Shown here one piece after another: positions 1 through 64,000 of a stretch of 64,000 bases of DNA. Numbering within the stretch: position 1 is the stretch's first letter; each line of letters begins with the position of its first letter. The notes under the pieces are model-generated. The model was not told the origin of the DNA. It did no database searches and was given only the letters and a program-made list of their open reading frames with translations. The stretch spans positions 1-64,000 of the forward strand of contig JAJZAK010000010.1 in assembly GCA_021799485.1 (NCBI GenBank). The letters run 5' to 3'. Position numbers and translations under genes: made by a program. Origin of the DNA: a bacterium (GTDB lineage Bacteria; Elusimicrobiota; Elusimicrobia; UBA1565; UBA9628).

Positions 1-682
1 CTCTCAACTCCTCCTCGATGGTCGCATGACGGTTGGTTTTGTAGATGGAGTCCTTGTCCACGTAGAAGGCGATCGGCCGTCCCCGGAGCCGGAGGTAATG
101 GCGGGTGGAGCGCATGAGGATGATGGTATTTTCAACCTCGACGAACTCGCCGTAGAGGATGCGGGAGGTGGCGTCGTCGATGTAGATAAGAAGCACGCAA
201 CGAGGGGCGCGCCCCTCGAACCAGTCGTGGTCCGAACCGTCCAACTGGACCAGCATCCCAAGACGCGGCCGACGCTCCCGCCAGGCGCGGTGCTTGGTCT
301 TGTGCCGTCGCGACGCCCACAGGCCCGCCAACGTCATCAATCGGCGCACCGTCCCTTCGCTTAAGATGATTCCCCAACGCTTCCTTAACTTGTCGCGGGC
401 GAAGGTGGGACCAAAACCTTCCCAGAGGGGATCGTGTAGGGCGTTGAGAGCCCGTTCCAGGAGATCTGGAGGCAATTGATGGTTGGAGGGACGGCCCTGC
501 AAACCATGGAGGACCCCACGAGCGCCGCGATCCCGCACTCGCAAGCAGAGTCGCCGCACTTGGCGGTCGCTGAGGCGCAGGATTCGCGCGGCTTCAAGCT
601 GCGTACGCCGCCCTTCTATGACGTCCCGAATCGCTCGCACCTTGTCGATGTCCCGTTCCCTCATTGTGATCAGTCCCTCCAT
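1..682 (-). CDS. ISNCY family transposase, N-terminal part (runs off window)
   Basis: The open frame reads leftwards from ATG at 682 and is still open at base 1, about 227 residues. It begins MEGLITMRERD and continues with a helix-turn-helix region (ILRLSDRQVRRL), the GRPSN linker, and the start of a DDE integrase core: LVQLDGSDHDW carries the first aspartate and FYVDKDS the second. This order is typical of ISNCY (IS1202/ISDol1-like) transposases, which cut and join DNA at the element ends. A second ATG at 664 has a better spaced GGAGGG, but the LITM segment is common near the start in this family, so I chose 682. No frameshift is seen in the visible part. Confidence 0.88.
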   Translation of the reverse strand, partial: MEGLITMRERDIDKVRAIRDVIEGRRTQLEAARILRLSDRQVRRLCLRVRDRGARGVLHGLQGRPSNHQLPPDLLERALNALHDPLWEGFGPTFARDKLRKRWGIILSEGTVRRLMTLAGLWASRRHKTKHRAWRERRPRLGMLVQLDGSDHDWFEGRAPRCVLLIYIDDATSRILYGEFVEVENTIILMRSTRHYLRLRGRPIAFYVDKDSIYKTNRHATIEEELR

Positions 683-760
683 GTCGCCATGCACCCCCTT
701 TTTGAGGGAAACATGGCAGTTTGGAACCGGACATTTCTATTTGCGCCAAACAGGACATAT
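1..760 (-). mobile_element. ISNCY-family insertion sequence, cut by the window edge
   Basis: The segment holds the 5' part of an ISNCY-type transposase gene on the minus strand plus its upstream end. On the minus strand the sequence around 757 reads TGTCCTGTTTGGCGCAAAT, which resembles the terminal inverted repeats of ISNCY elements, so the right end of the element is probably near 757-762. The other end lies outside the window, so neither the second inverted repeat nor a target duplication can be checked. Confidence 0.75.
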
Positions 761-874
761 TAATTTTCGCGCGACAGACCTAGTCTTGTCTTGTCTCTAA
801 AAAAGACCTGTAAGGCGGAGCTGCTTATACTTATCATACGGTTGAGGGGCCGATTTTGTTCCCGGGCGTAAACC

Positions 875-937
875 GGTGACACCATACCGATTTCTCCGCG
901 TGGGGGACTGGAAATAGGAAATAGGTATGGTGTCACC
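875..937. repeat. REP-like palindrome, family A copy 1
   Basis: An inverted repeat with outer arms GGTGACACCATACC (875-888) and GGTATGGTGTCACC (924-937) and a loop that contains a duplicated GGAAATA. The same arms occur at 5269-5322 and 13177-13235. The rest of the gap between the insertion sequence and the permease gene (760-993) shows no coding sequence. Such short palindromes are typically dispersed by single-strand Y1 (RAYT) transposases; none is encoded in this window. Confidence 0.85.
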
Positions 938-981
938 AATTATTCCAGCGGAGTTCTGAAGTAACCCCGGCCTTAAAAAGA

Positions 982-987
982 TAACAT
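982..987 (+). promoter_or_regulatory. Candidate -10 box for the permease gene
   Basis: TAACAT ends exactly 6 nt before the ATG at 994. No convincing -35 box was found. It is listed because the same 6-7 nt spacing recurs before several other genes here, consistent with a leaderless transcript. Confidence 0.35.
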
Positions 988-993
988 CGTTCG

Positions 994-2742
994 ATGGCTG
1001 AAGCGAAAAAGTCGCGCGCGAGAAGGGCCTGGGGCGGCGCCGCGCTCTTTATTCAATGGTCGAGAAGGCTGCGGGGGGCCGACCTCCTCGTGCTGCTGGG
1101 ACTGGCCGGGATGCTGGCCGCGCTCCTCCAATTCGCGCGGCACATGAACGCTCCCGTGCGCCCCGCGGCGGCGATCGATCTCTCCGCGTGGGCGCTGCCC
1201 GGCTACGCCCTCCTCTCCTTGCTGAGGGGCTTGATCGCTTTCGCGATCTCGCTCGGCTTCGCCTTGGTTTACGGCTATTGGGCGGCCAAGGACGCCCGGG
1301 CGGAGCGCGTGCTGATCCCCCTTCTGGACATCCTGCAGAGCGTGCCGGTGCTGGGCTTCATGCCGGGGCTGCTGCTCGTTTTCCTCGCGCTCTTTCCGTC
1401 CTCGAACGCCGGCCTCGAGCTCGCCTCGATCGTCATGATCTTCACCGCCCAGGCCTGGAACATGGCCTTCAGCTTCTACCAGTCCTTGAAAAGCCTCAAG
1501 CCCGATCTGGCCGAGGCGGCCTCCGTCTTCAGCTTCGGATCCCTCGAGCGCTTCCGAAGCTTGGAGCTTCCCTCCGCCGCCATCGGGCTCGTCTGGAACG
1601 GGATGATCAGCATGGCGGGAGGCTGGTTTTTCCTCATGATCAGCGAGTCCTTCGTGCTGGGCCGGCAGGACTTCAGCCTGCCGGGCCTGGGCTCCTACAT
1701 GAGCCGGGCCGCGGCCGGCGGGAACGCCCGGGCGATGGCGCTCGCGATCGCGGCGATGATGCTCGTGATCGTCCTTCTCGACCAGGTTCTTTGGCGGCCG
1801 CTCGCGGTCTGGTCCCAAAAGTTCCGTCTGGACGAATCCGGCGCCGAGGACGCGGGCTCCTCGTGGTTTTTGGGGGTTTTGCGCCGCGCGCGAGTCTACG
1901 CCCTGTCGGCGCTTCTCTGGCGCAAAATCATCGGCCGCCTGCGGCCCGGGCCGACGGGGCCGGCGTCCGGTCCGGCGCCGCGCGCCGCGCGCGCCATGCC
2001 CTTCCTCTCGGGAGCGGCGCTTCTTCTCCTGGCCGCCGCGGTCGGCCTGGGCGCCGTGCGGGCCCTCTACGCCTGGCGCGCGCTCTCGCCCGCGCGCTGG
2101 CTTTCGATCGGAGGCGCCGGCGCGGCGACGCTCGGGCGCGTCCTGGTCTCGACCGCGCTGGGGACGCTCTGGGCGCTCCCGGCGGGGCTCGCGATCGGCC
2201 TGTCGCCCAGGCTCTGGACGGCGCTGGGCCCCGCGATCCAAATGATGGCCTCCTTCCCCGCTCCCATGCTTTTCCCGGCCGCGATCGCCGCGATGCGGGC
2301 GGCGGGAGTCCCCCTTTCCGCGGGCTCGATTCTCCTCATGCTCCTGGGCACGCAGTGGTACATCCTCTTCAACGTCGTCGCGGGCGCCGCGGCGATCCCG
2401 GCGGACCTCCTCGAGGCCTCGCGCTCCTACGGGCTCAAGGGATGGGAACGGTTCAAAACCATGCTCCTGCCCGCGGTTTTCCCGTATCTCGTGACCGGCT
2501 GGGTGACCGCGGCGGGCGGCGCCTGGAACGCGAGCATCGTTTCCGAATACGTCACCTTCAAATCCCAGGTCTACTCCACGTGGGGGCTCGGCTCCTTGAT
2601 CAGCGAGGCGGCCGAACGCTCGGATATCCCGACGCTCACGGCGGCGGTCGTCGTCATGTCGGCGATCGTGACGCTCTTTAACCGCTTCGTTTGGCGCCGA
2701 CTCTACGCCGTCGCCCGCGAAGGCCTTTGGATGGCGGCCTGA
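994..2742 (+). CDS. NitT/TauT-type ABC transporter permease, two fused permease domains
   Basis: A 582-residue inner-membrane protein with two binding-protein-dependent transport permease domains in one chain. Each half ends in an EAA-type loop that docks onto the ATPase: DLAEAASVFSFGSLERF near residue 170 and DLLEASRSYGLKGWERF near 470. Transmembrane segments are evident throughout, for example LLVLLGLAGMLAALL near the N-terminus. Permeases of this fused type belong to the nitrate/sulfonate/taurine/bicarbonate transporter group. The gene overlaps the ATPase gene by one base (TGATG), so they are cotranslated. No periplasmic substrate-binding protein is encoded nearby, so the substrate cannot be inferred. 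The start at 994 has no Shine-Dalgarno sequence. Confidence 0.9.
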   Translation: MAEAKKSRARRAWGGAALFIQWSRRLRGADLLVLLGLAGMLAALLQFARHMNAPVRPAAAIDLSAWALPGYALLSLLRGLIAFAISLGFALVYGYWAAKDARAERVLIPLLDILQSVPVLGFMPGLLLVFLALFPSSNAGLELASIVMIFTAQAWNMAFSFYQSLKSLKPDLAEAASVFSFGSLERFRSLELPSAAIGLVWNGMISMAGGWFFLMISESFVLGRQDFSLPGLGSYMSRAAAGGNARAMALAIAAMMLVIVLLDQVLWRPLAVWSQKFRLDESGAEDAGSSWFLGVLRRARVYALSALLWRKIIGRLRPGPTGPASGPAPRAARAMPFLSGAALLLLAAAVGLGAVRALYAWRALSPARWLSIGGAGAATLGRVLVSTALGTLWALPAGLAIGLSPRLWTALGPAIQMMASFPAPMLFPAAIAAMRAAGVPLSAGSILLMLLGTQWYILFNVVAGAAAIPADLLEASRSYGLKGWERFKTMLLPAVFPYLVTGWVTAAGGAWNASIVSEYVTFKSQVYSTWGLGSLISEAAERSDIPTLTAAVVVMSAIVTLFNRFVWRRLYAVAREGLWMAA

Positions 2743-4055
2743 TGGAAAACATTCTTTGCGAGATGCGCGGGGTGTCTCACGACTTCTCGCTGCCCAACGG
2801 CAAGGTGCTGCGCGTCCTCAACGACATCAATCTCGCGATCTACCCGCGGGAGGTCGTGGCGCTGCTGGGGCCCTCGGGCTGCGGCAAATCGACCATCCTG
2901 CGCATCCTCGCCGGCCTCCAGAAGCCCACCGCGGGCGCCGTCTTCCGCCATGACCGTCCGCTCTCGGGGCTCAACCCCTCGACCGCGATCGTCTTCCAAA
3001 GCTTCGCCCTCTTTCCGTGGATGAGCGTCGCCGAGAACATCCGCGTCGTCCTGCGCGCGGCGCATGTCCCCGAGCCGGAGGTTCGCAAGCGCGCCGCCAA
3101 GGTGATCAGCCTCGTGGGCCTCGAGGGCTTCGAGGGCGCCTCCCCGCGAGAGCTCTCGGGCGGCATGAAGCAGAGGGTCGGCATCGCGCGGGCGCTTTCC
3201 ATGGAGCCCGAGGTGCTTTTCATGGACGAGCCCTTCAGCCACGTGGACGCCCTGACCGCGGAGAGCCTTCGCGCCGAGCTTCTCGATATCTGGGCCTCGC
3301 TCGACAAGAACCCCTCCTCGATCCTCCTCGTGAGCCACGACACCAAGGAGGTGGCCTACATGGCGGACCGCATCGTCGTTCTCTCCGCCCAGCCCGGGAC
3401 GGTGCGCGCCGTGGTGAAAAACAGCCTTCCCCGACCCCGCGACTACCGGTCCCGCGAATTCCAGAAGCTGGTGGATTACCTCCACGAGATCATCGCGGGG
3501 CACGAAATGCCGGACATGCCCGAGGCTCCGGCGGGAGTCGCCGCGGCGATCCCCATGCCGGAGCCTCTCCCTCGGGCCTCTCCCGGCGAGATCGTGGGGC
3601 TTCTCGAATACTTGGACGCCCGCGGCGGCTCGGAGAACGTCTTCCGGCTCGCCGCCGACACGAACCGCCAGTACGGGCGCGTGATCACGGTCGCGAAGGC
3701 CGCCGAGATGCTCGACCTCGTCGACACCCCCAAGCAGGCGGTCGTCCTCACGCCCGAGGGCCGGCGCTTCGTGAAGGCGCCGCCCCAGGAGCGCCAGGAT
3801 CTCTGGCGCGGCGCGATCTTGAAGCTGCGGCTTTTCCACGAGGCCTACGAGGGCCTGCGCGCGAGCCCGGAGAAAGCCCTGCGCTCCCAAGACATCATGG
3901 AAACGATCGTCCTGCGCATGCCCTACGAGAACCCCGACCGCATCTTCGACACCTTCGTCCAATGGTCGCGCTACGGCAACCTTTTTCACTATCAAGAAAA
4001 GGAAGGCGTTTTCTCCCTGATCGAGGCGCAGGAGCAAGACGCTCCGGCCGCGTGA
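2742..4055 (+). CDS. NitT/TauT-type ABC transporter ATP-binding protein with C-terminal AAA-associated domain
   Basis: A 437-residue cytoplasmic ATPase partner of the preceding permease. Visible motifs in order: Walker A GPSGCGKST, Q-loop VFQSFALFPWM, signature LSGGMKQR, Walker B VLFMDEPFSHVD and the switch histidine in LVSHDTKE. After about residue 270 comes an extra domain (EIVGLLEYLDARGG onwards) typical of the AAA-associated domain found at the C-terminus of some nitrate/sulfonate-type ATPases; its role is poorly known but probably regulatory. ATG at 2742 overlaps the permease stop codon and lies just ahead of the conserved MRGVSHDF start, so it was preferred to an upstream ATG at 2691. 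Confidence 0.92.
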   Translation: MENILCEMRGVSHDFSLPNGKVLRVLNDINLAIYPREVVALLGPSGCGKSTILRILAGLQKPTAGAVFRHDRPLSGLNPSTAIVFQSFALFPWMSVAENIRVVLRAAHVPEPEVRKRAAKVISLVGLEGFEGASPRELSGGMKQRVGIARALSMEPEVLFMDEPFSHVDALTAESLRAELLDIWASLDKNPSSILLVSHDTKEVAYMADRIVVLSAQPGTVRAVVKNSLPRPRDYRSREFQKLVDYLHEIIAGHEMPDMPEAPAGVAAAIPMPEPLPRASPGEIVGLLEYLDARGGSENVFRLAADTNRQYGRVITVAKAAEMLDLVDTPKQAVVLTPEGRRFVKAPPQERQDLWRGAILKLRLFHEAYEGLRASPEKALRSQDIMETIVLRMPYENPDRIFDTFVQWSRYGNLFHYQEKEGVFSLIEAQEQDAPAA

Positions 4056-4062
4056 AATAAGG

Positions 4063-4068
4063 TAGACT
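4063..4068 (+). promoter_or_regulatory. Candidate -10 box for the FKBP gene
   Basis: TAGACT lies exactly 6 nt before the ATG at 4075, only 8 bases after the ATPase stop codon. A clear -35 box is missing. The spacing matches the leaderless layout seen at other genes in the window. Confidence 0.35.
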
Positions 4069-4074
4069 TTCCGC

Positions 4075-4842
4075 ATGAAAAATCTCTTGAAAATCTCGAT
4101 GATCCTTGTGACGGCCGCTTTTCCGGCCGCCGCCCAAAACGCCCAGTCTCCCGCCCCCAAGGCGGCGAAACCCGCGCCGCATGCCGGAAAGCGAGCGGCG
4201 AGAGGCGGAGGCCGGTCGGCCCCCGCCTCGCTCCAGACCGACGACCAGAAGGCGCTTTACGTCCTGGGCGCCCGGCTCGGGGACAACATTTCGGAACTGG
4301 GCCTTTCCGCCCCGGAGCTCTCCATCGTGACCCGGGGCATGGACGACGCCGCGACGGGGCGCAAACTCCTCCTCGACCCCTCCCTTTATTCCGCCCAGCT
4401 CCAGGCTTTCGCCCGCAAGCGCTTGGCGGCTCACGTCTCCATCCAAAAAAAGGAAGACCGCCCTTTCTATGAAAAAGCCAAGGCCCGGGCCCAAAAAACG
4501 CAGGGAGGCCAAGTCCTCCCCTCGGGCGTCCTCTACATCCCGATCGCGAAGGGCAAGGGCCCGAAGCCGACCGAGACGGATCGTGTCACCGTGGACTACG
4601 AGGGCAAGCTTGCCGACGGCAAGGTCTTCGACAGCTCCTTTAAGCGCGGCACTCCGGCCACCTTTCCTTTAAAAGGAGTCATCCCCTGCTGGACCCAGGG
4701 CGTCCAACTCATGAGCCCCGGCGGCGAGGCGGAACTCGTCTGTCCGCCGGCCGCGGCTTACGGGGACCAGGGCCGTCCGCCCACCATCCCCGGAGGAGCG
4801 ACTCTTGACTTCAAGGTCAAGCTGATCCGCGTCGCGAAGTAG
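4075..4842 (+). CDS. Exported FKBP-type peptidyl-prolyl cis-trans isomerase (Mip-like)
   Basis: A 255-residue protein with a signal peptide (MKNLLKISMILVTAAFPAAAQ), an alanine/proline-rich linker, an FKBP_N-like dimerisation region (about residues 55-135, beginning DDQKALYVLGARLGDN) and a C-terminal FKBP domain (about 160-255) with VTVDYEGKLADGKVFDSS and the PGGATLDFKVKLI strand. Mip/FkpA proteins act in the periplasm or outer membrane as folding catalysts that isomerise proline bonds. The DFD/W active-site elements are recognisable: VFDSS and the tryptophan of CWTQGVQLM. It is downstream of the ABC transporter but probably separately transcribed. Confidence 0.92.
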   Translation: MKNLLKISMILVTAAFPAAAQNAQSPAPKAAKPAPHAGKRAARGGGRSAPASLQTDDQKALYVLGARLGDNISELGLSAPELSIVTRGMDDAATGRKLLLDPSLYSAQLQAFARKRLAAHVSIQKKEDRPFYEKAKARAQKTQGGQVLPSGVLYIPIAKGKGPKPTETDRVTVDYEGKLADGKVFDSSFKRGTPATFPLKGVIPCWTQGVQLMSPGGEAELVCPPAAAYGDQGRPPTIPGGATLDFKVKLIRVAK

Positions 4843-4852
4843 CGCCCTAGCG

Positions 4853-5179
4853 TTACGATCGAGTCGCTTCCGCCTGGATAGCGCCGTCCTCCACCCAGAC
4901 GTTCACCGCCATGGGCCGGCAGCACACCTGGCAATCCTCGGAAAGAAGCTGTCCGTCCTGGGCGGAACTCACATGAAGCTCGAATTGCTCCCCGCAATAG
5001 GGGCAGGGGATCGAAAGCCATTCCTCGATGACCTGAGGCCCTTCCTCCTCGGCCACCACCGCGCGCAACACCGTCTCGAGATTTTCTCCGGAATCGGAAG
5101 AACCGCGGCCCGGCTTCTTGTCTTGCTCCGTCCGGTCTACCGTCTGAACCTTTCTGCGCGACGACGCTTTCGATTTCAT
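4853..5179 (-). CDS. CPXCG motif-containing cysteine-rich protein
   Basis: A 108-residue protein. The first half is charged and low in complexity; the second half carries CPYCGEQFE and EDCQVCCRP, the four-cysteine arrangement of the Cys_rich_CPXG family (usually about 60 residues), presumably a small zinc ribbon of unknown function. ATG at 5179 follows a GGGAGAG ribosome binding site at good spacing. The gene converges on the FKBP gene with 10 bases between the stop codons. The N-terminal extension of some 50 residues is longer than usual for the family. Confidence 0.85.
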   Translation of the reverse strand: MKSKASSRRKVQTVDRTEQDKKPGRGSSDSGENLETVLRAVVAEEEGPQVIEEWLSIPCPYCGEQFELHVSSAQDGQLLSEDCQVCCRPMAVNVWVEDGAIQAEATRS

Positions 5180-5268
5180 CAAGGACTCTCTCCCTTAATA
5201 AACGCTGGGCACAGCATAGCCCCCATTCCCATCCTCGTCAAGGGGACGTCCGCGACAGGGGGAAACCC

Positions 5269-5322
5269 GTGACACCATACCGATTTCTCCGCATGGGGGA
5301 CTGGAAATAGGTATGGTGTCAC
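5269..5322. repeat. REP-like palindrome, family A copy 2
   Basis: Arms GTGACACCATACC and GGTATGGTGTCAC surround a loop nearly identical to that of copy 1 (ATTTCTCCGC, GGGGGACTGGAAATAG). Even the right flank (CAATTATTCCA) is shared with copy 1, so the mobile unit extends a little past the palindrome. It sits between the divergent CPXCG and aconitase genes. Confidence 0.85.
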
Positions 5323-5354
5323 CAATTATTCCAAAATGTTGAGACCGGACCCTC

Positions 5355-5378
5355 TTTAATGCCATCATGGAAAAATGA
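5355..5378 (+). promoter_or_regulatory. Candidate -10 box and 3-codon minicistron ahead of aconitase
   Basis: TTTAAT (5355-5360) lies 6 nt before an ATG at 5367 that opens the tiny frame ATG GAA AAA TGA. Its TGA (5376-5378) overlaps the aconitase ATG (5375-5377). This could couple initiation of aconitase to a leaderless minicistron. No -35 box is clear and the arrangement may be chance. Confidence 0.3.
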
Positions 5379-8071
5379 CTTTTTCTTGCGCGAACAGCTT
5401 CGAAACCTTGACGACGCTCGAAATCGGAGGCCGCCAGTCCTCCCTCTACAGCCTTAAGCTCCTCTCAAAGCAAGGCTTCGCCCTTCATCGCCTGCCGTAC
5501 TCCCTTCGCATCCTTCTGGAGAACCTCCTGCGCCACGAGGACGCCGCGACCGTCACGAGAGAGGACATCGAGGCCCTCGCCAAGGGCTCGGGGGTCGGCC
5601 GCGAGATCGCCTTCCGTCCCGCGCGCGTCCTCATGCAGGACTTCACCGGCGTCCCGGCGGTCGTGGACCTCGCCGCGATGCGGGAGGCCTTCCGGAGGCT
5701 GGGCGGCGACCCGGCGCGCATCAACCCCGGCATCCCGGTCGACCTCGTCGTCGACCATTCGGTGCAGGTGGACTCCTTCGGCTCCACCGCGGCCTTCGCC
5801 GACAACGCCGCGATCGAGATGGCGAGGAACCGCGAGCGGTACCTGTTCCTAAAGTGGGGGCAACAGGCCTTCGACCGGTTCCGCGTCGTCCCGCCCGACA
5901 CGGGCATCTGCCATCAGGTCAACCTGGAGTACCTGGCGAGCGTCGTCTTCGAGCGCCAGGAAGGCCGGTCCCTTCTCGCCTACCCCGACACGCTCGTCGG
6001 CACGGACTCCCACACGACCATGGTCAACGGCCTGGGCGTCCTGGGATGGGGCGTCGGGGGCATCGAGGCCGAAGCCGCGATGCTGGGCGAACCCGCCTCC
6101 ATGCTCGTCCCCGAGGTCGTGGGCGTGCGCGTCTCGGGAAAACTCCGCGAGGGCGCGACGGCGACGGACGCCGTGCTGACGCTGACGCAGCTGCTGCGCA
6201 AGGCCGGCGTCGTCGGCAAGTTCGTCGAGTTTTTCGGGCCCGGACTCAAGCATCTTTCCGTCGCGGACCGGGCGACCCTTTCCAACATGTGCCCGGAATA
6301 CGGAGCGACGGCCGCCTATTTCCCCGTGGACGCGAGGACGCTTGAATACTTGAAGCAAACCGGCCGCGAGGCCGCGCGCATCTCCTTCATCCGGGATTAT
6401 CTCGCGGCCCAGGGCCTTCTGCATTCGGATCGCTCGCCCGATCCGGAGTTCTCGACCCGTCTGGACCTCGATCTCGCCGCCGTCGAATCGTCGCTCGCCG
6501 GCCCCAAGCGTCCCCAGGACCGAATTCCCCTGGGACAGGCCAAGTCCTCATGGGGACACGACCTCGCTTCCTTCCTCAAAGAGAAGGACCGCCACGGCCG
6601 CCTCCCCGCCCCCGCGGGGACTGAAGTCTCCTTGGGCTCCGCCCCCGGCGCGGCCGTCATCGGCCACGGCGCGGTCGTCATCGCGGCGATCACCTCGTGC
6701 ACGAACACATCGAATCCCTTCGTGATGCTCGCGGCGGGGCTCTTGGCCAAGAAGGCTTTGGCGGCCGGCTTGACGACCAAGCCCTGGGTCAAAACGAGCC
6801 TCGCCCCCGGCTCAAGGACCGTCATGAGCTACCTCGAGGCCGCGGGTTTGAAGGGCGCCCTTGAAAAGCTCCGCTTCAACCTGGTGGGCTTCGGCTGCAC
6901 GACCTGCATCGGCAACTCGGGCCCCCTCCCCGATCCCGTGGCCCAGGCCGTCGCGGGCGCCAACCTCGTCGTGGCCGCCGTCCTCTCGGGCAACCGCAAT
7001 TTCGAGGGGCGCATCAACCCGCTCGTGCGCGCCAACTATCTCGCGAGCCCCCCCCTCGTCGTCGCCTACGCCCTGGCGGGGCGCATGGACGTCGATTTGC
7101 TGCGCGAGCCCTTGGGCCAAGGAAAGAAAGGCCCCGTCTTCCTGAAGGACATTTGGCCCCAAAGCCGCGAGATCGAGGCCTTGGCCCGCCGCTGCGTGAC
7201 GCGCAAGGACTTCCTCAAGGATTACAAGAACGTCTTCGGCGGGGTCCGGGACTGGAAGGCTCTTAAGGCCGCGAAAACCCCTCTCTACCAATGGGAGGGA
7301 GACTCGACCTACGTGCGGCTCCCTCCTTTCTTCGAGACGATGGGAAAGGCGCCGGAGCCGCCCCGGGACATCCGCTCGGCTCGCGCTCTGGCGTTCTTCG
7401 GCGACTCGATCACGACCGACCACATCTCTCCCGCCGGCTCGATCGCGAAGGACGGCCCCGCCGGGCTCTACCTCTCCGAGCACGGCGTCCTCCCGGCCGA
7501 CTTCAACTCCTACGGCTCGCGCCGGGGCAACCACGAGGTCATGATGCGGGGGACCTTCGCCAATATCCGCATCAAGAATCTGCTCGTGGATTCAAGCGGC
7601 GGCTGGACGCTTCTTTTGCCCGGAAAAGAGAAGATGCCCATCTACGACGCGGCCATGCGCTACAAGGAACGCGGCGTCCCCCTGATCGTCATCGCCGGCA
7701 AGGAGTACGGCTCGGGCTCCTCCCGGGACTGGGCCGCGAAGGGCCCGGCGCTTCTGGGCGTGAGAGCGGTCATCGCGCAGAGCTTCGAGCGCATCCACCG
7801 CTCCAACCTCATCGGCATGGGAATCGTTCCCCTCGAGTTCAAGCCCGGGGAATCTCCCCAAACCTGGGGGCTTTCGGGCCTGGAGAGCTTCGACATCGCC
7901 GGCCTCGCGGGCCTCTCCCCGCGGGGGGAGATCGTCGTCAAGGCGGCCGCCGAGGACGGCTCCGTCAAGGAGTTCCGGACCGTCGCCCGCATCGACACGG
8001 CCTCCGAGCTCGAATACTGGCGCCACGGCGGCATCCTGCGCTACGTCCTGCGCCGGATGCTTCGGGGATAG
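5375..8071 (+). CDS. acnA: Aconitate hydratase, AcnA type
   Basis: An 898-residue cytoplasmic enzyme that interconverts citrate and isocitrate in the TCA cycle. Full length and colinear with the AcnA/IRP family: VDHSVQVDSFG, HTTMVNGLGVLGWGVGG, the three 4Fe-4S cysteines in ITSCTNTSNP (about residue 442) and GFGCTTCIGNSG (about 508 and 511), the swivel domain with GDSITTDHISPAGSI, and the substrate loop KEYGSGSSRDWAAKG. The start MTFSCANSFETL matches the usual short N-terminus. The gene is flanked by a REP palindrome upstream and converges on the FAD oxidoreductase 6 bases downstream. Confidence 0.97.
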   Translation: MTFSCANSFETLTTLEIGGRQSSLYSLKLLSKQGFALHRLPYSLRILLENLLRHEDAATVTREDIEALAKGSGVGREIAFRPARVLMQDFTGVPAVVDLAAMREAFRRLGGDPARINPGIPVDLVVDHSVQVDSFGSTAAFADNAAIEMARNRERYLFLKWGQQAFDRFRVVPPDTGICHQVNLEYLASVVFERQEGRSLLAYPDTLVGTDSHTTMVNGLGVLGWGVGGIEAEAAMLGEPASMLVPEVVGVRVSGKLREGATATDAVLTLTQLLRKAGVVGKFVEFFGPGLKHLSVADRATLSNMCPEYGATAAYFPVDARTLEYLKQTGREAARISFIRDYLAAQGLLHSDRSPDPEFSTRLDLDLAAVESSLAGPKRPQDRIPLGQAKSSWGHDLASFLKEKDRHGRLPAPAGTEVSLGSAPGAAVIGHGAVVIAAITSCTNTSNPFVMLAAGLLAKKALAAGLTTKPWVKTSLAPGSRTVMSYLEAAGLKGALEKLRFNLVGFGCTTCIGNSGPLPDPVAQAVAGANLVVAAVLSGNRNFEGRINPLVRANYLASPPLVVAYALAGRMDVDLLREPLGQGKKGPVFLKDIWPQSREIEALARRCVTRKDFLKDYKNVFGGVRDWKALKAAKTPLYQWEGDSTYVRLPPFFETMGKAPEPPRDIRSARALAFFGDSITTDHISPAGSIAKDGPAGLYLSEHGVLPADFNSYGSRRGNHEVMMRGTFANIRIKNLLVDSSGGWTLLLPGKEKMPIYDAAMRYKERGVPLIVIAGKEYGSGSSRDWAAKGPALLGVRAVIAQSFERIHRSNLIGMGIVPLEFKPGESPQTWGLSGLESFDIAGLAGLSPRGEIVVKAAAEDGSVKEFRTVARIDTASELEYWRHGGILRYVLRRMLRG

Positions 8072-8077
8072 CGGCGG

Positions 8078-9214
8078 CTACCGGCCGAGCCGGAAGCGCT
8101 GGAGGTTGAGGGTGGACCTTCCTCCGACGAGAAGATCCGCCAGATTGCGGGCCAGAAGCGGCGCCCAGCCGAAGCCCTCCATGCCCAGCCCGCAGGCGAC
8201 ATAGGCGTTCGCGGCCTTGGGAAGCCGGTCGATGATGGGGTTGGAATCCTTCGTCGCCGCGAACGCCCTCTGGCATCCCTCCCACTCGGTGAACTCGGCG
8301 AGTTCGGGAATGAAGCGCGCGAAGAAGGCGCGGCTGCGCCGCAGAAATGAAGAGCCCTCCTCGGCCGCGAGGAGCCCGGGCTTGGCCGGCTTGCCGCGCT
8401 TTAAGTCCACGATCTTGAGGTAGCCGCGGAAATGAAGAGGAAAGGCGCAAACCCCCTCTTTCGACGACTTGAGCACCGGGAAAATGCGCGGGTGGTAGCG
8501 CCCCTTATTGAAGGGGGGGCGGACGTAGAGCTGGTCATGGCAGGTGACGTGCAGGGGAATCTTCCAGGGCTTTAAAAGCTCGGCCGTCCACGCGCCCGCG
8601 CAGAACAGGTAGGACTTGGCGCGCCGGGTCTTTCCGGCCGAGTCTTTAATCCCTAAGACGCCTTCGGGGCCCTTCAGGACCGAGACGGCTTTCGTCCCCG
8701 GGGAAAGCCGCACCCCGGCCTTTTGCGCGAGCGCCGTGAGGACGCTCACCGCGCGCCCCGCCCAGACGATGCCGCCGTCGGGATGAAAGAGCCCGAACTT
8801 GACGCCCGGAGCGCGGATGACGGGATAGCGTTTCTGGATGCGGGCCTTGTCCCACTTCTCGATGGGAAGCTTGAGCTCCCCCAGGACGCGCAGGGACTCC
8901 TCGGCCTCGCGGCCGTCGGAGGAGACCAGCTCCAGGAATCCGATCGTCTCGAAGATCGGCTGGCCGGATTCCCGGTTGAGATCGAGCCACAGGGGCATCG
9001 ACTTGGCGGCGACGGCGGTCGCGAAGGAGTCCTTGCCGTAGGTGAGCGGAAAGGATTTGAGGAGCTCGGAGGAGCTCGCGCAGGAATTGGGGAACTCCCC
9101 CTGTTCGATGAGCGAAACCGTCAGGCCCCGTTTTTGGGACAGCCAGTAGGAGGACCAAGCTCCCAGGATTCCACCGCCGACGACAAGAACATCGGTTTCG
9201 GCCGTCGCGGTCAT
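8078..9214 (-). CDS. FAD-dependent oxidoreductase (DAO / sarcosine oxidase-like family)
   Basis: A 378-residue flavoprotein. The N-terminal dinucleotide-binding motif is VLVVGGGILGAWSSYWL followed by the acidic end of beta-2 (SLIEQGEF). The C-terminal half carries the DAO-family closing segment with SNPIIDRLP and YVACGLGMEGFGWAPLLA, where flavin and substrate contacts are made. Relatives oxidise secondary or primary amines such as sarcosine, glycine or D-amino acids; the substrate here cannot be told from sequence. It is monocistronic on the minus strand, converging on aconitase and divergent from the kinase gene. Confidence 0.85.
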   Translation of the reverse strand: MTATAETDVLVVGGGILGAWSSYWLSQKRGLTVSLIEQGEFPNSCASSSELLKSFPLTYGKDSFATAVAAKSMPLWLDLNRESGQPIFETIGFLELVSSDGREAEESLRVLGELKLPIEKWDKARIQKRYPVIRAPGVKFGLFHPDGGIVWAGRAVSVLTALAQKAGVRLSPGTKAVSVLKGPEGVLGIKDSAGKTRRAKSYLFCAGAWTAELLKPWKIPLHVTCHDQLYVRPPFNKGRYHPRIFPVLKSSKEGVCAFPLHFRGYLKIVDLKRGKPAKPGLLAAEEGSSFLRRSRAFFARFIPELAEFTEWEGCQRAFAATKDSNPIIDRLPKAANAYVACGLGMEGFGWAPLLARNLADLLVGGRSTLNLQRFRLGR

Positions 9215-9296
9215 CTCATGCCAAGGAGCCGGTTCTCGATTTTCCAGACCTGGCGGTCCCTGGCGCCTAAAAACCGCGATTCCGCCCCCAGGACCC

Positions 9297-9326
9297 TTGA
9301 CAGTCTCAAGGAAACCATTTTACGCT
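9297..9326 (+). promoter_or_regulatory. Sigma-70-type promoter of the TPR-kinase gene
   Basis: TTGACA (9297-9302), an 18-bp spacer and TACGCT (9321-9326). Transcription would begin about 4 nt before the ATG at 9338, leaving almost no leader. Confidence 0.6.
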
Positions 9327-9337
9327 AGTGTATCATA

Positions 9338-11629
9338 ATGAGAGCGCGACCCCTGTCGATGGCGCTGGGCGCCGTCCTGGCGTTCCTGGCCCCTCTAACC
9401 CTGGCCGATTCTTCGGCGGAGCCCTCCGAAAAGTCCTTCCAGGCCTTGAGCGCGGTCAACGAAATCGTCGCGTCCAACCCGGAGCTGCGATCCAAGGAGG
9501 ACATCGCGAGCCCCGTGAAAGCCCTGATGGCCAGGGCGCAGGCCGCTTCGCCCCAGGAGAGGCCCCGGATCATCCGCGACGCGATCGAGGCGATCAACGA
9601 GGGCGCCCAGGGAGCCGCCGTCGACGTTCCGCCGGAAGTCGCGGCCAAGCTCCAAAACGGCATGGCGACCCTCAATAACAGCGTGGGCTCCTGGGAAAGC
9701 GGCAGGAGCTTCGCCCGGCAATCGCTCCGGACCCAGCCCCAGAACGGCCAGGTCCTCCTCAATCTCTCCCAGGCCGACACGAATCTCAAGCGCTGGGACG
9801 AGGCCTATACGGCCGCGGACCAGGCCCTCCAGGCCGACCCCCGAAACGCCGCGGCCTGGAGCGCCCGCGCCCTGGCGTCCTACGGCGCGGGGCGATACGA
9901 CGAGGCCCTCGAGGATTCCAGGAAGGCTCTCTCTCTCTCCCCCGACGACCGGCTCTCCTACGCCCTCCTTAAGCTTTCGGAGAGCCGGGCCTCTCTCCCG
10001 GCTTCCGCGGTCGCGGATGACGTCGCCGGCGCCGTGGAGGCCGAATATGAGAAGCTCGCGCGGCAGGTGTCCGCGGCGGCGACGGCCGGACGCGCTCCGC
10101 GGCGTTTGGGACCGGGCCAGTCTCTAGACGACGAGGCCGCGCGCCAGTTCCTGCTGAAGAACTATCCCAGCGCCAACGCCGCGGCCCGCATGGCGGTCGC
10201 GAGAAACCCGCGGGACGCGGAGGGCTACTACTACCTTGCGGCCTCGGACAATCTGCTCGGCCGCTACCGGGAGGCCGTCGACGCCGCGGGCCGGGCGATC
10301 GCCCTCGATCCCCAAAGCGCCCTCGCCCGGGACACGAGGGCCTGGGCGAACGGCAAGCTCGGCAACTACCGGGACTCCCTCGCCGATTCGCGCGAGGCGC
10401 TCGCGAAAAACCCCACGGACGGCTACGCCCTGGCCGATCTGGGATACGCCTATGGGAAAATGGGGGACGCCGCCTCGATGCTGCGGGACCTCAAGCTCGC
10501 CGCGCGTTTTTCGCCCCGATTCGTCAAAGCCTACCGGGACGCCGCCAGGAGCTACGGCGTCCAGGCGGAAACTCCCGAGGATAGCGGCGTCGAGGATGAG
10601 CCCCAAGCCGCCGGCGGGCCCGCGGCCGGCAACCAGCACGCCTTCCCGATCGTGCTCGTGAGCTCACTCATCGGCGGAGTCTTGATCGCTCTCGGGCTCG
10701 TCAATTTATTGATGCCCGCCTCCACGCCCAAGACCCTCAAGGCGAAGCCGGCGCTCCGGGACCCGGCGCCGCTCTCGCGCAAGGGGACCTCCGCGATCGA
10801 CGCGAGCTACACCCTGGGACGCGTCATCGGCTCCGGCGGGATGGGCGTCGTCTACGAGGCCTTCGATCGGGCCCTCGACCGCCGGGTCGCGATCAAGGTG
10901 ATGCGCGAGGACCTGCGGCGCGACCCCAAGGCGAAGGAGCGCTTCCTCGCCGAGGCCCGCACGGTCGCCAATCTCCACCATCCCGGCATCGTGGACATCC
11001 ACGCGATCATCGAGGATGACTCGGGCCTCTACCTCGTCTTCGAGCACATCGAGGGAAGGACGATGGCGGAACTCATGCGCCAGAAAAAGCGCCTGAGCCT
11101 CGTCGAGGCGAAGGCCCTCGTCAAGCCCGTCTGCCAGGCCCTCGACTACGCCCACGGCCACGGCGTCGTCCACCGGGACCTCAAGCCCTCCAACATCATG
11201 ATCACCGACCAAGGCGTCAAGGTCATGGACTTCGGCATCTCCCGCAACGCCCAGGACGCCCTGCGCGCGACCATGACGGCCCAGACGAGCGCCGGCTTCG
11301 GAACGCCCCTTTACATGGCGCCGGAGCAGGAGGAAGGCCTCGTGCGCCCCGAGGCGGACATCTATTCCCTGGGCGCCTGCCTCTATGAGCTCGTGACCGG
11401 CGAACGGCCTTTTCGGGACCCCGCGGACGCCGCCATGAAGCGCGAGCGCGCCTACACGAAGCCGTCGCGGATTTGGGGCGAAATCCCGCCGGAGTTCGAC
11501 GCCTTCGTCGACAAAACTCTCGATCCCGATCCCGAAAAGCGCGTCCACTCCGCCCGGGAATTCTGGAAGCTGCTGGAGCCCATCAAGGCTCGCGATCCGG
11601 CGGCCGCCTCGGCGCCCAAGCCGGCCTAA
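9338..11629 (+). CDS. TPR-sensor transmembrane serine/threonine protein kinase
   Basis: A 763-residue protein. The order is: signal peptide (residues 1-23, hydrophobic core ALGAVLAFLAPLTLA); a long TPR region (about 100-415; repeats such as WDEAYTAADQALQADP and YREAVDAAGRAIALDP); one membrane segment near 435-459 (VLVSSLIGGVLIALGLVNLL); and a Hanks-type kinase domain (about 490-745). The kinase has GSGGMGVVYEA, the lysine in VAIKVM, the HRDLKPSN catalytic loop (about 612), DFG (about 631) and MAPEQ, so it should be active. The TPR half would be periplasmic and the kinase cytoplasmic, a receptor-like layout with reversed domain order compared with PknB. No partner phosphatase is adjacent. Confidence 0.93.
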   Translation: MRARPLSMALGAVLAFLAPLTLADSSAEPSEKSFQALSAVNEIVASNPELRSKEDIASPVKALMARAQAASPQERPRIIRDAIEAINEGAQGAAVDVPPEVAAKLQNGMATLNNSVGSWESGRSFARQSLRTQPQNGQVLLNLSQADTNLKRWDEAYTAADQALQADPRNAAAWSARALASYGAGRYDEALEDSRKALSLSPDDRLSYALLKLSESRASLPASAVADDVAGAVEAEYEKLARQVSAAATAGRAPRRLGPGQSLDDEAARQFLLKNYPSANAAARMAVARNPRDAEGYYYLAASDNLLGRYREAVDAAGRAIALDPQSALARDTRAWANGKLGNYRDSLADSREALAKNPTDGYALADLGYAYGKMGDAASMLRDLKLAARFSPRFVKAYRDAARSYGVQAETPEDSGVEDEPQAAGGPAAGNQHAFPIVLVSSLIGGVLIALGLVNLLMPASTPKTLKAKPALRDPAPLSRKGTSAIDASYTLGRVIGSGGMGVVYEAFDRALDRRVAIKVMREDLRRDPKAKERFLAEARTVANLHHPGIVDIHAIIEDDSGLYLVFEHIEGRTMAELMRQKKRLSLVEAKALVKPVCQALDYAHGHGVVHRDLKPSNIMITDQGVKVMDFGISRNAQDALRATMTAQTSAGFGTPLYMAPEQEEGLVRPEADIYSLGACLYELVTGERPFRDPADAAMKRERAYTKPSRIWGEIPPEFDAFVDKTLDPDPEKRVHSAREFWKLLEPIKARDPAAASAPKPA

Positions 11630-11634
11630 CGATA

Positions 11635-11900
11635 AGGGCTTGCGTCACAATAATATGAGTGATTTGGAGGCCCCTATCCGAGCCGGATGCAAGGCGCGAG
11701 GAGCGAGCATACCGAGCGTATGTAGCGATCGAGCAACGCCGCAGGCGGCCGGAGAGGGGCCTCCCGCTGCGGGCCGTCCGCTTTCGGGCTGCGACGTCGT
11801 TGCGCTCGCCTTACAGGCCTCGGCCTGCGCGGCTCGCGCGCCTCGTCTCGCCTCGAAACTCGGACGGCCAAATCACTCATATTATTGTGACGCAAGCCCT
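11635..11900. repeat. 266-bp MITE-like element with 33-bp perfect terminal inverted repeats
   Basis: Perfect 33-bp inverted repeats occupy 11635-11667 (beginning AGGGCTTGCGTCACAATAAT) and 11868-11900. The interior is GC-rich, unrelated between halves, and has no credible gene. It includes CGGATGCAAGGCGCGAGGAG, a segment type common in dispersed environmental repeats. The element begins 6 bp after the kinase stop codon, and its right arm forms the last codons and stop of hemL. No clear target duplication is visible. Confidence 0.85.
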
Positions 11901-13187
11901 AACCGCCTCTCTAAAAGCGGCCTTCGCGGCGGCCGCGGTCCTGTCGATGTCCCGGTCCGTGTGAGCCGTCGAGAGAAAAGCGGTCTCAAACTGCGACGGC
12001 GGCAGGTAGACGCCGCGCCGCAGCATCGCGTGGAAAAACTGGGCATAGGACTTCGTGTCGGCCCGTTGAGCGGAGGCGTAATCGACGACCGGCTCCTTGG
12101 CGAAGAAGATCGTGAACATCGACGCGATCGTCGGGATTTGAACCGAGACCCCGGCCTCCTCCGCCGCGGCCTTGAAGCCCGCGACGAGCCGCCGCGTCAT
12201 GCGCTCGAGACGGCGATAGGGACGATCCCTTCTTAAAATCCGCAGCGTCTCAAGCCCCGCCGCACACGCGACGGGGTTCCCCGAGAGCGTCCCCGCCTGA
12301 TAGACGGGGCCCATCGGCGCGAGCTTCTCCATGATGCGCCGACGCCCCCCGTAGGCCGCGAGAGGAAAGCCCCCTCCGGCGATCTTTCCCAAGGCGGTGA
12401 GGTCGGGCCTGACGCCCCAGCGCTCCTGCGCCCCGCCAAGGCCGACCCGGAATCCCGAAATCACCTCGTCGAAGATAAGAAGCGCCCCGTCTTTCGAGCA
12501 AAGCGACCTCAGCGACCGCAAAAACCCGGCGCGCGGCGGCACAAGACCCATGTTCCCCGCGACGGGCTCGACGAGGACCGCGGCGATCCGTCCACGGCTC
12601 CGGGAAAAGGCCCGCCCCGCCGCGGCGGCGTCGTTATACGGGACGGAGATCGTCCGGGCGGCCCAGGCGGCGGGAACCCCGGCCGAGCCGGGAATTCCAA
12701 AACTCGCGAGGCCCGAGCCGCTCGTCCGGATTAAAAGGCCGTCCGAATGGCCGTGGTATTCTCCCGCGAAGGTCAAAATAAGATCTCGACCCGTGTAGCC
12801 GCGCGCAAGCCGCACGGCGCTCATGACGGCCTCCGTTCCCGAGCTCACGAGACGCACCCTCTCCAAGGACGGCATCGCCCGGCGCATCTCCTCCGCGAGC
12901 AAAATTTCGATTTCGGCGGGGGCGCCAAAGCTGGCCCCGGACTTGAGGGCCCTCGCCGCCGCGCGGACGACGGCGGGATGGGCATGCCCCAAAATCAGCG
13001 GACCCCAGGAGAGGCAGAAATCGACATAGCGGCGTCCGTCCGCGTCGAAAAGGCGGGCGCCCGCTCCGGAGCGTATAAATCGCGGAGTTCCCCCCACGGC
13101 CCTGAACGCGCGAACCGGGGAATTGACCCCGCCCGCCAAGACTCTCAGCGCGCGATTAAAAAGCTTTTTTGAATTCGGTGACACCAT
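11877..13187 (-). CDS. hemL: Glutamate-1-semialdehyde 2,1-aminomutase
   Basis: A 436-residue PLP enzyme that moves the amino group of glutamate-1-semialdehyde to make 5-aminolevulinate, the first dedicated tetrapyrrole precursor in the C5 pathway. Family marks: KKLFNRALRVLAGGVNSPVRAF, the FCLSWGPLILGHAHP segment, FDEVISGFRVGLGG and the Schiff-base lysine in ALGKIAGGGFPLAAYGG. ATG at 13187 gives the family's normal N-terminus, but this ATG lies inside the left arm of a REP palindrome. At the other end, the final residues (ACVTII) and TGA stop come from the 33-bp arm of the MITE-like element. Both gene ends have therefore been remodelled by repeats. hemB lies just upstream on the same strand. 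Confidence 0.95.
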   Translation of the reverse strand: MVSPNSKKLFNRALRVLAGGVNSPVRAFRAVGGTPRFIRSGAGARLFDADGRRYVDFCLSWGPLILGHAHPAVVRAAARALKSGASFGAPAEIEILLAEEMRRAMPSLERVRLVSSGTEAVMSAVRLARGYTGRDLILTFAGEYHGHSDGLLIRTSGSGLASFGIPGSAGVPAAWAARTISVPYNDAAAAGRAFSRSRGRIAAVLVEPVAGNMGLVPPRAGFLRSLRSLCSKDGALLIFDEVISGFRVGLGGAQERWGVRPDLTALGKIAGGGFPLAAYGGRRRIMEKLAPMGPVYQAGTLSGNPVACAAGLETLRILRRDRPYRRLERMTRRLVAGFKAAAEEAGVSVQIPTIASMFTIFFAKEPVVDYASAQRADTKSYAQFFHAMLRRGVYLPPSQFETAFLSTAHTDRDIDRTAAAAKAAFREAVRACVTII

Positions 13188-13235
13188 ACCTATTTTCCGG
13201 CATCTGAGAACCAAGGAAATAGGTATGGTGTCACC
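13177..13235. repeat. REP-like palindrome, family A copy 3 (contains the hemL start codon)
   Basis: Arms GGTGACACCATACCTATTT (13177-13195) and AAATAGGTATGGTGTCACC (13217-13235), 19 bp each and perfect. The loop differs from copies 1 and 2. It fills the whole hemB-hemL gap. Read on the minus strand, the left arm contains ATGGTGTCACC, used as codons 1-3 of hemL. Confidence 0.9.
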
Positions 13236-13244
13236 CTATTTCCC

Positions 13245-14210
13245 CTATTTCCCGAGCCAGCGCGCGGCCTCGAGGGCGTAATAGGTCAGGATAAACCGGG
13301 CCCCGGCGCGCTTGATGGCGGCCAAGGCCTCGAGGGCGGCTTCCTTCTCGTCAAGCCAGCCGTTCCGGGAGGCGGCCTTGATCATCGAAAACTCCCCCGA
13401 AACGCTGTAGGCTCCGACCGGGAGGTCGAAGCGCTCGGAAACGGCCCTGAGGACGTCGAGATAGGGCAGGGCGGGCTTGACCATCAGCATGTCGGCGCCT
13501 TCGCGGACGTCGAGCTCCGCCTCACGCAAGGCTTCGCGGGCATTACCCGGGTCCATCTGGTGGGTCTTGCGGTCGCCGAACTTGGGCGGCGACTCCGCCG
13601 CATCGCGAAAAGGGCCGTAGAAGGCGCTTGCGTATTTGGCGGTATAAGCCAGGATCGCGGTTTCGGGGAAGCCCGCGCCGTCGAGGCCCGCCCGGATCGC
13701 CCCCACCTGCCCATCCATCATGCCGGAGGGCGCGACAACGTCCGCGCCCGCTCGGGCGAGGGACGCCGCGGTCTTTCCATAAAGCTCGACCGTCTCGTCG
13801 TTGTCGATCGAGTCTCCGCGCACGATCCCGCAATGGCCGTGGTCCGTGTACTCGCAGAAGCAGAGGTCGGCGATCGCGAGCAGACCGGGACGGCGGTCCT
13901 TCAGGGCCTTGAGCGCCCGCTGGACGATTCCGTCGTCCGCCCAGGCGCCGGAAGCCCGCGCGTCCTTCGTCTCCGGCAGGCCAAAAAGGATCACCGCTCC
14001 AATTCCCAGCCGCGCGGCCTCGTCCGCGGCCGTCGCCAACTCGTCGACGGAATACTGGAAATGCCCCGGCATCGAGGAGATGGCTCTCTTCTCGCCGCGG
14101 CCCGGGCGCACAAAAAGGGGAAGGATGAATTCCCCGGGATCGAGCCTCGTCTCGCGCACGAGCGCCCTCAGCGCCGGCAAGCGGCGCAGCCGTCGGGGCC
14201 GATCGAGAAT
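13245..14210 (-). CDS. hemB: Delta-aminolevulinic acid dehydratase (porphobilinogen synthase)
   Basis: About 321 residues; condenses two 5-aminolevulinate molecules into porphobilinogen. The family is clear: [25 protein letters not shown], the metal-site region [14 protein letters not shown], the catalytic lysines in [18 protein letters not shown] and [12 protein letters not shown]. The start is a problem. Homologues begin only a few residues before RPRRLRR, yet the frame upstream enters the RNase P RNA gene at once. The only start-like codon between the two is ATT (14210). An in-frame GTG at 14294 has a good GGAAGG site but lies inside rnpB, and an ATG at 14480 is even further inside. I give the ATT-based boundary; the true start is uncertain. 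Confidence 0.9.
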
Positions 14211-14215
14211 TTTGG

Positions 14216-14593
14216 GGGGCGGCCTATACCCCGAATTCCGTGCCCCGCCGTCCTCTCGAACGGCGGGCGGGGACCATTTCTCTTGTGCGGCCACCTGACG
14301 GCCTTCCGGTTTCCCGGAACGCGCGAGCAGCGCAAGCCGCCATCCTGCCTTGCTCCCGGCGGGGTTTGCCTGGCCTCTTCCTCGCGGAAGAGCCGGTGAG
14401 CTCTTAACTCGCCTTTTCACCCTTACCGTCCCCCCCTTTCGAGAGGGCTTGGGCGGTATGTTCTCTGTGGCACTTTCCATCGTCCCGGGCTTGGGCCCGG
14501 GACGTCCCGCCTTGCGGCGGGCGCCGCGCTCTACGGAGTTCGGAGGTTCCTCCCCGGAGGTTTCCCCCCAAGGCGGCCCCCCGGCCGCCCCGC
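14216..14593 (-). ncRNA. rnpB: RNase P RNA, class A
   Basis: This is the catalytic RNA that trims the 5' leader from tRNA precursors. Reading the minus strand, the RNA opens with GGGGCGGCC and closes with GGCCGCCCC, which pair as helix P1. Between them are the conserved blocks in order: GGGGAGGAACCTCCGAACTC (CR I region), GGAAAGTGCCACAGAGAACA, GGTAAGGGTGAAAAGGCGAG, TTAAGAGCTCACCGG, GCAAACCCCGCCGGGAGCAA, and a closing GAATTCGGGGTATAGGCCGC. The length of about 378 nt is normal. It sits between the C4 zinc-ribbon gene and hemB on the same strand. A long open frame joined to hemB crosses it by chance. Confidence 0.95.
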
Positions 14594-14605
14594 AAATCGT
14601 TCAAT

Positions 14606-15340
14606 TTACTTCGCCGCCGCCTCGGCCGGCGCGAGGCGGTAGAGAATCCTCTGGCAGCTCTCGCAGACGACGAGGGATCGTCCCTTGGCCGACTCGACCA
14701 ACTGCTGAGGCATCAGCGCCATGCGGCAGACCCCGCAATGTCCGCCCTCGACCGGAACGACCGCGTCGCGCTTGCCTCGGCCCCGGATGAGTTCGTAGAC
14801 CTTCAAAAGCTCCGGATCAATCGCGGCCGCGGACGCATCGCGCTCGGCCTGGGCCTTGGCGATCAACGATTCGACCTCCGCGAGCCGCGATTCGGCGGCA
14901 CGGACCTCGACAAGAATCTTTTTTTCCTCCTCGGCGGCCTCTTGGGCGATCTTTTTCTCGCGGACGCGGCTCTGGTCCGCCTCCTCCATGATCTCCAAAA
15001 TCCGCGTCTCAAGGGAGCTTCCGGCGCTCTTGGCGCCCTCGATCTCGCTTTGCAGAGCCTTGAAGGCCTCGTTGGTCTTGACTTGATTAAGTTCGACCGA
15101 ATGCTTGCGGATCGCCTCCTCCTTCGCGGCGAGTTCGAGCTCCTTTTCCTTCTTCCTCTTCTCGCAGTCAAGGGTCTTCGCCCTGGCTTCCTTGAGCGCG
15201 GACTTGGCCGCCTCGATCTCGCCTTTGAGGGAGGCGATCTCGGATGGAATCTCGTTTTTTTGGGCGGCAAGGGAGTCGAGGACCAAGTCCTTGGCTTGGA
15301 GGATTCGGAGCGCGTCGAGGGATTGCCGGGTGATGTCCAT
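14606..15340 (-). CDS. C4-type zinc ribbon domain protein (PF02591 / CdsZ-like)
   Basis: A 244-residue protein with a long coiled coil (about residues 25-165, rich in Glu/Lys/Ala) followed by a zinc ribbon with two cysteine pairs, CGVC and CESC (about residues 205-230). This is the architecture of the zf-RING_7/DUF164 family. Members have been linked to translation or to type III secretion in chlamydiae, but the general role is not firmly known. In several phyla the gene lies next to rnpB, as it does here (stop 12 bases before the RNA), which suggests cotranscription. ATG at 15340 is preceded by a weak site only. Confidence 0.9.
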   Translation of the reverse strand: MDITRQSLDALRILQAKDLVLDSLAAQKNEIPSEIASLKGEIEAAKSALKEARAKTLDCEKRKKEKELELAAKEEAIRKHSVELNQVKTNEAFKALQSEIEGAKSAGSSLETRILEIMEEADQSRVREKKIAQEAAEEEKKILVEVRAAESRLAEVESLIAKAQAERDASAAAIDPELLKVYELIRGRGKRDAVVPVEGGHCGVCRMALMPQQLVESAKGRSLVVCESCQRILYRLAPAEAAAK

Positions 15341-15368
15341 ATAAAGAAGGGGCGAGAAGATTTAATTA

Positions 15369-15374
15369 TACAAT
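15369..15374 (+). promoter_or_regulatory. Candidate -10 box for the CbiX-like gene
   Basis: TACAAT lies exactly 6 nt before the ATG at 15381, in an AT-rich divergent gap of 40 bp shared with the zinc-ribbon gene. No -35 match was found. Confidence 0.4.
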
Positions 15375-15380
15375 ACCGCC

Positions 15381-15917
15381 ATGCCTCCCCTGCACGGCGT
15401 CATTCTCGTGGGACACGGCATGATCCCGGCCGATTTCCCGAAGCGGGAGCTGGCGGAATTCCGCCGCCTCTCGGCGGCCGAGCCCTCCTCCGCTCGAATC
15501 GAGGAGATCAAGGCGAGGCTGCGCCGCTGGCCGCGCACTCCGGACAACGATCCTTATCGCGCCGGCCTCGAGGCGATCGGAGAAGCCCTGCGCCGGGCGC
15601 TGCCGGACCGTCTGGTCCTCACGGCCTACAATGAATTCTGCTCTCCCACGCCCCAGGAGGCGGCCGCGGAAGCCGTGCGGCGCGGGGCCTCGGAAATCTC
15701 TCTCATGACCACGATGTTCACCCGCGGCGGCATCCACAGCGAAACCGAGCTTCCCGAGATCGCCAGAGAACTGGGCCGCCGCCACCCGCAGGCGCGCTTC
15801 CGCTACGTTTGGCCTTATGATCTGGGCGCCGTCGCGGCGTTTTTATCCGGCGAACTGTTCCGAACACAAACGGGGTCAGGTCTTCACAATTCACATCCGG
15901 GCGACCGTGAATTGTGA
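15381..15917 (+). CDS. CbiX/SirB-like protein with repeat-derived C-terminus
   Basis: A 178-residue protein similar to the CbiX family, whose members insert cobalt or iron into sirohydrochlorin. The N-terminal VILVGHGMIPADFP contains the conserved metal-site histidine, and SLMTTMFTRGGIHSETELP matches the second half of the fold with its conserved histidine. The last 17 residues or so (from about TQTGSGLHN) are encoded by a REP hairpin whose right arm supplies the TGA stop, so the original C-terminus has been replaced. No other cobalamin or sirohaem genes are near, but hemL and hemB are in the neighbourhood. The actual metal is unknown. Confidence 0.8.
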   Translation: MPPLHGVILVGHGMIPADFPKRELAEFRRLSAAEPSSARIEEIKARLRRWPRTPDNDPYRAGLEAIGEALRRALPDRLVLTAYNEFCSPTPQEAAAEAVRRGASEISLMTTMFTRGGIHSETELPEIARELGRRHPQARFRYVWPYDLGAVAAFLSGELFRTQTGSGLHNSHPGDREL

Positions 15918-15929
15918 AGACCTGACCCC
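15872..15929. repeat. REP-like hairpin, family B
   Basis: Two perfect 23-bp arms at 15872-15894 (GGGGTCAGGTCTTCACAATT and three more bases) and 15907-15929, separated by 12 nt. It lies in the meeting point of two convergent genes: the CbiX-like frame ends inside the right arm, and the ankyrin stop codon starts at the base after it (15930). It could serve as a bidirectional hairpin terminator although no T-run follows. GGGGTCAGGTCTT-type palindromes are familiar as RAYT-associated repeats. Confidence 0.88.
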
Positions 15930-16676
15930 CTACGGCATTGTCCGCGCGATCGCGGGATAGCCGCGGCTCTTGGCGATCTCGGAGGCGGTTCGTCCCGCCT
16001 GGCTCTTTAAGGCGGGATTCGCTCCGCGCGCAAGCAAGACTTGGACCGTCGGGAGGCTCCCGTCCTGGGCCGCCCACATGAGAGCGGTATAGCCGAAGGA
16101 ATCGACGGCGTTCACATCCGCGCCATGATCGACGAGATAGCCCGCCATGGCCGCTTCCCCGAGTTGGGCCGCCGTGATGAGCGGCGTCTGGCCCCGGCTA
16201 TCCCCGACGTTGATTTCCGCGCGGGCGGCGAGGAGGGCCTGGACCGTCGCGGTCGACCCCGAGGCCGCGGCGAACATCATCGGCGTTTGGCCTAACGGGG
16301 TCTTGGCGTTCGGATCCGCGCCCCGGCCCGCGAGGAGGCCGACTAAAGAGGCGTTCCCGCTCTTCGCGGCCACCGCCATGGGAACGAAGGACGCCGAGGC
16401 GGCGGGAAGGGACGCGTTGGCGGAGAGCAGCAGCTGGACCATCGAGGGATTGCCCCTGCGAATCGCCCACATGATCGGGGTGTACCCGTAGGAGTCCTTG
16501 GCGTTCGGGTCGGCGCCGGCCTTGATGAGGGCCTGGGCCCCCGCCAAGTCCCCCCGGCTTGCGGCTTCAGCCAGGGTCCGCGGCGGCCCGGCCTGCGCCG
16601 CCGCGGGCGCGGGACGGGCGGCGCCCGCCACGATAAAAAAACCAGCCGCCATGAGAAAGCGCTTGATCCTCATCAC
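15930..16676 (-). CDS. Exported ankyrin-repeat protein
   Basis: About 248 residues. The signal peptide is near MAAGFFIVAGAARPAPAAA. Six or so ankyrin repeats follow, with typical cores such as ADPNAKDSYGYTPIMWAIRRG, GQTPMMFAAASGS and FGYTALMWAAQDGS. Ankyrin proteins bind other proteins; location would be periplasmic. The start is either GTG at 16676 or the adjacent ATG at 16673. A strong promoter lies 5-8 nt upstream, so the mRNA would be leaderless or nearly so. The TAG stop directly abuts a REP hairpin. Confidence 0.9.
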   Translation of the reverse strand: MMRIKRFLMAAGFFIVAGAARPAPAAAQAGPPRTLAEAASRGDLAGAQALIKAGADPNAKDSYGYTPIMWAIRRGNPSMVQLLLSANASLPAASASFVPMAVAAKSGNASLVGLLAGRGADPNAKTPLGQTPMMFAAASGSTATVQALLAARAEINVGDSRGQTPLITAAQLGEAAMAGYLVDHGADVNAVDSFGYTALMWAAQDGSLPTVQVLLARGANPALKSQAGRTASEIAKSRGYPAIARTMP

Positions 16677-16681
16677 CGCCC

Positions 16682-16710
16682 TATATAACAGGCGGGCGCG
16701 CCGCTGTCAA
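16682..16710 (-). promoter_or_regulatory. Strong sigma-70-type promoter of the ankyrin gene
   Basis: On the minus strand TTGACA (16710-16705), a 17-bp spacer and TATATA (16687-16682). Transcription should begin at about 16676, which coincides with the start codon. Confidence 0.75.
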
Positions 16711-16739
16711 TTCCGTTATAATACGGGGGCTCTCCTCTC

Positions 16740-18485
16740 GTGATCACCCTCAGAAACGTCCATAAATCCTTCGGCGGCCGGACGCTCTTCGACGGAGCCT
16801 CGCTCCAAATCAACGAGCGCGACCGTTTCGCCCTCGTCGGGCCCAACGGCGCCGGCAAATCCACTCTGCTCAAGATGCTGCTGGGACAGATGGAGCCGGA
16901 CGCGGGCGATCTCACGATGCGCCGCGGCCTGGTCGCGGGATACCTCCCCCAGGAAAACGCGCCCGTCTCCGACGAGACCGTGCTCGATCGCGCGCTGCCG
17001 GAGGAGCTCCGGCACGACGACCGGGCCGCCGCGAATGCCAAGGCCGTCCTCATGGGGCTGGGTTTCAAGACCGCGGATTTCGAGCGTCCCGTCAGCGCCT
17101 TGAGCGGCGGATGGGCGATGCGCGCGGCGCTGGCAAGGCTCCTTGTCTTGAAGCCCGACGCCCTTCTTCTCGATGAGCCGACGAACCATCTCGACATCGA
17201 CTCCCTTTTCTGGCTCGAAAAGCATCTCAAGTCCTACCCGGGCGCGATCCTTCTCATCTCGCACGACAGGGCCTTCATCAACTCCGTCTGCCGGGCGGTC
17301 GTGAGCGTCCAGGACCGGACGCTCAAGGTCTACCGAGGCGATTACGAGTTCTACCTGCGCGAACAGGCCGCCGAGTTCGAGAGGCTCGAGTCGGCCTGGA
17401 AACGCCAGCAGGAAGAGATCGCGAAAATGCGGGAGTTCATCGACCGCAACCGCGCCCGGGCCTCGACCGCCGCCCGCGCCCAGAGCATGATCAAGAGGCT
17501 CGAAAAGCTCGAGCGGATCGAGCTCCCTCCTCGCGCCAAGGAAGTCAAAATCCGATTCCCCCAGCCCAAGCGCACGGGCCTTCGGGTGCTTTCTCTCAGA
17601 AGGGTTTTTAAGTCCTACGGCGAGACCAAGGTCTACCAAGGCCTCGATTTCGAGATTGAGAGGGGCTGGAAGATGGCCTTCGTCGGCCACAACGGCGCGG
17701 GGAAGTCGACGCTGCTCAAAATATTGGCGGGAGAAATCCCATTCGACGCCGGGGAGCGGATCGTCGGCAACGACGTCAAGGTCGGCTACTTCTCGCAGCA
17801 CCGGGAAGGGCGCTTCGACCCCGAAAAAACCGTCCTCCAGGAGGCCCTCGGAGCCGGACGGATGAACCCGGAACTTCTCGTGCGCACGGTGCTGGGGTCC
17901 TTTCTTTTCCCGGGGGACTCCGTCCACAAGAAGGCCGGGGTCTTGAGCGGCGGGGAGAAAAGTCGGCTCGCCCTCGCGAAGCTCCTGCTCGACCCGCCGA
18001 ACGTCCTTCTCATGGACGAGCCGACGACGCATCTCGACATGGCGAGCGTGGACGCCCTTCTGGGCGCGCTCAAGGATTTCGAGGGCTCGATCTGCTGCAT
18101 CAGCCACGATCTCTATTTCCTCAATGCCCTCGCGACCCACGTCGTCCACGTCGACTCGGGCCGGATCTCGCTGTATCCCGGAAATTACGAATACTTCAAG
18201 AGCCGGCAAAAAGCCTGGCATGAGGAAAACCCCCAAGCGCCGGAGCCGGAGCCGACGACACCGGACGTCTCCCGGCCTTTCCTGACGGACGCCAAACATC
18301 AGGCCCGGAGGCAAGCCAAGCTCAAGGAAGAGATTGAGGCGCTGCACGCCCGCCTCGAATCCTTGGCGGCCCGGCTCTCGGAGCCGGGACTCTACGAGGA
18401 CTACGCCAAGGTCCGCGCGATCGGAGACGACATGGAAAAAGTGCAGGAGCTTCTCCAAAGCAAGGAAGCCCAGCGCGACTCATGA
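16740..18485 (+). CDS. ABC-F family ATPase (translation factor type)
   Basis: A 581-residue soluble protein with two ATPase domains and no membrane segments. First domain: GPNGAGKST, LSGGWAMRAALARLL, LLLDEPTNHLD. Second domain: GHNGAGKST, LSGGEKSRLALAKLL, LLMDEPTTHLD. The linker between them (about residues 230-280; WKRQQEEIAKMREFIDR) is the P-site-interacting helix pair, and the C-terminus is a short coiled coil. ABC-F proteins act on ribosomes (EttA/Uup-like) rather than in transport. The gene begins with GTG; TATAAT at 16717-16722 could be its -10 box, but no -35 is visible. It overlaps the next radical SAM gene by 4 bp. Confidence 0.93.
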   Translation: MITLRNVHKSFGGRTLFDGASLQINERDRFALVGPNGAGKSTLLKMLLGQMEPDAGDLTMRRGLVAGYLPQENAPVSDETVLDRALPEELRHDDRAAANAKAVLMGLGFKTADFERPVSALSGGWAMRAALARLLVLKPDALLLDEPTNHLDIDSLFWLEKHLKSYPGAILLISHDRAFINSVCRAVVSVQDRTLKVYRGDYEFYLREQAAEFERLESAWKRQQEEIAKMREFIDRNRARASTAARAQSMIKRLEKLERIELPPRAKEVKIRFPQPKRTGLRVLSLRRVFKSYGETKVYQGLDFEIERGWKMAFVGHNGAGKSTLLKILAGEIPFDAGERIVGNDVKVGYFSQHREGRFDPEKTVLQEALGAGRMNPELLVRTVLGSFLFPGDSVHKKAGVLSGGEKSRLALAKLLLDPPNVLLMDEPTTHLDMASVDALLGALKDFEGSICCISHDLYFLNALATHVVHVDSGRISLYPGNYEYFKSRQKAWHEENPQAPEPEPTTPDVSRPFLTDAKHQARRQAKLKEEIEALHARLESLAARLSEPGLYEDYAKVRAIGDDMEKVQELLQSKEAQRDS

Positions 18486-19303
18486 CGCCGCCGCGCCTCC
18501 AGATCGGCGTCGATCTCACCTATGCCTGCAACTACAAATGCCCGTATTGCGTCCTGCCGCCGCTGGTCAAGCATCGCCGCGTCGAGGAATGGACCGCGGC
18601 CTTCGAACGGATCCGCTCCCGGCACGGGAACTGCTACATCAACCTCTCGGGCGGAGAACCCTCGATTTATCCTGGTTTCTATGATCTTGTCCGGGCGCTT
18701 GCCCGGGATCATGTCGTCGACCTCTGCACCAATCTCTCCTGGCCCGTCGAGAAACTCATCCCGGAACTGGGTCCGGATCGGCTCCGCCTTTCTCCCAGCT
18801 TTCATCCCACCCAATCCGGCTTCGATGATTTTTTGGAGCGGCTCCGCTTCGCGCGGCCCTATGTGACGCGCCGGGACCCCTCCGGCAGGCCTTCCGTCAA
18901 TTTCGTCTGCGATCCGCCTCAAATGGCCGCGATGTCCGAGTTCCAAAGAAAGCTTGAAAAGGCCGGGTTTTCCCTCTTGCCTCTGCCCTTGATGGTTGAC
19001 GGGCATCTTTCCAACTCAAAGGAAGAGAAGTCCCTCATCGCGGCCGCCTCCCCCTTCCAAGGCACGGAGAACCCCCGGCTCGACTTCCAATTGGGACGTC
19101 AAAGCCCCCGAGGACGGCTCTGCGGGGCGGGATCATTTTACGCGCTCGTGCGCGGAGACGGCGGCGTGGACCGTTGCTCCCGCTACAAGGGAGGCGCGCT
19201 CGGGAATTTCTTCTCCGAGGACTTCCGGCTCTGGGACGGCCCGACTCCCTGCTCCCAGGACTGGTGCCCTTATGAGTCGGCGTTTCTTATGGAGCGCGTT
19301 TAA
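18482..19303 (+). CDS. Radical SAM protein with short C-terminal SPASM-like cysteine region
   Basis: A 273-residue protein. The 4Fe-4S motif CNYKCPYC (C16, C20, C23) binds the cluster that cleaves S-adenosylmethionine; GGEPSIYP follows. The C-terminus has LCGAG, VDRCSRY and PCSQDWCPYE, cysteines suited to an auxiliary cluster as in SPASM/twitch proteins. Close in design to the proteins at 39392, 40878 and 43354, so it probably belongs functionally with the array further downstream, although it is on the opposite strand. The ATGA overlap with the ABC-F gene indicates an operon. Substrate unknown; related proteins modify peptides or sugars. Confidence 0.88.
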   Translation: MTPPRLQIGVDLTYACNYKCPYCVLPPLVKHRRVEEWTAAFERIRSRHGNCYINLSGGEPSIYPGFYDLVRALARDHVVDLCTNLSWPVEKLIPELGPDRLRLSPSFHPTQSGFDDFLERLRFARPYVTRRDPSGRPSVNFVCDPPQMAAMSEFQRKLEKAGFSLLPLPLMVDGHLSNSKEEKSLIAAASPFQGTENPRLDFQLGRQSPRGRLCGAGSFYALVRGDGGVDRCSRYKGGALGNFFSEDFRLWDGPTPCSQDWCPYESAFLMERV

Positions 19304-20736
19304 TGCTATCCCCGCGCCGACGTCGTTCTCCGCCCAGAAAGACGAAATCTCCAGCGTCGAACCCTCATTTTGCCCCGTGGGCGCTCGCGGCGTCTCTCGC
19401 CGTCGCCGCGGGCGGCATTTTCGCCCATCGGCGATTCGCCAGGCCCTCATTGCCATGGGCCGATCTCATGGCCCAGGCCGAGTCGCTCAACCGGGCACGG
19501 CATTACGCGGAGGCCGCGGGAAAAGCCGAGACGGCATGGCGGCGCCTCCGCGCAGAGAAAGGACCGGCAAGCGATGAGGCCCTGGACGCGGCCGCCAAGC
19601 TCGCCGCATTTTACGCCGAGGCGAATGAATGGAAGAAACTCGACAAGCTCAAGAAGTCGATTGAAGCTCTCTCTTTAAAAACTTTTGAATTTTATCGCGC
19701 CGAGGGCCGAATTCTGGCGGCCGACGAAGAGCCAAGGCAAGCCGCGAAGGCCTTCGAGAAAGCGCTGTCTCTTGATCCTAGCGATCTGGGACTTTATGGC
19801 GATCTTGGCCGCGCCTACAAGATGATGGGAGACTATCACAATGCCATCAAGGCCTATGCCCGCGCTAAGCGATTGGCGCCCCGTCAAGCCGATGCCTATG
19901 TTGACGAAGGCTACGCCAAGCTCGCCCACGGCGACAAACCGGAAGACACAAAAAGGCTCTTTGAGAAAGCTGCGGCGCTTACCGCCGACTCGGGCCACGG
20001 CCTGCACCATCTAGCCGACTTTTACAGGCGCTCCGGCCGCACCACTAAGTCGATCGCCGCCTTTAAGCGCGCGATCCATCTGGAATCATCGGCGCTTCCC
20101 AGCGCACAGATCAATGCCGAGCCGCAAGACCATATGCTCTTGAACATGGGCGTCTCCCTTGAACAGAATGGAGATAGGACTGGGGCGCTGTCGGCCTTTC
20201 AAGCCGCGTTCGCCGCCACGCCCCCCGGCAACGATATTTGGTTTTTATCGCTGATCAAAATCGCCGCTGCAGCTCAGGAATCCGGACATTGGCGAAAGGC
20301 GCTAAATCTTTATCGCGAGGCGGAACGCGATTGCGCGCTCCATGAAGGCCATCCCCGAAACTATTGTTTCGGGATTCTAGCCCTTGACTCGTCTCTTCAT
20401 TGCCGTTTCGGCAAACATCTCGATGCTTTACGGCTCTATGGGGCGGCCCTCGCCGCTCGACCGCGCGAGGTCGGTTACGCGTACTCCTACTATCCCAATG
20501 TTCAATATCTCGCGGAGGCCGCCGGCCTGCTGGGCCATACTCGAACCGCCGAAAGACTGTTCAAGGAAATACTCACTGATTTGAGGCGCTCGCACACAAC
20601 GGACCATATTTTAAATGGCTTCTACTTCGCCGCGCTCTCCGGCTTGGCCGATCTCTACGACCGCGAAGGCCGTCGCCGTGACGCGGCGAGAACGCGCGCC
20701 GAGGCTTCGCGGGAAGGGCACGGCCTGAAGCCGTGA
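19303..20736 (+). CDS. Membrane-anchored TPR protein
   Basis: A 477-residue protein with a basic N-terminus, one hydrophobic segment (about residues 27-42, WALAASLAVAAGGIFA) and then TPR repeats to the end, for example AAKAFEKALSLDPSDLGLYG and HNAIKAYARAKRLAP. TPRs mediate protein-protein contacts; the repeats are probably periplasmic. ATG at 19303 overlaps the TAA of the radical SAM gene, and its own stop overlaps the next gene (GTGA). No enzymatic domain is visible. Confidence 0.85.
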   Translation: MLSPRRRRSPPRKTKSPASNPHFAPWALAASLAVAAGGIFAHRRFARPSLPWADLMAQAESLNRARHYAEAAGKAETAWRRLRAEKGPASDEALDAAAKLAAFYAEANEWKKLDKLKKSIEALSLKTFEFYRAEGRILAADEEPRQAAKAFEKALSLDPSDLGLYGDLGRAYKMMGDYHNAIKAYARAKRLAPRQADAYVDEGYAKLAHGDKPEDTKRLFEKAAALTADSGHGLHHLADFYRRSGRTTKSIAAFKRAIHLESSALPSAQINAEPQDHMLLNMGVSLEQNGDRTGALSAFQAAFAATPPGNDIWFLSLIKIAAAAQESGHWRKALNLYREAERDCALHEGHPRNYCFGILALDSSLHCRFGKHLDALRLYGAALAARPREVGYAYSYYPNVQYLAEAAGLLGHTRTAERLFKEILTDLRRSHTTDHILNGFYFAALSGLADLYDREGRRRDAARTRAEASREGHGLKP

Positions 20737-21968
20737 CGAAGATGGCGCGGCTGATCCCCATAAAAGGCATCAAGGCCCTGCGCCCGGCCCAAAACCGCAA
20801 GGTCAAAGCCGTCATGGCGTCCGCGATCGGCCTGTTGCTGGCCGGCGCCTGGGCCGCGGGCATCCTGCGGGAGGCACGCGCCCTGCCGGCCAAAGCCCTT
20901 CCTCCCATGGGATACGACAACGTCGCCCTTCACAGCGTCATGATCGGGGAAGCCTTGCTCCACGGCCAATCCCGATCCTACGATCAGGATGAACTTCCTC
21001 TTGATACCGCCGCGGCGGCGAAACTGATCGCCAGGCATCCCCTTCGCTACGCGGCCGCAGTGGCAAGGCGCTGGCGCGTCGTCGCGGGCTATCATCCCTA
21101 CTTGCTCGCGGCGGCGCTCCTGGGGTTCATTCTCGGCCGACGCAAGAGAGCCGTTCGATCATTGGGGCTTCTCGCCGCGTATTTTTGGGGGATTCATTGC
21201 CTTATGTCCATCCAGTCGTGCTATTTCGCCCCGCTTTGGCCCATCCTATCCCTTATCGCCGGCGTCGGCCTTGCCAGCATCTTTGATGAAAAGCCGCCGC
21301 GCATGGGCGCCGTCACGACGCCCATGGCCCTCACGCGGAGAGGCGCCATCGCGCTATGCTTGGCCTTTTTGGGAATTTCCCTCGCCGCAACGGGCTATTG
21401 CGAAACAATGCTTTGGACCGCGCCGCATTGGCCGCAGCCCCGTCGCGATTGGTGGCGACTTTTTGAGCAGGGCCGGGACGAGGCGGCGGCGGGACGCTTC
21501 CGCGACGCCGCCCTTCATTTGGAGGAATCGGCCCGTCTCAATCCGCACTGCGAGCCCTGCGCCGTTTATGCGGCCTGGGCCAAAGCGCGCAACGGATCCC
21601 CGGCTGCCCTCGACCATCTGGCGCGCCCGGTCGACCTCGACCTTCGCATATTTCTCGACGTGATGCGCGCCTATTCTCTGGCCGCCCGCCATGAGGACAC
21701 GGCGGGACGACGCGCCATGAAGAAGGCTCTGGCGGATTACGATGCCAAGCACCTGATCCGCTACTCCGATCCCCAATCGGCCGGAGCTGTGCGCGCCAAA
21801 CTCAATTCTATTTCCCGGTTCGCGAGCGTCTGCCTCGGCATCATCCAAGGCGCGCCGGCCGGGCCCATGAATCGCCTGCTCCGGGAGCTTGCCGCCCAGG
21901 AGGGCCTGCCGCATTTCAAAATGCATGGGATCGTTCCAGCGCGTCTTTGCCCTTATTATCAGAGTTGA
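20733..21968 (+). CDS. Polytopic membrane protein resembling the C-terminal part of a GT39-type glycosyltransferase
   Basis: A 411-residue protein with about four or five hydrophobic helices (ASAIGLLLAGAWAAGIL; LLAAALLGFIL; LLAAYFWGIHCLM; PLWPILSLIAGVGLASI; CLAFLGISLAATGY) and a soluble C-terminus with TPR-like character. The segment HPLRYAAAVARRWRVVAGYHP and the following helices look like the last membrane part of PMT/ArnT-like glycosyltransferases, but the N-terminal half with the catalytic acidic loop is missing. It may be a remnant of a larger gene or a divergent helper. Starts GTG at 20733 (overlapping the TPR stop) or ATG at 20742. Confidence 0.65.
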   Translation: MTKMARLIPIKGIKALRPAQNRKVKAVMASAIGLLLAGAWAAGILREARALPAKALPPMGYDNVALHSVMIGEALLHGQSRSYDQDELPLDTAAAAKLIARHPLRYAAAVARRWRVVAGYHPYLLAAALLGFILGRRKRAVRSLGLLAAYFWGIHCLMSIQSCYFAPLWPILSLIAGVGLASIFDEKPPRMGAVTTPMALTRRGAIALCLAFLGISLAATGYCETMLWTAPHWPQPRRDWWRLFEQGRDEAAAGRFRDAALHLEESARLNPHCEPCAVYAAWAKARNGSPAALDHLARPVDLDLRIFLDVMRAYSLAARHEDTAGRRAMKKALADYDAKHLIRYSDPQSAGAVRAKLNSISRFASVCLGIIQGAPAGPMNRLLRELAAQEGLPHFKMHGIVPARLCPYYQS

Positions 21969-21969
21969 G

Positions 21970-23616
21970 ATGACTCCAATCCGCCGCCGCGCGACTGACT
22001 TCCATGCCGCTTTGATCCTTGCGAATGTTCTCTTTTTCACGTCCCTTTATCTTCTCCCTTGGGACGGCCACTACGGCATTCATACGGACAGCGCCCAATA
22101 TCTTTACCCCATGATCGGCTTTCTCAAGCAAGATGCACGGCTCATCGGCAATGTTCCATGCTTGTCCCTCTGGGGCTACAAAATCCCGCTTAAGACGGTT
22201 TTCTATCACGGCCCCTACGAAAGCTGGCTCTCTCTGCCCTTTCTGATCCCCTGGGGCCCTTCCATCGCCGCCGTCATCATCCGGGACATGTTCTTCGGGC
22301 TCATCAACGTCGTCGCCGCCTACCTTGTGGCCTGGGCTCTTTATAAGGACCAACTCACGGCCTTTCTCGCGGGCCTTCTTATGGCATCCTCCGCGGAGCT
22401 CCTATTCGCGGCTCGGGGCGCCGGCGTCCGGAGCGCCATATCCATCCTCGGCATGGAGATGCTGGCTCTTTACTATTTAAAGCGGTGGCACGAAACGGGA
22501 AAGACGGCGCCCTTATTGGCCGCCGCGGCGCTGCTGGGGCTTGGGGCCTGGACCAGGGATTGGTTCTGGGGAGTTCTTCTCGCCTACGGCTTGTGCGGCG
22601 CGCTCTTTTTCCCCGTTTTAAAGCCCCGAAGCCTGGAATTGATCAAGACTCGCCCGCGAACTTTAGCCGGGGCCGCTTTCATTTTCACGATCATGGGCGC
22701 TCCCATGCTCCTGGGGGAAGCGATGGACCGCTTCGCCGGCTTGCGGTCCATTTTCCAAGCCCAAGTCGATTCCATGGCGCTCCACGCTCCTCCTTATCGG
22801 CGAATCCTCGACAGCGCCGTCGACATGCTCGCCGGCGTCAACGGCGTCGTCAACTTCACGTATCCGATCCCGCGAGGCGGGTTCCTATTTCCAATGCTCG
22901 CGGTTTGCGCCTTCTCCGTCGTTGCGATGGCTCTGGCGCGGCGCGCCGTCGGAGGGGGGAGAATCCCTCGACCACTCCTTTTGGCGCCGGCGTTCATCAT
23001 CTTCTACTTTCCCTTGAACTTCCTCTGCCCGACCGGCTTCAAGGACGACCATCTTTATCCGTTGCTCCCCTTCGTTTATCTTCTGGTCGCCTCGGCTCCT
23101 CTTTTCTGGAAGGCCGGCGCGGCGCGGAGGCTCGCCCAAGTTTTTTTCGTGCCTTTGATTTTCTTCTCGGCCTGCCAGAACGCCGAACTCGTCAATCGGG
23201 TCGGCGGAGAGGTCCGAAAGACCGGAGGCTTAGGCAGCAACTCTTCGAGCGCCGTAAACGACGCCGCGTTCTGGCTGATGGAGCGCGGCATCAAGCGCCC
23301 CCTTGTTCCAACCTGCGCCAACACGGCCGTTTGGGACACGCTCAGCTTCCTAGGGGAAGGTCGTCTTTTCCCGGAGCACTTTCCCTGTCCCGGAGCCATC
23401 CATTCTCAGGAAAATCAATGGCCGTCCGCGAGAGAGCGGGCCGCGATGTTTTCGGCAAGATCTCCGCGTTATTTGCTTGTTCCATCCTACCCGCCGCGCT
23501 CCAATCCCTACCCACGATTGGAGCAGGTCCTGCGATCCTGGGGGCGAAAGCCGAGGCTTTCCAGGATATTCCCCGGCAAGGACGGAACCCCCGAATTCGC
23601 GATCTATCGAATTTGA
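21970..23616 (+). CDS. GT39-like polytopic membrane glycosyltransferase
   Basis: A 548-residue integral membrane protein with about ten hydrophobic helices. The first periplasmic loop (GHYGIHTDSAQYLYPMIGFL) contains acidic residues placed like the catalytic aspartates of polyprenol-phosphate-sugar glycosyltransferases (GT39/PMT_2, GT83). Helices such as AFLAGLLMASSAELLFA follow. A C-terminal soluble part ends LSRIFPGKDGTPEFAIYRI. Likely moves sugar from a lipid carrier to a glycan or protein on the outer face of the inner membrane. ATG at 21970 lies 1 base after the previous stop. Exact family assignment is inferred from topology rather than from a signature. Confidence 0.7.
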   Translation: MTPIRRRATDFHAALILANVLFFTSLYLLPWDGHYGIHTDSAQYLYPMIGFLKQDARLIGNVPCLSLWGYKIPLKTVFYHGPYESWLSLPFLIPWGPSIAAVIIRDMFFGLINVVAAYLVAWALYKDQLTAFLAGLLMASSAELLFAARGAGVRSAISILGMEMLALYYLKRWHETGKTAPLLAAAALLGLGAWTRDWFWGVLLAYGLCGALFFPVLKPRSLELIKTRPRTLAGAAFIFTIMGAPMLLGEAMDRFAGLRSIFQAQVDSMALHAPPYRRILDSAVDMLAGVNGVVNFTYPIPRGGFLFPMLAVCAFSVVAMALARRAVGGGRIPRPLLLAPAFIIFYFPLNFLCPTGFKDDHLYPLLPFVYLLVASAPLFWKAGAARRLAQVFFVPLIFFSACQNAELVNRVGGEVRKTGGLGSNSSSAVNDAAFWLMERGIKRPLVPTCANTAVWDTLSFLGEGRLFPEHFPCPGAIHSQENQWPSARERAAMFSARSPRYLLVPSYPPRSNPYPRLEQVLRSWGRKPRLSRIFPGKDGTPEFAIYRI

Positions 23617-23728
23617 AGAACGGGAACTAAAATGATGTTTGTCGCGGGCGCGCGCGGCTGACACTCCGGCACTCTCGGCGACTCTAGAAACTTCATATAA
23701 TTACTGTGTTTAACTGCTAAGGGCTCTG

Positions 23729-25468
23729 GTGTCGCGGACGCGCGGAAGCCTCTTTCGCCAATCCATGATCGGACCGAGGGTTTCGCGCCGACGTTCCCGC
23801 GTCGGCGTTGATTTCGCCGCCGTTGCTTTGCTTGCCGCCGTATTTGTCTGCGGCGTGGCGCAACAGGCGTGGCTTGTAAAAAAGAATCTCGGATACACCG
23901 CATTTCATGAGGACGACTTATACATATTCATAACGCGCCGTTCCTGGGGAATTCACCCGAGCATCGGATATTTGAGAAGAACCATGTACCCGCTCATGAC
24001 CCTCATCGGCGGCTTATGGCTGAAACTGACCGGCGGCACCTGGACATCCTGGCTGCTGCTGCAAGGCGCCCTATCCTGGCTTTCGTGCCTTTTCGCCGCC
24101 TTGATCGCACGGGAACTTTTCCAAAGGGAAAAGGCGGACTGGCGTCCGCCTGCGCTCGCCTTCGCGCTGGCGGCTCTTCATCCCGCGCGGATCTTCAACA
24201 GCACGGGCGCGATGGAGTTCCCGTGGGTCGCCGCTTCTGTCTCCGGCGCGGCTTTTTTCTGGCTGAGACATTTGAAATACCGAAAAGTCCGGGACCTCTA
24301 CGCGGCGTCTTTCTGCATTCTCCTGGCCACCACGGCGCATTTTGAAGGATGGCTTTACGCCAGTTTCTTTTCCCTCTGGCTTTTATATTGGCTTTTGAAG
24401 CCCGCTGGCGGCGTCGCGCGCCAACATTACATCGCGGCATGCCTGATCGCTTGGGCCTATGTCGCCATTTTCATCATCCATGCCGGTGATTATTACTTAG
24501 GACCCTTTCTCGGGGAGCAAAAGCGCATTCATGCCGATCAGATGATTACATTGGGACCGGAAGATTCGGCCCAGTATCGCATGATGGCTCCATTTGGAGA
24601 AGCGCTGATTTTATTTCCCGTTTTATGCGGATTTTCCTGCTTGGCTCTGTTTAGATTTCGCAGGGATCGGAAGTTCTCATGGCCCTATCTCCTTTGGCCG
24701 ATTGGCGGACTGACACTTCTTGGGATCTGCCACATCCTGGGATTGGCCGCGAGCTTTCAATGGTATGGCACTCATACATGGGCCGCGCGCCAACTTCTCG
24801 TTCCCGTCGCGGCCGGAAGCGTGTTCCTCGTGCCGTCCAGAAAGAGGGGGCGTGCGGTTTTCGCGGCGATTTTCATTCTCATGGTTTGGAGTTGGCAATG
24901 CCTGCCTCGATACTGCGCGAGCTATATCAGCGATTTCGGGTCGGGCAGCATCAAGGCATTCGCCCTGCTAACCGCCTTGCAGAGGGACGGGATCCTTTCC
25001 GACCATGCGAGGATCTTGTCCTCGCCCAGCGAGATAAAGAATCATGCTCATCTCCCATGGAAATTCCGTATTCCGCCGCTTATTTTGGCGGCGCTTCCTA
25101 GTCAAGTTTTGGATCCCTCTCCAATGGCCCTCCCGGCGGCGTCCGAGGCCCTTATCCTAGACAGGTTCTGGGACTTTCGGAGCGCGGGGCCGTTCCATTA
25201 TGACGTACAATCGCGCCCTATCTATCCATCTGTTTTCAGCTTAAGCGCGACGCGGCTCAAGGCCTTGATCGGACACGAGAAAATCAGGCTGGTCTTCGCC
25301 GACGGGGAACAAGGAAATCGCCTCGCCGGCTTCATGGCCCAAGCCGCGGCATTTTCCTCCTGGAGGGTTTTCGTCTTACCCCGCGACCGCCGCTTGCTGG
25401 AAACGATTCGGCGCGAAGCACCTGGGATCGCGCGGGCCCGCCTCTTAGTCGCCCGCACGCAACCATAG
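23729..25468 (+). CDS. Second GT39-like polytopic membrane protein
   Basis: A 579-residue integral membrane protein. After a basic N-terminus comes the first helix (FAAVALLAAVFVCGVAQQAWL), then a periplasmic loop with acidic residues HEDDLYIFITRRSW, suited to a catalytic role in lipid-linked-sugar glycosyltransferases, then about nine further helices (LSCLFAALIAREL, AAFILL-type segments). The C-terminal part is soluble. GTG at 23729 follows AAGGG at good spacing; an ATG at 23765 is an alternative. The 112-bp gap before it is AT-rich (TATAAT near 23697) and may hold a promoter. Next to asnB, it fits a surface-glycan locus. Confidence 0.68.
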   Translation: MSRTRGSLFRQSMIGPRVSRRRSRVGVDFAAVALLAAVFVCGVAQQAWLVKKNLGYTAFHEDDLYIFITRRSWGIHPSIGYLRRTMYPLMTLIGGLWLKLTGGTWTSWLLLQGALSWLSCLFAALIARELFQREKADWRPPALAFALAALHPARIFNSTGAMEFPWVAASVSGAAFFWLRHLKYRKVRDLYAASFCILLATTAHFEGWLYASFFSLWLLYWLLKPAGGVARQHYIAACLIAWAYVAIFIIHAGDYYLGPFLGEQKRIHADQMITLGPEDSAQYRMMAPFGEALILFPVLCGFSCLALFRFRRDRKFSWPYLLWPIGGLTLLGICHILGLAASFQWYGTHTWAARQLLVPVAAGSVFLVPSRKRGRAVFAAIFILMVWSWQCLPRYCASYISDFGSGSIKAFALLTALQRDGILSDHARILSSPSEIKNHAHLPWKFRIPPLILAALPSQVLDPSPMALPAASEALILDRFWDFRSAGPFHYDVQSRPIYPSVFSLSATRLKALIGHEKIRLVFADGEQGNRLAGFMAQAAAFSSWRVFVLPRDRRLLETIRREAPGIARARLLVARTQP

Positions 25469-25476
25469 AGACTGAC

Positions 25477-27396
25477 ATGTGCGGCATCTGCGGCGTCTTC
25501 GGACTCGGCCCCGTCCTGGACGATCGCGACGGCGCGACAGCGAGACGCATGGCCGCGATGCTCCGCCATCGCGGGCCGGACGGCGAGGGCTTTCTTTCCG
25601 ATCCCCATGGCGTCCTCGGGAACACGCGGCTGCGCATCACCGATCTTTCCGCGAACGGCGACCTCCCCATGTCCGATCCCGAAGGAAACGTCTGGCTGAG
25701 CTATAACGGGGAGATCACTAATTTCATCGCGCTTCAAGAGCGCTTCGACCTCGGCCGCAAATACGCCTTCCGCTCCTCCTCGGACGCGGAGGTCCTGCTC
25801 TATCTTTACAAGGAAATGGGATTGGATCTGCTGCGGCATGTGACGGGCATGTTCGCCTTCAGCCTGTATGACCGAAAGGCCGGCCGCGCTTATATCGTCA
25901 GGGATTTCTTCGGCCTGCGGCCGGTCTTTTACGCCGTCCATGGACGAAGGCTCTTCTTCGCCTCGGAAATCAAGGCCCTGCTCGAGATCCCGGACCTGCC
26001 ACGCGAAATCGACCATGAAGCCTTTTTCCATTATTTTTCATTGGCCTACATCCCCGGCAACAAGACTCCCTTCTCCGTCATCCGCGAGTTGGAAGCCGGA
26101 CGTCTCATCGAGGTTGACGTCAGGAAGGGAGAATGGAAAGAGCGGGAGTATTATCGCCTTCGCTACGACCAGGACCCGGCCTTGGGAGAACGGGAGGCGG
26201 CGTCCCGCCTGCGCGAACTCATCCGCGATTCGGTCCGGCGCAACCTGCGCGCGGACAAACCCGTCGGGCTGACCCTCTCGGGCGGCGTGGACACCGGATC
26301 GATCCTCGGCATGGCCCGGGAACTCGGCGCTTCCAAGAATCTCCACACCTTCTCGATTGCGATGTCGGAGCCCAGCTTCGACGAGTCCCGATACCAGCGG
26401 ACGCTCGTCGATTTCGCGCGCCCCGTCCATCACGAGATCGTCGTCCGGCCCCGGGACGTTCTGCCGCATCTCGAGCGCCATATCGCCTTCATGGACGAGC
26501 CGACGGGCGACGGCGCGGCCATCCCCCTCTATCTGCTCGCCCAGGAAGCCAAGAAGCATGTCTCGGTCCTCCTCTCGGGCGAGGGAGGCGATGAGGTCTT
26601 CAACGCCTATGAGACCCACCGGGCCTACAAGCTGCGCAAGCTCTACCGGACTTGGGCGCCGGGCGCTCTCCGCCGGGCAATCCGGGCCCTCGCCCGCCTG
26701 TTGCCCGTCTCGCACAAAAAACTCAGCCTCGATTTCCTGCTCAAGCGCTTCACGGAAGGCGCGGAAAAGGGCACGGCGGCCTCGCACCTCTATTGGCGGC
26801 ACGCTTGGTCCGAGGATGACAAGAGGGACTTGATGCCCGGCGGCGGCTTTCAAGGAACCGATCGGCTCCTCTCGGACGCCTTCGATCGCCTCGACTTCGA
26901 CGACGATCTCAACCGGCTCTCCTGGCTCGACATCAAGCACTATTTCGTCGACGATCTGATGGTGAAGAATGATCGAATGATCTCGGCTCACTCGCTGGAA
27001 GGACGCTACCCCTACATGGACCGGCCGCTGGTGGAATTCGCCGCCACGATCCCCGTGCCGCTCAAGCTGCGCGGACTCGAAGGCCGGCATATCCAAAAGA
27101 AGGCCCTCGCAGGCTGTTTGCCTCCCGAGATACTCAGGCGCAAGAACATGGGCCTGGAGATGCCTTATTCCCCCTGGTTCATGGACGGTTTCAGGGCCGC
27201 GGCCTCGCGCTATTTTTCTAGGGAAACCGTCGAGAAAACGGGATTCCTAAAATTCGACGCGGTGGAAAGGCTCTGGCGGGAGCATCTGTCCCGCAAGAGA
27301 GACCACGGCCGGGCTCTCTGGACGATGCTGAACTTCCTCGTCTGGTTCGACCTCTTCGTCGACCGGGGAAACTACAAGCGCCATTTGTCCTACTAA
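25477..27396 (+). CDS. asnB: Asparagine synthase (glutamine-hydrolysing)-type amidotransferase
   Basis: A 639-residue two-domain enzyme. The N-terminal class II glutaminase domain begins MCGICGVFG with catalytic Cys2 and includes RHRGPDGEGF and the ammonia channel region LSYNGEI. The C-terminal ATP-pyrophosphatase domain begins about residue 240 and has SGGVDTGS (about 267) and GEGGDEVF. The P-loop has threonine where most family members have SGGVDSS. Many such proteins in polysaccharide or exosortase loci amidate sugars rather than make free asparagine; given the membrane glycosyltransferases upstream, that is possible here. Overlaps the convergent SGNH fragment by 4 bp. Confidence 0.9.
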   Translation: MCGICGVFGLGPVLDDRDGATARRMAAMLRHRGPDGEGFLSDPHGVLGNTRLRITDLSANGDLPMSDPEGNVWLSYNGEITNFIALQERFDLGRKYAFRSSSDAEVLLYLYKEMGLDLLRHVTGMFAFSLYDRKAGRAYIVRDFFGLRPVFYAVHGRRLFFASEIKALLEIPDLPREIDHEAFFHYFSLAYIPGNKTPFSVIRELEAGRLIEVDVRKGEWKEREYYRLRYDQDPALGEREAASRLRELIRDSVRRNLRADKPVGLTLSGGVDTGSILGMARELGASKNLHTFSIAMSEPSFDESRYQRTLVDFARPVHHEIVVRPRDVLPHLERHIAFMDEPTGDGAAIPLYLLAQEAKKHVSVLLSGEGGDEVFNAYETHRAYKLRKLYRTWAPGALRRAIRALARLLPVSHKKLSLDFLLKRFTEGAEKGTAASHLYWRHAWSEDDKRDLMPGGGFQGTDRLLSDAFDRLDFDDDLNRLSWLDIKHYFVDDLMVKNDRMISAHSLEGRYPYMDRPLVEFAATIPVPLKLRGLEGRHIQKKALAGCLPPEILRRKNMGLEMPYSPWFMDGFRAAASRYFSRETVEKTGFLKFDAVERLWREHLSRKRDHGRALWTMLNFLVWFDLFVDRGNYKRHLSY

Positions 27397-28097
27397 GGCA
27401 GCCGCGGGCTCAGGAGCTTGGCGAGAGTTTTGGCGTACCATCGGTAAACGCGCGGCCCGGGATGAATCAGTCGGTATTCGACCGGAGCCTGGGGCGGCAG
27501 GGCGCCTTGAAGATCCACGCAAGGAGCCCCGAATTCCTTGAGCGAGCGACAATCCTTTCCCGCTGGATTCGACATAAGAAGGACGGCAAGCCGCCCATGC
27601 CGCCGGGCATAGAAGCGCCGGAACGCCTCCACGTTCAGCGTCTTGTCGATCTTCGCATTGATGCCGTCCTCATAGCTCATGGATCGCAGCCAGTCCGCGA
27701 TCGCAAGGATGTCGTTCGCGGCGATGACCGCCAAACGATAAAGCCGCCAAGAAGAGATGAGGGCCAGCCCCGCGGGACGGCTCCCCAAGGGCAGGAAATA
27801 GAGGTTTTCCGCGAATAGACGCGGATCGGCCCTGAAAAACGGCCGCGGGTCCGCGCCCTTCAGAAAAGCCCTCCGGCCCGTATTGGTGACGGTGAAGATG
27901 AGCATATCGGGGTTAAGCTGTGAGATCGCCTCCTCGGCCGCGGCGACGTCCTGAGCCACGACATAGGCGCTGGTTCCGGCGTTCCAGACCTCGAATCGAC
28001 GCGCTCCCTTCCTGTTCAACTCGGTCTCGAGCAAGGCGGGGTAGGTCTTTATGAGGAGGCCAACCGCAGCCAAAGCCGCCGGGGCTTTCGTGGCGGC
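27393..28097 (-). pseudogene. Truncated SGNH/GDSL hydrolase lacking the catalytic serine block
   Basis: This frame continues directly, in the same reading frame, after the TAG stop of the upstream SGNH gene. The first possible start is TTG at 28073, giving 226 residues. The sequence from YPALLETELNRKGARRFEVWNAG matches the second conserved block of SGNH hydrolases (usually some 30 residues after the GDS block), and the end has IHPGPRVYRWYAKTLAKLL, a degenerate DxxH block with the aspartate missing. The GDSxT nucleophile block has no room to exist. I read it as a remnant of a tandem SGNH gene whose 5' end was lost. It could still be made by readthrough or reinitiation. Confidence 0.6.
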
Positions 28098-29657
28098 CTA
28101 GATCGAGGCATCGTCGCGACGCCCGCAGACGGTCTCGATTTTCCCTGTCATCTCGCCGGGAACGCCTGCGTCCCGAAGCTTTTTTAGTATTTCAGGCATC
28201 TCCGTCTTTGAGGGGTGGTATCCGGAATATCCTAAATGGAGTCGCTCAAGAAAATCGAGATTGGATGGGTCGGCCATAAAGCCGCAGCCCTGGGCCGCCG
28301 TCGCGAGTCCCAGACCGATCCAACCAGAGCAACTGTTCGGGTCGAGGCTCAAAGCCAGCGAAAACCGACGGCGAGCCAGTTCCACCCTCTCGGAAGGCGC
28401 GTAGTGGCCGGCCGAAACGCTCAGGAGCCAGCGTCCGGCGTCGCGGAGCGCCGCGGCGCGCGCTTCCCTCGAAAACCCCAGACGCCGGAACAAGTCCCGC
28501 GCGCTCTTGAAAGGCCGATACGAGGTTCCCGGAAAACGATTCGCAAGCGTTTCCGAATAGGCATTCGCCAAAAGGGCATACCCAGCGGCGTTCGGATGAT
28601 GCCCATCCGAAAACAAATTATTTCCAATCAGGCCATGGGGGGAGTGCTCGCGGAAAATCGCCGCCGCATCCACCAGCGGGACATGTTCGATCCTCGCCAG
28701 GGCGCGCAGATAATCGTTCTGCCGGCTCGTCGCGCAATGATAGTTGTCCCCATATTCAAGATTGCGCGTCTCGCGAAAAAGACGCTCCGCCTTTCGATAC
28801 CGGCCCAGACGGCTTTCGCATCGCCCCAATCGAAAATCCAAGAAGGGGCGAAGGCGCGAAACGAATCCCACTTGATCGGCATAGAAACGCATCGCCTCCG
28901 CGTAACGCCCCTCCGCCTCCAAGGCCCAACCTTCGCGAAGGATCGCGCAGGCTTCCTTTCCCGTGAGCTTCGAATCAACGCCCAAGGCGGGCCCCATGCC
29001 CGCCCGATTGCCGACGACCGTCGACACGATCGGCACAAGCCCTGCGTCGAGGGACATCGCAACGATCCGGCGCATATTGAGTTCGTACCAGCGCAGACTC
29101 CAAACGCCCAACACGGGCCGCAGGGACGGCGCGTAGTTTTCCGCGTAGAACAAAAGATCCGTCAACAGCCAAGATCGGAATACAAAAAGCTCCTCCAAGC
29201 GCTCTTTCAGGGTAAGGGCGCGCGGGGCTCCGTCGTCGTTGTGCCCCGTATAGACCAGGACGGCGCCCGGGACACCGGAAAAACGAAGGCGGATCTCGTG
29301 ACTGAGCGCCACCGCCTGCGGAAAGACGCTTTCACTGCGCCTGGAGCGATCGACGACGACGATGCGGCGCCCGCCGACGCGCCCGCCCAATTCGTCGTCG
29401 ACGAGGCTGGCCAGCGCCATTGGGGAGCCGTAAGGCTCTCCCGCCGCGGTCGATTCCCCGACGCCGTAGAGCTCGAAGGAATCGGCTGCGGGCCGGCGGT
29501 GGAAGAGCCGCCTTGCGGCCCAAAGCGCGCGCCATCCCAGTTCGGCCGACACGGCCGAGAGGAGCAGAAGGCCCAACGCGATCGCGCCCCGGATGAACAG
29601 CGTCCGCGTCCGAAACTTTTTACCGCGCGGCTTGGCCGGGCGTCGACGGCGCCTCAC
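28098..29657 (-). CDS. Membrane-anchored SGNH/GDSL-family hydrolase
   Basis: A 519-residue protein with a very basic N-terminus and one membrane segment (about residues 24-43, LFIRGAIALGLLLLSAV), then an SGNH hydrolase domain outside the membrane. Conserved blocks: YGVGESTAAGEPYG (serine of block I in a GES form), VYTGHNDDG (block III asparagine) and FSDGHHPNAAGYALLA (block V Asp and His). An insertion with TPR-like helices (GRYRKAERLFRETRNLEYG) interrupts the domain. Such enzymes add or remove acetyl groups on surface glycans. GTG at 29657 is the start. Same strand as the radical SAM array and 25 bases downstream of it. Confidence 0.82.
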   Translation of the reverse strand: MRRRRRPAKPRGKKFRTRTLFIRGAIALGLLLLSAVSAELGWRALWAARRLFHRRPAADSFELYGVGESTAAGEPYGSPMALASLVDDELGGRVGGRRIVVVDRSRRSESVFPQAVALSHEIRLRFSGVPGAVLVYTGHNDDGAPRALTLKERLEELFVFRSWLLTDLLFYAENYAPSLRPVLGVWSLRWYELNMRRIVAMSLDAGLVPIVSTVVGNRAGMGPALGVDSKLTGKEACAILREGWALEAEGRYAEAMRFYADQVGFVSRLRPFLDFRLGRCESRLGRYRKAERLFRETRNLEYGDNYHCATSRQNDYLRALARIEHVPLVDAAAIFREHSPHGLIGNNLFSDGHHPNAAGYALLANAYSETLANRFPGTSYRPFKSARDLFRRLGFSREARAAALRDAGRWLLSVSAGHYAPSERVELARRRFSLALSLDPNSCSGWIGLGLATAAQGCGFMADPSNLDFLERLHLGYSGYHPSKTEMPEILKKLRDAGVPGEMTGKIETVCGRRDDASI

Positions 29658-29682
29658 GACGATCGCCGCCTCGAGGGGTCGA

Positions 29683-30897
29683 TCACCCCATCAAACCCGC
29701 CAACTCGGGGAATATCTCGCGGAAACTCTCGCCGCGGTCTTCGTCAAGCCGCAGCGTCTTCGCGCGAAATCGCAGCAGGAGGTCCTCCTTTTCCTCGGCG
29801 CGCAGGAAGCGAAGGGCGCCCTCGAACGCCTCGATGGGCCGGACCGCCCTTTCGCCCCAGCGGCGGCGAAGCCGCTCCACATGCTCTCCATATTTTCTCT
29901 CCACGTCCGTTTTATAGTTTCCCGGCAGGATGTTGATCCGGTATTCCTCGGGGCGAAGCAGCATGTTCAGATGAAAGTCCTCCGGCTCCGAGAGGCCCGC
30001 TTCAAGCCATTCCCCATGGAAATCCGGAAGATGCAGGGCGTTCATGACGCAAAGCGTCGGCGAAAGCAGGAATTTCGCCTGCGGGCATTCCTTCATCATG
30101 CGGCGACGGTTTTCCACCGTTCTCTCCCAACGCTGCCCCTTTCTCAGGTATTCCCCGCGTCGCCCGGAGCCGTCAAGGCTCGCCGCCACGCTGACATCGT
30201 GGAACCGCGCCCACAGCCGCAACACGTCGTCGTCGCCCAAGGACGTCTGAGAAAAATTCGTGCTGTATCGAAGCCGCACGTGAAAGAGGCCTCGCCGCGA
30301 CAAGGCGTCAAGAAGGCGGTAATGCTCCTTCATGATCAGCGGCTCTCCGCCGGCAAAATAGACCTCCTCCAATTCCGCCAAATGCGGCTCGATCTGCCGC
30401 CACAGGCTCTCCGGGTCGTCGCTCGGACGCAACGCCTTGCGGGCGCCCGAGCCCGGGCTTTCCGCATACCAGGCGGTGCTGAGCCACGGGCCGCATATTC
30501 TGCAGCGGAAATTGCATTCGTTGGAAAACCGTATATCCAAATAGACGAGACGGAATGAATCGACGCTTCCGTCCGGGTTGGTCGCCGACGCGCGCGAACG
30601 GTGCGCGGCGTAGTCCTTGTTCGCCCGCAGGCGGGCGCTAAAAAGTCCGGAACGCTCCCATTCGTAGCAATCGGCGCAATAAGGGCTGGGGCGCCCCGAC
30701 AGCATGTCGTTGCGCAGCCGGCGCATGCCAGGAGAATTCCAAATTTCCTTGAGATCCTGCCGGCGCATGTCGCCAAGCGGCTCCTTATTCCCGAAGGAAG
30801 CGCAGCACGGATATACTCGGCCGTCCGGCTGTACGGCAAGATGCGACCATGGAAGCACGCAGAAAACACCGTTGTCTTGCGGGGTCTTATCCGGCAT
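29683..30897 (-). CDS. Twitch-domain radical SAM protein A
   Basis: A 404-residue protein with the auxiliary-cluster domain placed first. Residues 13-77 carry FCVLPW, YPCC, EIWNS and SPYCADCYEWE, the N-terminal twitch/SPASM-like cysteines. The radical SAM core follows with CNFRCRIC (C128, C132, C135), the FAGGEPLI loop and the diagnostic LDGSGRRGEYLRKG. This matches the family that databases name twitch domain-containing radical SAM protein; its substrate is not established. It overlaps the next upstream gene by 11 bp. Closely related modules are at 30887 and twice in 34098. Confidence 0.9.
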   Translation of the reverse strand: MPDKTPQDNGVFCVLPWSHLAVQPDGRVYPCCASFGNKEPLGDMRRQDLKEIWNSPGMRRLRNDMLSGRPSPYCADCYEWERSGLFSARLRANKDYAAHRSRASATNPDGSVDSFRLVYLDIRFSNECNFRCRICGPWLSTAWYAESPGSGARKALRPSDDPESLWRQIEPHLAELEEVYFAGGEPLIMKEHYRLLDALSRRGLFHVRLRYSTNFSQTSLGDDDVLRLWARFHDVSVAASLDGSGRRGEYLRKGQRWERTVENRRRMMKECPQAKFLLSPTLCVMNALHLPDFHGEWLEAGLSEPEDFHLNMLLRPEEYRINILPGNYKTDVERKYGEHVERLRRRWGERAVRPIEAFEGALRFLRAEEKEDLLLRFRAKTLRLDEDRGESFREIFPELAGLMG

Positions 30898-32488
30898 GGG
30901 ACGCCGCGGCCGAGCGATCCGGCCTAGTGTCCTGGGCCGCCATCTCCGCCAATTCCGGAAAGACGTCCCAGAAGCGCTCGCCTCTCAAGGCGTCCAGGCT
31001 CTCCGTCACCTCGCGAAATCGCGGTATGAGCGCCGACAAATCGCGCTTCATCATATAGTTCGCCGCGGATCGGAAAGAGCGGATATCCCGCTCCGCGAGC
31101 TCTCCGAATTCGGCGCGCATGTACTCGATATGCCGCTCATATTTCTCCGCGACCGTCGCCTTCAAACGCGGCGGCAATATCTGTATGCGGTACTCCGCCG
31201 GTCCCACCAGGAACCCCACGTTGCAGTCGCCTGGAGGGCGGATATAGCGTTTCTCGAGCCATTCCCTATGGAAATCGGGAAGGGCGAAGGAGTTGAGAAC
31301 GGTGAGAGTGGGCGAGATGGCGAAATCCACATGCGGGCAGGCCTTCTGAAGATTTTCCCTGTCGGCGACGACCTGATCCCACTTCTGTCCATGACGGATG
31401 TACTCGCCGCGCCTGCCGGAGGCGTCCAGGCTGGCCGTGACCGTTACTTTCCCGAATCGATTCCACAACCCGAAGACATCCTCGCCGCCAAGCCGCGTTC
31501 CAGAGAAGTTTGTCGAGTAGGTGAGATGGACGCCGAAGCATCGCCGCTCGATGAGGCGGCGCAAAAGCGCATAATGCCAGCGCATGATCAAGGGCTCTCC
31601 TCCCGCGAAATGGATTCTTCGGAGATGCGGGAAGAGCGGCTCGAACTCGCGCAGCAAGCCGTCCAAATCATCCCTCGCGGCCAAGAGGCGGGGATGCCCG
31701 GGGTCTCCCCAAAGCCGCCGATAGTCCCCATACCATCGGGTGCTTCTCTCGGAGTGGCAATAGCGGCAGGCGAAGTTGCACTCGTTGGATAGATTGAGCT
31801 CCAGGGTCAAAAGCCTGAACGGCTCGACGCTCCCGTCCGGCTTGGTCGCGCGGACCACGTCGAAATGCCCCGCAAGGCCCTTGTTATGCTCCAGGCGCAT
31901 GCTGTGGACGTCGGCGTCCTCCAGTTCGTAGCACGCCTGGCAGTGGGGGCTCTTGCGGCCCGCCAGCATGTTGCGGCGAAGCTGGCGCATGTCGGAGCCG
32001 TTCCAAATATCGAGCAAGGACTCCCTCTTAACATTCCCTGTCTCTTCCGTGGACCGGGCTTGGCAGCAGGGCAGAGCGCGGCCGTCCTGGTGGATGATCA
32101 TCGCCGTCCAAGGAAGCATGCAGAACGTCTTGGAATCCTTCAAAAGCTCGTCGCGTCGGGAGGCGATATCCTTGCAATCGGCTTCTTCCCGAGCGCGCTC
32201 GGCGCCGGCTCCCTCTGGTGATTGCGGCGCCGTTCTGGTCGAGCCCTCTTCGTCCGCCGCATCATGCGGCAAGTCTTGTATCTCGCGCCAAGCTCGAGCG
32301 AATTCCTCGCCGCTCAGGCCGCACTCGAGAGCCGTTTGAAGCATCCCGAGAGCGCGATGGCGCTCCGACGCCATCGCGCGCAGTTTCGCCATCTCAAGCC
32401 AAATGCGGGCATTGCCGGGGTCGAGCCTGGCCTCTGCGGCCAAGCGAGCGAAGTCCTCCTCGCGCTTGGAGGGCCTCATGCTCGACAT
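30887..32488 (-). CDS. Twitch-domain radical SAM protein B with N-terminal TPR
   Basis: A 533-residue protein. Residues 1-75 are a TPR-like helical unit (LDPGNARIWLEMAKL; TALECGLSGEEFARAWREI). A disordered linker follows, then the N-twitch region (FCMLPW about 122, LPCC, DIWNGSDMRQLRRNML, CQACYELE) and the radical SAM core CNFACRYC (C237, C241, C244) with FAGGEPLI and LDASGRRGEYIRHG. It is strikingly similar, TPR included, to the C-terminal half of the 34098 protein, so the two arose by duplication. ATG at 32488 overlaps the upstream gene by 13 bp. Confidence 0.9.
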   Translation of the reverse strand: MSSMRPSKREEDFARLAAEARLDPGNARIWLEMAKLRAMASERHRALGMLQTALECGLSGEEFARAWREIQDLPHDAADEEGSTRTAPQSPEGAGAERAREEADCKDIASRRDELLKDSKTFCMLPWTAMIIHQDGRALPCCQARSTEETGNVKRESLLDIWNGSDMRQLRRNMLAGRKSPHCQACYELEDADVHSMRLEHNKGLAGHFDVVRATKPDGSVEPFRLLTLELNLSNECNFACRYCHSERSTRWYGDYRRLWGDPGHPRLLAARDDLDGLLREFEPLFPHLRRIHFAGGEPLIMRWHYALLRRLIERRCFGVHLTYSTNFSGTRLGGEDVFGLWNRFGKVTVTASLDASGRRGEYIRHGQKWDQVVADRENLQKACPHVDFAISPTLTVLNSFALPDFHREWLEKRYIRPPGDCNVGFLVGPAEYRIQILPPRLKATVAEKYERHIEYMRAEFGELAERDIRSFRSAANYMMKRDLSALIPRFREVTESLDALRGERFWDVFPELAEMAAQDTRPDRSAAASHAG

Positions 32489-34098
32489 CCCTCCCGCATC
32501 CTCGCCCGCATGCCGGCCGCGCGGCTCGCGATGAAGGGGTTGGCTGGGTCGATGGCGAGATAGGCATCGTAATGTCTCAGGGCTTCTTCTTGATCCCCGC
32601 GTTTATCGTGATACGTCGCCAAGTTGAATGCGATCAAGGCGGGCAAAGGCATTGTCGTCCCGGAGATGACCTTATCGCCGATGCCCAAGGCCAGCGCCTC
32701 CAGCCAAAACCGCCCGTAACGCGCCAATCTCCCGGGATAATTATTGGCGCCATCCTTCGATTCCCAATAGTAGGGATCCTGCCCCCGGGCGACCCCCCAC
32801 GCCTCCGGATCCTCCCCAAGACGCCCTTCAAGATGGGTCAGCGTGCAGCTGGGATAAATGCGGTGAATATAGGGGTGCGTCTCCTTAAGGAACTGGAGCG
32901 TCCGCTCAAAATCCTCCTCCGTCTCGCCCGGATAGCCGAACATGAAATTCCCCCTCACCTGGAGTCCCGCGCGATGGGCGTTGACCAGCGTTTCCTTCAT
33001 CTGAGCGACGGTCTGGCCCTTGTCCATGCTGTCGAGCACCCGTTGCGAGCCCGATTCCAGCCCGATGATGATCTCCCGGCATCCCGCCTTGTAGAGCTTG
33101 CGGCAGAAATCTTCGGTCATTTCGGGCCGCACGACGGCGTTGCATTCAAGCCACGGCTGCCGGGCGGCCGAATCCATGATCAGAAGGTCGCAAAGACGCC
33201 CCAATTTTTTCATGTCCCCGTTGATCAAGAGATCGTAAAACTTGATTTGGCTCTCCGGCATCCCAAAGCAAGGCATCGCGCGGCGCTGATGCTGGATTTC
33301 CGCGAATATCCGTTCTCCGCTCATTTGGCGGAAACCGCTCCACATCATTCGGTGCCCGCAGAAAGCGCATCTTCGTACGCAGCCGCGGTTCGTCATCATG
33401 ATGAGATCATGGGACTTCACGCGAGCGACGCCCCGCGATGAGCCGTAACGCTCCATGTCGAAAGAAGAAAAATCCGCGAAAGGGGCGTCGTCAAGATCAA
33501 GCGGAGCGCGCCGGCCCGTCCAGCGAGGGCGGCCCGCGCCGTCACGGACGAAGATTCCGGCGCAATTCTCCAGAGACCGGCCCCGCGCGCGCGCCGCCAC
33601 GATATCAAGGAAAGCGCCTTCCCCATCTCCCTTCACCACCGCGTCGACCACGTCGCCCGCGACGATCCCCTCGGCGGCGCCAAGCGGCGCGGAAAAAACC
33701 TGCCCGCCGAAGACAACGAGGGCATCCGGCCGCGCCTCCTTGATCCATCGCGCCATCATGAGGCTCGCCGGCCTCGAACACCCCGTCAGAGAGAAACCGA
33801 CAACCGGGCGCTCCGACGCGGCGATCCTCTCGACATAGCGCCGCTCGATCCATTCCCGGTTCTTTTGGACCACCTCCCGCAAGACGACCGAATCGTCCTC
33901 CGCCCATATCCCGGCGGTCTCCTCGGCCCATATATGGCCGGAAATTTCCCTCTCCCGATCATAAAGGGCGGCGCTTATGTCCATCACCTCGACGTCGAAC
34001 CCGCTCGATCGCACGGCCCCGCACAGCTGGGCTATGGCCAGATTCGGCTCGAGAGAAGCAAGCGGCATTTGTATGAGGAAGACCGCCGGCGCCGGCAT
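32476..34098 (-). CDS. B12-binding-domain radical SAM protein with C-terminal TPR
   Basis: A 540-residue protein. The N-terminal domain (about 1-190; AIAQLCGAVRSSGFDVEVMD, then VVFGGQVFSAP and VVKGDGEGAFLDI) has the Rossmann-like fold of cobalamin-binding domains but lacks an obvious DxHxxG, as is common in this group. The radical SAM core has CVRRCAFC (C240, C244, C247) and IGLESGSQRVLD. The last 50 residues hold one TPR-like pair (EEALRHYDAYLAIDPANP). Relatives (BchE/HpnR/P-methylase types) do methylations, cyclisations or peptide modification. ATG at 34098 overlaps the stop of the double radical SAM gene (TAATG). Confidence 0.88.
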   Translation of the reverse strand: MPAPAVFLIQMPLASLEPNLAIAQLCGAVRSSGFDVEVMDISAALYDREREISGHIWAEETAGIWAEDDSVVLREVVQKNREWIERRYVERIAASERPVVGFSLTGCSRPASLMMARWIKEARPDALVVFGGQVFSAPLGAAEGIVAGDVVDAVVKGDGEGAFLDIVAARARGRSLENCAGIFVRDGAGRPRWTGRRAPLDLDDAPFADFSSFDMERYGSSRGVARVKSHDLIMMTNRGCVRRCAFCGHRMMWSGFRQMSGERIFAEIQHQRRAMPCFGMPESQIKFYDLLINGDMKKLGRLCDLLIMDSAARQPWLECNAVVRPEMTEDFCRKLYKAGCREIIIGLESGSQRVLDSMDKGQTVAQMKETLVNAHRAGLQVRGNFMFGYPGETEEDFERTLQFLKETHPYIHRIYPSCTLTHLEGRLGEDPEAWGVARGQDPYYWESKDGANNYPGRLARYGRFWLEALALGIGDKVISGTTMPLPALIAFNLATYHDKRGDQEEALRHYDAYLAIDPANPFIASRAAGMRARMREGCRA

Positions 34099-37000
34099 TA
34101 CAGACTCTCCACAAGATGAGCCTCGCTCATCAGCTCCGCCAACTCCGGAAAAACAGCCTCGAATCGCTGCCCTCTCGAATGGTCCAGGCTGGCCGTGACT
34201 TGTCGGAATCGCGGGAGCAGCGCCGTCAGATCCCGCCTTCTCATATAATCGATCGCGGAACGGAAGGCTTGGATTCCCTGCTCGGCGAGGGCTCCGTATT
34301 CGGCATGCAGATACCTGATATGCCGCTCGTATTTTTCCGCGACTTGATCCTTCAGATGCCCGGGCAGGATCTGGATCCGGTAATTTCCAGGCGCCATGAG
34401 AAAGCTGATATGACAATCGGACGGAGGGCGGATGTATCGCTTCTCGAGCCATTCCCGGTGCAAGTCGGGAAGGGCGAAGGAGTTGAAGACGGAAAGAGTC
34501 GGCCCCATGTCGAAATGCACGTGCGGGCTCATCATGCGGAGCTTTTCCCTATTGCGAACGACCTGATCCCACTTCTGCCCGTGACGGATGTATTCGCCGC
34601 GCCGGCCGGAAGCGTCCAGGCTTGCCAGCACCCCCACATCCCGGAATTGGCGCCATAGTTCAAAGGCGTCGCCATCCGCCGTCCTCGTTTCCGAAAAATT
34701 CGTGGTATAGGTTATTTTGACGTCTTGGAGGCGCCGCTCTACGAGCCGTCGCAGAAGCGCGTAATGCCAGCGCGATATCAGCGGCTCCCCTCCGGAAAAG
34801 TGAATTCTTTGGAGGTGCGGCAGGAGGGGGTCCAGTTCGTCAAGCAACCCGTTCAGGTCGCTTCGAGCTTTTTGCAGTCGTCGGCCTTCGTCTGGCGGCC
34901 CCCAGAGTCGGAGATGCTCCGCATACCACCGCGCGCTTCTCTCGGGACAACAATAACGGCAGGCGAAGTTGCACTCATTGGAGAGGTTGAGCTCCAATTT
35001 TAATAGCCGGAAGGCCAAAACGCCGCCATCCGGCTTGGTAAAGCAGGCTCTGCCGAAATGCCGCGCGTAAATCTTATTGCTCTCCATTCTTCGGCTGTGG
35101 ACATGGGAATCTTCCAACTCGTAGCAGGTCAAACATTGAGGGCTTTTGCGTCCCGCCAGCATGTTGCGCCGAAGCTGGCGGAGATCGGGTCCATTCCAGA
35201 TCTCCTCCAGGGTCGCGGCGCGCGCGTTGCCGGTGTTCTCCGTGGGGCGCGCTTGGCAGCAGGGCAGAACCTGACCATTTTGCTGGATGACCATCGCGGT
35301 CCACGGAAGCATGCAGAAGGTTTTAGATCGCATCAAGAGCTCGTCGCGCCTGGATCCGATATCCCGGGCATCAATGCCCTCTTGGTCCGGCGCATTTCCA
35401 AGACAGACGCGAGGCTCGGGAGCCTTCGCGATCAAGCCGCCCCCGCCGGGCGCCTGAGCCCGCGAACGGTCGATGTCGCGCCAAGCGCTTGCCATCTCCT
35501 CGCCGCTTAAGCCGCAATCCAAGGCCATTTGAAGAGCCTTGCGCGCCGAATCAAGCTGGCCCAATTGGGAATGAAGCCACGCCATCTGAAGCCAAATTCG
35601 GGCATTATCGGGATTGCGCGCGGCTTCTTTCGAATAAAAGTCGAGAACCTCGGCATACACCTGGCCGCGGCGAACTCCCGCCTGAGAGAGACCCGGGCCC
35701 GCCGCGAACGACTTCTCATAGTCCGCAAGGGCCGCCTCCAGCCGCCCCTGAGCATAATGGACATTCCCCAGCTCAAAATAGACCACCGCGGCAAGCGCGC
35801 GGTCCTCATCAAGCTGCCGATAACACCGAAGGATTTCAAGAATGGCCTCTTCCGCGGGCTTCAATTCCCTTGCCTCCAGCATAGCCTTGATCCGCTCGAT
35901 GCGTTCAAGACAGATGTCGGATAAGCGTCGGCGGATGCGCCGAGATTCGGCCCCGGCGGGATCGATCTCCAACGCCTTTTGGAATGCTTCAAGCGCCTCG
36001 GTTGGCCTGCCGATATCCCGCAGGAAGTCTCCGTAGAAAAAATAAACGGCGCCCCAATCCCCCCTCTCCCGAGGCCTCGACAGAAGATCCTTAAAATGCT
36101 CCAAAGCCTCTCTCACCTTGCCCGCGTCGCGGTATTGCCTGGCCAGCCAAAATAAAGTCGTATTGTCCATGGGAGCGATCTCGCCCGCCCCTCGCTCCTT
36201 CCCGCCAAATAGCGGCGCAAGCTCGGGGAAAACCTCGACGACGTTTTCCCCGCGCAACGCGTCAAGGCGGCGGGTTTTCTCCAAAAGCCTGGGAAAGGCG
36301 GCGCTGCGATCCTCCGTGAATAAATAGCGCGCGGCCGCGGCGAAATCCTTCGCCGCCGGCAGATCGGCGCCCGTCTCCGCGAGCCGGCGGCAATGCGCTT
36401 CGTACTTGTCCCGTATCTTTTCCTTAAAATCTCCCGGGAGGGCCTGAATGCGGTATTCCTCGGGGTCGAAGAGAAGATTCAAATGAAATTTGCCCGGCTC
36501 CACCCACTTCTTGGCCAATGCCTCCAAATGAAAATCCGGCAAATGCCAGGCGTTCAAGGCGCTCACCGTGGCGTTGATGTGGAAATAAGCGCGGGGGCAG
36601 CCGCGGGCAAGACGCTCCCGGTTCAAGAGGATCTGGTCCCAGACCATGCCTTTGCGGAGATACTCCCCGCGCCTCCCCGAGGCGTCGAGGCTCGCCACGA
36701 TCTCGACGCTTTTGAATTGATCCCAAAGTCCGGCGAGATCGACACCCCGATGGCTCAAGACGGAAAAATTAGTGCTGTACAAAAGCCGGACATCGAAGCG
36801 CCGCTTCGAGATAAGCAATTCAAGAAACCGCAAGTGTTCGTCCATCAACAGCGGCTCTCCTCCGGCGAAATAAATCTCCTCGATGCCCGGCAAAAGCTTC
36901 TCCAGCTGGCCCCATAAATCTTGAGATTGCGAATACGCCGATACGAGCGCCGACTCCCCGACCTCCCAGCCCAGTGCCGCGGCATCCCGATGCCAAGCGC

Positions 37001-37418
37001 TGCTCAATTCCGGACGGCAGGTCCTGCATTTGAAATTGCAAAGATTCGAAAAGCGGATGTCCAAGTAAGGCAAGGCGAACTCGGGCACCGTGCCGTCCGG
37101 CCGCGTCGTCTCGACGCGGCTTAAATAATGGGCGTACTCGCGATTCGTCCTTGTTCTGAGGCTGAGGGCTCCGCTTTGTTCGGCGAGGTAGCAACGGGAA
37201 CATGCCGGGCTTTGTTTGTCTTCAAGCATTCGCAGGCGCAATTCCCTCATGCCGGAAGAGTTCCAAATCTGGGAAAGCGGCGTCGCTTTCATATTGCCCA
37301 CCGGGAATCCCCATGAGACGCAGCACGGGAACACATCTCCCTTCGTGTCGCTTCCCATGCCGACCCATGGCATGAGGCAGAAGGCGCGCGACCCTTTTAC
37401 CAGTTCCTCTGTTTTCAT
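34098..37418 (-). CDS. Giant tandem radical SAM protein: twitch-rSAM, TPR, twitch-rSAM
   Basis: A 1106-residue protein with two complete modules. Module 1 (about 1-405): FCLMPW at 13, PCC at 31, CSRCYLAE at 73, radical SAM motif CNFKCRTC (C127, C131, C134), FAGGEPLL, LDASGRRGEYLRKG. A TPR region (about 415-650) follows with repeats such as GRPTEALEAFQKALEIDP and GRLEAALADYEKSF. Module 2 (about 690-1106): FCMLPW at 701, LPCC, CLTCYELED, CNFACRYC (C816, C820, C823), FSGGEPLI, LDASGRRGEYIRHG. All cluster cysteines are present in both, so both should be active. Module 2 with its preceding TPR resembles the 30887 protein more than it resembles module 1. ATG at 37418 starts shortly before FCLMPW. 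Confidence 0.92.
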   Translation of the reverse strand: MKTEELVKGSRAFCLMPWVGMGSDTKGDVFPCCVSWGFPVGNMKATPLSQIWNSSGMRELRLRMLEDKQSPACSRCYLAEQSGALSLRTRTNREYAHYLSRVETTRPDGTVPEFALPYLDIRFSNLCNFKCRTCRPELSSAWHRDAAALGWEVGESALVSAYSQSQDLWGQLEKLLPGIEEIYFAGGEPLLMDEHLRFLELLISKRRFDVRLLYSTNFSVLSHRGVDLAGLWDQFKSVEIVASLDASGRRGEYLRKGMVWDQILLNRERLARGCPRAYFHINATVSALNAWHLPDFHLEALAKKWVEPGKFHLNLLFDPEEYRIQALPGDFKEKIRDKYEAHCRRLAETGADLPAAKDFAAAARYLFTEDRSAAFPRLLEKTRRLDALRGENVVEVFPELAPLFGGKERGAGEIAPMDNTTLFWLARQYRDAGKVREALEHFKDLLSRPRERGDWGAVYFFYGDFLRDIGRPTEALEAFQKALEIDPAGAESRRIRRRLSDICLERIERIKAMLEARELKPAEEAILEILRCYRQLDEDRALAAVVYFELGNVHYAQGRLEAALADYEKSFAAGPGLSQAGVRRGQVYAEVLDFYSKEAARNPDNARIWLQMAWLHSQLGQLDSARKALQMALDCGLSGEEMASAWRDIDRSRAQAPGGGGLIAKAPEPRVCLGNAPDQEGIDARDIGSRRDELLMRSKTFCMLPWTAMVIQQNGQVLPCCQARPTENTGNARAATLEEIWNGPDLRQLRRNMLAGRKSPQCLTCYELEDSHVHSRRMESNKIYARHFGRACFTKPDGGVLAFRLLKLELNLSNECNFACRYCCPERSARWYAEHLRLWGPPDEGRRLQKARSDLNGLLDELDPLLPHLQRIHFSGGEPLISRWHYALLRRLVERRLQDVKITYTTNFSETRTADGDAFELWRQFRDVGVLASLDASGRRGEYIRHGQKWDQVVRNREKLRMMSPHVHFDMGPTLSVFNSFALPDLHREWLEKRYIRPPSDCHISFLMAPGNYRIQILPGHLKDQVAEKYERHIRYLHAEYGALAEQGIQAFRSAIDYMRRRDLTALLPRFRQVTASLDHSRGQRFEAVFPELAELMSEAHLVESL

Positions 37419-37449
37419 TTGGCCAACGCGCTCTCAAAGCGCGGGAAGG

Positions 37450-38853
37450 TCAGGACCAGTACCACTCCATGTGATGCTTCCAGGTCTCCATCAGGGCGCC
37501 CGAGAGGCAGAACTTCCGGCAAATCCCGCCGAAGCGACGCTCCGCGATGCCCAGGCGCACCCGCTGCATGGGAAGACCATTCCAGATCTCCATGATGGAG
37601 TTCTCGTCGACATTGCCGATATAGCGCTCGCCGCAATGCCAATTCGGAAGAACCCCGCCGCCGTTCCTTAAAATCAGGTTCTTCCAGGGCGAAAGGCAAA
37701 AAGACGAATATTCGGGCCCCGTGAAGCGCGCGCCGTCCTCGACCGACATCGGCATCAAGGAGAAGCGCTTCTCATGCTCCGCCTCGTCGAGGGAGTGGTT
37801 CTGGTCCTCGGGGCCGGGAGGAGGAGGCAGGTTGTCTTCCAAATAGATGCCGTAATCGAGACAGCGCTGCCTGGCCTCGGCCCTCTGGGCCTCCACGTCT
37901 CGCGCGATTTTCTCCTGGCTGTAATTGAAAATGTCGATTTTGCGGTAGAGATCCCCTTCCATGGGGCTCAACGCCACGCCGTCAAAGCCATGAGCCCTCG
38001 CGAACTCGATCATGTCGACGATCTGGTGGTAATTGAGCCGCTGCACCACCATGTGGATCCAAAAGCCGATGCGGCGGCTCCGCCGCGCCATCTCGTTATT
38101 CAAGTTATCGATGGACTTCAGGATCTTCTCGAAGCTCGCCAGCACCCGGATTTTCTCGAACACCTCGGGCGTCGCCCCGTCGATCGAGATTTTCATGTGG
38201 ACGTTCAGGCTCACCAGAATCTCCGCCCAGCGCTTGTCGATATGCTGGCCGTTCGTGATGAAATTCTGCAGCATCCGGGGATAGTCGCGTCCCCGGAGGA
38301 GAATGCCTTCGAGGACGGCCCGATCCATCTCGAAGGGCTCCCCGCCCTGCCACAGGATGTCCTCCAGGTAAGGATAAAGCGCCGCGACCTCGTCGAGCGT
38401 TTTCCTCGACATGTCCCACGGCTTCTCCTTCCAGAACGTGCACATGATGCAGTGGACCGAGCATCGGCTCGTGGGCCGGATCGTCAGCCGCGTGGGAAAG
38501 GAATCGAGCTTAATCTTGCCTTCGCTGGCCTCCCTTTCGTTAAGAAGCAGATTTTGGATGAAGGGCTCCCCACTCTGTCCGAATTTCCGCTCCATCGCGC
38601 GCAGCGCCGCCCAGGCCTCCTCCTGTTTGCCGAAGCGGCGCAGGGACTGCAGAACAAGGAGCCGCATGCGCAAATCCTTATGTTCGGGGAGCGCCCCCGT
38701 CGAGAGGCACTTCTGCAGCTCGTCGACGGTCCTGGGATAGTCGTTGTTGAGATAATGCCGCCGGGCATTTCGCTCATGGATCCGCGCTGCTTCCTCGGGA
38801 GAAGAACGCGGCGGCGCGACGGATCCGGCCTCGACGCCGGATCCTGAAATCAT
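37450..38853 (-). CDS. Radical SAM/SPASM protein with N-terminal TPR-like region
   Basis: A 467-residue protein. Residues 20-110 are helical and TPR-like (HYLNNDYPRTVDELQKCL). The radical SAM motif is CSVHCIMC (C131, C135, C138), followed by LWQGGEPFEMD (the GGEP loop) and KISIDGATPEVFEKIR, typical of the SPASM group. The C-terminus has FCLSPWKNLILRNGGGVLP, NWHCGERYIGN, IWNGLPMQRVR and CRKFCLSG, a classic SPASM domain for auxiliary clusters. ATG at 38853 overlaps the upstream stop (ATGA). Related proteins modify peptides (for example anSME-like, sactionine or epimerase enzymes); substrate unknown. Confidence 0.88.
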   Translation of the reverse strand: MISGSGVEAGSVAPPRSSPEEAARIHERNARRHYLNNDYPRTVDELQKCLSTGALPEHKDLRMRLLVLQSLRRFGKQEEAWAALRAMERKFGQSGEPFIQNLLLNEREASEGKIKLDSFPTRLTIRPTSRCSVHCIMCTFWKEKPWDMSRKTLDEVAALYPYLEDILWQGGEPFEMDRAVLEGILLRGRDYPRMLQNFITNGQHIDKRWAEILVSLNVHMKISIDGATPEVFEKIRVLASFEKILKSIDNLNNEMARRSRRIGFWIHMVVQRLNYHQIVDMIEFARAHGFDGVALSPMEGDLYRKIDIFNYSQEKIARDVEAQRAEARQRCLDYGIYLEDNLPPPPGPEDQNHSLDEAEHEKRFSLMPMSVEDGARFTGPEYSSFCLSPWKNLILRNGGGVLPNWHCGERYIGNVDENSIMEIWNGLPMQRVRLGIAERRFGGICRKFCLSGALMETWKHHMEWYWS

Positions 38854-39380
38854 CCGTTTCTCCCCATGATCACCCCGCCGGCAGCGGTCTCCCATCCCAG
38901 ATGCCTATAAAGCATGTCGATCGCCGGCCCTAGAAACGCGCGGAAAGGGGCGGCCATATCCCTCGCGAATTCGACGTTTTCGACGGCGAGATGCCGCGCG
39001 TGCTCGACAGCCCGCCGCGGATCCAGCGGGTCGAACCAGAACCCTCCGCAGCGCGAGCCCCCGCCCGGAAGCTGCAAAAAGCCCGAGCGCGGCGCGTTTT
39101 TGTCCATGACGACAAAAACGGGAAGGCTGGGCCGGACATTCCTCACGAAACTCATTTCCATATTGACGAAATAGAGGCTCTCCCCGCCGGCCATGGCCCA
39201 CACGAGGAAGAGATCGGAGGCCAAGATCGCCTCCCTGACGGCGGGCGGCATGGACGTCTTGGGCTCCCATGGCCGCGGCGCCATGAACAGCTCCACGCCC
39301 GACTCGACTCCGGTCTCCGCCAGCCTCTCGAGGAGCCGGCCGTCTCCCTCGGCGACGCTTCGGCTCAGATAGACTTTCAC
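38850..39380 (-). CDS. TIR-like or nucleoside deoxyribosyltransferase-like Rossmann protein
   Basis: A 176-residue protein starting with GTG at 39380: VKVYLSRSVAEGDGRLLERL. The pattern of strand, helix, ELFMAPRPW, then AVREAILASDLFLVWAM and SLYFVNMEMSFVRN with LPVFVVMDKNAP, resembles TIR or nucleoside 2-deoxyribosyltransferase-like domains; the glutamate in VNMEMSFVRN sits where such enzymes place a conserved acidic residue. If it has that fold, it might cleave NAD or a nucleoside, or serve as a scaffold. It lies between two radical SAM genes with an ATGA overlap downstream. The family call is tentative. Confidence 0.5.
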   Translation of the reverse strand: MKVYLSRSVAEGDGRLLERLAETGVESGVELFMAPRPWEPKTSMPPAVREAILASDLFLVWAMAGGESLYFVNMEMSFVRNVRPSLPVFVVMDKNAPRSGFLQLPGGGSRCGGFWFDPLDPRRAVEHARHLAVENVEFARDMAAPFRAFLGPAIDMLYRHLGWETAAGGVIMGRNG

Positions 39381-39391
39381 GGCTCCGCGCC

Positions 39392-40501
39392 TCAACCGGC
39401 CGCGGGGACGACATCCTTCTTTTCGACCCCCACCCAATGCCTCAGCCACCTCTCCTCTTCCCCGACGATCATGCTCTTCCAGCAGGAACAGGCCGGAAAT
39501 TCGCAGATCTTCGGCTCATCATAGAGCTTGAACGTCCCGTCGATGAGATTCCCCATCATTCCGCGCTCGTCAGGATCGAGGAAGCAGCAGCGCAGGGCGT
39601 TGCCGTCCGGATGGATCTTCGCGTACATCTGCCCCGCCCGGCAGTTCGCCGCGCGGCGCGTGTGATTCTCGCCCCCCTGATTGGCGCCTTTATACCAATT
39701 GCCGTAATCTTCCGACAGCACGGGATTGCCGCTGAGCCCGTTGATGAAGCGGCGCTGCTCGGGGGCATAGGCGTCCGGATAATCCTTGCCTTTAAAGCGC
39801 CCCCGAAAAGGAATGAGGGTCAGCACGACGCCGATGTCCTCGTAAGCCTTTTTGAACTCGGGGATTCGATCGAGATGGGGGGGCCAACAAATATAGTTGA
39901 CGCCCTGGAGGTCGAAACCCGCCTCCCGCAGCCGACGACATTTCTCGACGTGCGTTTTGAGGTCCGCGAACTCGGGATGGAACGAGGGAGAGAACCGGAA
40001 GGAGCCGGGCTTCACCTTGGCGATGAACTCCCTGATATCGAACGACAGGTTCGTATCACACTCCATCGTATGCTTCTCCATGACGTGGGCCAGGATGTCG
40101 ATGAAGCGCGGGTAATAGAACGGCTCGCCCCCCGAACAATGGATATGCGCGCTGCCGTAGCGGTCGTAAATCCCGTCCCAAATCTCCATCCATTTCTCGG
40201 CGGGAATCGGCGCGCGGCTTTTCTTGCTGAGGACCGAATCCCATTGAGGGCTCTCGAAAATGATGCAATACGTGCATCGGTAGTTGCAGACGTAGCTGAT
40301 GTCCCAAGTGAAGAAGACGCGATAAGGCGGCGTCAGCTGGCGCTGCGGTACGGCAGCAACGACATGGTCCAACCCGCCTTCCATGGCGGGGAAACCTGAA
40401 AGACCGACGAAGGAGACGTTTCCCGCGCGGCTTACGCCCGAGTGCCCGTCCCCACATCCGCTGCCGCAGCCCGACCCGCAACCGCCCCCGCATCCACCCA
40501 T
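39392..40501 (-). CDS. Radical SAM protein with Gly-Cys repeat N-terminus
   Basis: A 369-residue protein whose first 19 residues are nearly only Gly and Cys with cysteines at 4, 8, 12 and 16 (CX3 spacing). The radical SAM motif is CNYRCTYC (C72, C76, C79); CSGGEPFYYP follows; the C-terminus has NCRAGQMYAKIHPDG, LRCCFLD and CEFPACSCWKSM, a short SPASM-like auxiliary region. A strong ribosome binding site AAGGAGG sits 5 bases ahead of ATG 40501, so the Cys-rich start is real. The tail could carry an extra metal cluster or be a modification target. The gene overlaps the preceding small ORF by 70 bp. Substrate unknown. Confidence 0.88.
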   Translation of the reverse strand: MGGCGGGCGSGCGSGCGDGHSGVSRAGNVSFVGLSGFPAMEGGLDHVVAAVPQRQLTPPYRVFFTWDISYVCNYRCTYCIIFESPQWDSVLSKKSRAPIPAEKWMEIWDGIYDRYGSAHIHCSGGEPFYYPRFIDILAHVMEKHTMECDTNLSFDIREFIAKVKPGSFRFSPSFHPEFADLKTHVEKCRRLREAGFDLQGVNYICWPPHLDRIPEFKKAYEDIGVVLTLIPFRGRFKGKDYPDAYAPEQRRFINGLSGNPVLSEDYGNWYKGANQGGENHTRRAANCRAGQMYAKIHPDGNALRCCFLDPDERGMMGNLIDGTFKLYDEPKICEFPACSCWKSMIVGEEERWLRHWVGVEKKDVVPAAG

Positions 40502-40881
40502 GTTCCCTCCTTAAATACCCCCCTCGAGCCGCCGGCGACGATCGCGAAGCCGAGCCCGCCCTTGCCGTCGTCGAGCGCCTCGACTTCCAACCCAAGAACC
40601 GTCCTTTTTTGTCCTGGCGAAAACGGCAGCTGGTTGAGCCTGAAGAGCCCCACGCACGCGGGCGCGCCCGCCACGATGGTCGTGGGCTTCGCGATCGCCT
40701 CGACGGCCGATCGTTGGGCCGCGCTTGGGTCGCTCCTGCTCAAGCAAATGATGTCCGCCGCGCGGCCCCGCCGAACCTTCTCGGAGGGATCGACGTAGAC
40801 GCAGACGCCCTTCCATTCAAAGCAGCATCCCCCGATCCCAGCGGGGATGATTTCCGGATTCGCAGGCCCCGGCTTTCTCAT
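40432..40881 (-). CDS. Small protein resembling a degenerate UlaG-type metallo-beta-lactamase fold
   Basis: A 149-residue protein; ATG at 40881 overlaps the TGA of the upstream radical SAM gene. The layout GIGGCCFEWKGVCVYVDPSE, then ADIICLSRSDPSAAQRSAVE, then VAGAPACVGLF and LPFSPGQKRTVLGLEVEAL recalls UlaG/YycJ-like beta-lactamase-fold proteins (phosphate-strand IDP, HxHxDH region, basis strand). However, the HxHxDH metal site is replaced by SRSDPSA, so hydrolase activity is unlikely. It may be a binding or structural partner of the radical SAM enzymes. The last 23 codons overlap the next gene in another frame. Family assignment is inference. Confidence 0.5.
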   Translation of the reverse strand: MRKPGPANPEIIPAGIGGCCFEWKGVCVYVDPSEKVRRGRAADIICLSRSDPSAAQRSAVEAIAKPTTIVAGAPACVGLFRLNQLPFSPGQKRTVLGLEVEALDDGKGGLGFAIVAGGSRGVFKEGTWVDAGAVAGRAAAADVGTGTRA

Positions 40882-41966
40882 GGAGCGAGGACCTCCGCCT
40901 TCGCCTGCCAGACGGGGTGATCGGCCGACTGCCAAAGCATGCCGACCTTCTCCTCATAGCGGCCGGAGACCATCGGTTTCCAGCAGGAGCAGGCGACCAC
41001 CGTGCAGGGCCTGGGCTCGTCGTAAAGCTTGAGATTCTCGTCCGTAATATGGCCCAGAATGTCGACGCCCGTGTGGCAGCAGCGCCGCACGGTGCCGTCG
41101 GAGTAGATCTTGGCGTAAAGCTCGCCCATGTGGCAGGGGATGCCCAGGAAATTCTTGTCGTCGGGCTTGGCGTTCGCGTAGTCCTGCCATTGCTTGTTCA
41201 AGGTCTTGCCGAGTTCGTCCTTGGACTTCTCGACCTGCATCCCGAGGATCCGCCTCTCGTCGTCCGTGTAGGCCATGGGATAGCGCTTGCCCTCGTAGAC
41301 GCCGTTGAACGGGATGATTTTAAAGAGAACGCGCTCTTTCTCGAACATCTCTCGAATGGGTTCCACCCGATGGAGCGTCGGAGGATACGCGACCAGGGAG
41401 GCCGAGATGAGCTGGTTGCCGCGATCCCGCAAGATCAGGAGCTTCTTGAGGAACTCCCCGGGCTCGACGTGGTCCAGGTGAAGGCTCCCCGAGATGGCAA
41501 TGCCCTGGGCCGGGACCTTCTTGATCCATTCCTCGACGTCGAAGCTGAGATTCGTCGTGATGTCGACGGTATGCATCTCGAGGATCATGGCGACAAGATT
41601 GATGAAGTCCGGGTAGATGGTGGGCTCGCCGCCGGCGAAGCGGACCTGGCAGCAACCGTAGAGCTTGAACATCCGGCCCCAAATCTTGCGCCATTCCTCG
41701 ACCGGCAACGTCAAAAACGAGGCGCTTTCGTTATGCACGACGCAATAGCGGCAACGGTAGTTGCAGGGAAGAATGATCTCCCAATTCCAATGAACCTTAT
41801 AGGGGGGGGCGCGTCGCGGCAGAAGGGGCTTGTAATCCTCGAGCCGGTGAGGAATCGCGTAATCCAATTCCCCACGCGCGGCGAGGTCTCCCTCCGCGAC
41901 GAAAGGGGCCGCTTCATGCTCTTTGGAGCCGCAACCCGAGCAGGATCCCGTCGAACAATTTCCCAT
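40878..41966 (-). CDS. Radical SAM/SPASM-like protein with Cys-rich N-terminus
   Basis: A 362-residue protein. N-terminus MGNCSTGSCSGCGSKE has cysteines at 4, 9 and 12. The radical SAM motif CNYRCRYC (C68, C72, C75) is followed by FAGGEPTIYP. C-terminus: CHMGELYAKIYSDGTVRRCC and CTVVACSCWKPMVSG, the same auxiliary-cluster region as in the 39392 protein, its closest relative here. Two bases separate it from the upstream stop. ATG at 41966 lies next to a weak purine-rich stretch. Substrate unknown. Confidence 0.88.
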   Translation of the reverse strand: MGNCSTGSCSGCGSKEHEAAPFVAEGDLAARGELDYAIPHRLEDYKPLLPRRAPPYKVHWNWEIILPCNYRCRYCVVHNESASFLTLPVEEWRKIWGRMFKLYGCCQVRFAGGEPTIYPDFINLVAMILEMHTVDITTNLSFDVEEWIKKVPAQGIAISGSLHLDHVEPGEFLKKLLILRDRGNQLISASLVAYPPTLHRVEPIREMFEKERVLFKIIPFNGVYEGKRYPMAYTDDERRILGMQVEKSKDELGKTLNKQWQDYANAKPDDKNFLGIPCHMGELYAKIYSDGTVRRCCHTGVDILGHITDENLKLYDEPRPCTVVACSCWKPMVSGRYEEKVGMLWQSADHPVWQAKAEVLAP

Positions 41967-41968
41967 GT

Positions 41969-43357
41969 TTAAATGACCGCAACCTCTTGAGGCGGCAAAC
42001 TGAAGACCCTTTCCTTAATAGGGATCTCCCGAGCGCCGCACCAATTCCGCAACGTTTCGATTCGTCCGGCGACAGTGGTCGCGTCGGCGCCCGGGGCGCC
42101 GGACGGCGAAACCTTCCTCGCGGCGGCTTCTAGGACGTAGGGATTCGCCACGACCCCGCTCAAGGAGCCTCTGAGAGCCTCCAGCCACTTCATGGTCGCC
42201 TGGAACTCGGATGGAGATTCTTGGGGATGGCCGACGATCATGGAAGCCCAGGCGTTGATTCCGCTCATGCGCGTGTCTTTGATCACCCGCTCGGCCAGGG
42301 AGGGAGTATAAGGCGGGCGGCCCATGAAGTCAAGAAGGGCCGGAGATGCGCTCTCGATTCCGTAGACGATCTCCTTGCAACCCGAGCGGGACATTATATC
42401 AAGTAACCCAGGTTCCATTTCGGGGCGCACGACGGCGTTCATACTCCAGGTCATGCCTGCTTGAGACAGACCATGTTCCATCGACAGTTCGGCGAAGCGC
42501 TTCAAGGTCTCGGGCCTCCCGTTCGCGACGATATCGTAAAACGCGACATGCCTCCACGCGGGCTGATGGCTCAAGGCGCGAGCGACATCCCCGAAGATGC
42601 GGTCTCCGCTTTTAAAGGAATAGCGGGGCCAATAGCTTCGCGAGGAACAAAACCGGCAGGACCACGGACAGCCGCGGGACGACGACATCGGCATCTGGAC
42701 CGGATTCTCGTAGGCGAGGACGTTGGGGAACCCGGAGAAATCGAGAGGGGGCGAGAGGTCAAGATCGAAGGTGAAGGGAACGGGACGGGGACCGCGATTC
42801 CAGCCGTTGCCGTTTCGCACCCAGACTCCGGGCAGGGCCATCCAACGACGGGTTGCCCCCATCAGGCCCAGAAGCTTCACGACGACATCCTCCCCCGCCC
42901 CCGACACGACGACGTCCGGCAGGCCCCCGGGCCCGAGCGCGGCCGCGGCGGTCTCTTCGAAGTCGGAGAAATACTCCCCCCCCATGACGATCCCCAGGCG
43001 AGGAGAGATCCCCCGGAGCCTCTCCGCCATGTCCAGACTTGAGTTCTGGGCTCCGGCGTGCACCGAGAACAACGCGACATCCGGCTCGCAGGCGGCGATT
43101 TTCGCGGCGAAGCGGTCGAGTTCCGCGGAATGCTCCTCGCAGAAATTCCGAGCCCAGACCGCGTCGTTCCATGAGGCCCAATGCTCCCATGCCCAGTCCG
43201 TCTTGCGGGACGACGGCGCCTCCGCCCAGAGAGCGATATTGAGATCGAAAACCTTGAATTCGATATTGGCGTGCCAAAGACAGCCCGCAAGCTGGGCCAG
43301 GGCCAAGGGCGGGTCCGCGACCCCCCAGACGGGACATTGGATGATGGCGACTTTCAT
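41969..43357 (-). CDS. B12-binding-domain radical SAM protein
   Basis: A 462-residue protein. The N-terminal Rossmann domain (MKVAIIQCPVWGVADPPLALAQ to about residue 170; IVMGGEYFSDFEE, VVSGAGEDVVVKLL) is of the cobalamin-binding type without a DxHxxG motif. The core has CPWSCRFC (C230, C234, C237) and EIVYGIESASPALLDFM. Similar in architecture to the 32476 protein, with 25-30 percent-looking similarity by eye in the core, but without the TPR. ATG at 43357 overlaps the stop of the first gene of the array (ATGA). Confidence 0.88.
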   Translation of the reverse strand: MKVAIIQCPVWGVADPPLALAQLAGCLWHANIEFKVFDLNIALWAEAPSSRKTDWAWEHWASWNDAVWARNFCEEHSAELDRFAAKIAACEPDVALFSVHAGAQNSSLDMAERLRGISPRLGIVMGGEYFSDFEETAAAALGPGGLPDVVVSGAGEDVVVKLLGLMGATRRWMALPGVWVRNGNGWNRGPRPVPFTFDLDLSPPLDFSGFPNVLAYENPVQMPMSSSRGCPWSCRFCSSRSYWPRYSFKSGDRIFGDVARALSHQPAWRHVAFYDIVANGRPETLKRFAELSMEHGLSQAGMTWSMNAVVRPEMEPGLLDIMSRSGCKEIVYGIESASPALLDFMGRPPYTPSLAERVIKDTRMSGINAWASMIVGHPQESPSEFQATMKWLEALRGSLSGVVANPYVLEAAARKVSPSGAPGADATTVAGRIETLRNWCGAREIPIKERVFSLPPQEVAVI

Positions 43358-44274
43358 TTAGCCCCCTCTTGGGAGAGTGGTGCGCGGGGGGAATAAATCT
43401 CGTCTAAGTACCGGAATTCCAGGCAGCTGCACTTCTCGTAGGGGCAGGGCTCCGGGCGCTCAAAAAGGCCGAAATGCTCGTCGAAGATGTTCCCCAGCGG
43501 CTTGCGGCCGAAGGCGTCCTGTCCGCAACGAAAGACGCTCCCGTCTCCCTTGACGTTGGCGTAAACCCTGCCGGCATGGCAGGGCTTGCCGCGCGTGCCG
43601 TCTCGAAGAAGCCGGTATTTGAACTCGTCTTCTTTCGCGACGCCCGCGTTGCCCATGAGAGACGCGATCACGCGCTTTTGATCATCCTCGAAGGCTTCGG
43701 GATAGTTTTTCCCTTCCCAGCGCCCCTGGAAGACCATCGGGGTAAAAGGCAGGTTCCATTTCTTGAACAGCGCGGCATACTCCGGCATCCTGGCGACCAA
43801 GGGCGGCCAGGTCACGAGAAGAACTCCCGGCTCATAGCCCTTGGAATGAAGCAGCAGAAGCTTCTCAAGGAACTCGTCCGGAGAGGCGAATTGCGGATGA
43901 AAGCTAGCGTTGAGATGAAGCCTCTCGGGCGGCGCCGCCTCCATGAGTTCGCGAATCTTCTCGATCGGAATCGAGAGGTTCGTGGTGATAAGCAGCCGGT
44001 GCAGTCCCGCGAGCCCCCGCCACAGCTCCGACGCCTTCGGGTAGAGAAGAGGCTCCCCGCCCAGCACGTCGAGCCGGGCCTCGCCGTGCCGCTCCCGGAC
44101 CCGCCCCCAGGTCGAAATCCAGTCCTCGGGAGGCAGGATTTTATGGCGCTTCGCGAGGTCGGCCCACAAATCCTCCATCTCCCACCAGCAATAGGAACAG
44201 CGGTAATTGCAGCCGTACCACAAATCCCAGCTCAAGCAAAGGCGCGGCTCATCGAGCCACCAACGATGGGTCAT
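43354..44274 (-). CDS. Radical SAM protein, first gene of the array
   Basis: A 306-residue protein. The motif CNYRCSYC is at C22, C26, C29; LGGEPLLYP follows, and the C-terminus has CHAGRVYANVKGDGSVFRCG and CPYEKCSCLEF for an auxiliary cluster. It belongs with the proteins at 18482, 39392 and 40878. As the most upstream gene of the minus-strand array, its 5' region should hold the main promoter. A weak CTGACA/TAGTCC pair with 16-bp spacing occurs near 44332-44305; nothing stronger is seen. Confidence 0.88.
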   Translation of the reverse strand: MTHRWWLDEPRLCLSWDLWYGCNYRCSYCWWEMEDLWADLAKRHKILPPEDWISTWGRVRERHGEARLDVLGGEPLLYPKASELWRGLAGLHRLLITTNLSIPIEKIRELMEAAPPERLHLNASFHPQFASPDEFLEKLLLLHSKGYEPGVLLVTWPPLVARMPEYAALFKKWNLPFTPMVFQGRWEGKNYPEAFEDDQKRVIASLMGNAGVAKEDEFKYRLLRDGTRGKPCHAGRVYANVKGDGSVFRCGQDAFGRKPLGNIFDEHFGLFERPEPCPYEKCSCLEFRYLDEIYSPRAPLSQEGAK

Positions 44275-44331
44275 AGGACGCGCCGTCGGGGGCTCCGGCG
44301 GCGAAGCGGACTATGACTTTAGCAAAACCTG

Positions 44332-45255
44332 TCAGCCGTGAACAGCGGCGGCCAGAGGCTCCATGGGCCGCTGCTGGTGGCGGATCTCGCGCCCGCGCAA
44401 GGAATCCTCGATGCGGTCGGGACGGCCCCAGTCGCTCCAACGCACATCCGCCATGGGAAGAACGACGATCCTATGCGGGACGCGCTCGAGAAGCGCTTTC
44501 GAGAAGTCCGTTGTCTCGAGGGCGCCGTAGACGAAAGGCGCGATCGCCTCCTCGTGCCCTTTCCCGATCGCAACGCGCAGGAGGTCGAAGCGGGCGACGG
44601 TCCCCGGGTGGAAGAGCCGGGCGATCTCCCAGAGGGCGCGCGCCTTCGCCGCGACGATCATCGTATTCCAAAGATAACCGTCCGCGAAATATTCCTCCGC
44701 GTCCTGGGCCGATGGCTTCTCCCGAAACAAGCGCACGGAAAAGCTTCGGCCGGTCAAGGCGATTCCAGGTTCGATCCATCCATAATCCGGCTCAGGGCCG
44801 TCCGCAACCGCGCCGAGAAGAACGATCTTGTCCGGGACGAGCGCGGCGGCCCCAAGGGCTTCCTTAAAGATCTCGCGAACTCCCCTCAAGGGTTCCATGA
44901 CATGGTCCGAGGGGAGTACGAGGACATCCGCCCCCGGATCGACGGCCAGGATATGGGCCAAGCCCAAAAGAATGCCGGGGAGAGTCCCGCGGTTGGAATA
45001 CTGCTCGACGATCCGGCCTTTCAAGCGGGTCTTGCCCAGGAAACGGCGGTGTCCTCGGCCGATGACGGTCAGGGTTTTATCGGCCGGAATGACGCCGTCG
45101 AGGCGATCCATCGCGTGCTCTATCATCGTTTTGCCGCCGCCAAAAGAGCAGTACTGCTTGGGAATCGCCTGGCCATACTTCTTCACGACATAGTCGCGCA
45201 GTCGCTCGCCCTCGCCTCCCGCCAGCACCACCGCCCACGTCCCTTGATCGCCCAT
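44332..45255 (-). CDS. Mannose-1-phosphate guanylyltransferase-like nucleotidyltransferase
   Basis: A 307-residue enzyme. The N-terminal nucleotide-binding signature VVLAGGEGERL and KQYCSFGGGKTMIEHAMDRL (PKQY motif) match GDP-mannose pyrophosphorylases; VLVLPSDHVM is the metal-binding aspartate region and FREKPSAQDAEEYF, YLWNTMIV the sugar pocket. It would form an NDP-sugar for glycan synthesis. The length matches the catalytic domain alone, without the usual left-handed helix domain. ATG at 45255 has a fine GAGGAGG site 6 bases upstream; it was preferred to a longer frame. Upstream of the radical SAM array on the same strand, 57 bases apart. Confidence 0.85.
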   Translation of the reverse strand: MGDQGTWAVVLAGGEGERLRDYVVKKYGQAIPKQYCSFGGGKTMIEHAMDRLDGVIPADKTLTVIGRGHRRFLGKTRLKGRIVEQYSNRGTLPGILLGLAHILAVDPGADVLVLPSDHVMEPLRGVREIFKEALGAAALVPDKIVLLGAVADGPEPDYGWIEPGIALTGRSFSVRLFREKPSAQDAEEYFADGYLWNTMIVAAKARALWEIARLFHPGTVARFDLLRVAIGKGHEEAIAPFVYGALETTDFSKALLERVPHRIVVLPMADVRWSDWGRPDRIEDSLRGREIRHQQRPMEPLAAAVHG

Positions 45256-45469
45256 GAACAGCCTCCTCTCAATTCCCTGCGTCTCTCGGTTAAAGCTCCG
45301 AATCCTCAAAACGCAATTATCGCAACGCTTCGGCCTACATCAACGAGGACTCTCTGTCGACTGGCCGGTCCCGGCCCAAACCTGCGCTGAAACATATTTA
45401 TTCTTGCGCGTCTCTGGTATCCTCGGGATAGACGGCGATATCTCCGCAGGCGTCGTCCAGGGAGGGTTT

Positions 45470-46165
45470 ATGAGCCAAGAAGTGTTGCTGGACGTCAGGA
45501 AGATGATCCCTCGAGAGAGGCATCCGCGGATCTTCAAAGCTTGGGAGGAGCTTCCCGTGGGCGGAAGCATCAAGCTCGTCAACGACCACAACCCGAAGCC
45601 CTTGTTCTACGAGTTTAAAGCGGAAAGGACCGGAGAGTTCGAGTGGCGCCCTCTTGAGGAGGGGCCGGAGCGATGGGTCGTGGCGATCACGCGGGTGGCC
45701 GCCGCGCCGTCGCACGCCGGCCGCTCGCAAGGCCGCGGCGCGATACGCGCCGATCAGACCGTCCGCAAAGTCGCCGAGCAGTACCCGCAGACCCAGCGCG
45801 TCTTCGCCGAGCACGGTCTCGACATGTGCTGCGGCGGAGAGCATCCCATCGAGACCGCGGCGGCCGCCCACGGCGTCGCGCTCGAGCCGCTCATGGAGAA
45901 GCTCAACATGGCCGTCGCCGCTCCGCGCAAGACCGGCGCCGGGAAAACCCATTCCCTCGACGTCCGCGGTCTCGAGGCGCCGGAGCCCATGGTGCGCATC
46001 CTCTCTGCCCTGCCCGCGATGGGGCCCGAGGATGTGCTCGATGTCACGCATTTTCGAGAGCCCTTTCCCCTCTATGCGCATCTGGAGGAGGCAGGTTTCG
46101 CGCATTCGATCGAGAAGGTAGCAGAGAATCTCTATCGACTGAAAATCAGAAAAAAGAGTTGGTAA
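45470..46165 (+). CDS. DUF2249 - ScdA_N (DUF542) - DUF2249 protein, RIC-related
   Basis: A 231-residue protein. Residues 1-75 are one DUF2249 unit (LLDVRKMIPRERHPRIFKAW, IKLVNDHNPKPLFYEF). Residues 95-150 are a ScdA_N/DUF542 domain (TVRKVAEQYPQTQRVFAEHG, DMCCGGEHPIETAAAAHG), the unit found at the start of the iron-sulfur repair protein RIC/YtfE. The C-terminus (about 160-231) is a second, degenerate DUF2249 (LDVTHFREPFPLYAHLEE). Such proteins occur with nitric-oxide and denitrification genes. ATG at 45470 follows GGAGGG. A regulator and a haem-type membrane protein follow in order. Confidence 0.88.
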   Translation: MSQEVLLDVRKMIPRERHPRIFKAWEELPVGGSIKLVNDHNPKPLFYEFKAERTGEFEWRPLEEGPERWVVAITRVAAAPSHAGRSQGRGAIRADQTVRKVAEQYPQTQRVFAEHGLDMCCGGEHPIETAAAAHGVALEPLMEKLNMAVAAPRKTGAGKTHSLDVRGLEAPEPMVRILSALPAMGPEDVLDVTHFREPFPLYAHLEEAGFAHSIEKVAENLYRLKIRKKSW

Positions 46166-46204
46166 AGAATGAGTTTGCCGGGCGCAGTTCGGTATGATAG
46201 CGGC

Positions 46205-46861
46205 ATGGATTCCTATCTTGCGGGACTGCCTCTCCTCAAGACTCTACCGAACGACGCCCTGGAGAGGCTCTCCCAAGCCTTCATCCTTCGCCGATACGGC
46301 AAAGGGGAGACCATTTTCGAGGAAGGAAGCGCCGCCGATGCCGCCTACTTCCTTCGCTCCGGACTCGTCAAGGCCGTCAAGTATTCCCCCGCCGAGGCCT
46401 CCGTGCTCATGGAACTCATCGTTCCGGGCCGGATTTTCGGGATGCTGCCCATCATGGATGGAAAGCCCTACCCCGTCACCGTTGTTTGCATCCAACCGAG
46501 TTCGGCTTACCGCATTCGATCCGTCGATTTCCAGGACCTGATGCGCCGCCACGCACCCTTCTCGCGCGCCGTCTACGCCGAACTGGGAAGCCATATGCGC
46601 CACTCCCAAAATTTAAGGGCTCTCTCCACGCAGCCGGCCGAGCAGCGCATCGCCTACATTCTTTGGATGCTGGCCGGAGTGGCGGGCACGGAACTGCGGC
46701 TGCGCCGCGAGGAAATCGCCGAGATGGCGGGCACCACCATCGAGACCGCGATCCGCGTCGTGGGGCGGCTGCGCGATGAAAAACTCCTCTCCGCCCCATG
46801 GGGACGCATCTCCGTCCTCAAGCCCGAGTCTCTGCTCAAGCTCTCCGGCGCCGCATCCTGA
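46205..46861 (+). CDS. Crp/Fnr-family transcriptional regulator
   Basis: A 218-residue regulator. The N-terminal cyclic-nucleotide-binding-like sensor (about 10-125; GKGETIFEEGSAADAAYFLRSG) is followed by the long dimer helix and a winged helix with recognition helix AEMAGTTIETAIRVVGRLRD (about 175-195). The cysteine cluster of FNR is absent, so it does not sense oxygen through a 4Fe-4S cluster; DNR/NnrR-like NO sensing through haem is possible given its neighbours. An ATG at 46169 would add 12 residues; 46205 fits the family better. Confidence 0.9.
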   Translation: MDSYLAGLPLLKTLPNDALERLSQAFILRRYGKGETIFEEGSAADAAYFLRSGLVKAVKYSPAEASVLMELIVPGRIFGMLPIMDGKPYPVTVVCIQPSSAYRIRSVDFQDLMRRHAPFSRAVYAELGSHMRHSQNLRALSTQPAEQRIAYILWMLAGVAGTELRLRREEIAEMAGTTIETAIRVVGRLRDEKLLSAPWGRISVLKPESLLKLSGAAS

Positions 46862-46865
46862 ATCC

Positions 46866-48203
46866 ATGGGATCTCCGCCGATCCAGATCACGCAAGCTCC
46901 TCCTCTTAACGCCGGGGCGGCGCCCTTTCTCGCGAAGGCCACTCCCTTTTGGCTGCCGATGCGCCATTTCGTCGCCGCCGCTTTTTCCTTCTGGCTTTTC
47001 GCCGCGGCGCTCGCCTGGGGAAACGAGCGCCTCTTGGGATTTTCCTTCGATGCCAGTTGGGCCTTGGGCCTCACCCATCTCCTGACCTTGGGCTGGGTCA
47101 CCATGACCATCATGGGGGCGCTCATCCAACTGATGGTCGTCGTCCATGAGGTCCCTTTCTCGGCGCCCGGGCGTCTCGCCTGGGCCTGGGCGTTGTTGAC
47201 CGCCGGAACCGCCGGCTTCGTCGGGAGCCTGTGGGCGGGATGGGATCGCTATTGGATTCCGGCCGCGCTCGCGTTCGCCGGCGTCATCGTCTACCTGCAG
47301 GTCTTCGTCGAGTCCCTGCTCAAGGGCGGCAAGCTCGACTGGAGCGGACGGCACATCGCGCTGGCGCTTTCCTATCTCTCCTTGGTCATCCTGCTGGGCC
47401 TCATGCTCGCCTATGACCGGGAGAGGGGGCTGATCTTTCGAGATCCTCGCGGCGTCCTCATCGCGCACATCCACCTGGCGCTCATCGGCTGGGTCACGCT
47501 CATGATCGTCGGCGTGTCCTACCGCCTCGTCGCGATGTTCTCATTGTCGCATATCGAATCAAAAACCCCCGGGATCGCCGCGCTCATCCTCGCGAACATC
47601 GGGCTCACGGGCCTCGTCCTCGACTGCCTCTTCGCAAGCCGGCGCCTCCTTCCCGTCTGGGCCACGATCCTGGCCGCGGCTTACGCCGCCTACGCCTACC
47701 AGATGAACGGCATCTTCCGCGGGCGCCTAAGGAGAATCGACCCGGCCCTCGGTTATACGCTGCTCGCCCTTTTCGGCGGAGCCGTCTGGGCGGCGCTGGG
47801 GCTTGGGCTCTCTTTCGGCTTCGTCCCGGACGACACCCCCCGCGAGATCGCCTACATCCTCGCCGCCCTTCTCGGCTGGGTCACGCCCTTCATACTAGGA
47901 CAGATCCACAAGATCGTGCCCTTCCTCGTCTGGCTGCATGTCTTTAGCCCCAAGAACTGGCGGCCGCCGCTTCAAATCCCCCGCACCCAGGATCTCGCGA
48001 GCGAGAAGGCGGCGTGGTGGGAGATGGGTTTCCTCGCGGCGGCGGCGTATGCCCTGATCGGCGGCTTCCTTCTGGAGAGCCCGGGCCTGATCCGGCTGGG
48101 ATCCTGGAGCCTTCTCTCCTGCGCGACTCTTTACGCCGCCAACACGGCGCTAACGCTTTCTTTCCTCAAGCGTCCATGGACTCCGTCAAAATCTCGACCC
48201 TGA
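46866..48203 (+). CDS. Haem-copper-oxidase-like / NnrS-like polytopic membrane protein
   Basis: A 445-residue integral membrane protein with about twelve helices. Histidines lie at helix ends typical of haem-copper or NnrS-like proteins: THLLTLGWVTMTIMGA, VVVHEVPF, HIHLALIGWVTLMIVG and GQIHKIVPFLVWLH. Small relatives of the cytochrome oxidase subunit I type occur beside DUF2249/ScdA_N genes and are thought to deal with nitric oxide. Whether this one binds haem and copper is unknown; the full set of six ligands is not obvious. ATG at 46866 starts 4 bases after the regulator stop. Overlaps the following gene by 28 bases. Confidence 0.78.
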   Translation: MGSPPIQITQAPPLNAGAAPFLAKATPFWLPMRHFVAAAFSFWLFAAALAWGNERLLGFSFDASWALGLTHLLTLGWVTMTIMGALIQLMVVVHEVPFSAPGRLAWAWALLTAGTAGFVGSLWAGWDRYWIPAALAFAGVIVYLQVFVESLLKGGKLDWSGRHIALALSYLSLVILLGLMLAYDRERGLIFRDPRGVLIAHIHLALIGWVTLMIVGVSYRLVAMFSLSHIESKTPGIAALILANIGLTGLVLDCLFASRRLLPVWATILAAAYAAYAYQMNGIFRGRLRRIDPALGYTLLALFGGAVWAALGLGLSFGFVPDDTPREIAYILAALLGWVTPFILGQIHKIVPFLVWLHVFSPKNWRPPLQIPRTQDLASEKAAWWEMGFLAAAAYALIGGFLLESPGLIRLGSWSLLSCATLYAANTALTLSFLKRPWTPSKSRP

Positions 48204-48475
48204 TCGCCCTCAAAAGCGTCATCGACCCCGAAGTGGGGCTCGACGTGGTGACGATCGGCCTCGTCTACGCGGTCGAGATCGCGCCGGACTCGATCACGGT
48301 CGTGATGACCCTCACGACTCCGAACTGCCCCATGGGCCCCAGCATCCTCGCCATGGCGAAGGACGCCGTCGAGGCGATCGCGGACGGCCGCCAAGTCGAG
48401 ATCCGAACCGTTTGGAACCCGCCTTGGAACCCCGCGATGCTCTCTCAAGGAGGCCGGGAGCGGTTGGCGCGATGA
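48176..48475 (+). CDS. MIP18 family (DUF59) metal-sulfur cluster assembly protein
   Basis: A 99-residue protein with the DUF59 fold: LKSVIDPEVGLDVVTIGLVYAVEI, then VMTLTTPNCPMGPSIL, with the conserved DPE and the cysteine of TPNCPMG, and the closing WNPPWNPAML. Relatives (SufT, PaaD, MIP18) help assemble Fe-S clusters. Its ATG overlaps the end of the membrane protein gene, so it is translationally coupled. In this module it may mature or repair a cluster enzyme damaged by NO. Confidence 0.9.
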   Translation: MDSVKISTLIALKSVIDPEVGLDVVTIGLVYAVEIAPDSITVVMTLTTPNCPMGPSILAMAKDAVEAIADGRQVEIRTVWNPPWNPAMLSQGGRERLAR

Positions 48476-48520
48476 TGGAGGGCTTAGGCCGCCTTACCTC
48501 CTTTTTACCCGCCCAGTCCC

Positions 48521-48549
48521 TTGACAACTATTTGGAGGCCCTCCATACT
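48521..48549 (+). promoter_or_regulatory. Sigma-70-type promoter of the papain-like protease gene
   Basis: TTGACA (48521-48526), a 17-bp spacer and CATACT (48544-48549). The start codon follows after 7 nt, so transcription should begin at or next to the ATG. Confidence 0.65.
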
Positions 48550-48556
48550 GGGTTCC

Positions 48557-49699
48557 ATGAAACGATCCCTTCGCTTGACATCGCTTCTTTTTTTCCTGCT
48601 TCCGGCTTTCCCTCTTGCAAGCCTGCTTCCAAGCGCCGCGCTTGCGAATGGCTCCGCCGAGTCTGAGTCCGCCTTAGCACAAGCGGGCTTCGCCCAAGCG
48701 GCCCAAGGACTCAAGACCCTTTCCTCTTCCTTCAATAACACCGCCCGCGGAATCAACGCGAGCTCCCGGCCCATGCTCGCGCTGCCCCCCGGCCCTTCGA
48801 TTGATCTGAGCAGCCAATTCCCCCCCGGCAAGAATCCCAATCAGGGCGCCATCGGCGACTGCCACGACTTTGCCACGGTCGGCATGGTCGAGGCCGCCTA
48901 CTACCGCCGCTACCACGCGCACCAGGCCTTCTCGGAGGCCGATCTTTTCGCCCAGTCCCGGCTGGCCAACGGCCTGGCCTGCAACAATCCCCGAGTCTGG
49001 ACGGGCGCCGACAAAATCGAGCGATGCTCCCTGGGCGAAGGGGGATTGGCGGAAAAGGACCTCCAATACGTCCTGGATCATGGCATTCTCCCTGACGGAC
49101 AAGGCAAGTGCGCCTCTTACAAGGACTTCCATAACGCCTATGTGCGGAATGTCCAAAAGCCCTACAAGGACGCTTTCCTCGCGCTCTCCCAATTGAACCA
49201 GCCTCTGCCCAAGCTGAGCCCCGAGGAGGCGCAGGCCCAGGCCACCGAGATCGAAAAACCATCCTCCGACGCGGATGCCGCCCGCGATAAAATCAAGGAA
49301 GAACTTCGCGGATTCAAGGTCGCCAGCCGATTCTTCCACGTTCCTAATTACGACGAACTGGAGCATCTCTCGGCCAAGAACTGCGGCGATCAAAGCGCCG
49401 CGCAGCGGGATTTCATCGTCAGCGAGCTTCGTCGGGGACGTCCCGTGCATATGGGATTCTATCTGGCGAATATGACGTCCTGGGGAGTCATTCTCCCGCC
49501 CAAAAGCGCTCCGCCGAAATCGGCCCTGGGGCATGACGTTATCATTGATGGAATGCGGGAAGACCCGCCCGGCCATCCCATCTTCCTCGTCCGGAACTCC
49601 TGGGGGAAGTCCTGGCCGGACGAGATCGACTCCGGCCAGCTTTGCCGCGTGGATACGCTCAGCGTGTTCCTGACTCCCGAGGAATCCGCGAATCCTTAG
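48557..49699 (+). CDS. Secreted papain-like (C1A) cysteine protease
   Basis: A 380-residue protein with a clear signal peptide (LTSLLFFLLPAFPLASLLPS). The protease elements are in order: NQGAIGDCHDFATVGMVEA with the oxyanion-hole glutamine and the nucleophilic cysteine (about residue 110), LGHDVIIDGM with the catalytic histidine (about 325), and FLVRNSWGKSWPDE with the asparagine (about 345). The usual CWAF is CHDF here. An insert of about 100 residues separates the halves. It has no inhibitory I29-type prodomain. ATG at 48557 fits both the signal peptide and the promoter; there is no ribosome binding site. Confidence 0.88.
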   Translation: MKRSLRLTSLLFFLLPAFPLASLLPSAALANGSAESESALAQAGFAQAAQGLKTLSSSFNNTARGINASSRPMLALPPGPSIDLSSQFPPGKNPNQGAIGDCHDFATVGMVEAAYYRRYHAHQAFSEADLFAQSRLANGLACNNPRVWTGADKIERCSLGEGGLAEKDLQYVLDHGILPDGQGKCASYKDFHNAYVRNVQKPYKDAFLALSQLNQPLPKLSPEEAQAQATEIEKPSSDADAARDKIKEELRGFKVASRFFHVPNYDELEHLSAKNCGDQSAAQRDFIVSELRRGRPVHMGFYLANMTSWGVILPPKSAPPKSALGHDVIIDGMREDPPGHPIFLVRNSWGKSWPDEIDSGQLCRVDTLSVFLTPEESANP

Positions 49700-50151
49700 T
49701 CGACGCTGCCGCAGCGCGCCACGGCGGCCCGGAACATTCTTTCGATAAATCCGGACGGCACAATGGGAAAATATCCCTTAAGTCTCTCGGAGTAAATCTT
49801 CCCGGCGCGAACTTCCACAATGGATTTCAAGCCGAAATCCATGCCTTCCGTTAACCGTAGCGACTCGGGCGGAACGTCCAGCTCGCAGCAGTAGGCGGCC
49901 ACCAAAATGCCCTTGAAGTCGCGAAGCCTTTCCTGGCCCAAGCGGCGGAGCTTCTTAGGCGCGTATCCGATTTCCTCATAGAGCTCCCTGGCCGCGGCCG
50001 CGCGGGGCGATTCGCCCTCGCCGAGGGAGCCGCCGAAGTATCCCCAGCACCCCGGCGCCAGGATGCCGCGCCTTTGATCGCGCAGCTGCATCAAGACGCG
50101 CCGACCAGCGACGGGGAGAACGACGGCCGATCGTTTATAGGACATGGGCAT
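49696..50151 (-). CDS. Nudix hydrolase
   Basis: A 151-residue protein with the complete Nudix box GGSLGEGESPRAAAARELYE followed by EIG, which binds the metal and cleaves nucleoside diphosphates linked to another group. The fold begins KRSAVVLPVAGRRVLMQLRD. Substrate not predictable. ATG at 50151 matches a promoter 7-8 nt upstream; a start at 50175 would lie upstream of the -10 box. It overlaps the stop of the convergent protease gene by 4 bp. Confidence 0.92.
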   Translation of the reverse strand: MPMSYKRSAVVLPVAGRRVLMQLRDQRRGILAPGCWGYFGGSLGEGESPRAAAARELYEEIGYAPKKLRRLGQERLRDFKGILVAAYCCELDVPPESLRLTEGMDFGLKSIVEVRAGKIYSERLKGYFPIVPSGFIERMFRAAVARCGSVD

Positions 50152-50158
50152 GGAGGCA

Positions 50159-50188
50159 TTAGTACAGGTTCCCATGCCGGGCAGTCAA
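50159..50188 (-). promoter_or_regulatory. Promoter of the Nudix gene
   Basis: On the minus strand TTGACT (50188-50183), an 18-bp spacer and TACTAA (50164-50159; ACTAAT one base later is also possible). The ATG at 50151 follows after 7 nt, again predicting a leaderless transcript. Confidence 0.6.
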
Positions 50189-50227
50189 GCGCGCGCATAC
50201 GAAAGGGACCAGCCGCGGCAACCGGAT

Positions 50228-51337
50228 TCATCGCCCTGTCAGCGCCGACGCCGCCAGGCGCGCGATCATGAGCTCTTCGTCGGTGCGTATGACCCAGACC
50301 GCGGCCCTTCCCTTCGAAATAAGGCCCTCTGGAGCCTCGTTGCGCCGATCGTCGAGGCGGATGCCCAAATAATCCAGGCCTTCGCAGATGCGCTCCCGAA
50401 TCGGCGCGCTCTTTTCCCCGATGCCGCCCGAAAAGACGAGGGTGTCGAGCCCGCCCAGTTCGGCGGCGAAGGTGCCGAGGGCCTTCCTGACCTCATGGCA
50501 GTAGAGAGCGACCGCCTCGGCGGCACGGCCGTCGCGGCGCTCCCGGGCGAGAAGCTCTCTCATGTCGGCGCTCGTCTCGGAGACTCCCAGCAGGCCCGAT
50601 TCGTGATGGATCATGCGGATGAGCCGCTCGGGGGCCCAGCGGTGCCGGCGCAGCAGGTAGCATAGGACGCCGGGGTCGAGGTCCCCGGCGCGGGTCCCCA
50701 TCATGACCCCGGAGGCGGTTGAAAAGCCCATGCTGGTGTCCACGTTCGCGCCGTTCCTGACGGCGGCGAGGCTCGATCCGCTCCCCAAATGGGCCAGGAT
50801 AACGCGACCCCTTGCCGCCGCGCGCCCCGCGACGCGCGCAAGCTCCTCCATGAGATAGGAGTAGGAAAGTCCGTGGAAGCCGTAGCGCCTGACGCCCCGC
50901 GCCTCCAGGGCTCGCGGGATCGGCAGCATCTTCGCCACCCGGGGCATCCGCTGATGGAAAGCCGTGTCATAGCAGACGATTTGTGGAAGTCCGGGGCAAC
51001 GCCGGCGCAAGGCTTCGATGAGTTCGAGCTCCAAGGGAAGGTGGTCGGGATCGTAGACGACCCACCGTCGCAGCTTGGCGAGCAGCGCCGGCGTCGCGCG
51101 CTCCGGCTTGAAATGATCCATTCCGAAGGCCACCCGGTGCCCGACGGCTTCCACGCCGCCCCAATCAACGCGACGATCAAGCCGCTTGAGAAACAGCCTC
51201 CCTGCGTCCCCTCTTTTAGGAAGCTCGATCGCCTCGTCGATCGTCCTATGGGACGGATCGACGGATTCGAATAGCGCCGCCTTGATCGTCGATGATCCCG
51301 CGTTGATCGCCAATATCCCGCGCCCGGCTTTATTCAT
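50228..51337 (-). CDS. ackA: Acetate kinase
   Basis: A 369-residue enzyme that converts acetyl phosphate and ADP to acetate and ATP. Motifs: ILAINAGSSTIKAALF, GVEAVGHRVAFG, CYDTAFHQRMP, YGFHGLSY, AHLGSGSSLAAV, DTSMGFSTASGVMMGTRAGDLDP and FSGGIGEKS. It is somewhat shorter than the usual 400 residues. ATG at 51337 overlaps the TGA of the upstream nuclease gene. It closes an operon that begins with phosphoketolase, which makes acetyl phosphate, so the two form an ATP-yielding pathway. Confidence 0.95.
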   Translation of the reverse strand: MNKAGRGILAINAGSSTIKAALFESVDPSHRTIDEAIELPKRGDAGRLFLKRLDRRVDWGGVEAVGHRVAFGMDHFKPERATPALLAKLRRWVVYDPDHLPLELELIEALRRRCPGLPQIVCYDTAFHQRMPRVAKMLPIPRALEARGVRRYGFHGLSYSYLMEELARVAGRAAARGRVILAHLGSGSSLAAVRNGANVDTSMGFSTASGVMMGTRAGDLDPGVLCYLLRRHRWAPERLIRMIHHESGLLGVSETSADMRELLARERRDGRAAEAVALYCHEVRKALGTFAAELGGLDTLVFSGGIGEKSAPIRERICEGLDYLGIRLDDRRNEAPEGLISKGRAAVWVIRTDEELMIARLAASALTGR

Positions 51338-52722
51338 CAAAAATCGTAGGCTTGACGCAGCGCGGGCATTTCGACCTTCGTCCCCCGAAGCCGCTGCGCC
51401 ATCAGCCTCATGGGGGATTCCTCGCCGTGGACGAGGAAGGTCCGTCCCGCCCGGGTCCTCGCGTGCCAATCCAAAAGCTCCTCCTGGTCGGCGTGGGCGG
51501 AAAAGCCGCCGATCGTGTGGATCTTGGCCCTGACGGGGACCTCCCGGCCGAAGAGCTTCACCTGGCGGGCGCCGTCGATGACGACCCTCGCGAGCGTCCC
51601 CCGGGCGGCGTAGCCCACGAAGACGACGGCGCACTCCTCGCGTCCCATGTTCTGGGCCAGATGATGACGCACCCGGCCTCCCGTGCACATGCCGGAGCCC
51701 GCCATGATGATCGCCCCGCTTTTGATTTCGTTGATCGCCTTGGACTCCGAGAGCTCGCGGCAGAATCTGAGCCCAGGGGCCTGGAAGGGATCCCTCCCCT
51801 CGTGAAAGAGCTCGCGGGTCGATTCGTTGTAGCCTTCCTGGTGGCGCTCGAAGATCGCGGTCGCGGAGATCGCCATCGGAGAATCGAGAAAGACGTGCCG
51901 GAGACCCGACAGCCGTCCTTTCCGAGCGCCTTCCCGGAGAAAGTAAAGGATCTCCTGGGTCCTCTCAAGGGCGAACGTGGGTATGATGACGTTTCCTCCG
52001 CGCTTGAAGGCCTCCTCCGCGGCGGCATAAAGCTCTTCCACGGAAAGCTCCAGGGATTTGTGCTTCCTGTCCCCGTATGTCGTCTCCATGACGACCTCGT
52101 CGGCCTCGGCCGCCTGGGGCGCCCGCAAGAGGGGGCGGCCGGCGTTCCCAAGATCCCCGGAGAAAAGGACCCGGCGAGGACCATCCCCCTCCCGAAGTTC
52201 CAAAAGCACGCTCGCCGAACCCAGGATATGCCCGGCGTCGATAAAAGTCGCCAGGATGCCGGCCGCCAGCTCGATGGGCTGCCCGTAGGAGGCGGTCCGA
52301 CCGAAGCGGTCCATGCCGCCGAGGGCGTCCAGGGTCTCGTAGAGGGGCGTCGCGTGGCCGGGACCCTCTCGTTCCTTGCCCAAATGGTGGAGGCGATGAA
52401 TGGCTTCCTCTTCCTGGAGGTGCGCGGAGTCGAGCATCACGATCCGGGCGAGCTCCCGCGACGCGGCGGTCGTGATGACTTCTCCGCGAAAGCCCCTTTT
52501 GGCCAAAAGCGGGAGCCGCCCGCAATGGTCGAGATGCGCGTGGGTCAGCAGCAGGAAATCGATATCCCGCGGATCGAAGCCGAAGGGCTCGGCGTTTTCC
52601 TCGTCGAGCTCGCGGCCTCCCTGGTACATCCCGCAGTCGACGAGAATGCGCTTGCCGCAGCATTCGACAAGGTGGCAGGAGCCCGTGACGCCGCGGTCCG
52701 CGCCATGAAAGGAAATCCTCAT
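51337..52722 (-). CDS. MBL-fold beta-CASP exoribonuclease/endonuclease-like protein (CPSF family)
   Basis: A 461-residue protein. Metallo-beta-lactamase motifs: LTHAHLDHCGRLP (HxHxDH), FIDAGHILGSAS and LFSGDLGN. The beta-CASP part has IIPTFALERTQEILY, LDSPMAISATAIF, MAGSGMCTGGRVRHHL and the C-terminal GGFSAHADQEELLDW. Bacterial members process RNA. Similar proteins often accompany phosphoketolase-acetate kinase genes, for unknown reasons. ATG at 52722 overlaps the LOG stop codon; longer readings add no family sequence. Confidence 0.92.
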   Translation of the reverse strand: MRISFHGADRGVTGSCHLVECCGKRILVDCGMYQGGRELDEENAEPFGFDPRDIDFLLLTHAHLDHCGRLPLLAKRGFRGEVITTAASRELARIVMLDSAHLQEEEAIHRLHHLGKEREGPGHATPLYETLDALGGMDRFGRTASYGQPIELAAGILATFIDAGHILGSASVLLELREGDGPRRVLFSGDLGNAGRPLLRAPQAAEADEVVMETTYGDRKHKSLELSVEELYAAAEEAFKRGGNVIIPTFALERTQEILYFLREGARKGRLSGLRHVFLDSPMAISATAIFERHQEGYNESTRELFHEGRDPFQAPGLRFCRELSESKAINEIKSGAIIMAGSGMCTGGRVRHHLAQNMGREECAVVFVGYAARGTLARVVIDGARQVKLFGREVPVRAKIHTIGGFSAHADQEELLDWHARTRAGRTFLVHGEESPMRLMAQRLRGTKVEMPALRQAYDF

Positions 52723-53669
52723 CAACCCTTCCCCGGCGCCTCTTCGTTCATCGCGTGCCACCGGCGGATGCCGTCCCAGATCTCCTCCGCCGTCTCCGCG
52801 AACCAGAAAAGCTCCTTGTCCTCGGCGTCGATAACGCCCTCTTCGGCGAGGAAGTCGAAATCGACCGCCCGGCGCCAGTAGCTCTCCCCGACCAGGACCA
52901 CGGGAACGGGCGCCATCGTCCGCGTCTGGACGAGGGTCAGAGTCTCGAAGATCTCGTCGAATGTCCCGAATCCGCCGGGGAAGGCGACGAGGGCCTTGGC
53001 GCGCAGGATGAAGTGGAGTTTCCTGATGGCGAAGTAATGGAATCGAAAGCACAGCTCGGGCGTCACGTAGGGATTGGGGAATTGCTCGTGAGGCAGGCGA
53101 ACGTTAAGGCCAATCGTCTCCGCCCCGGCGTCCCACGCGCCGCGGTTGGCGGCCTCCATGATCCCAGGTCCTCCCCCCGTCATGACGAACCAGCGGGAAT
53201 CGGGGAAATTCTTGTTGCTCTCGCCGACCAAGCGTCCGAACTCTCGCGCCATGTCGTAGTAGCGGCTCTTCTCGAGGAGCCGCTCCGAGACCTTGAGCCG
53301 CGCGGCAAGCGCGGCGTCGGAGGAGTTTTCGGCCGCGGCCTTCCGCAGGGACTGCGCCTGGCGCAGCGCCGCGGCCGGTTCCCGGATCCGGGTTCCGCCG
53401 AAGACGACGATCGTATGCCGCACGCCGCGGCTCTCGAGAAGACGTTCGGCCTTGAGGTAGTCGAGCTGAAGCCTCAGGCCCCGGGTCTCGCCGTGGCGCA
53501 AAAAGACGATGTCCTCGTCGGCCTCCCGGTAGCTGGGGCTTCCGAGGATGGCATCGAGGCGGCGGCGCGACTCCGGGTCCTCCTCAACGGGCTTGGGGAT
53601 TTGGACCGGCAGAGGCTCGCGGCGCATTCGCGGAGGCGGACGCGGGATCTCCCTCCTCCGCTCCGCCAC
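52722..53669 (-). CDS. LOG family protein (TIGR00730-like)
   Basis: A 315-residue protein with a proline/arginine-rich N-terminus, a Rossmann fold (HTIVVFGGTRIREP, FVMTGGGPGIMEAANRGAWDAG) and the diagnostic PGGFGTFDEIFETLTLVQ. LOG proteins release cytokinin-like bases from nucleotide monophosphates; bacterial members outside pathogens are probably nucleotide phosphoribohydrolases. The start is GTG at 53669, 1 base after the phosphoketolase stop. It has an extra region of some 100 residues between the N-terminus and the LOG core. Confidence 0.9.
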   Translation of the reverse strand: MAERRREIPRPPPRMRREPLPVQIPKPVEEDPESRRRLDAILGSPSYREADEDIVFLRHGETRGLRLQLDYLKAERLLESRGVRHTIVVFGGTRIREPAAALRQAQSLRKAAAENSSDAALAARLKVSERLLEKSRYYDMAREFGRLVGESNKNFPDSRWFVMTGGGPGIMEAANRGAWDAGAETIGLNVRLPHEQFPNPYVTPELCFRFHYFAIRKLHFILRAKALVAFPGGFGTFDEIFETLTLVQTRTMAPVPVVLVGESYWRRAVDFDFLAEEGVIDAEDKELFWFAETAEEIWDGIRRWHAMNEEAPGKG

Positions 53670-53670
53670 G

Positions 53671-56085
53671 TCAGCCCCCCCTTCTCGTCATAACCTCCGT
53701 CATACCGCGCGCCGAGGCGGCGCCCCAGGCCCACTCCTTGATCTCGGGCATATCATCCCCATGCCGGCGAATGTAGCTCCGGTGGACGGCAAGCTTCCCA
53801 AGAAGCCAGCGCCTGGCCTCGTCCGCCCCCGGCTCCGGCCTCGGAAGTCGCGCGATCACGTCGAGCGCCAAGTGATAGCGATCAATTTCGTTGAGAACCG
53901 CCATGTCAAAAGGCGTGGTGGTCGTCCCCTCTTCCTTATAGCCCCGAACATGCCAATGCTCATGTCCCGCGCGCCGGTAGGTCAGACGGTGGATGAGCCA
54001 GGGATAGCCGTGGTAGGCGAAAATGACCGGCTTATCGGCGCCGAAAAGCTCGTCGAATGCCCCATCCGAGAGGCCATGCGGATGTTCTCCTGGCGGCTGG
54101 AGGGTCATGAGGTCCACGACGTTCACGACGCGGATTTTAAGCCTCGGGAAGCGTTCCTTTAAAATCTCGACGGCCGCCAAGGTTTCAAGTGTCGGCACGT
54201 CCCCCGCGCAGCCCATCACGACGTCTGGTTCCCGTCCGCCGTCCGTCCCCGCCCATTCCCAAGCGCCGATCCCCGCATCGCAGTGCCGAACCGCCTCCTC
54301 CATGCCGAGCCACTGAAGCTCGGGCTGCTTGCCGGCGACGATGACGTTGACGAGATTGCGGCTTCTCAGACACCTGTCCGCCACCGCGAGGAGCGTGTTG
54401 GCATCGGGCGGCAGATAGACGCGCACGACGGAAGCCTTCTTGTTGACGACATGGTCGATGAAGCCCGGGTCCTGGTGGGAAAATCCATTGTGGTCCTGGC
54501 GCCAGACGTGGGAACTCAGAAGCAGGTTGAGCGAGGCGACGGGCTTGCGCCACGGGATCTCGCGCGCGACCTTGAGCCACTTGGCGTGCTGATTAAACAT
54601 GGAGTCCACGATGTGGATGAAGGCTTCATAGCAGGAAAAAAACCCGTGGCGCCCCGTCAAGAGATAGCCCTCGAGCCATCCCTGGCATAGATGCTCGCTC
54701 AACACCTCCATCACGCGGCCTTCGGGCGAAAGATGATCGTCCGTGGGGAGCATCCGATCCATCCAGGCGCGTCCAGTCTCGGCGAAGATCGCGTCGAGGC
54801 GGTTGGAGGCCGTCTCATCCGGTCCGAAGACCCGGAAATGCCGCAATCTCATGTTGAGCTTCATGACGTCGCGCAGGAAAGTCCCCAGGATCCGAGTGGA
54901 CTCGGCGCGCGTCCCCCCGGGCCTCGCGACGGGCACGGCGTAACGGCGGCAATCGGGAAGCTTCAGTTCCCGCAGCAAAAGCCCTCCGTTGGCATGGGGG
55001 TTCAAGCCCATGCGCCGCTCGCCCCTTGGTGCGAGCCTCGATATAGCCGGTCGAATCCGGCCCTTGTCGTCGAAAAGCTCCTCGGTCTTATAGCTTTTAA
55101 GCCATGATTCCAACTGGAAGAGCTGTTCGGCGCTCGACTTGGCGCGCGGAAGCGGCACCTGATGAGCGCGGAAGGTCCCTTCAACGGGATGGCCGTCCAC
55201 CACCTTGGGGCCCGTCCACCCTTTCGGCGTTGAGAAAACGATCATCGGCCAAGTCGGCCGCGCGCGATGCGATCCGTTTCCGGAAATCCTGGCTTTTCGA
55301 TGGATACTCCGGACCTCGGCCACGACCTCATCAAGCGCGCGGGCGAGCTTGCGATGGACGTCGTCGGGGCTCTCCCCCTCCACGAAAACCGGCCGCCAAC
55401 CATATCCGCGCAATAGTTGCGCGAGCTCCCGGCGCGGCAGGCGCGCGAGTACCGTGGGATTCGCGATCTTGTAGCCGTTTAAATGAAGGATCGGCAGGAC
55501 GACGCCGTCGCGGACCGGATTGAGGAATTTGTTGGAATGCCAGGAGGTCGCCAGGGCCCCCGTCTCCGCTTCGCCGTCGCCCACGACGCAGGCGACCCAG
55601 AGATCGGGATTGTCGAAGGCCGCCCCGAAGGCGTGGGCCAGGGAGTACCCCAGCTCGCCGCCCTCGTTGATCGAGCCGGGGGTCTCGGGCGCGGCATGGC
55701 TGGGAATCCCCCCGGGGAAAGAAAACTGAGTGAAGAGCCTCTTTAATCCCTCCTCATCCAGAGAAATGCGGGGATAGATCTCGCTATAGCTTCCCTCGAT
55801 GTAGGTCTGGGCCACGACGGCCGGCCCTCCGTGGCCGGGCCCCGTGATGAAAATCATGTCGAGATCGTATCGGCGGATGATGCGGTTTAAATGCGTGTAG
55901 AGAAAATTCAGGCCCGGCGTCGTCCCCCAATGGCCGAGAAGCCGGGGCTTGACGTGCTCGGGCTTTAGAGGTTCCTTGAGCAGCGGGTTATCCATGAGAA
56001 ATATTTGACCCGCGGACAAATAATTCGCGGCGCGCCAATAAAGGTCCAGTTCGCGCAGTTCCGCCGCCGACAGAGTTCTTTTCAT
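53671..56085 (-). CDS. xfp: Phosphoketolase (xylulose-5-phosphate/fructose-6-phosphate)
   Basis: An 804-residue thiamine-diphosphate enzyme, the family's full length. It splits xylulose 5-phosphate or fructose 6-phosphate with phosphate into acetyl phosphate and an aldose phosphate. Motifs: [72 protein letters not shown] (ThDP site), and [14 protein letters not shown] in the middle domain. ATG at 56085 starts [20 protein letters not shown] as usual. It lacks a good ribosome binding site of its own but overlaps the stop of a 16-codon upstream frame. It heads the operon with LOG, nuclease and ackA. Confidence 0.95.
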
Positions 56086-56132
56086 GCCGGAAGAATTCCC
56101 GCTGAAAGGTGTCGCGTATGCGACTTGTTCAT
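56082..56132 (-). CDS. 16-codon upstream ORF coupled to phosphoketolase
   Basis: ATG at 56132 is preceded by GAGGAG 5 bases upstream and encodes [16 protein letters not shown]. Its TGA (56084-56082) overlaps the phosphoketolase ATG in the arrangement ATGA. The upstream frame has the strong ribosome binding site, while phosphoketolase has none, so ribosomes could reach xfp by termination-reinitiation. No regulatory amino-acid run is visible. It could be simple translational coupling. Confidence 0.5.
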
Positions 56133-56205
56133 GGGTTCTCCTCGTCTTTGTTAACGACGGACTCCTTCCAACGATCTTGTCATCAGCCGTAACGCGCCCT
56201 CGCAC

Positions 56206-56361
56206 TCACCCGCGATCGGCGAGGCATGAGCAGCCGCAGACGCACTTTTTGCGCTCCATACAGCGACAGGAGCGGCAACACTCGCAGACCGCCCATGCCA
56301 CCTTCGCCCGGCCGTTGACTTGCACCCCCGTCTTTCTAATGAACTTCGGACTGTTTTTCAT
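56206..56361 (-). CDS. Nine-cysteine microprotein, copy 1
   Basis: A 51-residue protein, MKNSPKFIRK at its start, with nine cysteines at 26, 28, 29, 32, 34, 40, 42, 44 and 46: CXCCX2CXCX5CXCXCXC. A GGGAGAAA site lies just upstream of ATG 56361. A second protein at 63348-63497 has exactly the same cysteine spacing with different residues in between. The density of CXC pairs suggests metal binding, as in metallothioneins, but I do not recognise a known family. It lies between the pgm and xfp genes, all on the minus strand. It may serve as a metal or redox buffer; that is inference. Confidence 0.75.
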   Translation of the reverse strand: MKNSPKFIRKTGVQVNGRAKVAWAVCECCRSCRCMERKKCVCGCSCLADRG

Positions 56362-56543
56362 AAGTTTCTCCCTTGATCCTCCCGGCTGCCGCCGCGCATG
56401 AAACCTACCGCCTCTTTCCCCAAAAATATTCCCGAACGCTTGCGCGTTTTGAGATGCCGTATATAGGATGCAACGAAACGGCTAGGAAAAAATGCCGGGC
56501 TGTCTTGCGTCGATCAAGGATAAAGGCCGAGTCTTTTTATCCG

Positions 56544-58211
56544 TCAAAGACCGAGCATGTCCCGGGCTTCGTCCTGAACGCGGCGCAGGTGGGCGGCGCC
56601 AAGAAAGCTTTCCGCGTAGAGCTTATAGACGTTCTCCGTGCCGGAAGGACGGATGGCGAACCAACCATTCTCCGCGACGACCTTGAGCCCGCCAATCCCA
56701 GCCCCGTTGCCGGGAGCGCGGGCAAAAGCCCCGAGGATTCTCTCTCCCGCCAAGGTGGTCGCCCGAACTTGCTCGGGGGTTAGCCGCAGAAGCCGGTCCC
56801 TTTGCTCCGTCGTCGCCTCCGTATCCACGCGGACGTAGAGGGGATCGCCAAGTTCTCTGGCTAAGTCCCGATAAATCTGCCCGGGGTCCTTACCGAGCCT
56901 CGCGGTAATCTCGGCCGAAAGCAGGGCCGCGATGATTCCGTCCTTATCCGTGGTCCAGGCGCCGCCGCCACGGTCCAAGAAGGACGCCCCCGCGCTTTCC
57001 TCGCCGCCAAAGCCCAGAGAGCCGTCCAAGAGCCCCGGGACGAACCATTTAAAGCCCACGGGCGTTTCATAAAGCTTGCGGCCCAGCCTTCGGGCGACGC
57101 GGTCGATCATCTGGCTGCTGACGAGAGTCTTTCCGACCGCCGCCTCCGGCCGCCAGGCGGGGCGGTTCTTGAAAAGATAATCGACGGCGACGGCGAGATA
57201 GTGGTTGGACGGCAGGAGCCCCGTGCTTCGGGCGACGATGCCGTGTCGATCATGGTCCGTGTCGCAGGCGAAGGCGATGTCGAAGCGATCCTTGAGGCCG
57301 ATCAGTCGGCGCATCGCATAGGGGGAGGACGGGTCCATGCGGATTTGTCCGTCCCAGTCGAGTGTCATGAAGCGGAAAGTCGGGTCGACAGCCTCGTTGA
57401 CGACATCAAGCTTGAGCCCGTAACGCTCCGCGATGCGCGGCCAGTAGCGGACTCCGGCGCCTCCCAGGGGATCGACCCCGAGATGGAGGCCCGAGCGGGC
57501 GATGGCCTCCATGTCGAGCGCGCGGCCGAGCCCCTCGACATAGGGCGTCATGAAGTCGCATCGATGGGTCGTCGTGGCGAGAAGAGCGCGCTGAAACGGC
57601 ACCCTCTTGACGCCTTTGAGTCCGCTTTCCAAAAATTCGTTCGCCCTTTTTTCGATCCAGTGGGTCGCCTCGTCCTCGGCCGGACCGCCGTGAGGGGGGT
57701 TGTACTTGAACCCCCCGTCCTTGGGGGGGTTATGCGAGGGCGTGACGACGATCCCATCCGCGAGTCCGGAGACTCGGCCGTGGTTGTAAGCCAGAATCGC
57801 GCGCGAGACAGCCGGCGTCGGCGTCCATGCGCCTTTCTCGGCGATCATGAGTTCGATCTCGTTGGCCGCCAGCACCTCGACGGCGCTTTCCATGGCGGGC
57901 TCGGAGAGAACGTGGGTGTCGATTCCCAGGAAGAGAGGCCCGTCGATCTTCTGCTCGCGCCGGTAAAGACAGATGGCTTGGCTGATCGCCAGGATATGCG
58001 CCTCATTAAAGGAAGACGTCAACGAGGAGCCGCGATGGCCCGAGGTGCCGAAACGCACCCTCTGAGATGGCTGCGCGGGGTCCGGACGCCGCTTCCAATA
58101 AGCCTCGGCCAAGCCCGCGACGTCGATCAAGTCGCCGGCCTCGCACGGCTGACCGGCGCGCGGATGTGTTTTTGCCGCCGATTCTTTGTGAGTGCCAGAA
58201 GTTGCTGCCAT
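56544..58211 (-). CDS. pgm: Phosphoglucomutase (alpha-D-glucose phosphate-specific)
   Basis: A 555-residue enzyme interconverting glucose 1-phosphate and glucose 6-phosphate. Motifs: VRFGTSGHRGSSLTSSFNE, the phosphoserine loop VVTPSHNPPKDGGFKYN, metal loop CDTDHDRHG, and the sugar loop FGGEESAGASF. The C-terminal phosphate site RPSGTENVYKLYAESF is present. ATG at 58211 (MAATSG) gives the usual length; frames starting further upstream (58298) lack support. It is divergent from glgB and links glycolysis to glycogen synthesis. Confidence 0.95.
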   Translation of the reverse strand: MAATSGTHKESAAKTHPRAGQPCEAGDLIDVAGLAEAYWKRRPDPAQPSQRVRFGTSGHRGSSLTSSFNEAHILAISQAICLYRREQKIDGPLFLGIDTHVLSEPAMESAVEVLAANEIELMIAEKGAWTPTPAVSRAILAYNHGRVSGLADGIVVTPSHNPPKDGGFKYNPPHGGPAEDEATHWIEKRANEFLESGLKGVKRVPFQRALLATTTHRCDFMTPYVEGLGRALDMEAIARSGLHLGVDPLGGAGVRYWPRIAERYGLKLDVVNEAVDPTFRFMTLDWDGQIRMDPSSPYAMRRLIGLKDRFDIAFACDTDHDRHGIVARSTGLLPSNHYLAVAVDYLFKNRPAWRPEAAVGKTLVSSQMIDRVARRLGRKLYETPVGFKWFVPGLLDGSLGFGGEESAGASFLDRGGGAWTTDKDGIIAALLSAEITARLGKDPGQIYRDLARELGDPLYVRVDTEATTEQRDRLLRLTPEQVRATTLAGERILGAFARAPGNGAGIGGLKVVAENGWFAIRPSGTENVYKLYAESFLGAAHLRRVQDEARDMLGL

Positions 58212-58294
58212 ATTGGATTTATTGGATTTCCACATCCTACGCAACAATTGAACCTCTCCAGGCATTTTTGTTGCGTGTGCCGATGTGATCCAAT
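58212..58294. promoter_or_regulatory. Divergent pgm-glgB control region with repeats
   Basis: An 89-bp gap with two adjacent direct repeats ATTGGATTT (58212-58220, 58221-58229), the inverted pair ACGCAACA (58239-58246) and TGTTGCGT (58269-58276), and ATCCAAT (58288-58294), an inverted copy of the direct-repeat core, just before glgB. On the minus strand TTGTTG and AATAAA could be -35 and -10 for pgm. This suggests a shared operator for both genes. No known regulator motif is recognised. Confidence 0.45.
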
Positions 58295-58300
58295 TCAATC

Positions 58301-60313
58301 ATGGCCCATCTCATTGCCGCGCCACCAGCGCCCAAGAAGCTCTTCAGCGGCGGGTCGACGCTCTTGTCGGATAAAGACCTACATTACTTTAACGAAGGCA
58401 CGCATTTCCAGCTCTACAACAAGCTCGGCGCCCACGTCACCCAGGGTCAAGACGGGGCACGAGGCGTCCATTTCGCCGTCTGGGCCCCTAACGCCCAAGA
58501 AGTCTCCCTTATAGGGGACTTCAACGGCTGGAACCGAGGCCTCCATCGCTTGCGCCCCAGCGGCGCCTCCGGCATTTGGGAGACATTTCTTCCCGGCGTC
58601 GGCCCAGGGGCCAAATATAAATATTTCATCCAATCGCGCCAATGCGGCCATTCGTCCGAAAAGGCCGACCCCTTCGCTTTCTACGCCGAGGTGCCTCCAA
58701 AGTCCGCCTCCGTGGTCTGGGATCTTTCCCATGAGTGGGGCGACGCCGAATGGATGGCCCAAAGGGCCGCGCGCAACGGACTCGGAGCTCCGGTTTCCAT
58801 CTACGAAGTCCACCTCGCCTCTTGGATGAACATGCCCGAGGAAGAAGGCCGATGCCTGACATACCGGGAATTGGCCCTTAAGCTTCCCGAGTACATGACG
58901 CGGATGGGTTTCACTCACGTCGAGTTCCTCCCCGTCATGGAGCATCCCTTCGGCGGCTCCTGGGGCTACCAGACTCTGGGCTACTTCGCCCCGACGAGCC
59001 GTTACGGAACCCCGCAAGACTTCATGCATCTTATTGACGAACTCCACCGCCACGGCATCGGAGTCTTTCTCGATTGGGTCCCGTCTCACTTCGTCACCGA
59101 CGCCCATGGCCTGGGTTATTTCGACGGCACTCACCTCTATGAGCATCGCGACAGGCGCGAGGGCTTTCACCCCGACTGGTCCAGCTATATCTTCAATTAC
59201 GGCCGCCACGAAGTCCGGAGCTTCCTTATATCAAGCGCTCTATTCTGGCTCGACAAATACCATGCTGACGGCCTGCGCGTGGACGCCGTGGCCTCGATGC
59301 TCTACCGGGACTACTCCCGCAAGGAAGGGGAGTGGATCCCCAACAAGCATGGCGGCAGGGAAAATCTCGAGGCGATCCACTTCATCCGCGGGCTCAACGA
59401 GGCGGCCTACCAGTCGCATCCGGGCATCCAGATGATCGCCGAGGAATCGACCTCCTGGGGCGGCGTCTCGCGGCCCACCTGCGTCGGGGGGCTGGGTTTC
59501 GGCTACAAATGGGACATGGGCTGGATGCACGACACCCTCGAGTACATGAAAAAAGACGGCGTCCACCGCAAGTACCACCAAGATCAGCTGACTTTCCGGA
59601 TGCTCTATGCGTGGCACGAGAACTTCATCCTGCCCTTGTCCCATGACGAGGTGACCCACGGCAAGCGTTCGCTCATCACCCAGATGGCGGGGCATGACGA
59701 CTGGCAGAAGTTCGCGAATCTGCGCCTCCTTTTCGCCAACCAATGGGCTCAACCGGGCAAGAAGCTGCTTTTCATGGGGGGGGAATTCGCTCAGCGCGAC
59801 GAGTGGCGCTACGACCACAGCCTCGATTGGCATCTCTTGCAATGGGAGCCCCATCGAGGCGCGCAAAGGCTGATCGCCGATCTCAACCGCCTCTACCGCG
59901 AGACGCCGGCCCTCCACGAACTCGATGCCGATCACTCCGGCTTCGAGTGGATCGACTGCTCCGACTACGCCGCAAGCGTGATCTCCTTCCTGCGCTACGG
60001 ACGCGACCGCAGCCGACCGGTGCTGGTCGCGATCAACGGCACCGCCGTTCCCCGACCAGGCTACCGATTGGGCGTCCCCCAGAAGGGCTTCTGGAGAGAA
60101 ATTTTCAACAGCGACGCCCGCGAATACTGGGGAAGCGGCATGGGCAATCTCGGCGGCATCGAGGCCGAAGCCCGACCCTCTCATGATCGGCCTTATTCCC
60201 TGGATCTGACTCTCCCCCCGCTGGCTGCCGTGTTCTTGACCCCGGCTCCTCTTGAGGATTCCATCGCCTCGGTTCCGCCCGCCGCCGGCTTGTCGGCGGG
60301 CGGGGATACATAA
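58301..60313 (+). CDS. glgB: 1,4-alpha-glucan branching enzyme
   Basis: A 670-residue GH13 enzyme that makes alpha-1,6 branches in glycogen. It has a CBM48 domain (about 45-145; VHFAVWAPNAQEVSLIGDFN) followed by the catalytic barrel with YEVHLASW, the nucleophile region DGLRVDAVASMLYRDYSR, acid/base IAEEST and LSHDEVTHGKRSL. The C-terminal beta domain ends near residue 650. Shorter than E. coli GlgB (no N1 domain), as in many phyla. The ATG at 58301 has no clear ribosome binding site. First gene of a glgB-glgA-GH57 operon. Confidence 0.95.
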   Translation: MAHLIAAPPAPKKLFSGGSTLLSDKDLHYFNEGTHFQLYNKLGAHVTQGQDGARGVHFAVWAPNAQEVSLIGDFNGWNRGLHRLRPSGASGIWETFLPGVGPGAKYKYFIQSRQCGHSSEKADPFAFYAEVPPKSASVVWDLSHEWGDAEWMAQRAARNGLGAPVSIYEVHLASWMNMPEEEGRCLTYRELALKLPEYMTRMGFTHVEFLPVMEHPFGGSWGYQTLGYFAPTSRYGTPQDFMHLIDELHRHGIGVFLDWVPSHFVTDAHGLGYFDGTHLYEHRDRREGFHPDWSSYIFNYGRHEVRSFLISSALFWLDKYHADGLRVDAVASMLYRDYSRKEGEWIPNKHGGRENLEAIHFIRGLNEAAYQSHPGIQMIAEESTSWGGVSRPTCVGGLGFGYKWDMGWMHDTLEYMKKDGVHRKYHQDQLTFRMLYAWHENFILPLSHDEVTHGKRSLITQMAGHDDWQKFANLRLLFANQWAQPGKKLLFMGGEFAQRDEWRYDHSLDWHLLQWEPHRGAQRLIADLNRLYRETPALHELDADHSGFEWIDCSDYAASVISFLRYGRDRSRPVLVAINGTAVPRPGYRLGVPQKGFWREIFNSDAREYWGSGMGNLGGIEAEARPSHDRPYSLDLTLPPLAAVFLTPAPLEDSIASVPPAAGLSAGGDT

Positions 60314-60340
60314 ACCGCGCGCACGACGGCTTAGAACTCC

Positions 60341-61813
60341 ATGTACGCGGTGATGGTGGCTTCCGAGTGCGCGCCGGTCGCGCAAACCGGGGGACTTGGC
60401 GACGTTGTCTTTGGATTGAGCCGGGAGCTTGAGATCCGGGGCAACGCCGTCGAGATCATTCTCCCCAAATACGACCGCATGCGCTATGACCGAATCTGGG
60501 GGCTGACCAAGAGCTTTAACGACCTGTGGGTGCCCTGGTATGGCGGGGCCATCCACTGCAGCGTCTGGTTCGGCTTCGTGGAGGGACGCAAGTGCTTCTT
60601 CATCGAGCCGCACTCCCGAGACAATTTCTTCAGCCGGGGCGCCTATTACGGCATGAACGACGACGCCATGCGCTTTGCTTTTTTCAGCAAGGCGGCCCTC
60701 GAGTTCATGCTCAAGGCCGGCAAACGGCCCGACATTATCCATTGCCATGATTGGCAGACAGGCCTTCTGCCCGTCCTGCTCTTTGAGATCTACAAGTATC
60801 ACGGCATGCCTCACCAGCGCGTTTGCTACACCGTCCACAACTTCAGACATCAGGGCGTCGCCGGCACGGACATCCTCCAGGCTACGGGCTTAAGCCGCCC
60901 TGAGTATTTTCTACACCACGACCGGCTTCGCGACAACGCCAATCGGGGAGCGATCAATTTCATGAAGGGCGGCATCGTCTACTCGAACTTTGTCACGACG
61001 GTCTCCCCCCAGCATGCGTGGGAGGCCCGCTGCACCGACCAGGGCTTCGGCTTGGGCCCTACCCTGAACATCCATTCGGGGAAATTCGCCGGCGTTCTCA
61101 ACGGCCTCGACTACGCCTCCTGGAACCCCGAGATCGACCGGCATCTCCCTGTCCGATACGGCCCGAACAATGTCCAGGGCAAATACCGCGATAAGGAGGC
61201 CCTGCGCCACAGGCTTTGGCTGCGCCAGGATTTCAAGCCCATCATCGCCTACGTCGGCCGTTTGGACGATCAAAAGGGCGTTGACCTCATCCGCCAGTCT
61301 CTTTTCTACGCGCTCGATCATGGCGTCCAGTTCGTCCTTCTGGGGTCGAGTTCGACGCCCGCAATCGAAGAGAGATTTGGGGGTCTCAAGCGCCGCTTCA
61401 ACGACCATCCCGACATCCACCTCGAACTGAGCTTCAACGCCGAGCTGTCCCACCTTATCTACGCGGGCTCTGATATCCTCGTCATGCCGAGCCTCTATGA
61501 GCCCTGCGGCTTGGCGCAGTTGATTGCGCTCAAATACGGGACCATTCCCGTCGTGCGGGCGATCGGGGGCCTTTGCGACACCGTGTTCGACGCGCACCAT
61601 TCCGGCAAGCCGCAGCAAGAACGCAACGGCTTTGTATTCCACCAGACCGACCCCCCGGCCGTCGAATCAGCCTTGCACCGCGCCGTCGGCCTGTGGCATT
61701 CGTACCCGGAGGAATTCCGCGAGCTCATGCTCAACGGCATGCGTCAAGACTACTCCTGGAGCGACGCGGGATCTAAATACCTCGGTATTTATGATTACAT
61801 CCGCCACAAATAA
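60341..61813 (+). CDS. glgA: Glycogen synthase (GT5)
   Basis: A 490-residue glucosyltransferase that extends alpha-1,4-glucan from ADP- or UDP-glucose. Motifs: ASECAPVAQTGGLGDVVFGL, HCHDWQTGLLPVLL, VGRLDDQKGVDLI and PSLYEPCGLAQLIALKYG. The substrate-binding lysine of the KxGGLGDV loop is glutamine here (QTGGLGD), which is unusual. The other catalytic residues (arginine and lysine of VGRLDDQKG, glutamate of YEPCG) are present. The stop codon overlaps an ATG that opens a 5-codon frame leading into the next gene. Confidence 0.93.
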   Translation: MYAVMVASECAPVAQTGGLGDVVFGLSRELEIRGNAVEIILPKYDRMRYDRIWGLTKSFNDLWVPWYGGAIHCSVWFGFVEGRKCFFIEPHSRDNFFSRGAYYGMNDDAMRFAFFSKAALEFMLKAGKRPDIIHCHDWQTGLLPVLLFEIYKYHGMPHQRVCYTVHNFRHQGVAGTDILQATGLSRPEYFLHHDRLRDNANRGAINFMKGGIVYSNFVTTVSPQHAWEARCTDQGFGLGPTLNIHSGKFAGVLNGLDYASWNPEIDRHLPVRYGPNNVQGKYRDKEALRHRLWLRQDFKPIIAYVGRLDDQKGVDLIRQSLFYALDHGVQFVLLGSSSTPAIEERFGGLKRRFNDHPDIHLELSFNAELSHLIYAGSDILVMPSLYEPCGLAQLIALKYGTIPVVRAIGGLCDTVFDAHHSGKPQQERNGFVFHQTDPPAVESALHRAVGLWHSYPEEFRELMLNGMRQDYSWSDAGSKYLGIYDYIRHK

Positions 61814-61830
61814 TGGAGGTTCCGCCTTAA
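61813..61830 (+). other. Five-codon minicistron bridging glgA and the GH57 gene
   Basis: ATG GAG GTT CCG CCT TAA starts within the glgA stop (TAATG) and ends in a TAATG overlap with the GH57 start codon at 61830. The GGAGG inside it also serves as a ribosome binding site for GH57 at 10-11 nt. It may be accidental, but it resembles the minicistrons ahead of acnA and xfp. Confidence 0.3.
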
Positions 61831-63293
61831 TGAGCCAACCGTCCGCCGCCTTCGAAGAGTTCCCGCCGATCTGCGGTTCGGAGGATCAGATTGAAGGCGC
61901 CCTGCGAGAAAGCGCCGGAAACACCGTCTTTCTCCGGGAGAGCGGCGTCGATTTCGGTCGCATCAAGAGCGCGGCCGCCATCGCCCTCCATATGCACCAG
62001 CCCCTGATTCCGGCCGGCGGCGGCGACCTGCGCACGGCGGCGATCATCAGCAATTTAAAATACATGCTGGACAACCAAGGGATCGGCGACAACCACAACG
62101 CCCCTGCCTTCATTCAGTGCTACAAGCGCATGGGAGACTTCATCGTGCGTCTGCTCGACGAGGGCCGGCAGCCGCGCGTGATGCTGGAATATTCCGGCAC
62201 TCTATTCCATGGCCTGCGCCAAATGGGCCTCAACGACGTGTTTGACAGCCTTAAAAAAGCGACCTGCGATCCGGGCTGCCGTCGGGCGGTGGAGTGGCTG
62301 GGCGCGCCCTGGGGACACGCGGTCGCGCCGTCGACGCCCGTTCTGGACTACCGCCTTCATGTCAAGTCGTGGCAACAGCATTTCGCCGCCATTTTCGGCA
62401 TCGAGGCCCTTCAACGCGTCCGGGGGTTTTCTCCTTCGGAAATGGCCCTTCCCAATCATCCGGATGTGGCTTACGAATTCGTCAAAACCCTCAAGGACAG
62501 CGGATTCCAATGGGTTTTAGTGCAGGAACACACCGTCGAGCGGCCGGAAGACGGGCATGGGCCGAGGCACAAGCATCTGCCCCATCGGCTGGTCTGCCGG
62601 AATTCTCGAGGCGAGAGCGCGAGCATCATCGCGGTGATCAAGACCCAGGGAAGCGACACCAAACTCGTCGGGCAAATGCAGCCCTATTACGAGGCCAAGG
62701 GCCTCCAACGCTTGGAGTTCGCCGGGAGGACGGCGCCGCCGCTCGTGACCCAGATCGCCGACGGCGAAAACGGCGGCGTGATGATGAACGAGTTCCCACC
62801 GAAATATTTCGAGGCGGTTCGCGAGGCCTCGGGTTCCGAAACGCCGCTCCTGAACGCGACCGAATACTTGGAGCATCTCTTCGCCTCCGGCGTCAGGGAG
62901 GAGGATCTGCCGGCGCTTCAGCCTCTCATGCAAAAGCGAATCTGGGACCGATTCCGGTCCGGGGATGGCCCGGAAAAGCTTGAGAACACGATTGAGCGGC
63001 TCAAGAAAGAGGATTCTCGCTTCCACATGGAGGGCGGCAGCTGGACGAACAACATCTCCTGGGTCCGCGGCTACGAGAACATGCTGGGACCGATGGAGAA
63101 GGTAAGCTCTCTTTTCTACGAAAAAGTGGTCAAACCAGACGTCTCCAGCAGGGAACCGCGCTATCGTAACGCGCTCTACCATCTGCTGATGAGCCAGACG
63201 AGTTGCTATAGGTATTGGGGACAGGGCGCGTGGGTCGATTACGGCAATGAGATCTGCCGGCGCGCCACGGACATCCTCACCCACGATTTTTAA
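61830..63293 (+). CDS. Glycoside hydrolase family 57 enzyme
   Basis: A 487-residue cytoplasmic enzyme of the GH57 type (alpha-amylase, amylopullulanase or branching activities). The first conserved region is AIALHMHQPLIPAGGG (HQP); further family elements are VMLEYSGTLFHGLRQMG, GFSPSEMALPNHPDVAYEF and GFQWVLVQEHTVE. The last 90 residues are less conserved. Behind glgB and glgA it likely acts on glycogen. ATG at 61830 follows GGAGG and gives a sensible N-terminus; the frame is open further upstream inside glgA but without family similarity. Activity cannot be told from sequence. Confidence 0.85.
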   Translation: MSQPSAAFEEFPPICGSEDQIEGALRESAGNTVFLRESGVDFGRIKSAAAIALHMHQPLIPAGGGDLRTAAIISNLKYMLDNQGIGDNHNAPAFIQCYKRMGDFIVRLLDEGRQPRVMLEYSGTLFHGLRQMGLNDVFDSLKKATCDPGCRRAVEWLGAPWGHAVAPSTPVLDYRLHVKSWQQHFAAIFGIEALQRVRGFSPSEMALPNHPDVAYEFVKTLKDSGFQWVLVQEHTVERPEDGHGPRHKHLPHRLVCRNSRGESASIIAVIKTQGSDTKLVGQMQPYYEAKGLQRLEFAGRTAPPLVTQIADGENGGVMMNEFPPKYFEAVREASGSETPLLNATEYLEHLFASGVREEDLPALQPLMQKRIWDRFRSGDGPEKLENTIERLKKEDSRFHMEGGSWTNNISWVRGYENMLGPMEKVSSLFYEKVVKPDVSSREPRYRNALYHLLMSQTSCYRYWGQGAWVDYGNEICRRATDILTHDF

Positions 63294-63347
63294 AGACCCC
63301 TTCCAGGCGATTTGATCGACTTTGGAACTCGAGCGCTCAAGCCATCT

Positions 63348-63497
63348 TCAGTTGAAACGCCCGCAAACGCATCCGCAGGAGCATAAGTCGCTAAAATCAC
63401 ACGCGCATGACTCGCAGCAAACGCAATTACTTTCCGTTTTTGAAAAGTTTCGAAGTTCTCGCTCGAATTTTTTCGAGCTCCCCGGCCTCTTCTTCAT
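63348..63497 (-). CDS. Nine-cysteine microprotein, copy 2
   Basis: A 49-residue protein starting MKKRPGSSKKFERELRNF, with nine cysteines at 25, 27, 28, 31, 33, 39, 41, 43 and 45, the same CXCCX2CXCX5CXCXCXC pattern as the protein at 56206-56361. A perfect AAGGAGG lies 6 bases upstream of ATG 63497, which makes it a real gene. It is convergent with the GH57 gene (54 bases between the stops). Lysine-rich N-terminus, Cys-rich C-terminus. Metal binding is likely; exact function unknown. Its codon usage is more AT-rich than that of its neighbours. Confidence 0.8.
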   Translation of the reverse strand: MKKRPGSSKKFERELRNFSKTESNCVCCESCACDFSDLCSCGCVCGRFN

Positions 63498-63508
63498 CGC
63501 TCTCCTCC

Positions 63509-63766
63509 TTGGTTCGGCCGGACGGCACCCGGCCTTGGATCATCCCAACGCCCAGCAAGCAACAGAGCGGCCGCTACCTCGAAACGCCAGGCTCCTGGAG
63601 CGCGGTCGTACCCGAAACCGGCGCCGAAGACGCCGCCTACGGGCTCGATGTCGACGACTTCGTCCTTCTGAGGGAATTCTTTGTCACGCCCAGCCGCGTG
63701 CGCCTGGAGTTTAAGCTGCGTCTTGTGAAGGGAAAGTCCGGTCGGATCGTCGGGACGCGGCGCTAG
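63509..63766 (+). CDS. Hypothetical protein, start uncertain
   Basis: The frame from about 63509 to the TAG at 63766 (85 residues from a TTG start; 119 from ATG at 63407) has GC-rich third positions, so it is probably coding: GSWSAVVPETGAEDAAYGLD and LLREFFVTPSRVRLEFKLRL. The first part of the longer version is antisense to the microprotein gene and AT-rich, so it is probably not translated. No domain recognised. It overlaps the convergent last gene by 4 bp. Confidence 0.4.
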   Translation: MVRPDGTRPWIIPTPSKQQSGRYLETPGSWSAVVPETGAEDAAYGLDVDDFVLLREFFVTPSRVRLEFKLRLVKGKSGRIVGTRR

Positions 63767-64000
63767 AGACTTCCGAAAAAGCCGGTCATGGACGCGCCGA
63801 TACCGCCCAAATCCCGGCCCAAGGACTGGAAATCGCCGGCCAGGGCCTGACCCGTCGCCTCCGCGCCGCCCACCAGGAACATCGTGGGCGACGCGATAGT
63901 CAGGAGAATCTGCTCCAGCAGACTCTCATTGCCTATGACGCCATGATAGGCGATGGAGTCCGAGCCGAACTGTGTCTTCCCGCCCACTTCGCCGTAGGCG
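63763..64000 (-). CDS. Hypothetical protein, C-terminal part (runs off window)
   Basis: An open frame on the minus strand that enters from the right edge and stops at 63763. The visible 78 residues read GGKTQFGSDSIAYHGVIGN, then ESLLEQILLTIASPTMFLVG and end GIGASMTGFFGSL. The third codon positions are GC-rich as in real genes. Mildly hydrophobic stretches are present but no domain is recognised; the N-terminus is outside the window. Confidence 0.6.
   Translation of the reverse strand, partial: AYGEVGGKTQFGSDSIAYHGVIGNESLLEQILLTIASPTMFLVGGAEATGQALAGDFQSLGRDLGGIGASMTGFFGSL

Follow-up and report, generated by a model that had tools for sequence, protein, structure and literature searches.

A dense array of radical SAM genes in an Elusimicrobiota genome and its possible place in an LPP-like, glycosylated RiPP pathway

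Radical SAM operon and flanking genes

Our analysis covered a stretch of 64,000 nucleotides (the window) from the genome of a groundwater-type bacterium of the phylum Elusimicrobiota (G000). A single minus-strand operon at 29683-44274 comprises nine radical SAM (rSAM) genes, which together encode ten cores with an intact CX3CX2C motif (Table 1), as counted in the initial annotation, and all nine genes scored above the cutoff of PF04055 in a Pfam profile search. The junctions of the array measure -4, +2, -4, -70, +11, -4, +31, -1, -4 and -11 nt, and the majority are indeed overlaps, ranging from -1 to -70 nt. Since the whole genome contains 45 PF04055 matches in 2.31 Mb, only ~0.3 would be expected by chance per 14.6 kb. 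The array genes are under strong purifying selection, with dN/dS values of 0.04-0.30 against same-genus orthologues (for S3 and its G001 orthologue, 95% identity and dN/dS 0.04).

Table 1 Features of the array and its flanks in the window
Feature	Position	Strand	Evidence
S4: short rSAM	18482..19303	+	tree clade of 15 rows, 100% support
AsnB-type glutamine amidotransferase, possible associate	25477..27396	+	TIGR03108 422 bits, below 816.9 cutoff
SGNH-like protein 3' of array, possible associate	28098..29657	-	PF13472 2.3e-5, below cutoff
N-twitch rSAM, last array gene	29683..30897	-	NF033640 368 bits
N-twitch rSAM	30887..32488	-	NF033640 357.6 bits (cutoff 170)
B2: B12-binding rSAM, C-terminal TPR	32476..34098	-	PF04055 69.2 bits, PF02310 32.2 bits
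Double N-twitch rSAM, halves fused via TPR repeats	34098..37418	-	NF033640 twice (706 bits), PF13186 twice, two CX3CX2C
P1: rSAM/SPASM, TPR-like N-terminus	37450..38853	-	PF04055 52.2 bits, PF13186 26.1 bits; orthologues 63-88%
Small alpha/beta protein, conserved Glu75; TIR/deoxyribosyltransferase-like fold possible	38850..39380	-	alignment, AF2 pLDDT 81
S3: short twitch-type rSAM, CGxGCGSGC-type N-terminal tail	39392..40501	-	orthogroup spans phyla
Degenerate metallo-beta-lactamase-fold protein, 149 aa	40432..40881	-	dN/dS 0.23
S2: short twitch-type rSAM, N-terminus Cys/Gly-rich	40878..41966	-	orthogroup in Elusimicrobiota and Omnitrophota
B1: B12-binding rSAM, aB2 family	41969..43357	-	PF04055 59.7 bits; B12-binding 27.4 bits, below cutoff
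S1: short twitch-type rSAM, STM4011-like, first array gene	43354..44274	-	PF04055 43.7 bits
Sugar nucleotidylyltransferase, 58 bp upstream of array	44332..45309	- (array's strand)	PF00483 69 bits

The mixture of four rSAM types proposed in the initial annotation agrees with the NF033640, B12-binding, SPASM and short 'CNYRC' assignments. N-twitch proteins are encoded at 29683, 30887 and, twice, 34098, and all three genes pass the curated NF033640 (N_Twi_rSAM) cutoff of 170 (368, 357.6 and 706.4 bits). A B12-binding domain is assigned to 32476 and 41969, a C-terminal SPASM domain to 37450. The best start of B2 is 34098, not 34452; B2 scored 141.6 bits against TIGR03975, below cutoff, and B1 matches L008:8970-10802 at 39%. 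The short type is represented by 39392, 40878 and 43354 in the array and by 18482 on the plus strand. Its closest NCBIfam model is the STM4011 subfamily (NF038073), with 54-80 bits (54.4, 58.0 and 68.7) and all scores below the curated cutoff of 200, and in a tree the short array rSAMs form a group apart from Myxococcota/Deltaproteobacteria relatives. In S1, S2 and S3 the core is followed by a CX9-15GX4C auxiliary-cluster motif, a twitch/SPASM feature, for which an alignment of 36 sequences contains eight conserved Cys, of which seven are invariant and the eighth is present in at least 90%. S1, with orthologues in 8 relatives, combines CX3CX2C, CX12GX4C and CX4CXC, and its AF2 model (pLDDT 91) has BlsE as top PDB match and SpeY, SuiB, anSME and PqqE as further structural neighbours.

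The two genes embedded between the rSAM genes are real. The G006 orthologue of 40432-40881 retains THGHEEH and matches PF12706/PF13483 at 1e-13. A TIR identity of 38850-39380 was rejected, as its good AF2 model gave no Foldseek match at E<1e-3; a flavodoxin/TIR-like fold is weakly suggested, and the protein is kept as such.

GT39-like, AsnB-like and SGNH-like genes exist in the flanks as annotated, but the GT39, AsnB and guanylyltransferase genes are weak evidence. AsnB is common to one other array (G009, where a 57% orthologue adjoins S4 and the array), and the mannose-1-P guanylyltransferase-like gene is shared only within the genus; the sugar nucleotidylyltransferase has an equivalent position only in G001 and G002. 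GT39/PMT genes are common throughout these genomes, each of which has 12-31 PMT_2 copies, and near arrays they are about as frequent as chance predicts; their enrichment was dropped as evidence for a glycan. SGNH-like proteins were seen repeatedly in array loci.

Conservation of the array in relatives

A second array of 7 genes with 8 cores is located on contig C19 of the same genome, and in the relative G006 both halves are contiguous. The window array is half of a conserved set of ~18 rSAM, which reaches 24 in relatives, with up to 24 cores at one locus. We know of no described pathway with so many rSAM enzymes at a single locus. Homologues are linked in relatives, not scattered: the differentiated paralogues (aS1, S2, S3, S4, aS2 and others) share their gene order in Elusimicrobiota and Omnitrophota, a five-gene core recurs in Sumerlaeota with its order kept, and the S4 orthogroup is kept within arrays of other families and of Omnitrophota. 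The array is present in 18 of 100 Elusimicrobiota genera. Because the orthogroups are conserved across phyla, this comparison shows the array enzymes to be a set, predicted to function together. The self-trained gene caller gave wrong frames in some GC-rich loci (e.g. L056, L060, L071, L072; parts of G219 and L203), and these rows were therefore excluded as negative evidence.

Peptide-pathway genes accompanying the array

Peptide core genes are lacking in the window itself. In relatives, the linked core consists of an HprK-like kinase, a nucleotidyltransferase, PqqD, a putative archaeal-type signal-peptidase domain, glycosyltransferases, an ABC-2 exporter and a short precursor. One copy of the kinase was found in 19 of 19 near-complete array genomes compared to 18 of 173 others (p=2e-16) and, at genus level, in 17 of 18 with and 11 of 82 without the array, while the matching nucleotidyltransferase was found in 18 of 19 and 16 of 173, respectively, all counts being phylogenetically non-independent. 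PqqD, a discrete RRE, occurs in 15 of 16 array genomes. In 9 of 15 genomes no more than ~15 kb separate the usually single-copy nucleotidyltransferase from the array; the kinase is inside or close to the array in 7 of 15, and Wzm adjoins array rSAMs in 8 of 14. A single 55-kb locus of G012 contains the exporter, rSAMs, precursor, kinase, glycosyltransferases, PqqD, nucleotidyltransferase and array, with the precursor between an array-type rSAM and the kinase; one contig of G010 carries precursor, PqqD, nucleotidyltransferase and array, and one of G178 the same plus the kinase. In G000 the kinase (C47:12270-13253), nucleotidyltransferase (C3:1136-2725) and PqqD (C6:6845-7045; PF05402 2.9e-20) are each on contigs other than that of the window. 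What the computation shows is the array, its conservation, and its joint occurrence and partly shared loci with kinase, nucleotidyltransferase, PqqD, exporter and precursor. Genomes lacking the array also carry the core set, so that the peptide pathway can do without it.

A conserved small precursor ORF, considered in the initial annotation, occurs in 12 relatives, array genomes included, as a family of ~35-47 residues with a YxKPx[LIV]xxHG leader. In 2.5 Mb of six-frame sequence, 9 of 9 strict-motif matches fell within PqqD/HprK/nucleotidyltransferase loci. Most precursors have cores of only ~10-13 residues, too little peptide for all of 18-24 rSAM enzymes to work on it directly; the known cores lack Cys. 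The window operon contains no precursor ORF, because its longest intergenic gap, at 31 nt, leaves no room for one. A scan of ~0.87-0.9 Mb of the 2.31 Mb of G000 detected neither a precursor nor a signal-peptidase domain, and the Endomicrobia and Omnitrophota array loci inspected yielded no recognisable precursor. In relatives, TIGR02228 matched the signal-peptidase domain with E down to 8e-12, all matches being below cutoff.

The LPP (linear polyphosphorylated peptide) RiPP family, reported from Bacillota only (Popov et al. 2026; PMC13381572), has a core of SpI, discrete RRE, HprK, NTP transferase, transporter and a YxxPxVLxHQ precursor; its authors found neither the product nor the partner needed by their nucleotidyltransferase. 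LPP and the array-linked core have in common a PqqD-type RRE, an HprK-like kinase, an NTP transferase and a glycosyltransferase-rich setting; the core of relatives adds to these a putative archaeal-type signal peptidase I and a candidate precursor whose YxxPx(V/L/I)..H leader has the spacing of LPP. However, no rSAM is mentioned for LPP, an MsbA-like transporter takes the place of the ABC-2 exporter near arrays, and in Elusimicrobiota the putative peptidase domain frequently forms a fusion with a beta-helix and the nucleotidyltransferase, and H-G replaces the leader H-Q. Phosphorylated/glycosylated lasso peptides (paeninodin, pseudomycoidin) share PqqD (B1), HprK-like kinase, nucleotidyltransferase and a YxxPxL-type leader, and in pseudomycoidin the nucleotidyltransferase glycosylates P-Ser (PMC8498205). 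A lasso peptide was rejected: leader models matched below their cutoffs, the cores are too short, and the cyclase model failed, with the AsnB-type protein of the window reaching 227.9 bits (cutoff 525) and scoring better to TIGR03108. No transglutaminase-like B2, the lasso leader peptidase, was noticed in the loci inspected.

Possible function of the array

Since the array travels with phosphorylated-peptide pathway genes, it probably adds unusually many radical modifications to an exported peptide-linked molecule. We tentatively propose, with a probability of roughly 45%, that the window operon supplies one half of a tailoring module within an LPP-like, glycosylated RiPP pathway, of which we infer every reaction, the reaction order and the substrate. 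A PqqD-type recognition protein would bind the precursor by its leader, the HprK-like kinase would phosphorylate Ser/Thr of the short core, and the nucleotidyltransferase together with GT2/GT4/GT9 glycosyltransferases would extend the phosphate. The peptide-sugar intermediate may then be C-H-modified stepwise by the SPASM, N-twitch, twitch and B12 types of the array, including B12-dependent C-methylations, before an archaeal-type signal-peptidase domain would cut off the leader and a Wzm/Wzt-type exporter would export the product. The "heavily modified peptide or surface glycan" of the initial annotation gains from the RiPP machinery with precursor, the glycosyltransferases and the polysaccharide-type ABC exporter beside arrays in relatives, although the window has only half of the set.

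The rSAMs could instead modify sugars of an exported surface polysaccharide, with the peptide core as an uninvolved neighbour. Wzm/Wzt, GT2, GT4, GT9, YdjC deacetylase and carbamoyltransferase genes form same-strand runs with array rSAMs, sugar-acting SPASM/twitch enzymes are known (the structural matches include BlsE and SpeY), and the peptide is too short for such a number of enzymes. We nevertheless consider this unlikely, given the kinase in all near-complete array genomes, PqqD in all but one of 16, the position of the G012 precursor and the lack of PMT/GT39 enrichment. Still less probable is an ordinary, very large maturation cluster acting on peptide alone, with further unrecognised precursors: SPASM, PqqD, SpI and precursor all typify RiPP pathways and SuiB, anSME and PqqE are neighbours of S1, but the window operon has no coding space for a precursor and the known cores are short and lack Cys.

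A loose gathering of unrelated rSAM paralogues by tandem duplication would fit their large and highly variable number; distinct orthogroups (some with 98-100% support) in one order across classes and phyla, and the strong purifying selection, make it very improbable. Meheust et al. 2020 reportedly described nitrogenase-paralogue/rSAM clusters in groundwater Elusimicrobia, proposed to act on a tetrapyrrole. The array shares with these the phylum, many rSAM genes and some genomes (GWA2_66_18, GWA2_69_24), but six array genomes (G000, G001, G002, G006, G009, G014) have no match to NifD-like paralogues (PF00148) above cutoff, many PF00148 copies occur in several relatives that lack the array, and nearly all genomes with both have them on separate contigs. 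Distribution and location being independent, that the array belongs to this pathway was rejected as the most improbable reading of all.

Within the LPP-like, glycosylated RiPP pathway that we prefer, the short peptide might, once phosphorylated, prime the assembly of a glycan, which would be decorated by 18-24 dedicated rSAM and then exported. We regard this version as rather unlikely; if true, it would mean a peptide-primed, radical-modified glycoconjugate in Elusimicrobiota and Omnitrophota, unlike any described biopolymer. The link to HprK, nucleotidyltransferase, PqqD, signal peptidase and YxxP precursor makes it possible, for the first time, to test a hypothesis on what the N-twitch and short twitch-type enzymes here act on. 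It would widen the LPP family from Bacillota to Elusimicrobiota, and arrays of this kind are candidates for the modification steps missing from the LPP pathway.

The radical SAM operon of the window

The minus-strand array (29683–44274) runs from its upstream end through S1, B1, S2, an MBL-like gene, S3, a TIR-like gene, P1, a double N-twitch gene, B2 and two N-twitch genes (S, short STM4011-like; B, B12-binding; P, SPASM radical SAM [rSAM] proteins; array paralogues are prefixed a). Profile and motif searches found ten intact CX3CX2C cores in nine rSAM genes, as the initial annotation had claimed; ten cores within 14.6 kb compare with ∼0.3 expected from genome density (45 PF04055 matches in an assembly of 2.31 Mb, 61 contigs, 90% complete). 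Since dN/dS values against same-genus orthologues are 0.04–0.30, the operon genes are maintained, including those for the TIR-like and the degenerate MBL-like protein, which descends from a real metallo-β-lactamase. The closest named matches of S2 are Elusimicrobia MAGs (94% and 93%), from which the window is inferred to belong to Elusimicrobiota.

The short rSAM proteins share CX3CX2C, CX12GX4C and CX4CXC motifs, with seven of the eight Cys invariant and one at at least 90% in 36 aligned sequences, a pattern that marks a twitch/SPASM-type auxiliary cluster. For the AF2 model of S1 (pLDDT 91) the nearest structure is BlsE, followed by SuiB, anSME, MoaA, PqqE, viperin and SpeY, neighbours that include enzymes acting on sugars and on peptides. 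B12-binding domains in B1 (score below cutoff) and B2 would fit C-methylation. At their N-termini S3 and S2 have tails rich in Cys and Gly (MGGCGGGCGSGCGSGCG, MGNCSTGSCSGCGSK); the stretch encoding the S3 tail shares 70 nt with the MBL gene. The S3-type tail also occurs in G002 and G006 and the S2-type in G001 and G002, while G021 lacks both and S2 of G012 has no such tail. Elsewhere in the window, a class A RNase P RNA of bacterial type, scoring 157 bits, overlaps the 5′ part of a longest ORF, whose best start is probably 14159.

Coordinates of features in the window, on other contigs (C) of its genome and in loci (L)
Feature	Location	Position
RNase P RNA, minus strand	window	14211–14592
Longest ORF	window	13245–14480
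S3	window	39392–40501
S2	window	40878–41966
Second array	C19 (L008)	2690–13806
Further rSAM cluster	C51	28613–39740
Further rSAM cluster	C30	15555–23122
Precursor of G012	L040	8529–8645
Membrane peptide	L179	9632–9784
Membrane peptide	L180	10670–10822
Membrane peptide	L159	∼6795–6947
Membrane peptide	L157	11748–11912
Membrane peptide	L047	10809–10961
FabD-like acyltransferase	L199	7733–8719
FabD-like acyltransferase	L200	9131–10042
FabD-like acyltransferase	L204	3518–4525

Second half and distribution of the array

The window array is half of a larger system: the same genome holds a second array of seven genes and eight cores, and both halves are contiguous in G006 (L045). The ordered cluster, which the initial annotation had proposed to seek in relatives, was found again across classes and phyla. 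The order aB1-aP2-aP3-aB2-aS1-S2-S3-S1/aS2-S4 plus SPASM/TPR copies forms one run in Endomicrobiaceae, other Elusimicrobia and Omnitrophota, Sumerlaeota loci keep a five-gene core of it, and up to 24 rSAM cores occur at one locus. In a tree of 149 STM4011-like domains the array proteins separated from Myxococcota and Deltaproteobacteria relatives with 95% support, and the orthogroups aS1 (24 rows, 100%), S4 (15 rows, 100%) and S2 (13 rows, 98%) reached across classes and phyla. The array is an ancient, co-inherited enzyme set; at the threshold used, it is present in 33 of 341 Elusimicrobiota genomes and 18 of 100 genera. Two further rSAM clusters of the window's genome have no obvious relation to it. 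Relatives also hold up to 18 nitrogenase-component-1 (PF00148) matches per genome (G010, G011, G012, G017, G028, G030 and others), independent of the array.

Precursor peptide and partner genes

The window operon has no hidden precursor ORF, since its junctions are mostly overlaps or gaps of 2–31 nt, leaving no space. Comparison of unannotated small ORFs across loci yielded a precursor family (MxxK..KKYxKPx[LIV]xxHGx[LI]..., 34–47 residues) in 12 genomes, adjoining or within PqqD/GT/HprK operons; in G005, G202 and G210 the precursor ORF and the PqqD gene share 4 nt. All nine matches of the strict motif in 2.5 Mb of six-frame translation lay in PqqD/GT/HprK-type loci. The small precursor ORF to be looked for exists in relatives, but not in the window operon, and ∼0.9 Mb scanned of the 2.31 Mb genome contained neither precursor nor signal peptidase I (SpI) domain. 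In G012 the precursor lies between an STM4011-like rSAM gene and HprK, and the same 55 kb holds Wzm/Wzt, GT2, GT4, GT9, PqqD, a nucleotidyltransferase (NTase) and the array. Precursors with the identical core HGVLSIVEGD in G011, G035 and G041 (L205, L206, L221), adjoining a B12-type rSAM gene in G011 and G041, possibly form a separate subfamily.

An HprK-like kinase, one per genome, is encoded by all 19 near-complete array genomes and by 18 of the 173 others (p = 2e-16, or 5e-11 when tested by genus), the NTase by 18/19 and 16/173, respectively, phylogeny being taken into account by the genus-level test only; in G245, the sole array genome of the 19 without NTase, the array runs into a contig end. 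Both genes are usually single copy and often adjoin the array. Peptide core genes are also found without the array, and in the window's genome kinase, NTase and PqqD each lie on other contigs. The NTase is often fused to a right-handed β-helix (PF13229) bearing a putative N-terminal SpI domain (TIGR02228 E-values down to 8e-12, all scores below cutoff). A Wzm-type exporter gene adjoins array rSAM genes in 8 of 14 genomes; G306 and G309 have the operon Wzm-Wzt-(50 aa)-aS2-aB1-aP1-GT2-HprK, and a satellite locus of G221 reads NTase-GT4-Wzt-Wzm-...-PqqD-GT4-HprK-GT2. The reading of the array as building a modified peptide or surface glycan is partly supported, with RiPP core, GTs and exporter linked to arrays in relatives; PMT/GT39 genes show no enrichment at arrays.

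A conserved membrane peptide of 50–59 aa (..LWWLIPM..SSAVVPF[VI]YVLF), which we take to resemble DUF5989, adjoins aS2, and in G245 lies beside a carbamoyltransferase. In three genomes a FabD-like acyltransferase (called by the PF00698 profile for L199, by sequence resemblance for L200 and L204) stands beside PqqD, precursor and HprK, which suggests an acyl group in some peptide-core variants.

Relation to polyphosphorylated peptides and proposed pathway

Linear polyphosphorylated peptides (LPPs), described as Bacillota-restricted and with a final product not yet known, have a core of SpI, discrete RRE, HprK, NTP transferase, transporter and the leader YxxPxVLxHQ; their NTase showed no activity in a heterologous host, where, its describers suspect, a partner was lacking (Popov et al. 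2026, PMC13381572). In the lasso peptide pseudomycoidin, a kinase phosphorylates Ser before an NTase attaches hexose to the phosphate (PMC8498205). The peptide core near the arrays matches the LPP family, with leader Tyr, Pro, aliphatic and His positions in shared register; it departs from LPPs in the rSAM array, fused β-helix and ABC-2 exporter.

We propose that PqqD would present the precursor peptide, HprK would phosphorylate it, NTase and GTs would attach sugars, array rSAM proteins would modify peptide and/or sugars, SpI would cleave, and Wzm/Wzt would carry out export. The computations show array anatomy, conservation, co-occurrence and partial linkage. Since most precursor cores comprise only ∼10–13 residues, we think that part of the array enzymes act on attached sugars. 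The array product is possibly novel.

Follow-up and report, generated by a model that had tools for sequence, protein, structure and literature searches.

A candidate metallothionein-like family of cysteine-rich microproteins and a shared promoter element in an Elusimicrobiota genus

Metallothioneins bind metal ions through clustered cysteines, and their nine-Cys beta-domain holds three divalent ions. Few metallothionein-like families are known from bacteria, and proteins this short escape gene callers. The described bacterial examples include mycobacterial MymT and cyanobacterial SmtA (Pfam Metallothio_Pro), which also uses His and has a zinc-finger-like fold. Other short, Cys-rich peptides, the MNIO-modified bufferins and methanobactin, have been proposed to handle copper. 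The phylum Elusimicrobiota has been reported from acid mine drainage (PMC8357290), and the literature search returned no relevant papers on metallothioneins in this phylum. The locus described here lies in a 64-kb stretch of DNA (the window) from an Elusimicrobiota genome of 2.31 Mb (G000), which was compared with two congeneric genomes, G001 and G002.

A family of cysteine-rich microproteins

A sequence-only reading of the window had proposed an unrecognised 51-residue open reading frame with nine Cys at 56206-56361, preceded by a ribosome binding site and matched in its exact Cys spacing by a second microprotein nearby. Each of these points is borne out. The first gene, B1 (56206..56361, minus strand), encodes MKNSPKFIRKTGVQVNGRAKVAWAVCECCRSCRCMERKKCVCGCSCLADRG, a protein of 51 aa in which nine Cys are spaced CXCCX2CXCX5CXCXCXC at residues 26-46. 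The second, A1 (63348..63497, minus), encodes MKKRPGSSKKFERELRNFSKTESNCVCCESCACDFSDLCSCGCVCGRFN, a protein of 49 aa with nine Cys in the same spacing; in a scan of the window that covered 426 open frames 40-90 aa long, A1 far exceeds all others in Cys fraction. Shine-Dalgarno-like sequences, AAGGGAG for B1 (56368..56374, minus) and AGGAGG for A1 (63504..63509, minus), lie a few bases upstream of the ATG in both cases. The B1 open reading frame is a real gene.

Read as DNA, the nine-Cys pattern has four exact matches in the 2.31-Mb G000 genome, compared with none for a reversed control pattern and a chance expectation of ~1e-9 (six-frame Cys frequency, 1.8%). A profile search adds a fifth paralogue in which Gly replaces the ninth Cys, so the pattern as first proposed holds for four copies and fails in the fifth, which has eight Cys only. 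The DNA pattern and profile searches found two copies in G002 and no copy in G001. The seven members fall into two subtypes: A1, A2, B1, B2 and B3 in G000, and A3 and B4 in G002. A2 and B2 are adjacent genes on contig C55 of G000 (locus L021:4945-5321), B3 lies on the same contig (C55:42763), and A3 and B4 are found on contigs C38 and C201 of G002, respectively. B1 and its congeneric copy B4 are 59% identical. Because the fifth paralogue carries Gly in place of the ninth Cys, the core that is invariant in all seven sequences, C-x-C-C-x-S-C-x-C-x5-C-x-C-G-C, comprises eight Cys, one Ser and one Gly.

Selection on the cysteines, which the sequence-only reading had argued for, is upheld by these comparisons. 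Between the A1 and B1 cores, 10 of the 12 non-Cys residues differ, yet every one of the nine Cys is retained, the codons of two having changed silently. Within subtypes, dN is 0.27-0.48 and dS is at least 1.4 or saturated; the wide margin by which dS exceeds dN shows purifying selection on the reading frame. That reading had named a lack of homologues and frame disruption in close relatives as evidence against its proposal. Homologues were found (five copies in G000 and two in G002), the frames of all seven members are intact, and G001 is without the gene.

The family appears to be as unrecognised as first suggested, with no significant match in Pfam-A or NCBIfam, where no metallothionein model matched at E values up to 10. 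Outside the genus, neither the DNA pattern nor the profile gave a convincing match in class-wide (235 genomes) and phylum-wide (334-340 genomes) searches. Three weak extra-genus profile matches among 334 phylum genomes (E 0.002-0.01) were rejected, their number being that predicted by chance, and poly-Cys matches in three further genomes (G009, G013 and G310) were rejected as repeats. The exact nine-Cys DNA pattern occurs in at least 118 stretches in 84,980 species genomes and in 71 in viral contigs. Inspection of the translations led to rejection of nearly all of these as low-complexity Cys, CTG-type or off-frame stretches, and the only comparable small open reading frame among the matches listed from the species genomes is in G002 (JAJYFI010000068.1). 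Plasmid and phage collections yielded no family match. Together, the searches point to a family of two subtypes restricted to one genus.

All members share a two-part layout. A mostly basic N-terminal half of 24-29 residues precedes the core, in which nine Cys (eight in one member) fall within 21 residues as CXC, CC and CXXC motifs, with few aromatic residues and little His. The Cys are dense in this core only and amount to ~18% of the whole microprotein. The N-terminal halves are rich in Lys and Arg and, judged by eye in the seven-sequence alignment, have no hydrophobic stretch; B1 as a whole has 12 K/R versus 3 D/E. Because this half is basic and non-hydrophobic, the protein is probably cytosolic, with its clustered thiols reduced and open to soft metals. 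The least probable of the readings considered is a disulfide-rich secreted peptide of Bowman-Birk-like or defensin-like type. CCxSCxC weakly resembles Bowman-Birk loops (E 0.3), but the best Bowman-Birk fragment in a PDB profile search (E 0.32 over 18 residues) was rejected as non-significant, no signal sequence precedes the basic, cytosolic-type N-terminus, and six of the seven members have an odd number of Cys.

The stop and start codons of A2 and B2 overlap (TGATG), which suggests translational coupling of an A-type with a B-type protein. Adjacent, overlapping genes with a short leader-plus-Cys-core layout could also encode a pair of RiPP precursors whose Cys are modified, as in the copper-binding bufferins or methanobactin. 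This is improbable because the genus has no MNIO enzyme (PF05114; none in three genomes, with control genomes positive). Moreover, no radical-SAM or YcaO enzyme is among the neighbours named, and a hydrophobic signal sequence is absent by eye.

Gene neighbourhoods and a shared promoter element

B1 is flanked upstream by the phosphoglucomutase (pgm) gene (56544-58298, minus) and downstream by the phosphoketolase (XFP) gene (53671..56085, minus). A microprotein gene directly precedes phosphoketolase in two species, as B1 in G000 and as A3, of the other subtype, in G002, where the gap is only ~25 nt. In G001, where the phosphoketolase is 90% identical, the pgm-phosphoketolase gap of ~140 bp holds no microprotein, which marks a clean gain or loss. 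The remaining members have other surroundings. A1 is a solitary gene in convergent orientation to a GH57 gene, and no gene follows it on its strand. A2-B2 follows a nucleotidyltransferase gene and precedes isochorismatase-like and NAPRT-like genes, B3 lies between patatin-like and carboxymuconolactone-decarboxylase-family genes, and the gene downstream of B4 matches no Pfam family. No metal transporter or metal regulator was recognised among the neighbours examined, and an Rfam search of 55900-63700 gave no match.

Two further observations concern these regions. A1 lies just downstream of a papain-like (C1) peptidase gene (window 63763-63987 and beyond; L022:8764-9285) that seems shortened relative to a 565-aa copy in G001 (L217:2677-4374). 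Contig C55 (loci L021, L228 and L276) carries genes for Hsp20, pyruvate dehydrogenase-like subunits, acyl-CoA synthetase and nitroreductase as well as isochorismatase-like, NAPRT-like and DNA-ligase-associated genes and three microproteins, and from this content looks like a stress or low-oxygen island.

The position of B1 and A3 directly upstream of phosphoketolase might indicate a Cys-rich leader peptide, functionless in itself, whose Cys codons would sense cysteine supply as they are translated and so control the downstream gene by attenuation. This is very improbable, as A1 has no downstream gene on its strand, an attenuator would not fit into the ~25 nt after A3, and a terminator search on the B1 strand found none after B1. 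In addition, A2 and B2 overlap at their stop and start codons, non-Cys residues and the B-type N-terminus are conserved, and G001 retains the promoter element described below and phosphoketolase without the microprotein open reading frame.

Reading upstream of family members revealed a common element, GGCCGYTTYGTTGC, which is new in this analysis. A matrix trained only on non-microprotein sites was scored at all positions of the 64-kb window. The best site is GGCCGCTCTGTTGC of A1 (63559..63572, minus; 61 nt before the start), the second-best is AGCCGTTTCGTTGC of B1 (56470..56483, minus; 108 nt before the start) and the third-best is GGCATTTTTGTTGC (58261..58274, plus) of a 1,4-alpha-glucan branching enzyme-like gene (58301..60313, plus; ATG at 58301), a putative member of the same regulon. 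Matrix scores are good for A3, the A2-B2 operon and B3 and weak for B4. The ranking is not fully independent and its strength is partly built in, because it was upstream of the microproteins that the pattern was first spotted.

Allowing up to one mismatch, GGCCGYTTYGTTGC has 28 sites in the G000 genome, compared with 7 for a reversed control. Intergenic sites precede genes for phosphoketolase (in G001 and G002), branching enzyme, alpha-glucan phosphorylase, an acyl-CoA synthetase-like protein, nitroreductase, a phosphoribosyltransferase, Hsp20, YceI, OsmC and a response regulator; most other one-mismatch sites lie inside open frames and are probably due to chance. Distances to the start codon range from 14 to about 70 nt, with B1 at 108 nt. 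The element is conserved between orthologues of two genomes at the phosphoketolase, phosphoribosyltransferase, acyl-CoA synthetase-like and response regulator genes. The independent evidence for the promoter consists of this conservation and of the types of gene that carry the element. A perfect 24-bp palindrome, GCAACGAAGCGGCCGCTTCGTTGC (L021:10492-10515, contig C55), is formed by two back-to-back elements between the acyl-CoA synthetase-like and nitroreductase genes, 16 and 17 nt from their starts.

A link of the microprotein to carbohydrate metabolism had been proposed from the sequence alone. The phosphoketolase neighbour in two species and the element before glycogen genes agree with it, but the proposal is too narrow, as stress genes bear the element too. 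Because genes for Hsp20, OsmC, YceI, nitroreductase and other proteins share the element, a stress or starvation regulon fits better. With OsmC, nitroreductase and YceI in this regulon, and with Crp/Fnr-type regulator-like and NnrS-like genes upstream in the window (recognised by eye), the microproteins could act as a thiol-based sink for redox stress, NO or peroxide, metal binding being incidental. This explanation is distinctly unlikely and ranks second among the rivals, after the structural-zinc regulator discussed below; the fixed CXC/CC spacing exceeds the needs of a sink.

The element has the GG-N10-GC geometry of sigma-54 promoters with TTGC at -12, and no sigma-70-type promoter was found at B1. 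The published sigma-54 consensus is tGGcacg / tTGCt (PMC4641369). The -24 half of the element reads NGGCCG, not TGGCAC, and has no T before GG. An EcfG-type reading (GGAAC-N16-17-CGTT) was rejected, the spacing from GCAAC to CGTT varying from 13 to 26. The Sigma54_DBD model finds one protein above cut-off in each of the three genomes, every time with a variant C-terminal box. In G000, this is a divergent protein of ~357 aa (Sigma54_DBD E 4.6e-10; G000:C51:3855-4055, minus; L287 and L293, also L285 and L286) that no other sigma-54 domain model matches. Its C-terminal box is a variant, SRRTVNTVRHEV, of the RpoN box, which reads ARRTVAKYRE, and its gene adjoins a YceI gene that bears the promoter element. 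We infer that this divergent factor may read the GGCCGYTTYGTTGC promoter.

Metal buffering and competing explanations

We lean towards a metal-buffering or metal-parking, metallothionein-like microprotein of the stress or starvation regulon. A cytosolic, basic Cys-cluster microprotein would be made from promoters with sigma-54-like -24/-12 spacing. The 21-residue core would wrap soft or borderline ions such as Cu(I) or Zn(II) in a thiolate cluster to which up to nine sulfurs contribute; by analogy with the metallothionein beta-domain, nine thiolates could hold three divalent ions or form a small Cu(I) cluster. The microprotein would then buffer or park metal, or serve as a thiol reserve, when stress turns the cell to phosphoketolase/acetate and glycogen metabolism, and, more speculatively, its basic N-terminal half may contact nucleic acid or the membrane. 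To call the family metallothioneins is a hypothesis and not a statement of membership, as no model matches, and we infer metal binding by the same analogy. Several findings count against metal buffering. No family model matches, the whole-protein Cys content of ~18% is below that of classical metallothioneins, none of the neighbours examined looks metal-related, G001 does without the family and the B4 promoter is weak. The AlphaFold prediction, made from the seven-row alignment, counts against it too (pLDDT 59, pTM 0.28); it is uninformative as a model and was left unused.

The main rival, itself unlikely, is that the Cys hold structural Zn, for example as a Zn3Cys9-type knot, in a small protein that regulates the stress regulon by binding nucleic acid or other proteins, with the basic half as the contact surface. 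The N-terminal half is basic in most members (in B1, the 12 K/R and 3 D/E noted above), and its MK[ND]SPKFxRK start is conserved in three B members from two species. A plain buffer would not need Cys spacing this strict, together with an invariant Ser and Gly, and the microproteins belong to a regulon. This half is nevertheless poorly conserved between subtypes A and B, and PDB profile and family-model searches found no similarity to known zinc-binding domains; the AlphaFold run (pLDDT 59) gave no structure in its favour.

A bolder reading, possible but doubtful, goes beyond metallothioneins altogether. In it, this uncultured lineage would have evolved a class of its own, paired (A/B) nine-thiolate microproteins unrelated to known metallothioneins. 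A divergent sigma-54-type factor whose -24 specificity has been rewritten would switch them on, so that a metal-cluster protein is produced alongside phosphoketolase, glycogen enzymes and stress chaperones in a single starvation programme.

The finding is real and, given a family with two subtypes, the evidence of selection, the promoter and the regulon, somewhat better supported than when first proposed. The promoter, the phosphoketolase operon partner in two species and the natural absence in a third are testable handles on a microprotein role outside metal detoxification. The promoter element also brings to light what appears to be a stress regulon in these uncultured bacteria, together with a divergent sigma-54-like factor.

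Comparison with known systems

The promoters resemble those of sigma-54 (RpoN) in their GG-N10-GC spacing and TTGC -12 element. Unlike in the RpoN system, the -24 element is GGCCG, and the factor matches the DNA-binding-domain model only and has a variant C-terminus.

Among the described peptides, bufferins and methanobactin are likewise short and Cys-rich, but the genus has no MNIO enzyme in its three genomes and the microproteins have no signal sequence. Like SmtA and MymT, the microproteins are tiny, Cys-rich and easily missed by gene callers; they differ from both in having no sequence match and in a promoter common to stress and carbon genes in place of metal-responsive control. Compared with the vertebrate beta-domain and other Cys-cluster metallothioneins, the CXCCX2CXCX5CXCXCXC spacing is found in no metallothionein model matched, the N-terminal half is basic and Cys make up ~18% of the protein. 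The likeness lies in a short protein with nine Cys in a compact core of CXC and CXXC motifs, with few aromatic residues and little His.
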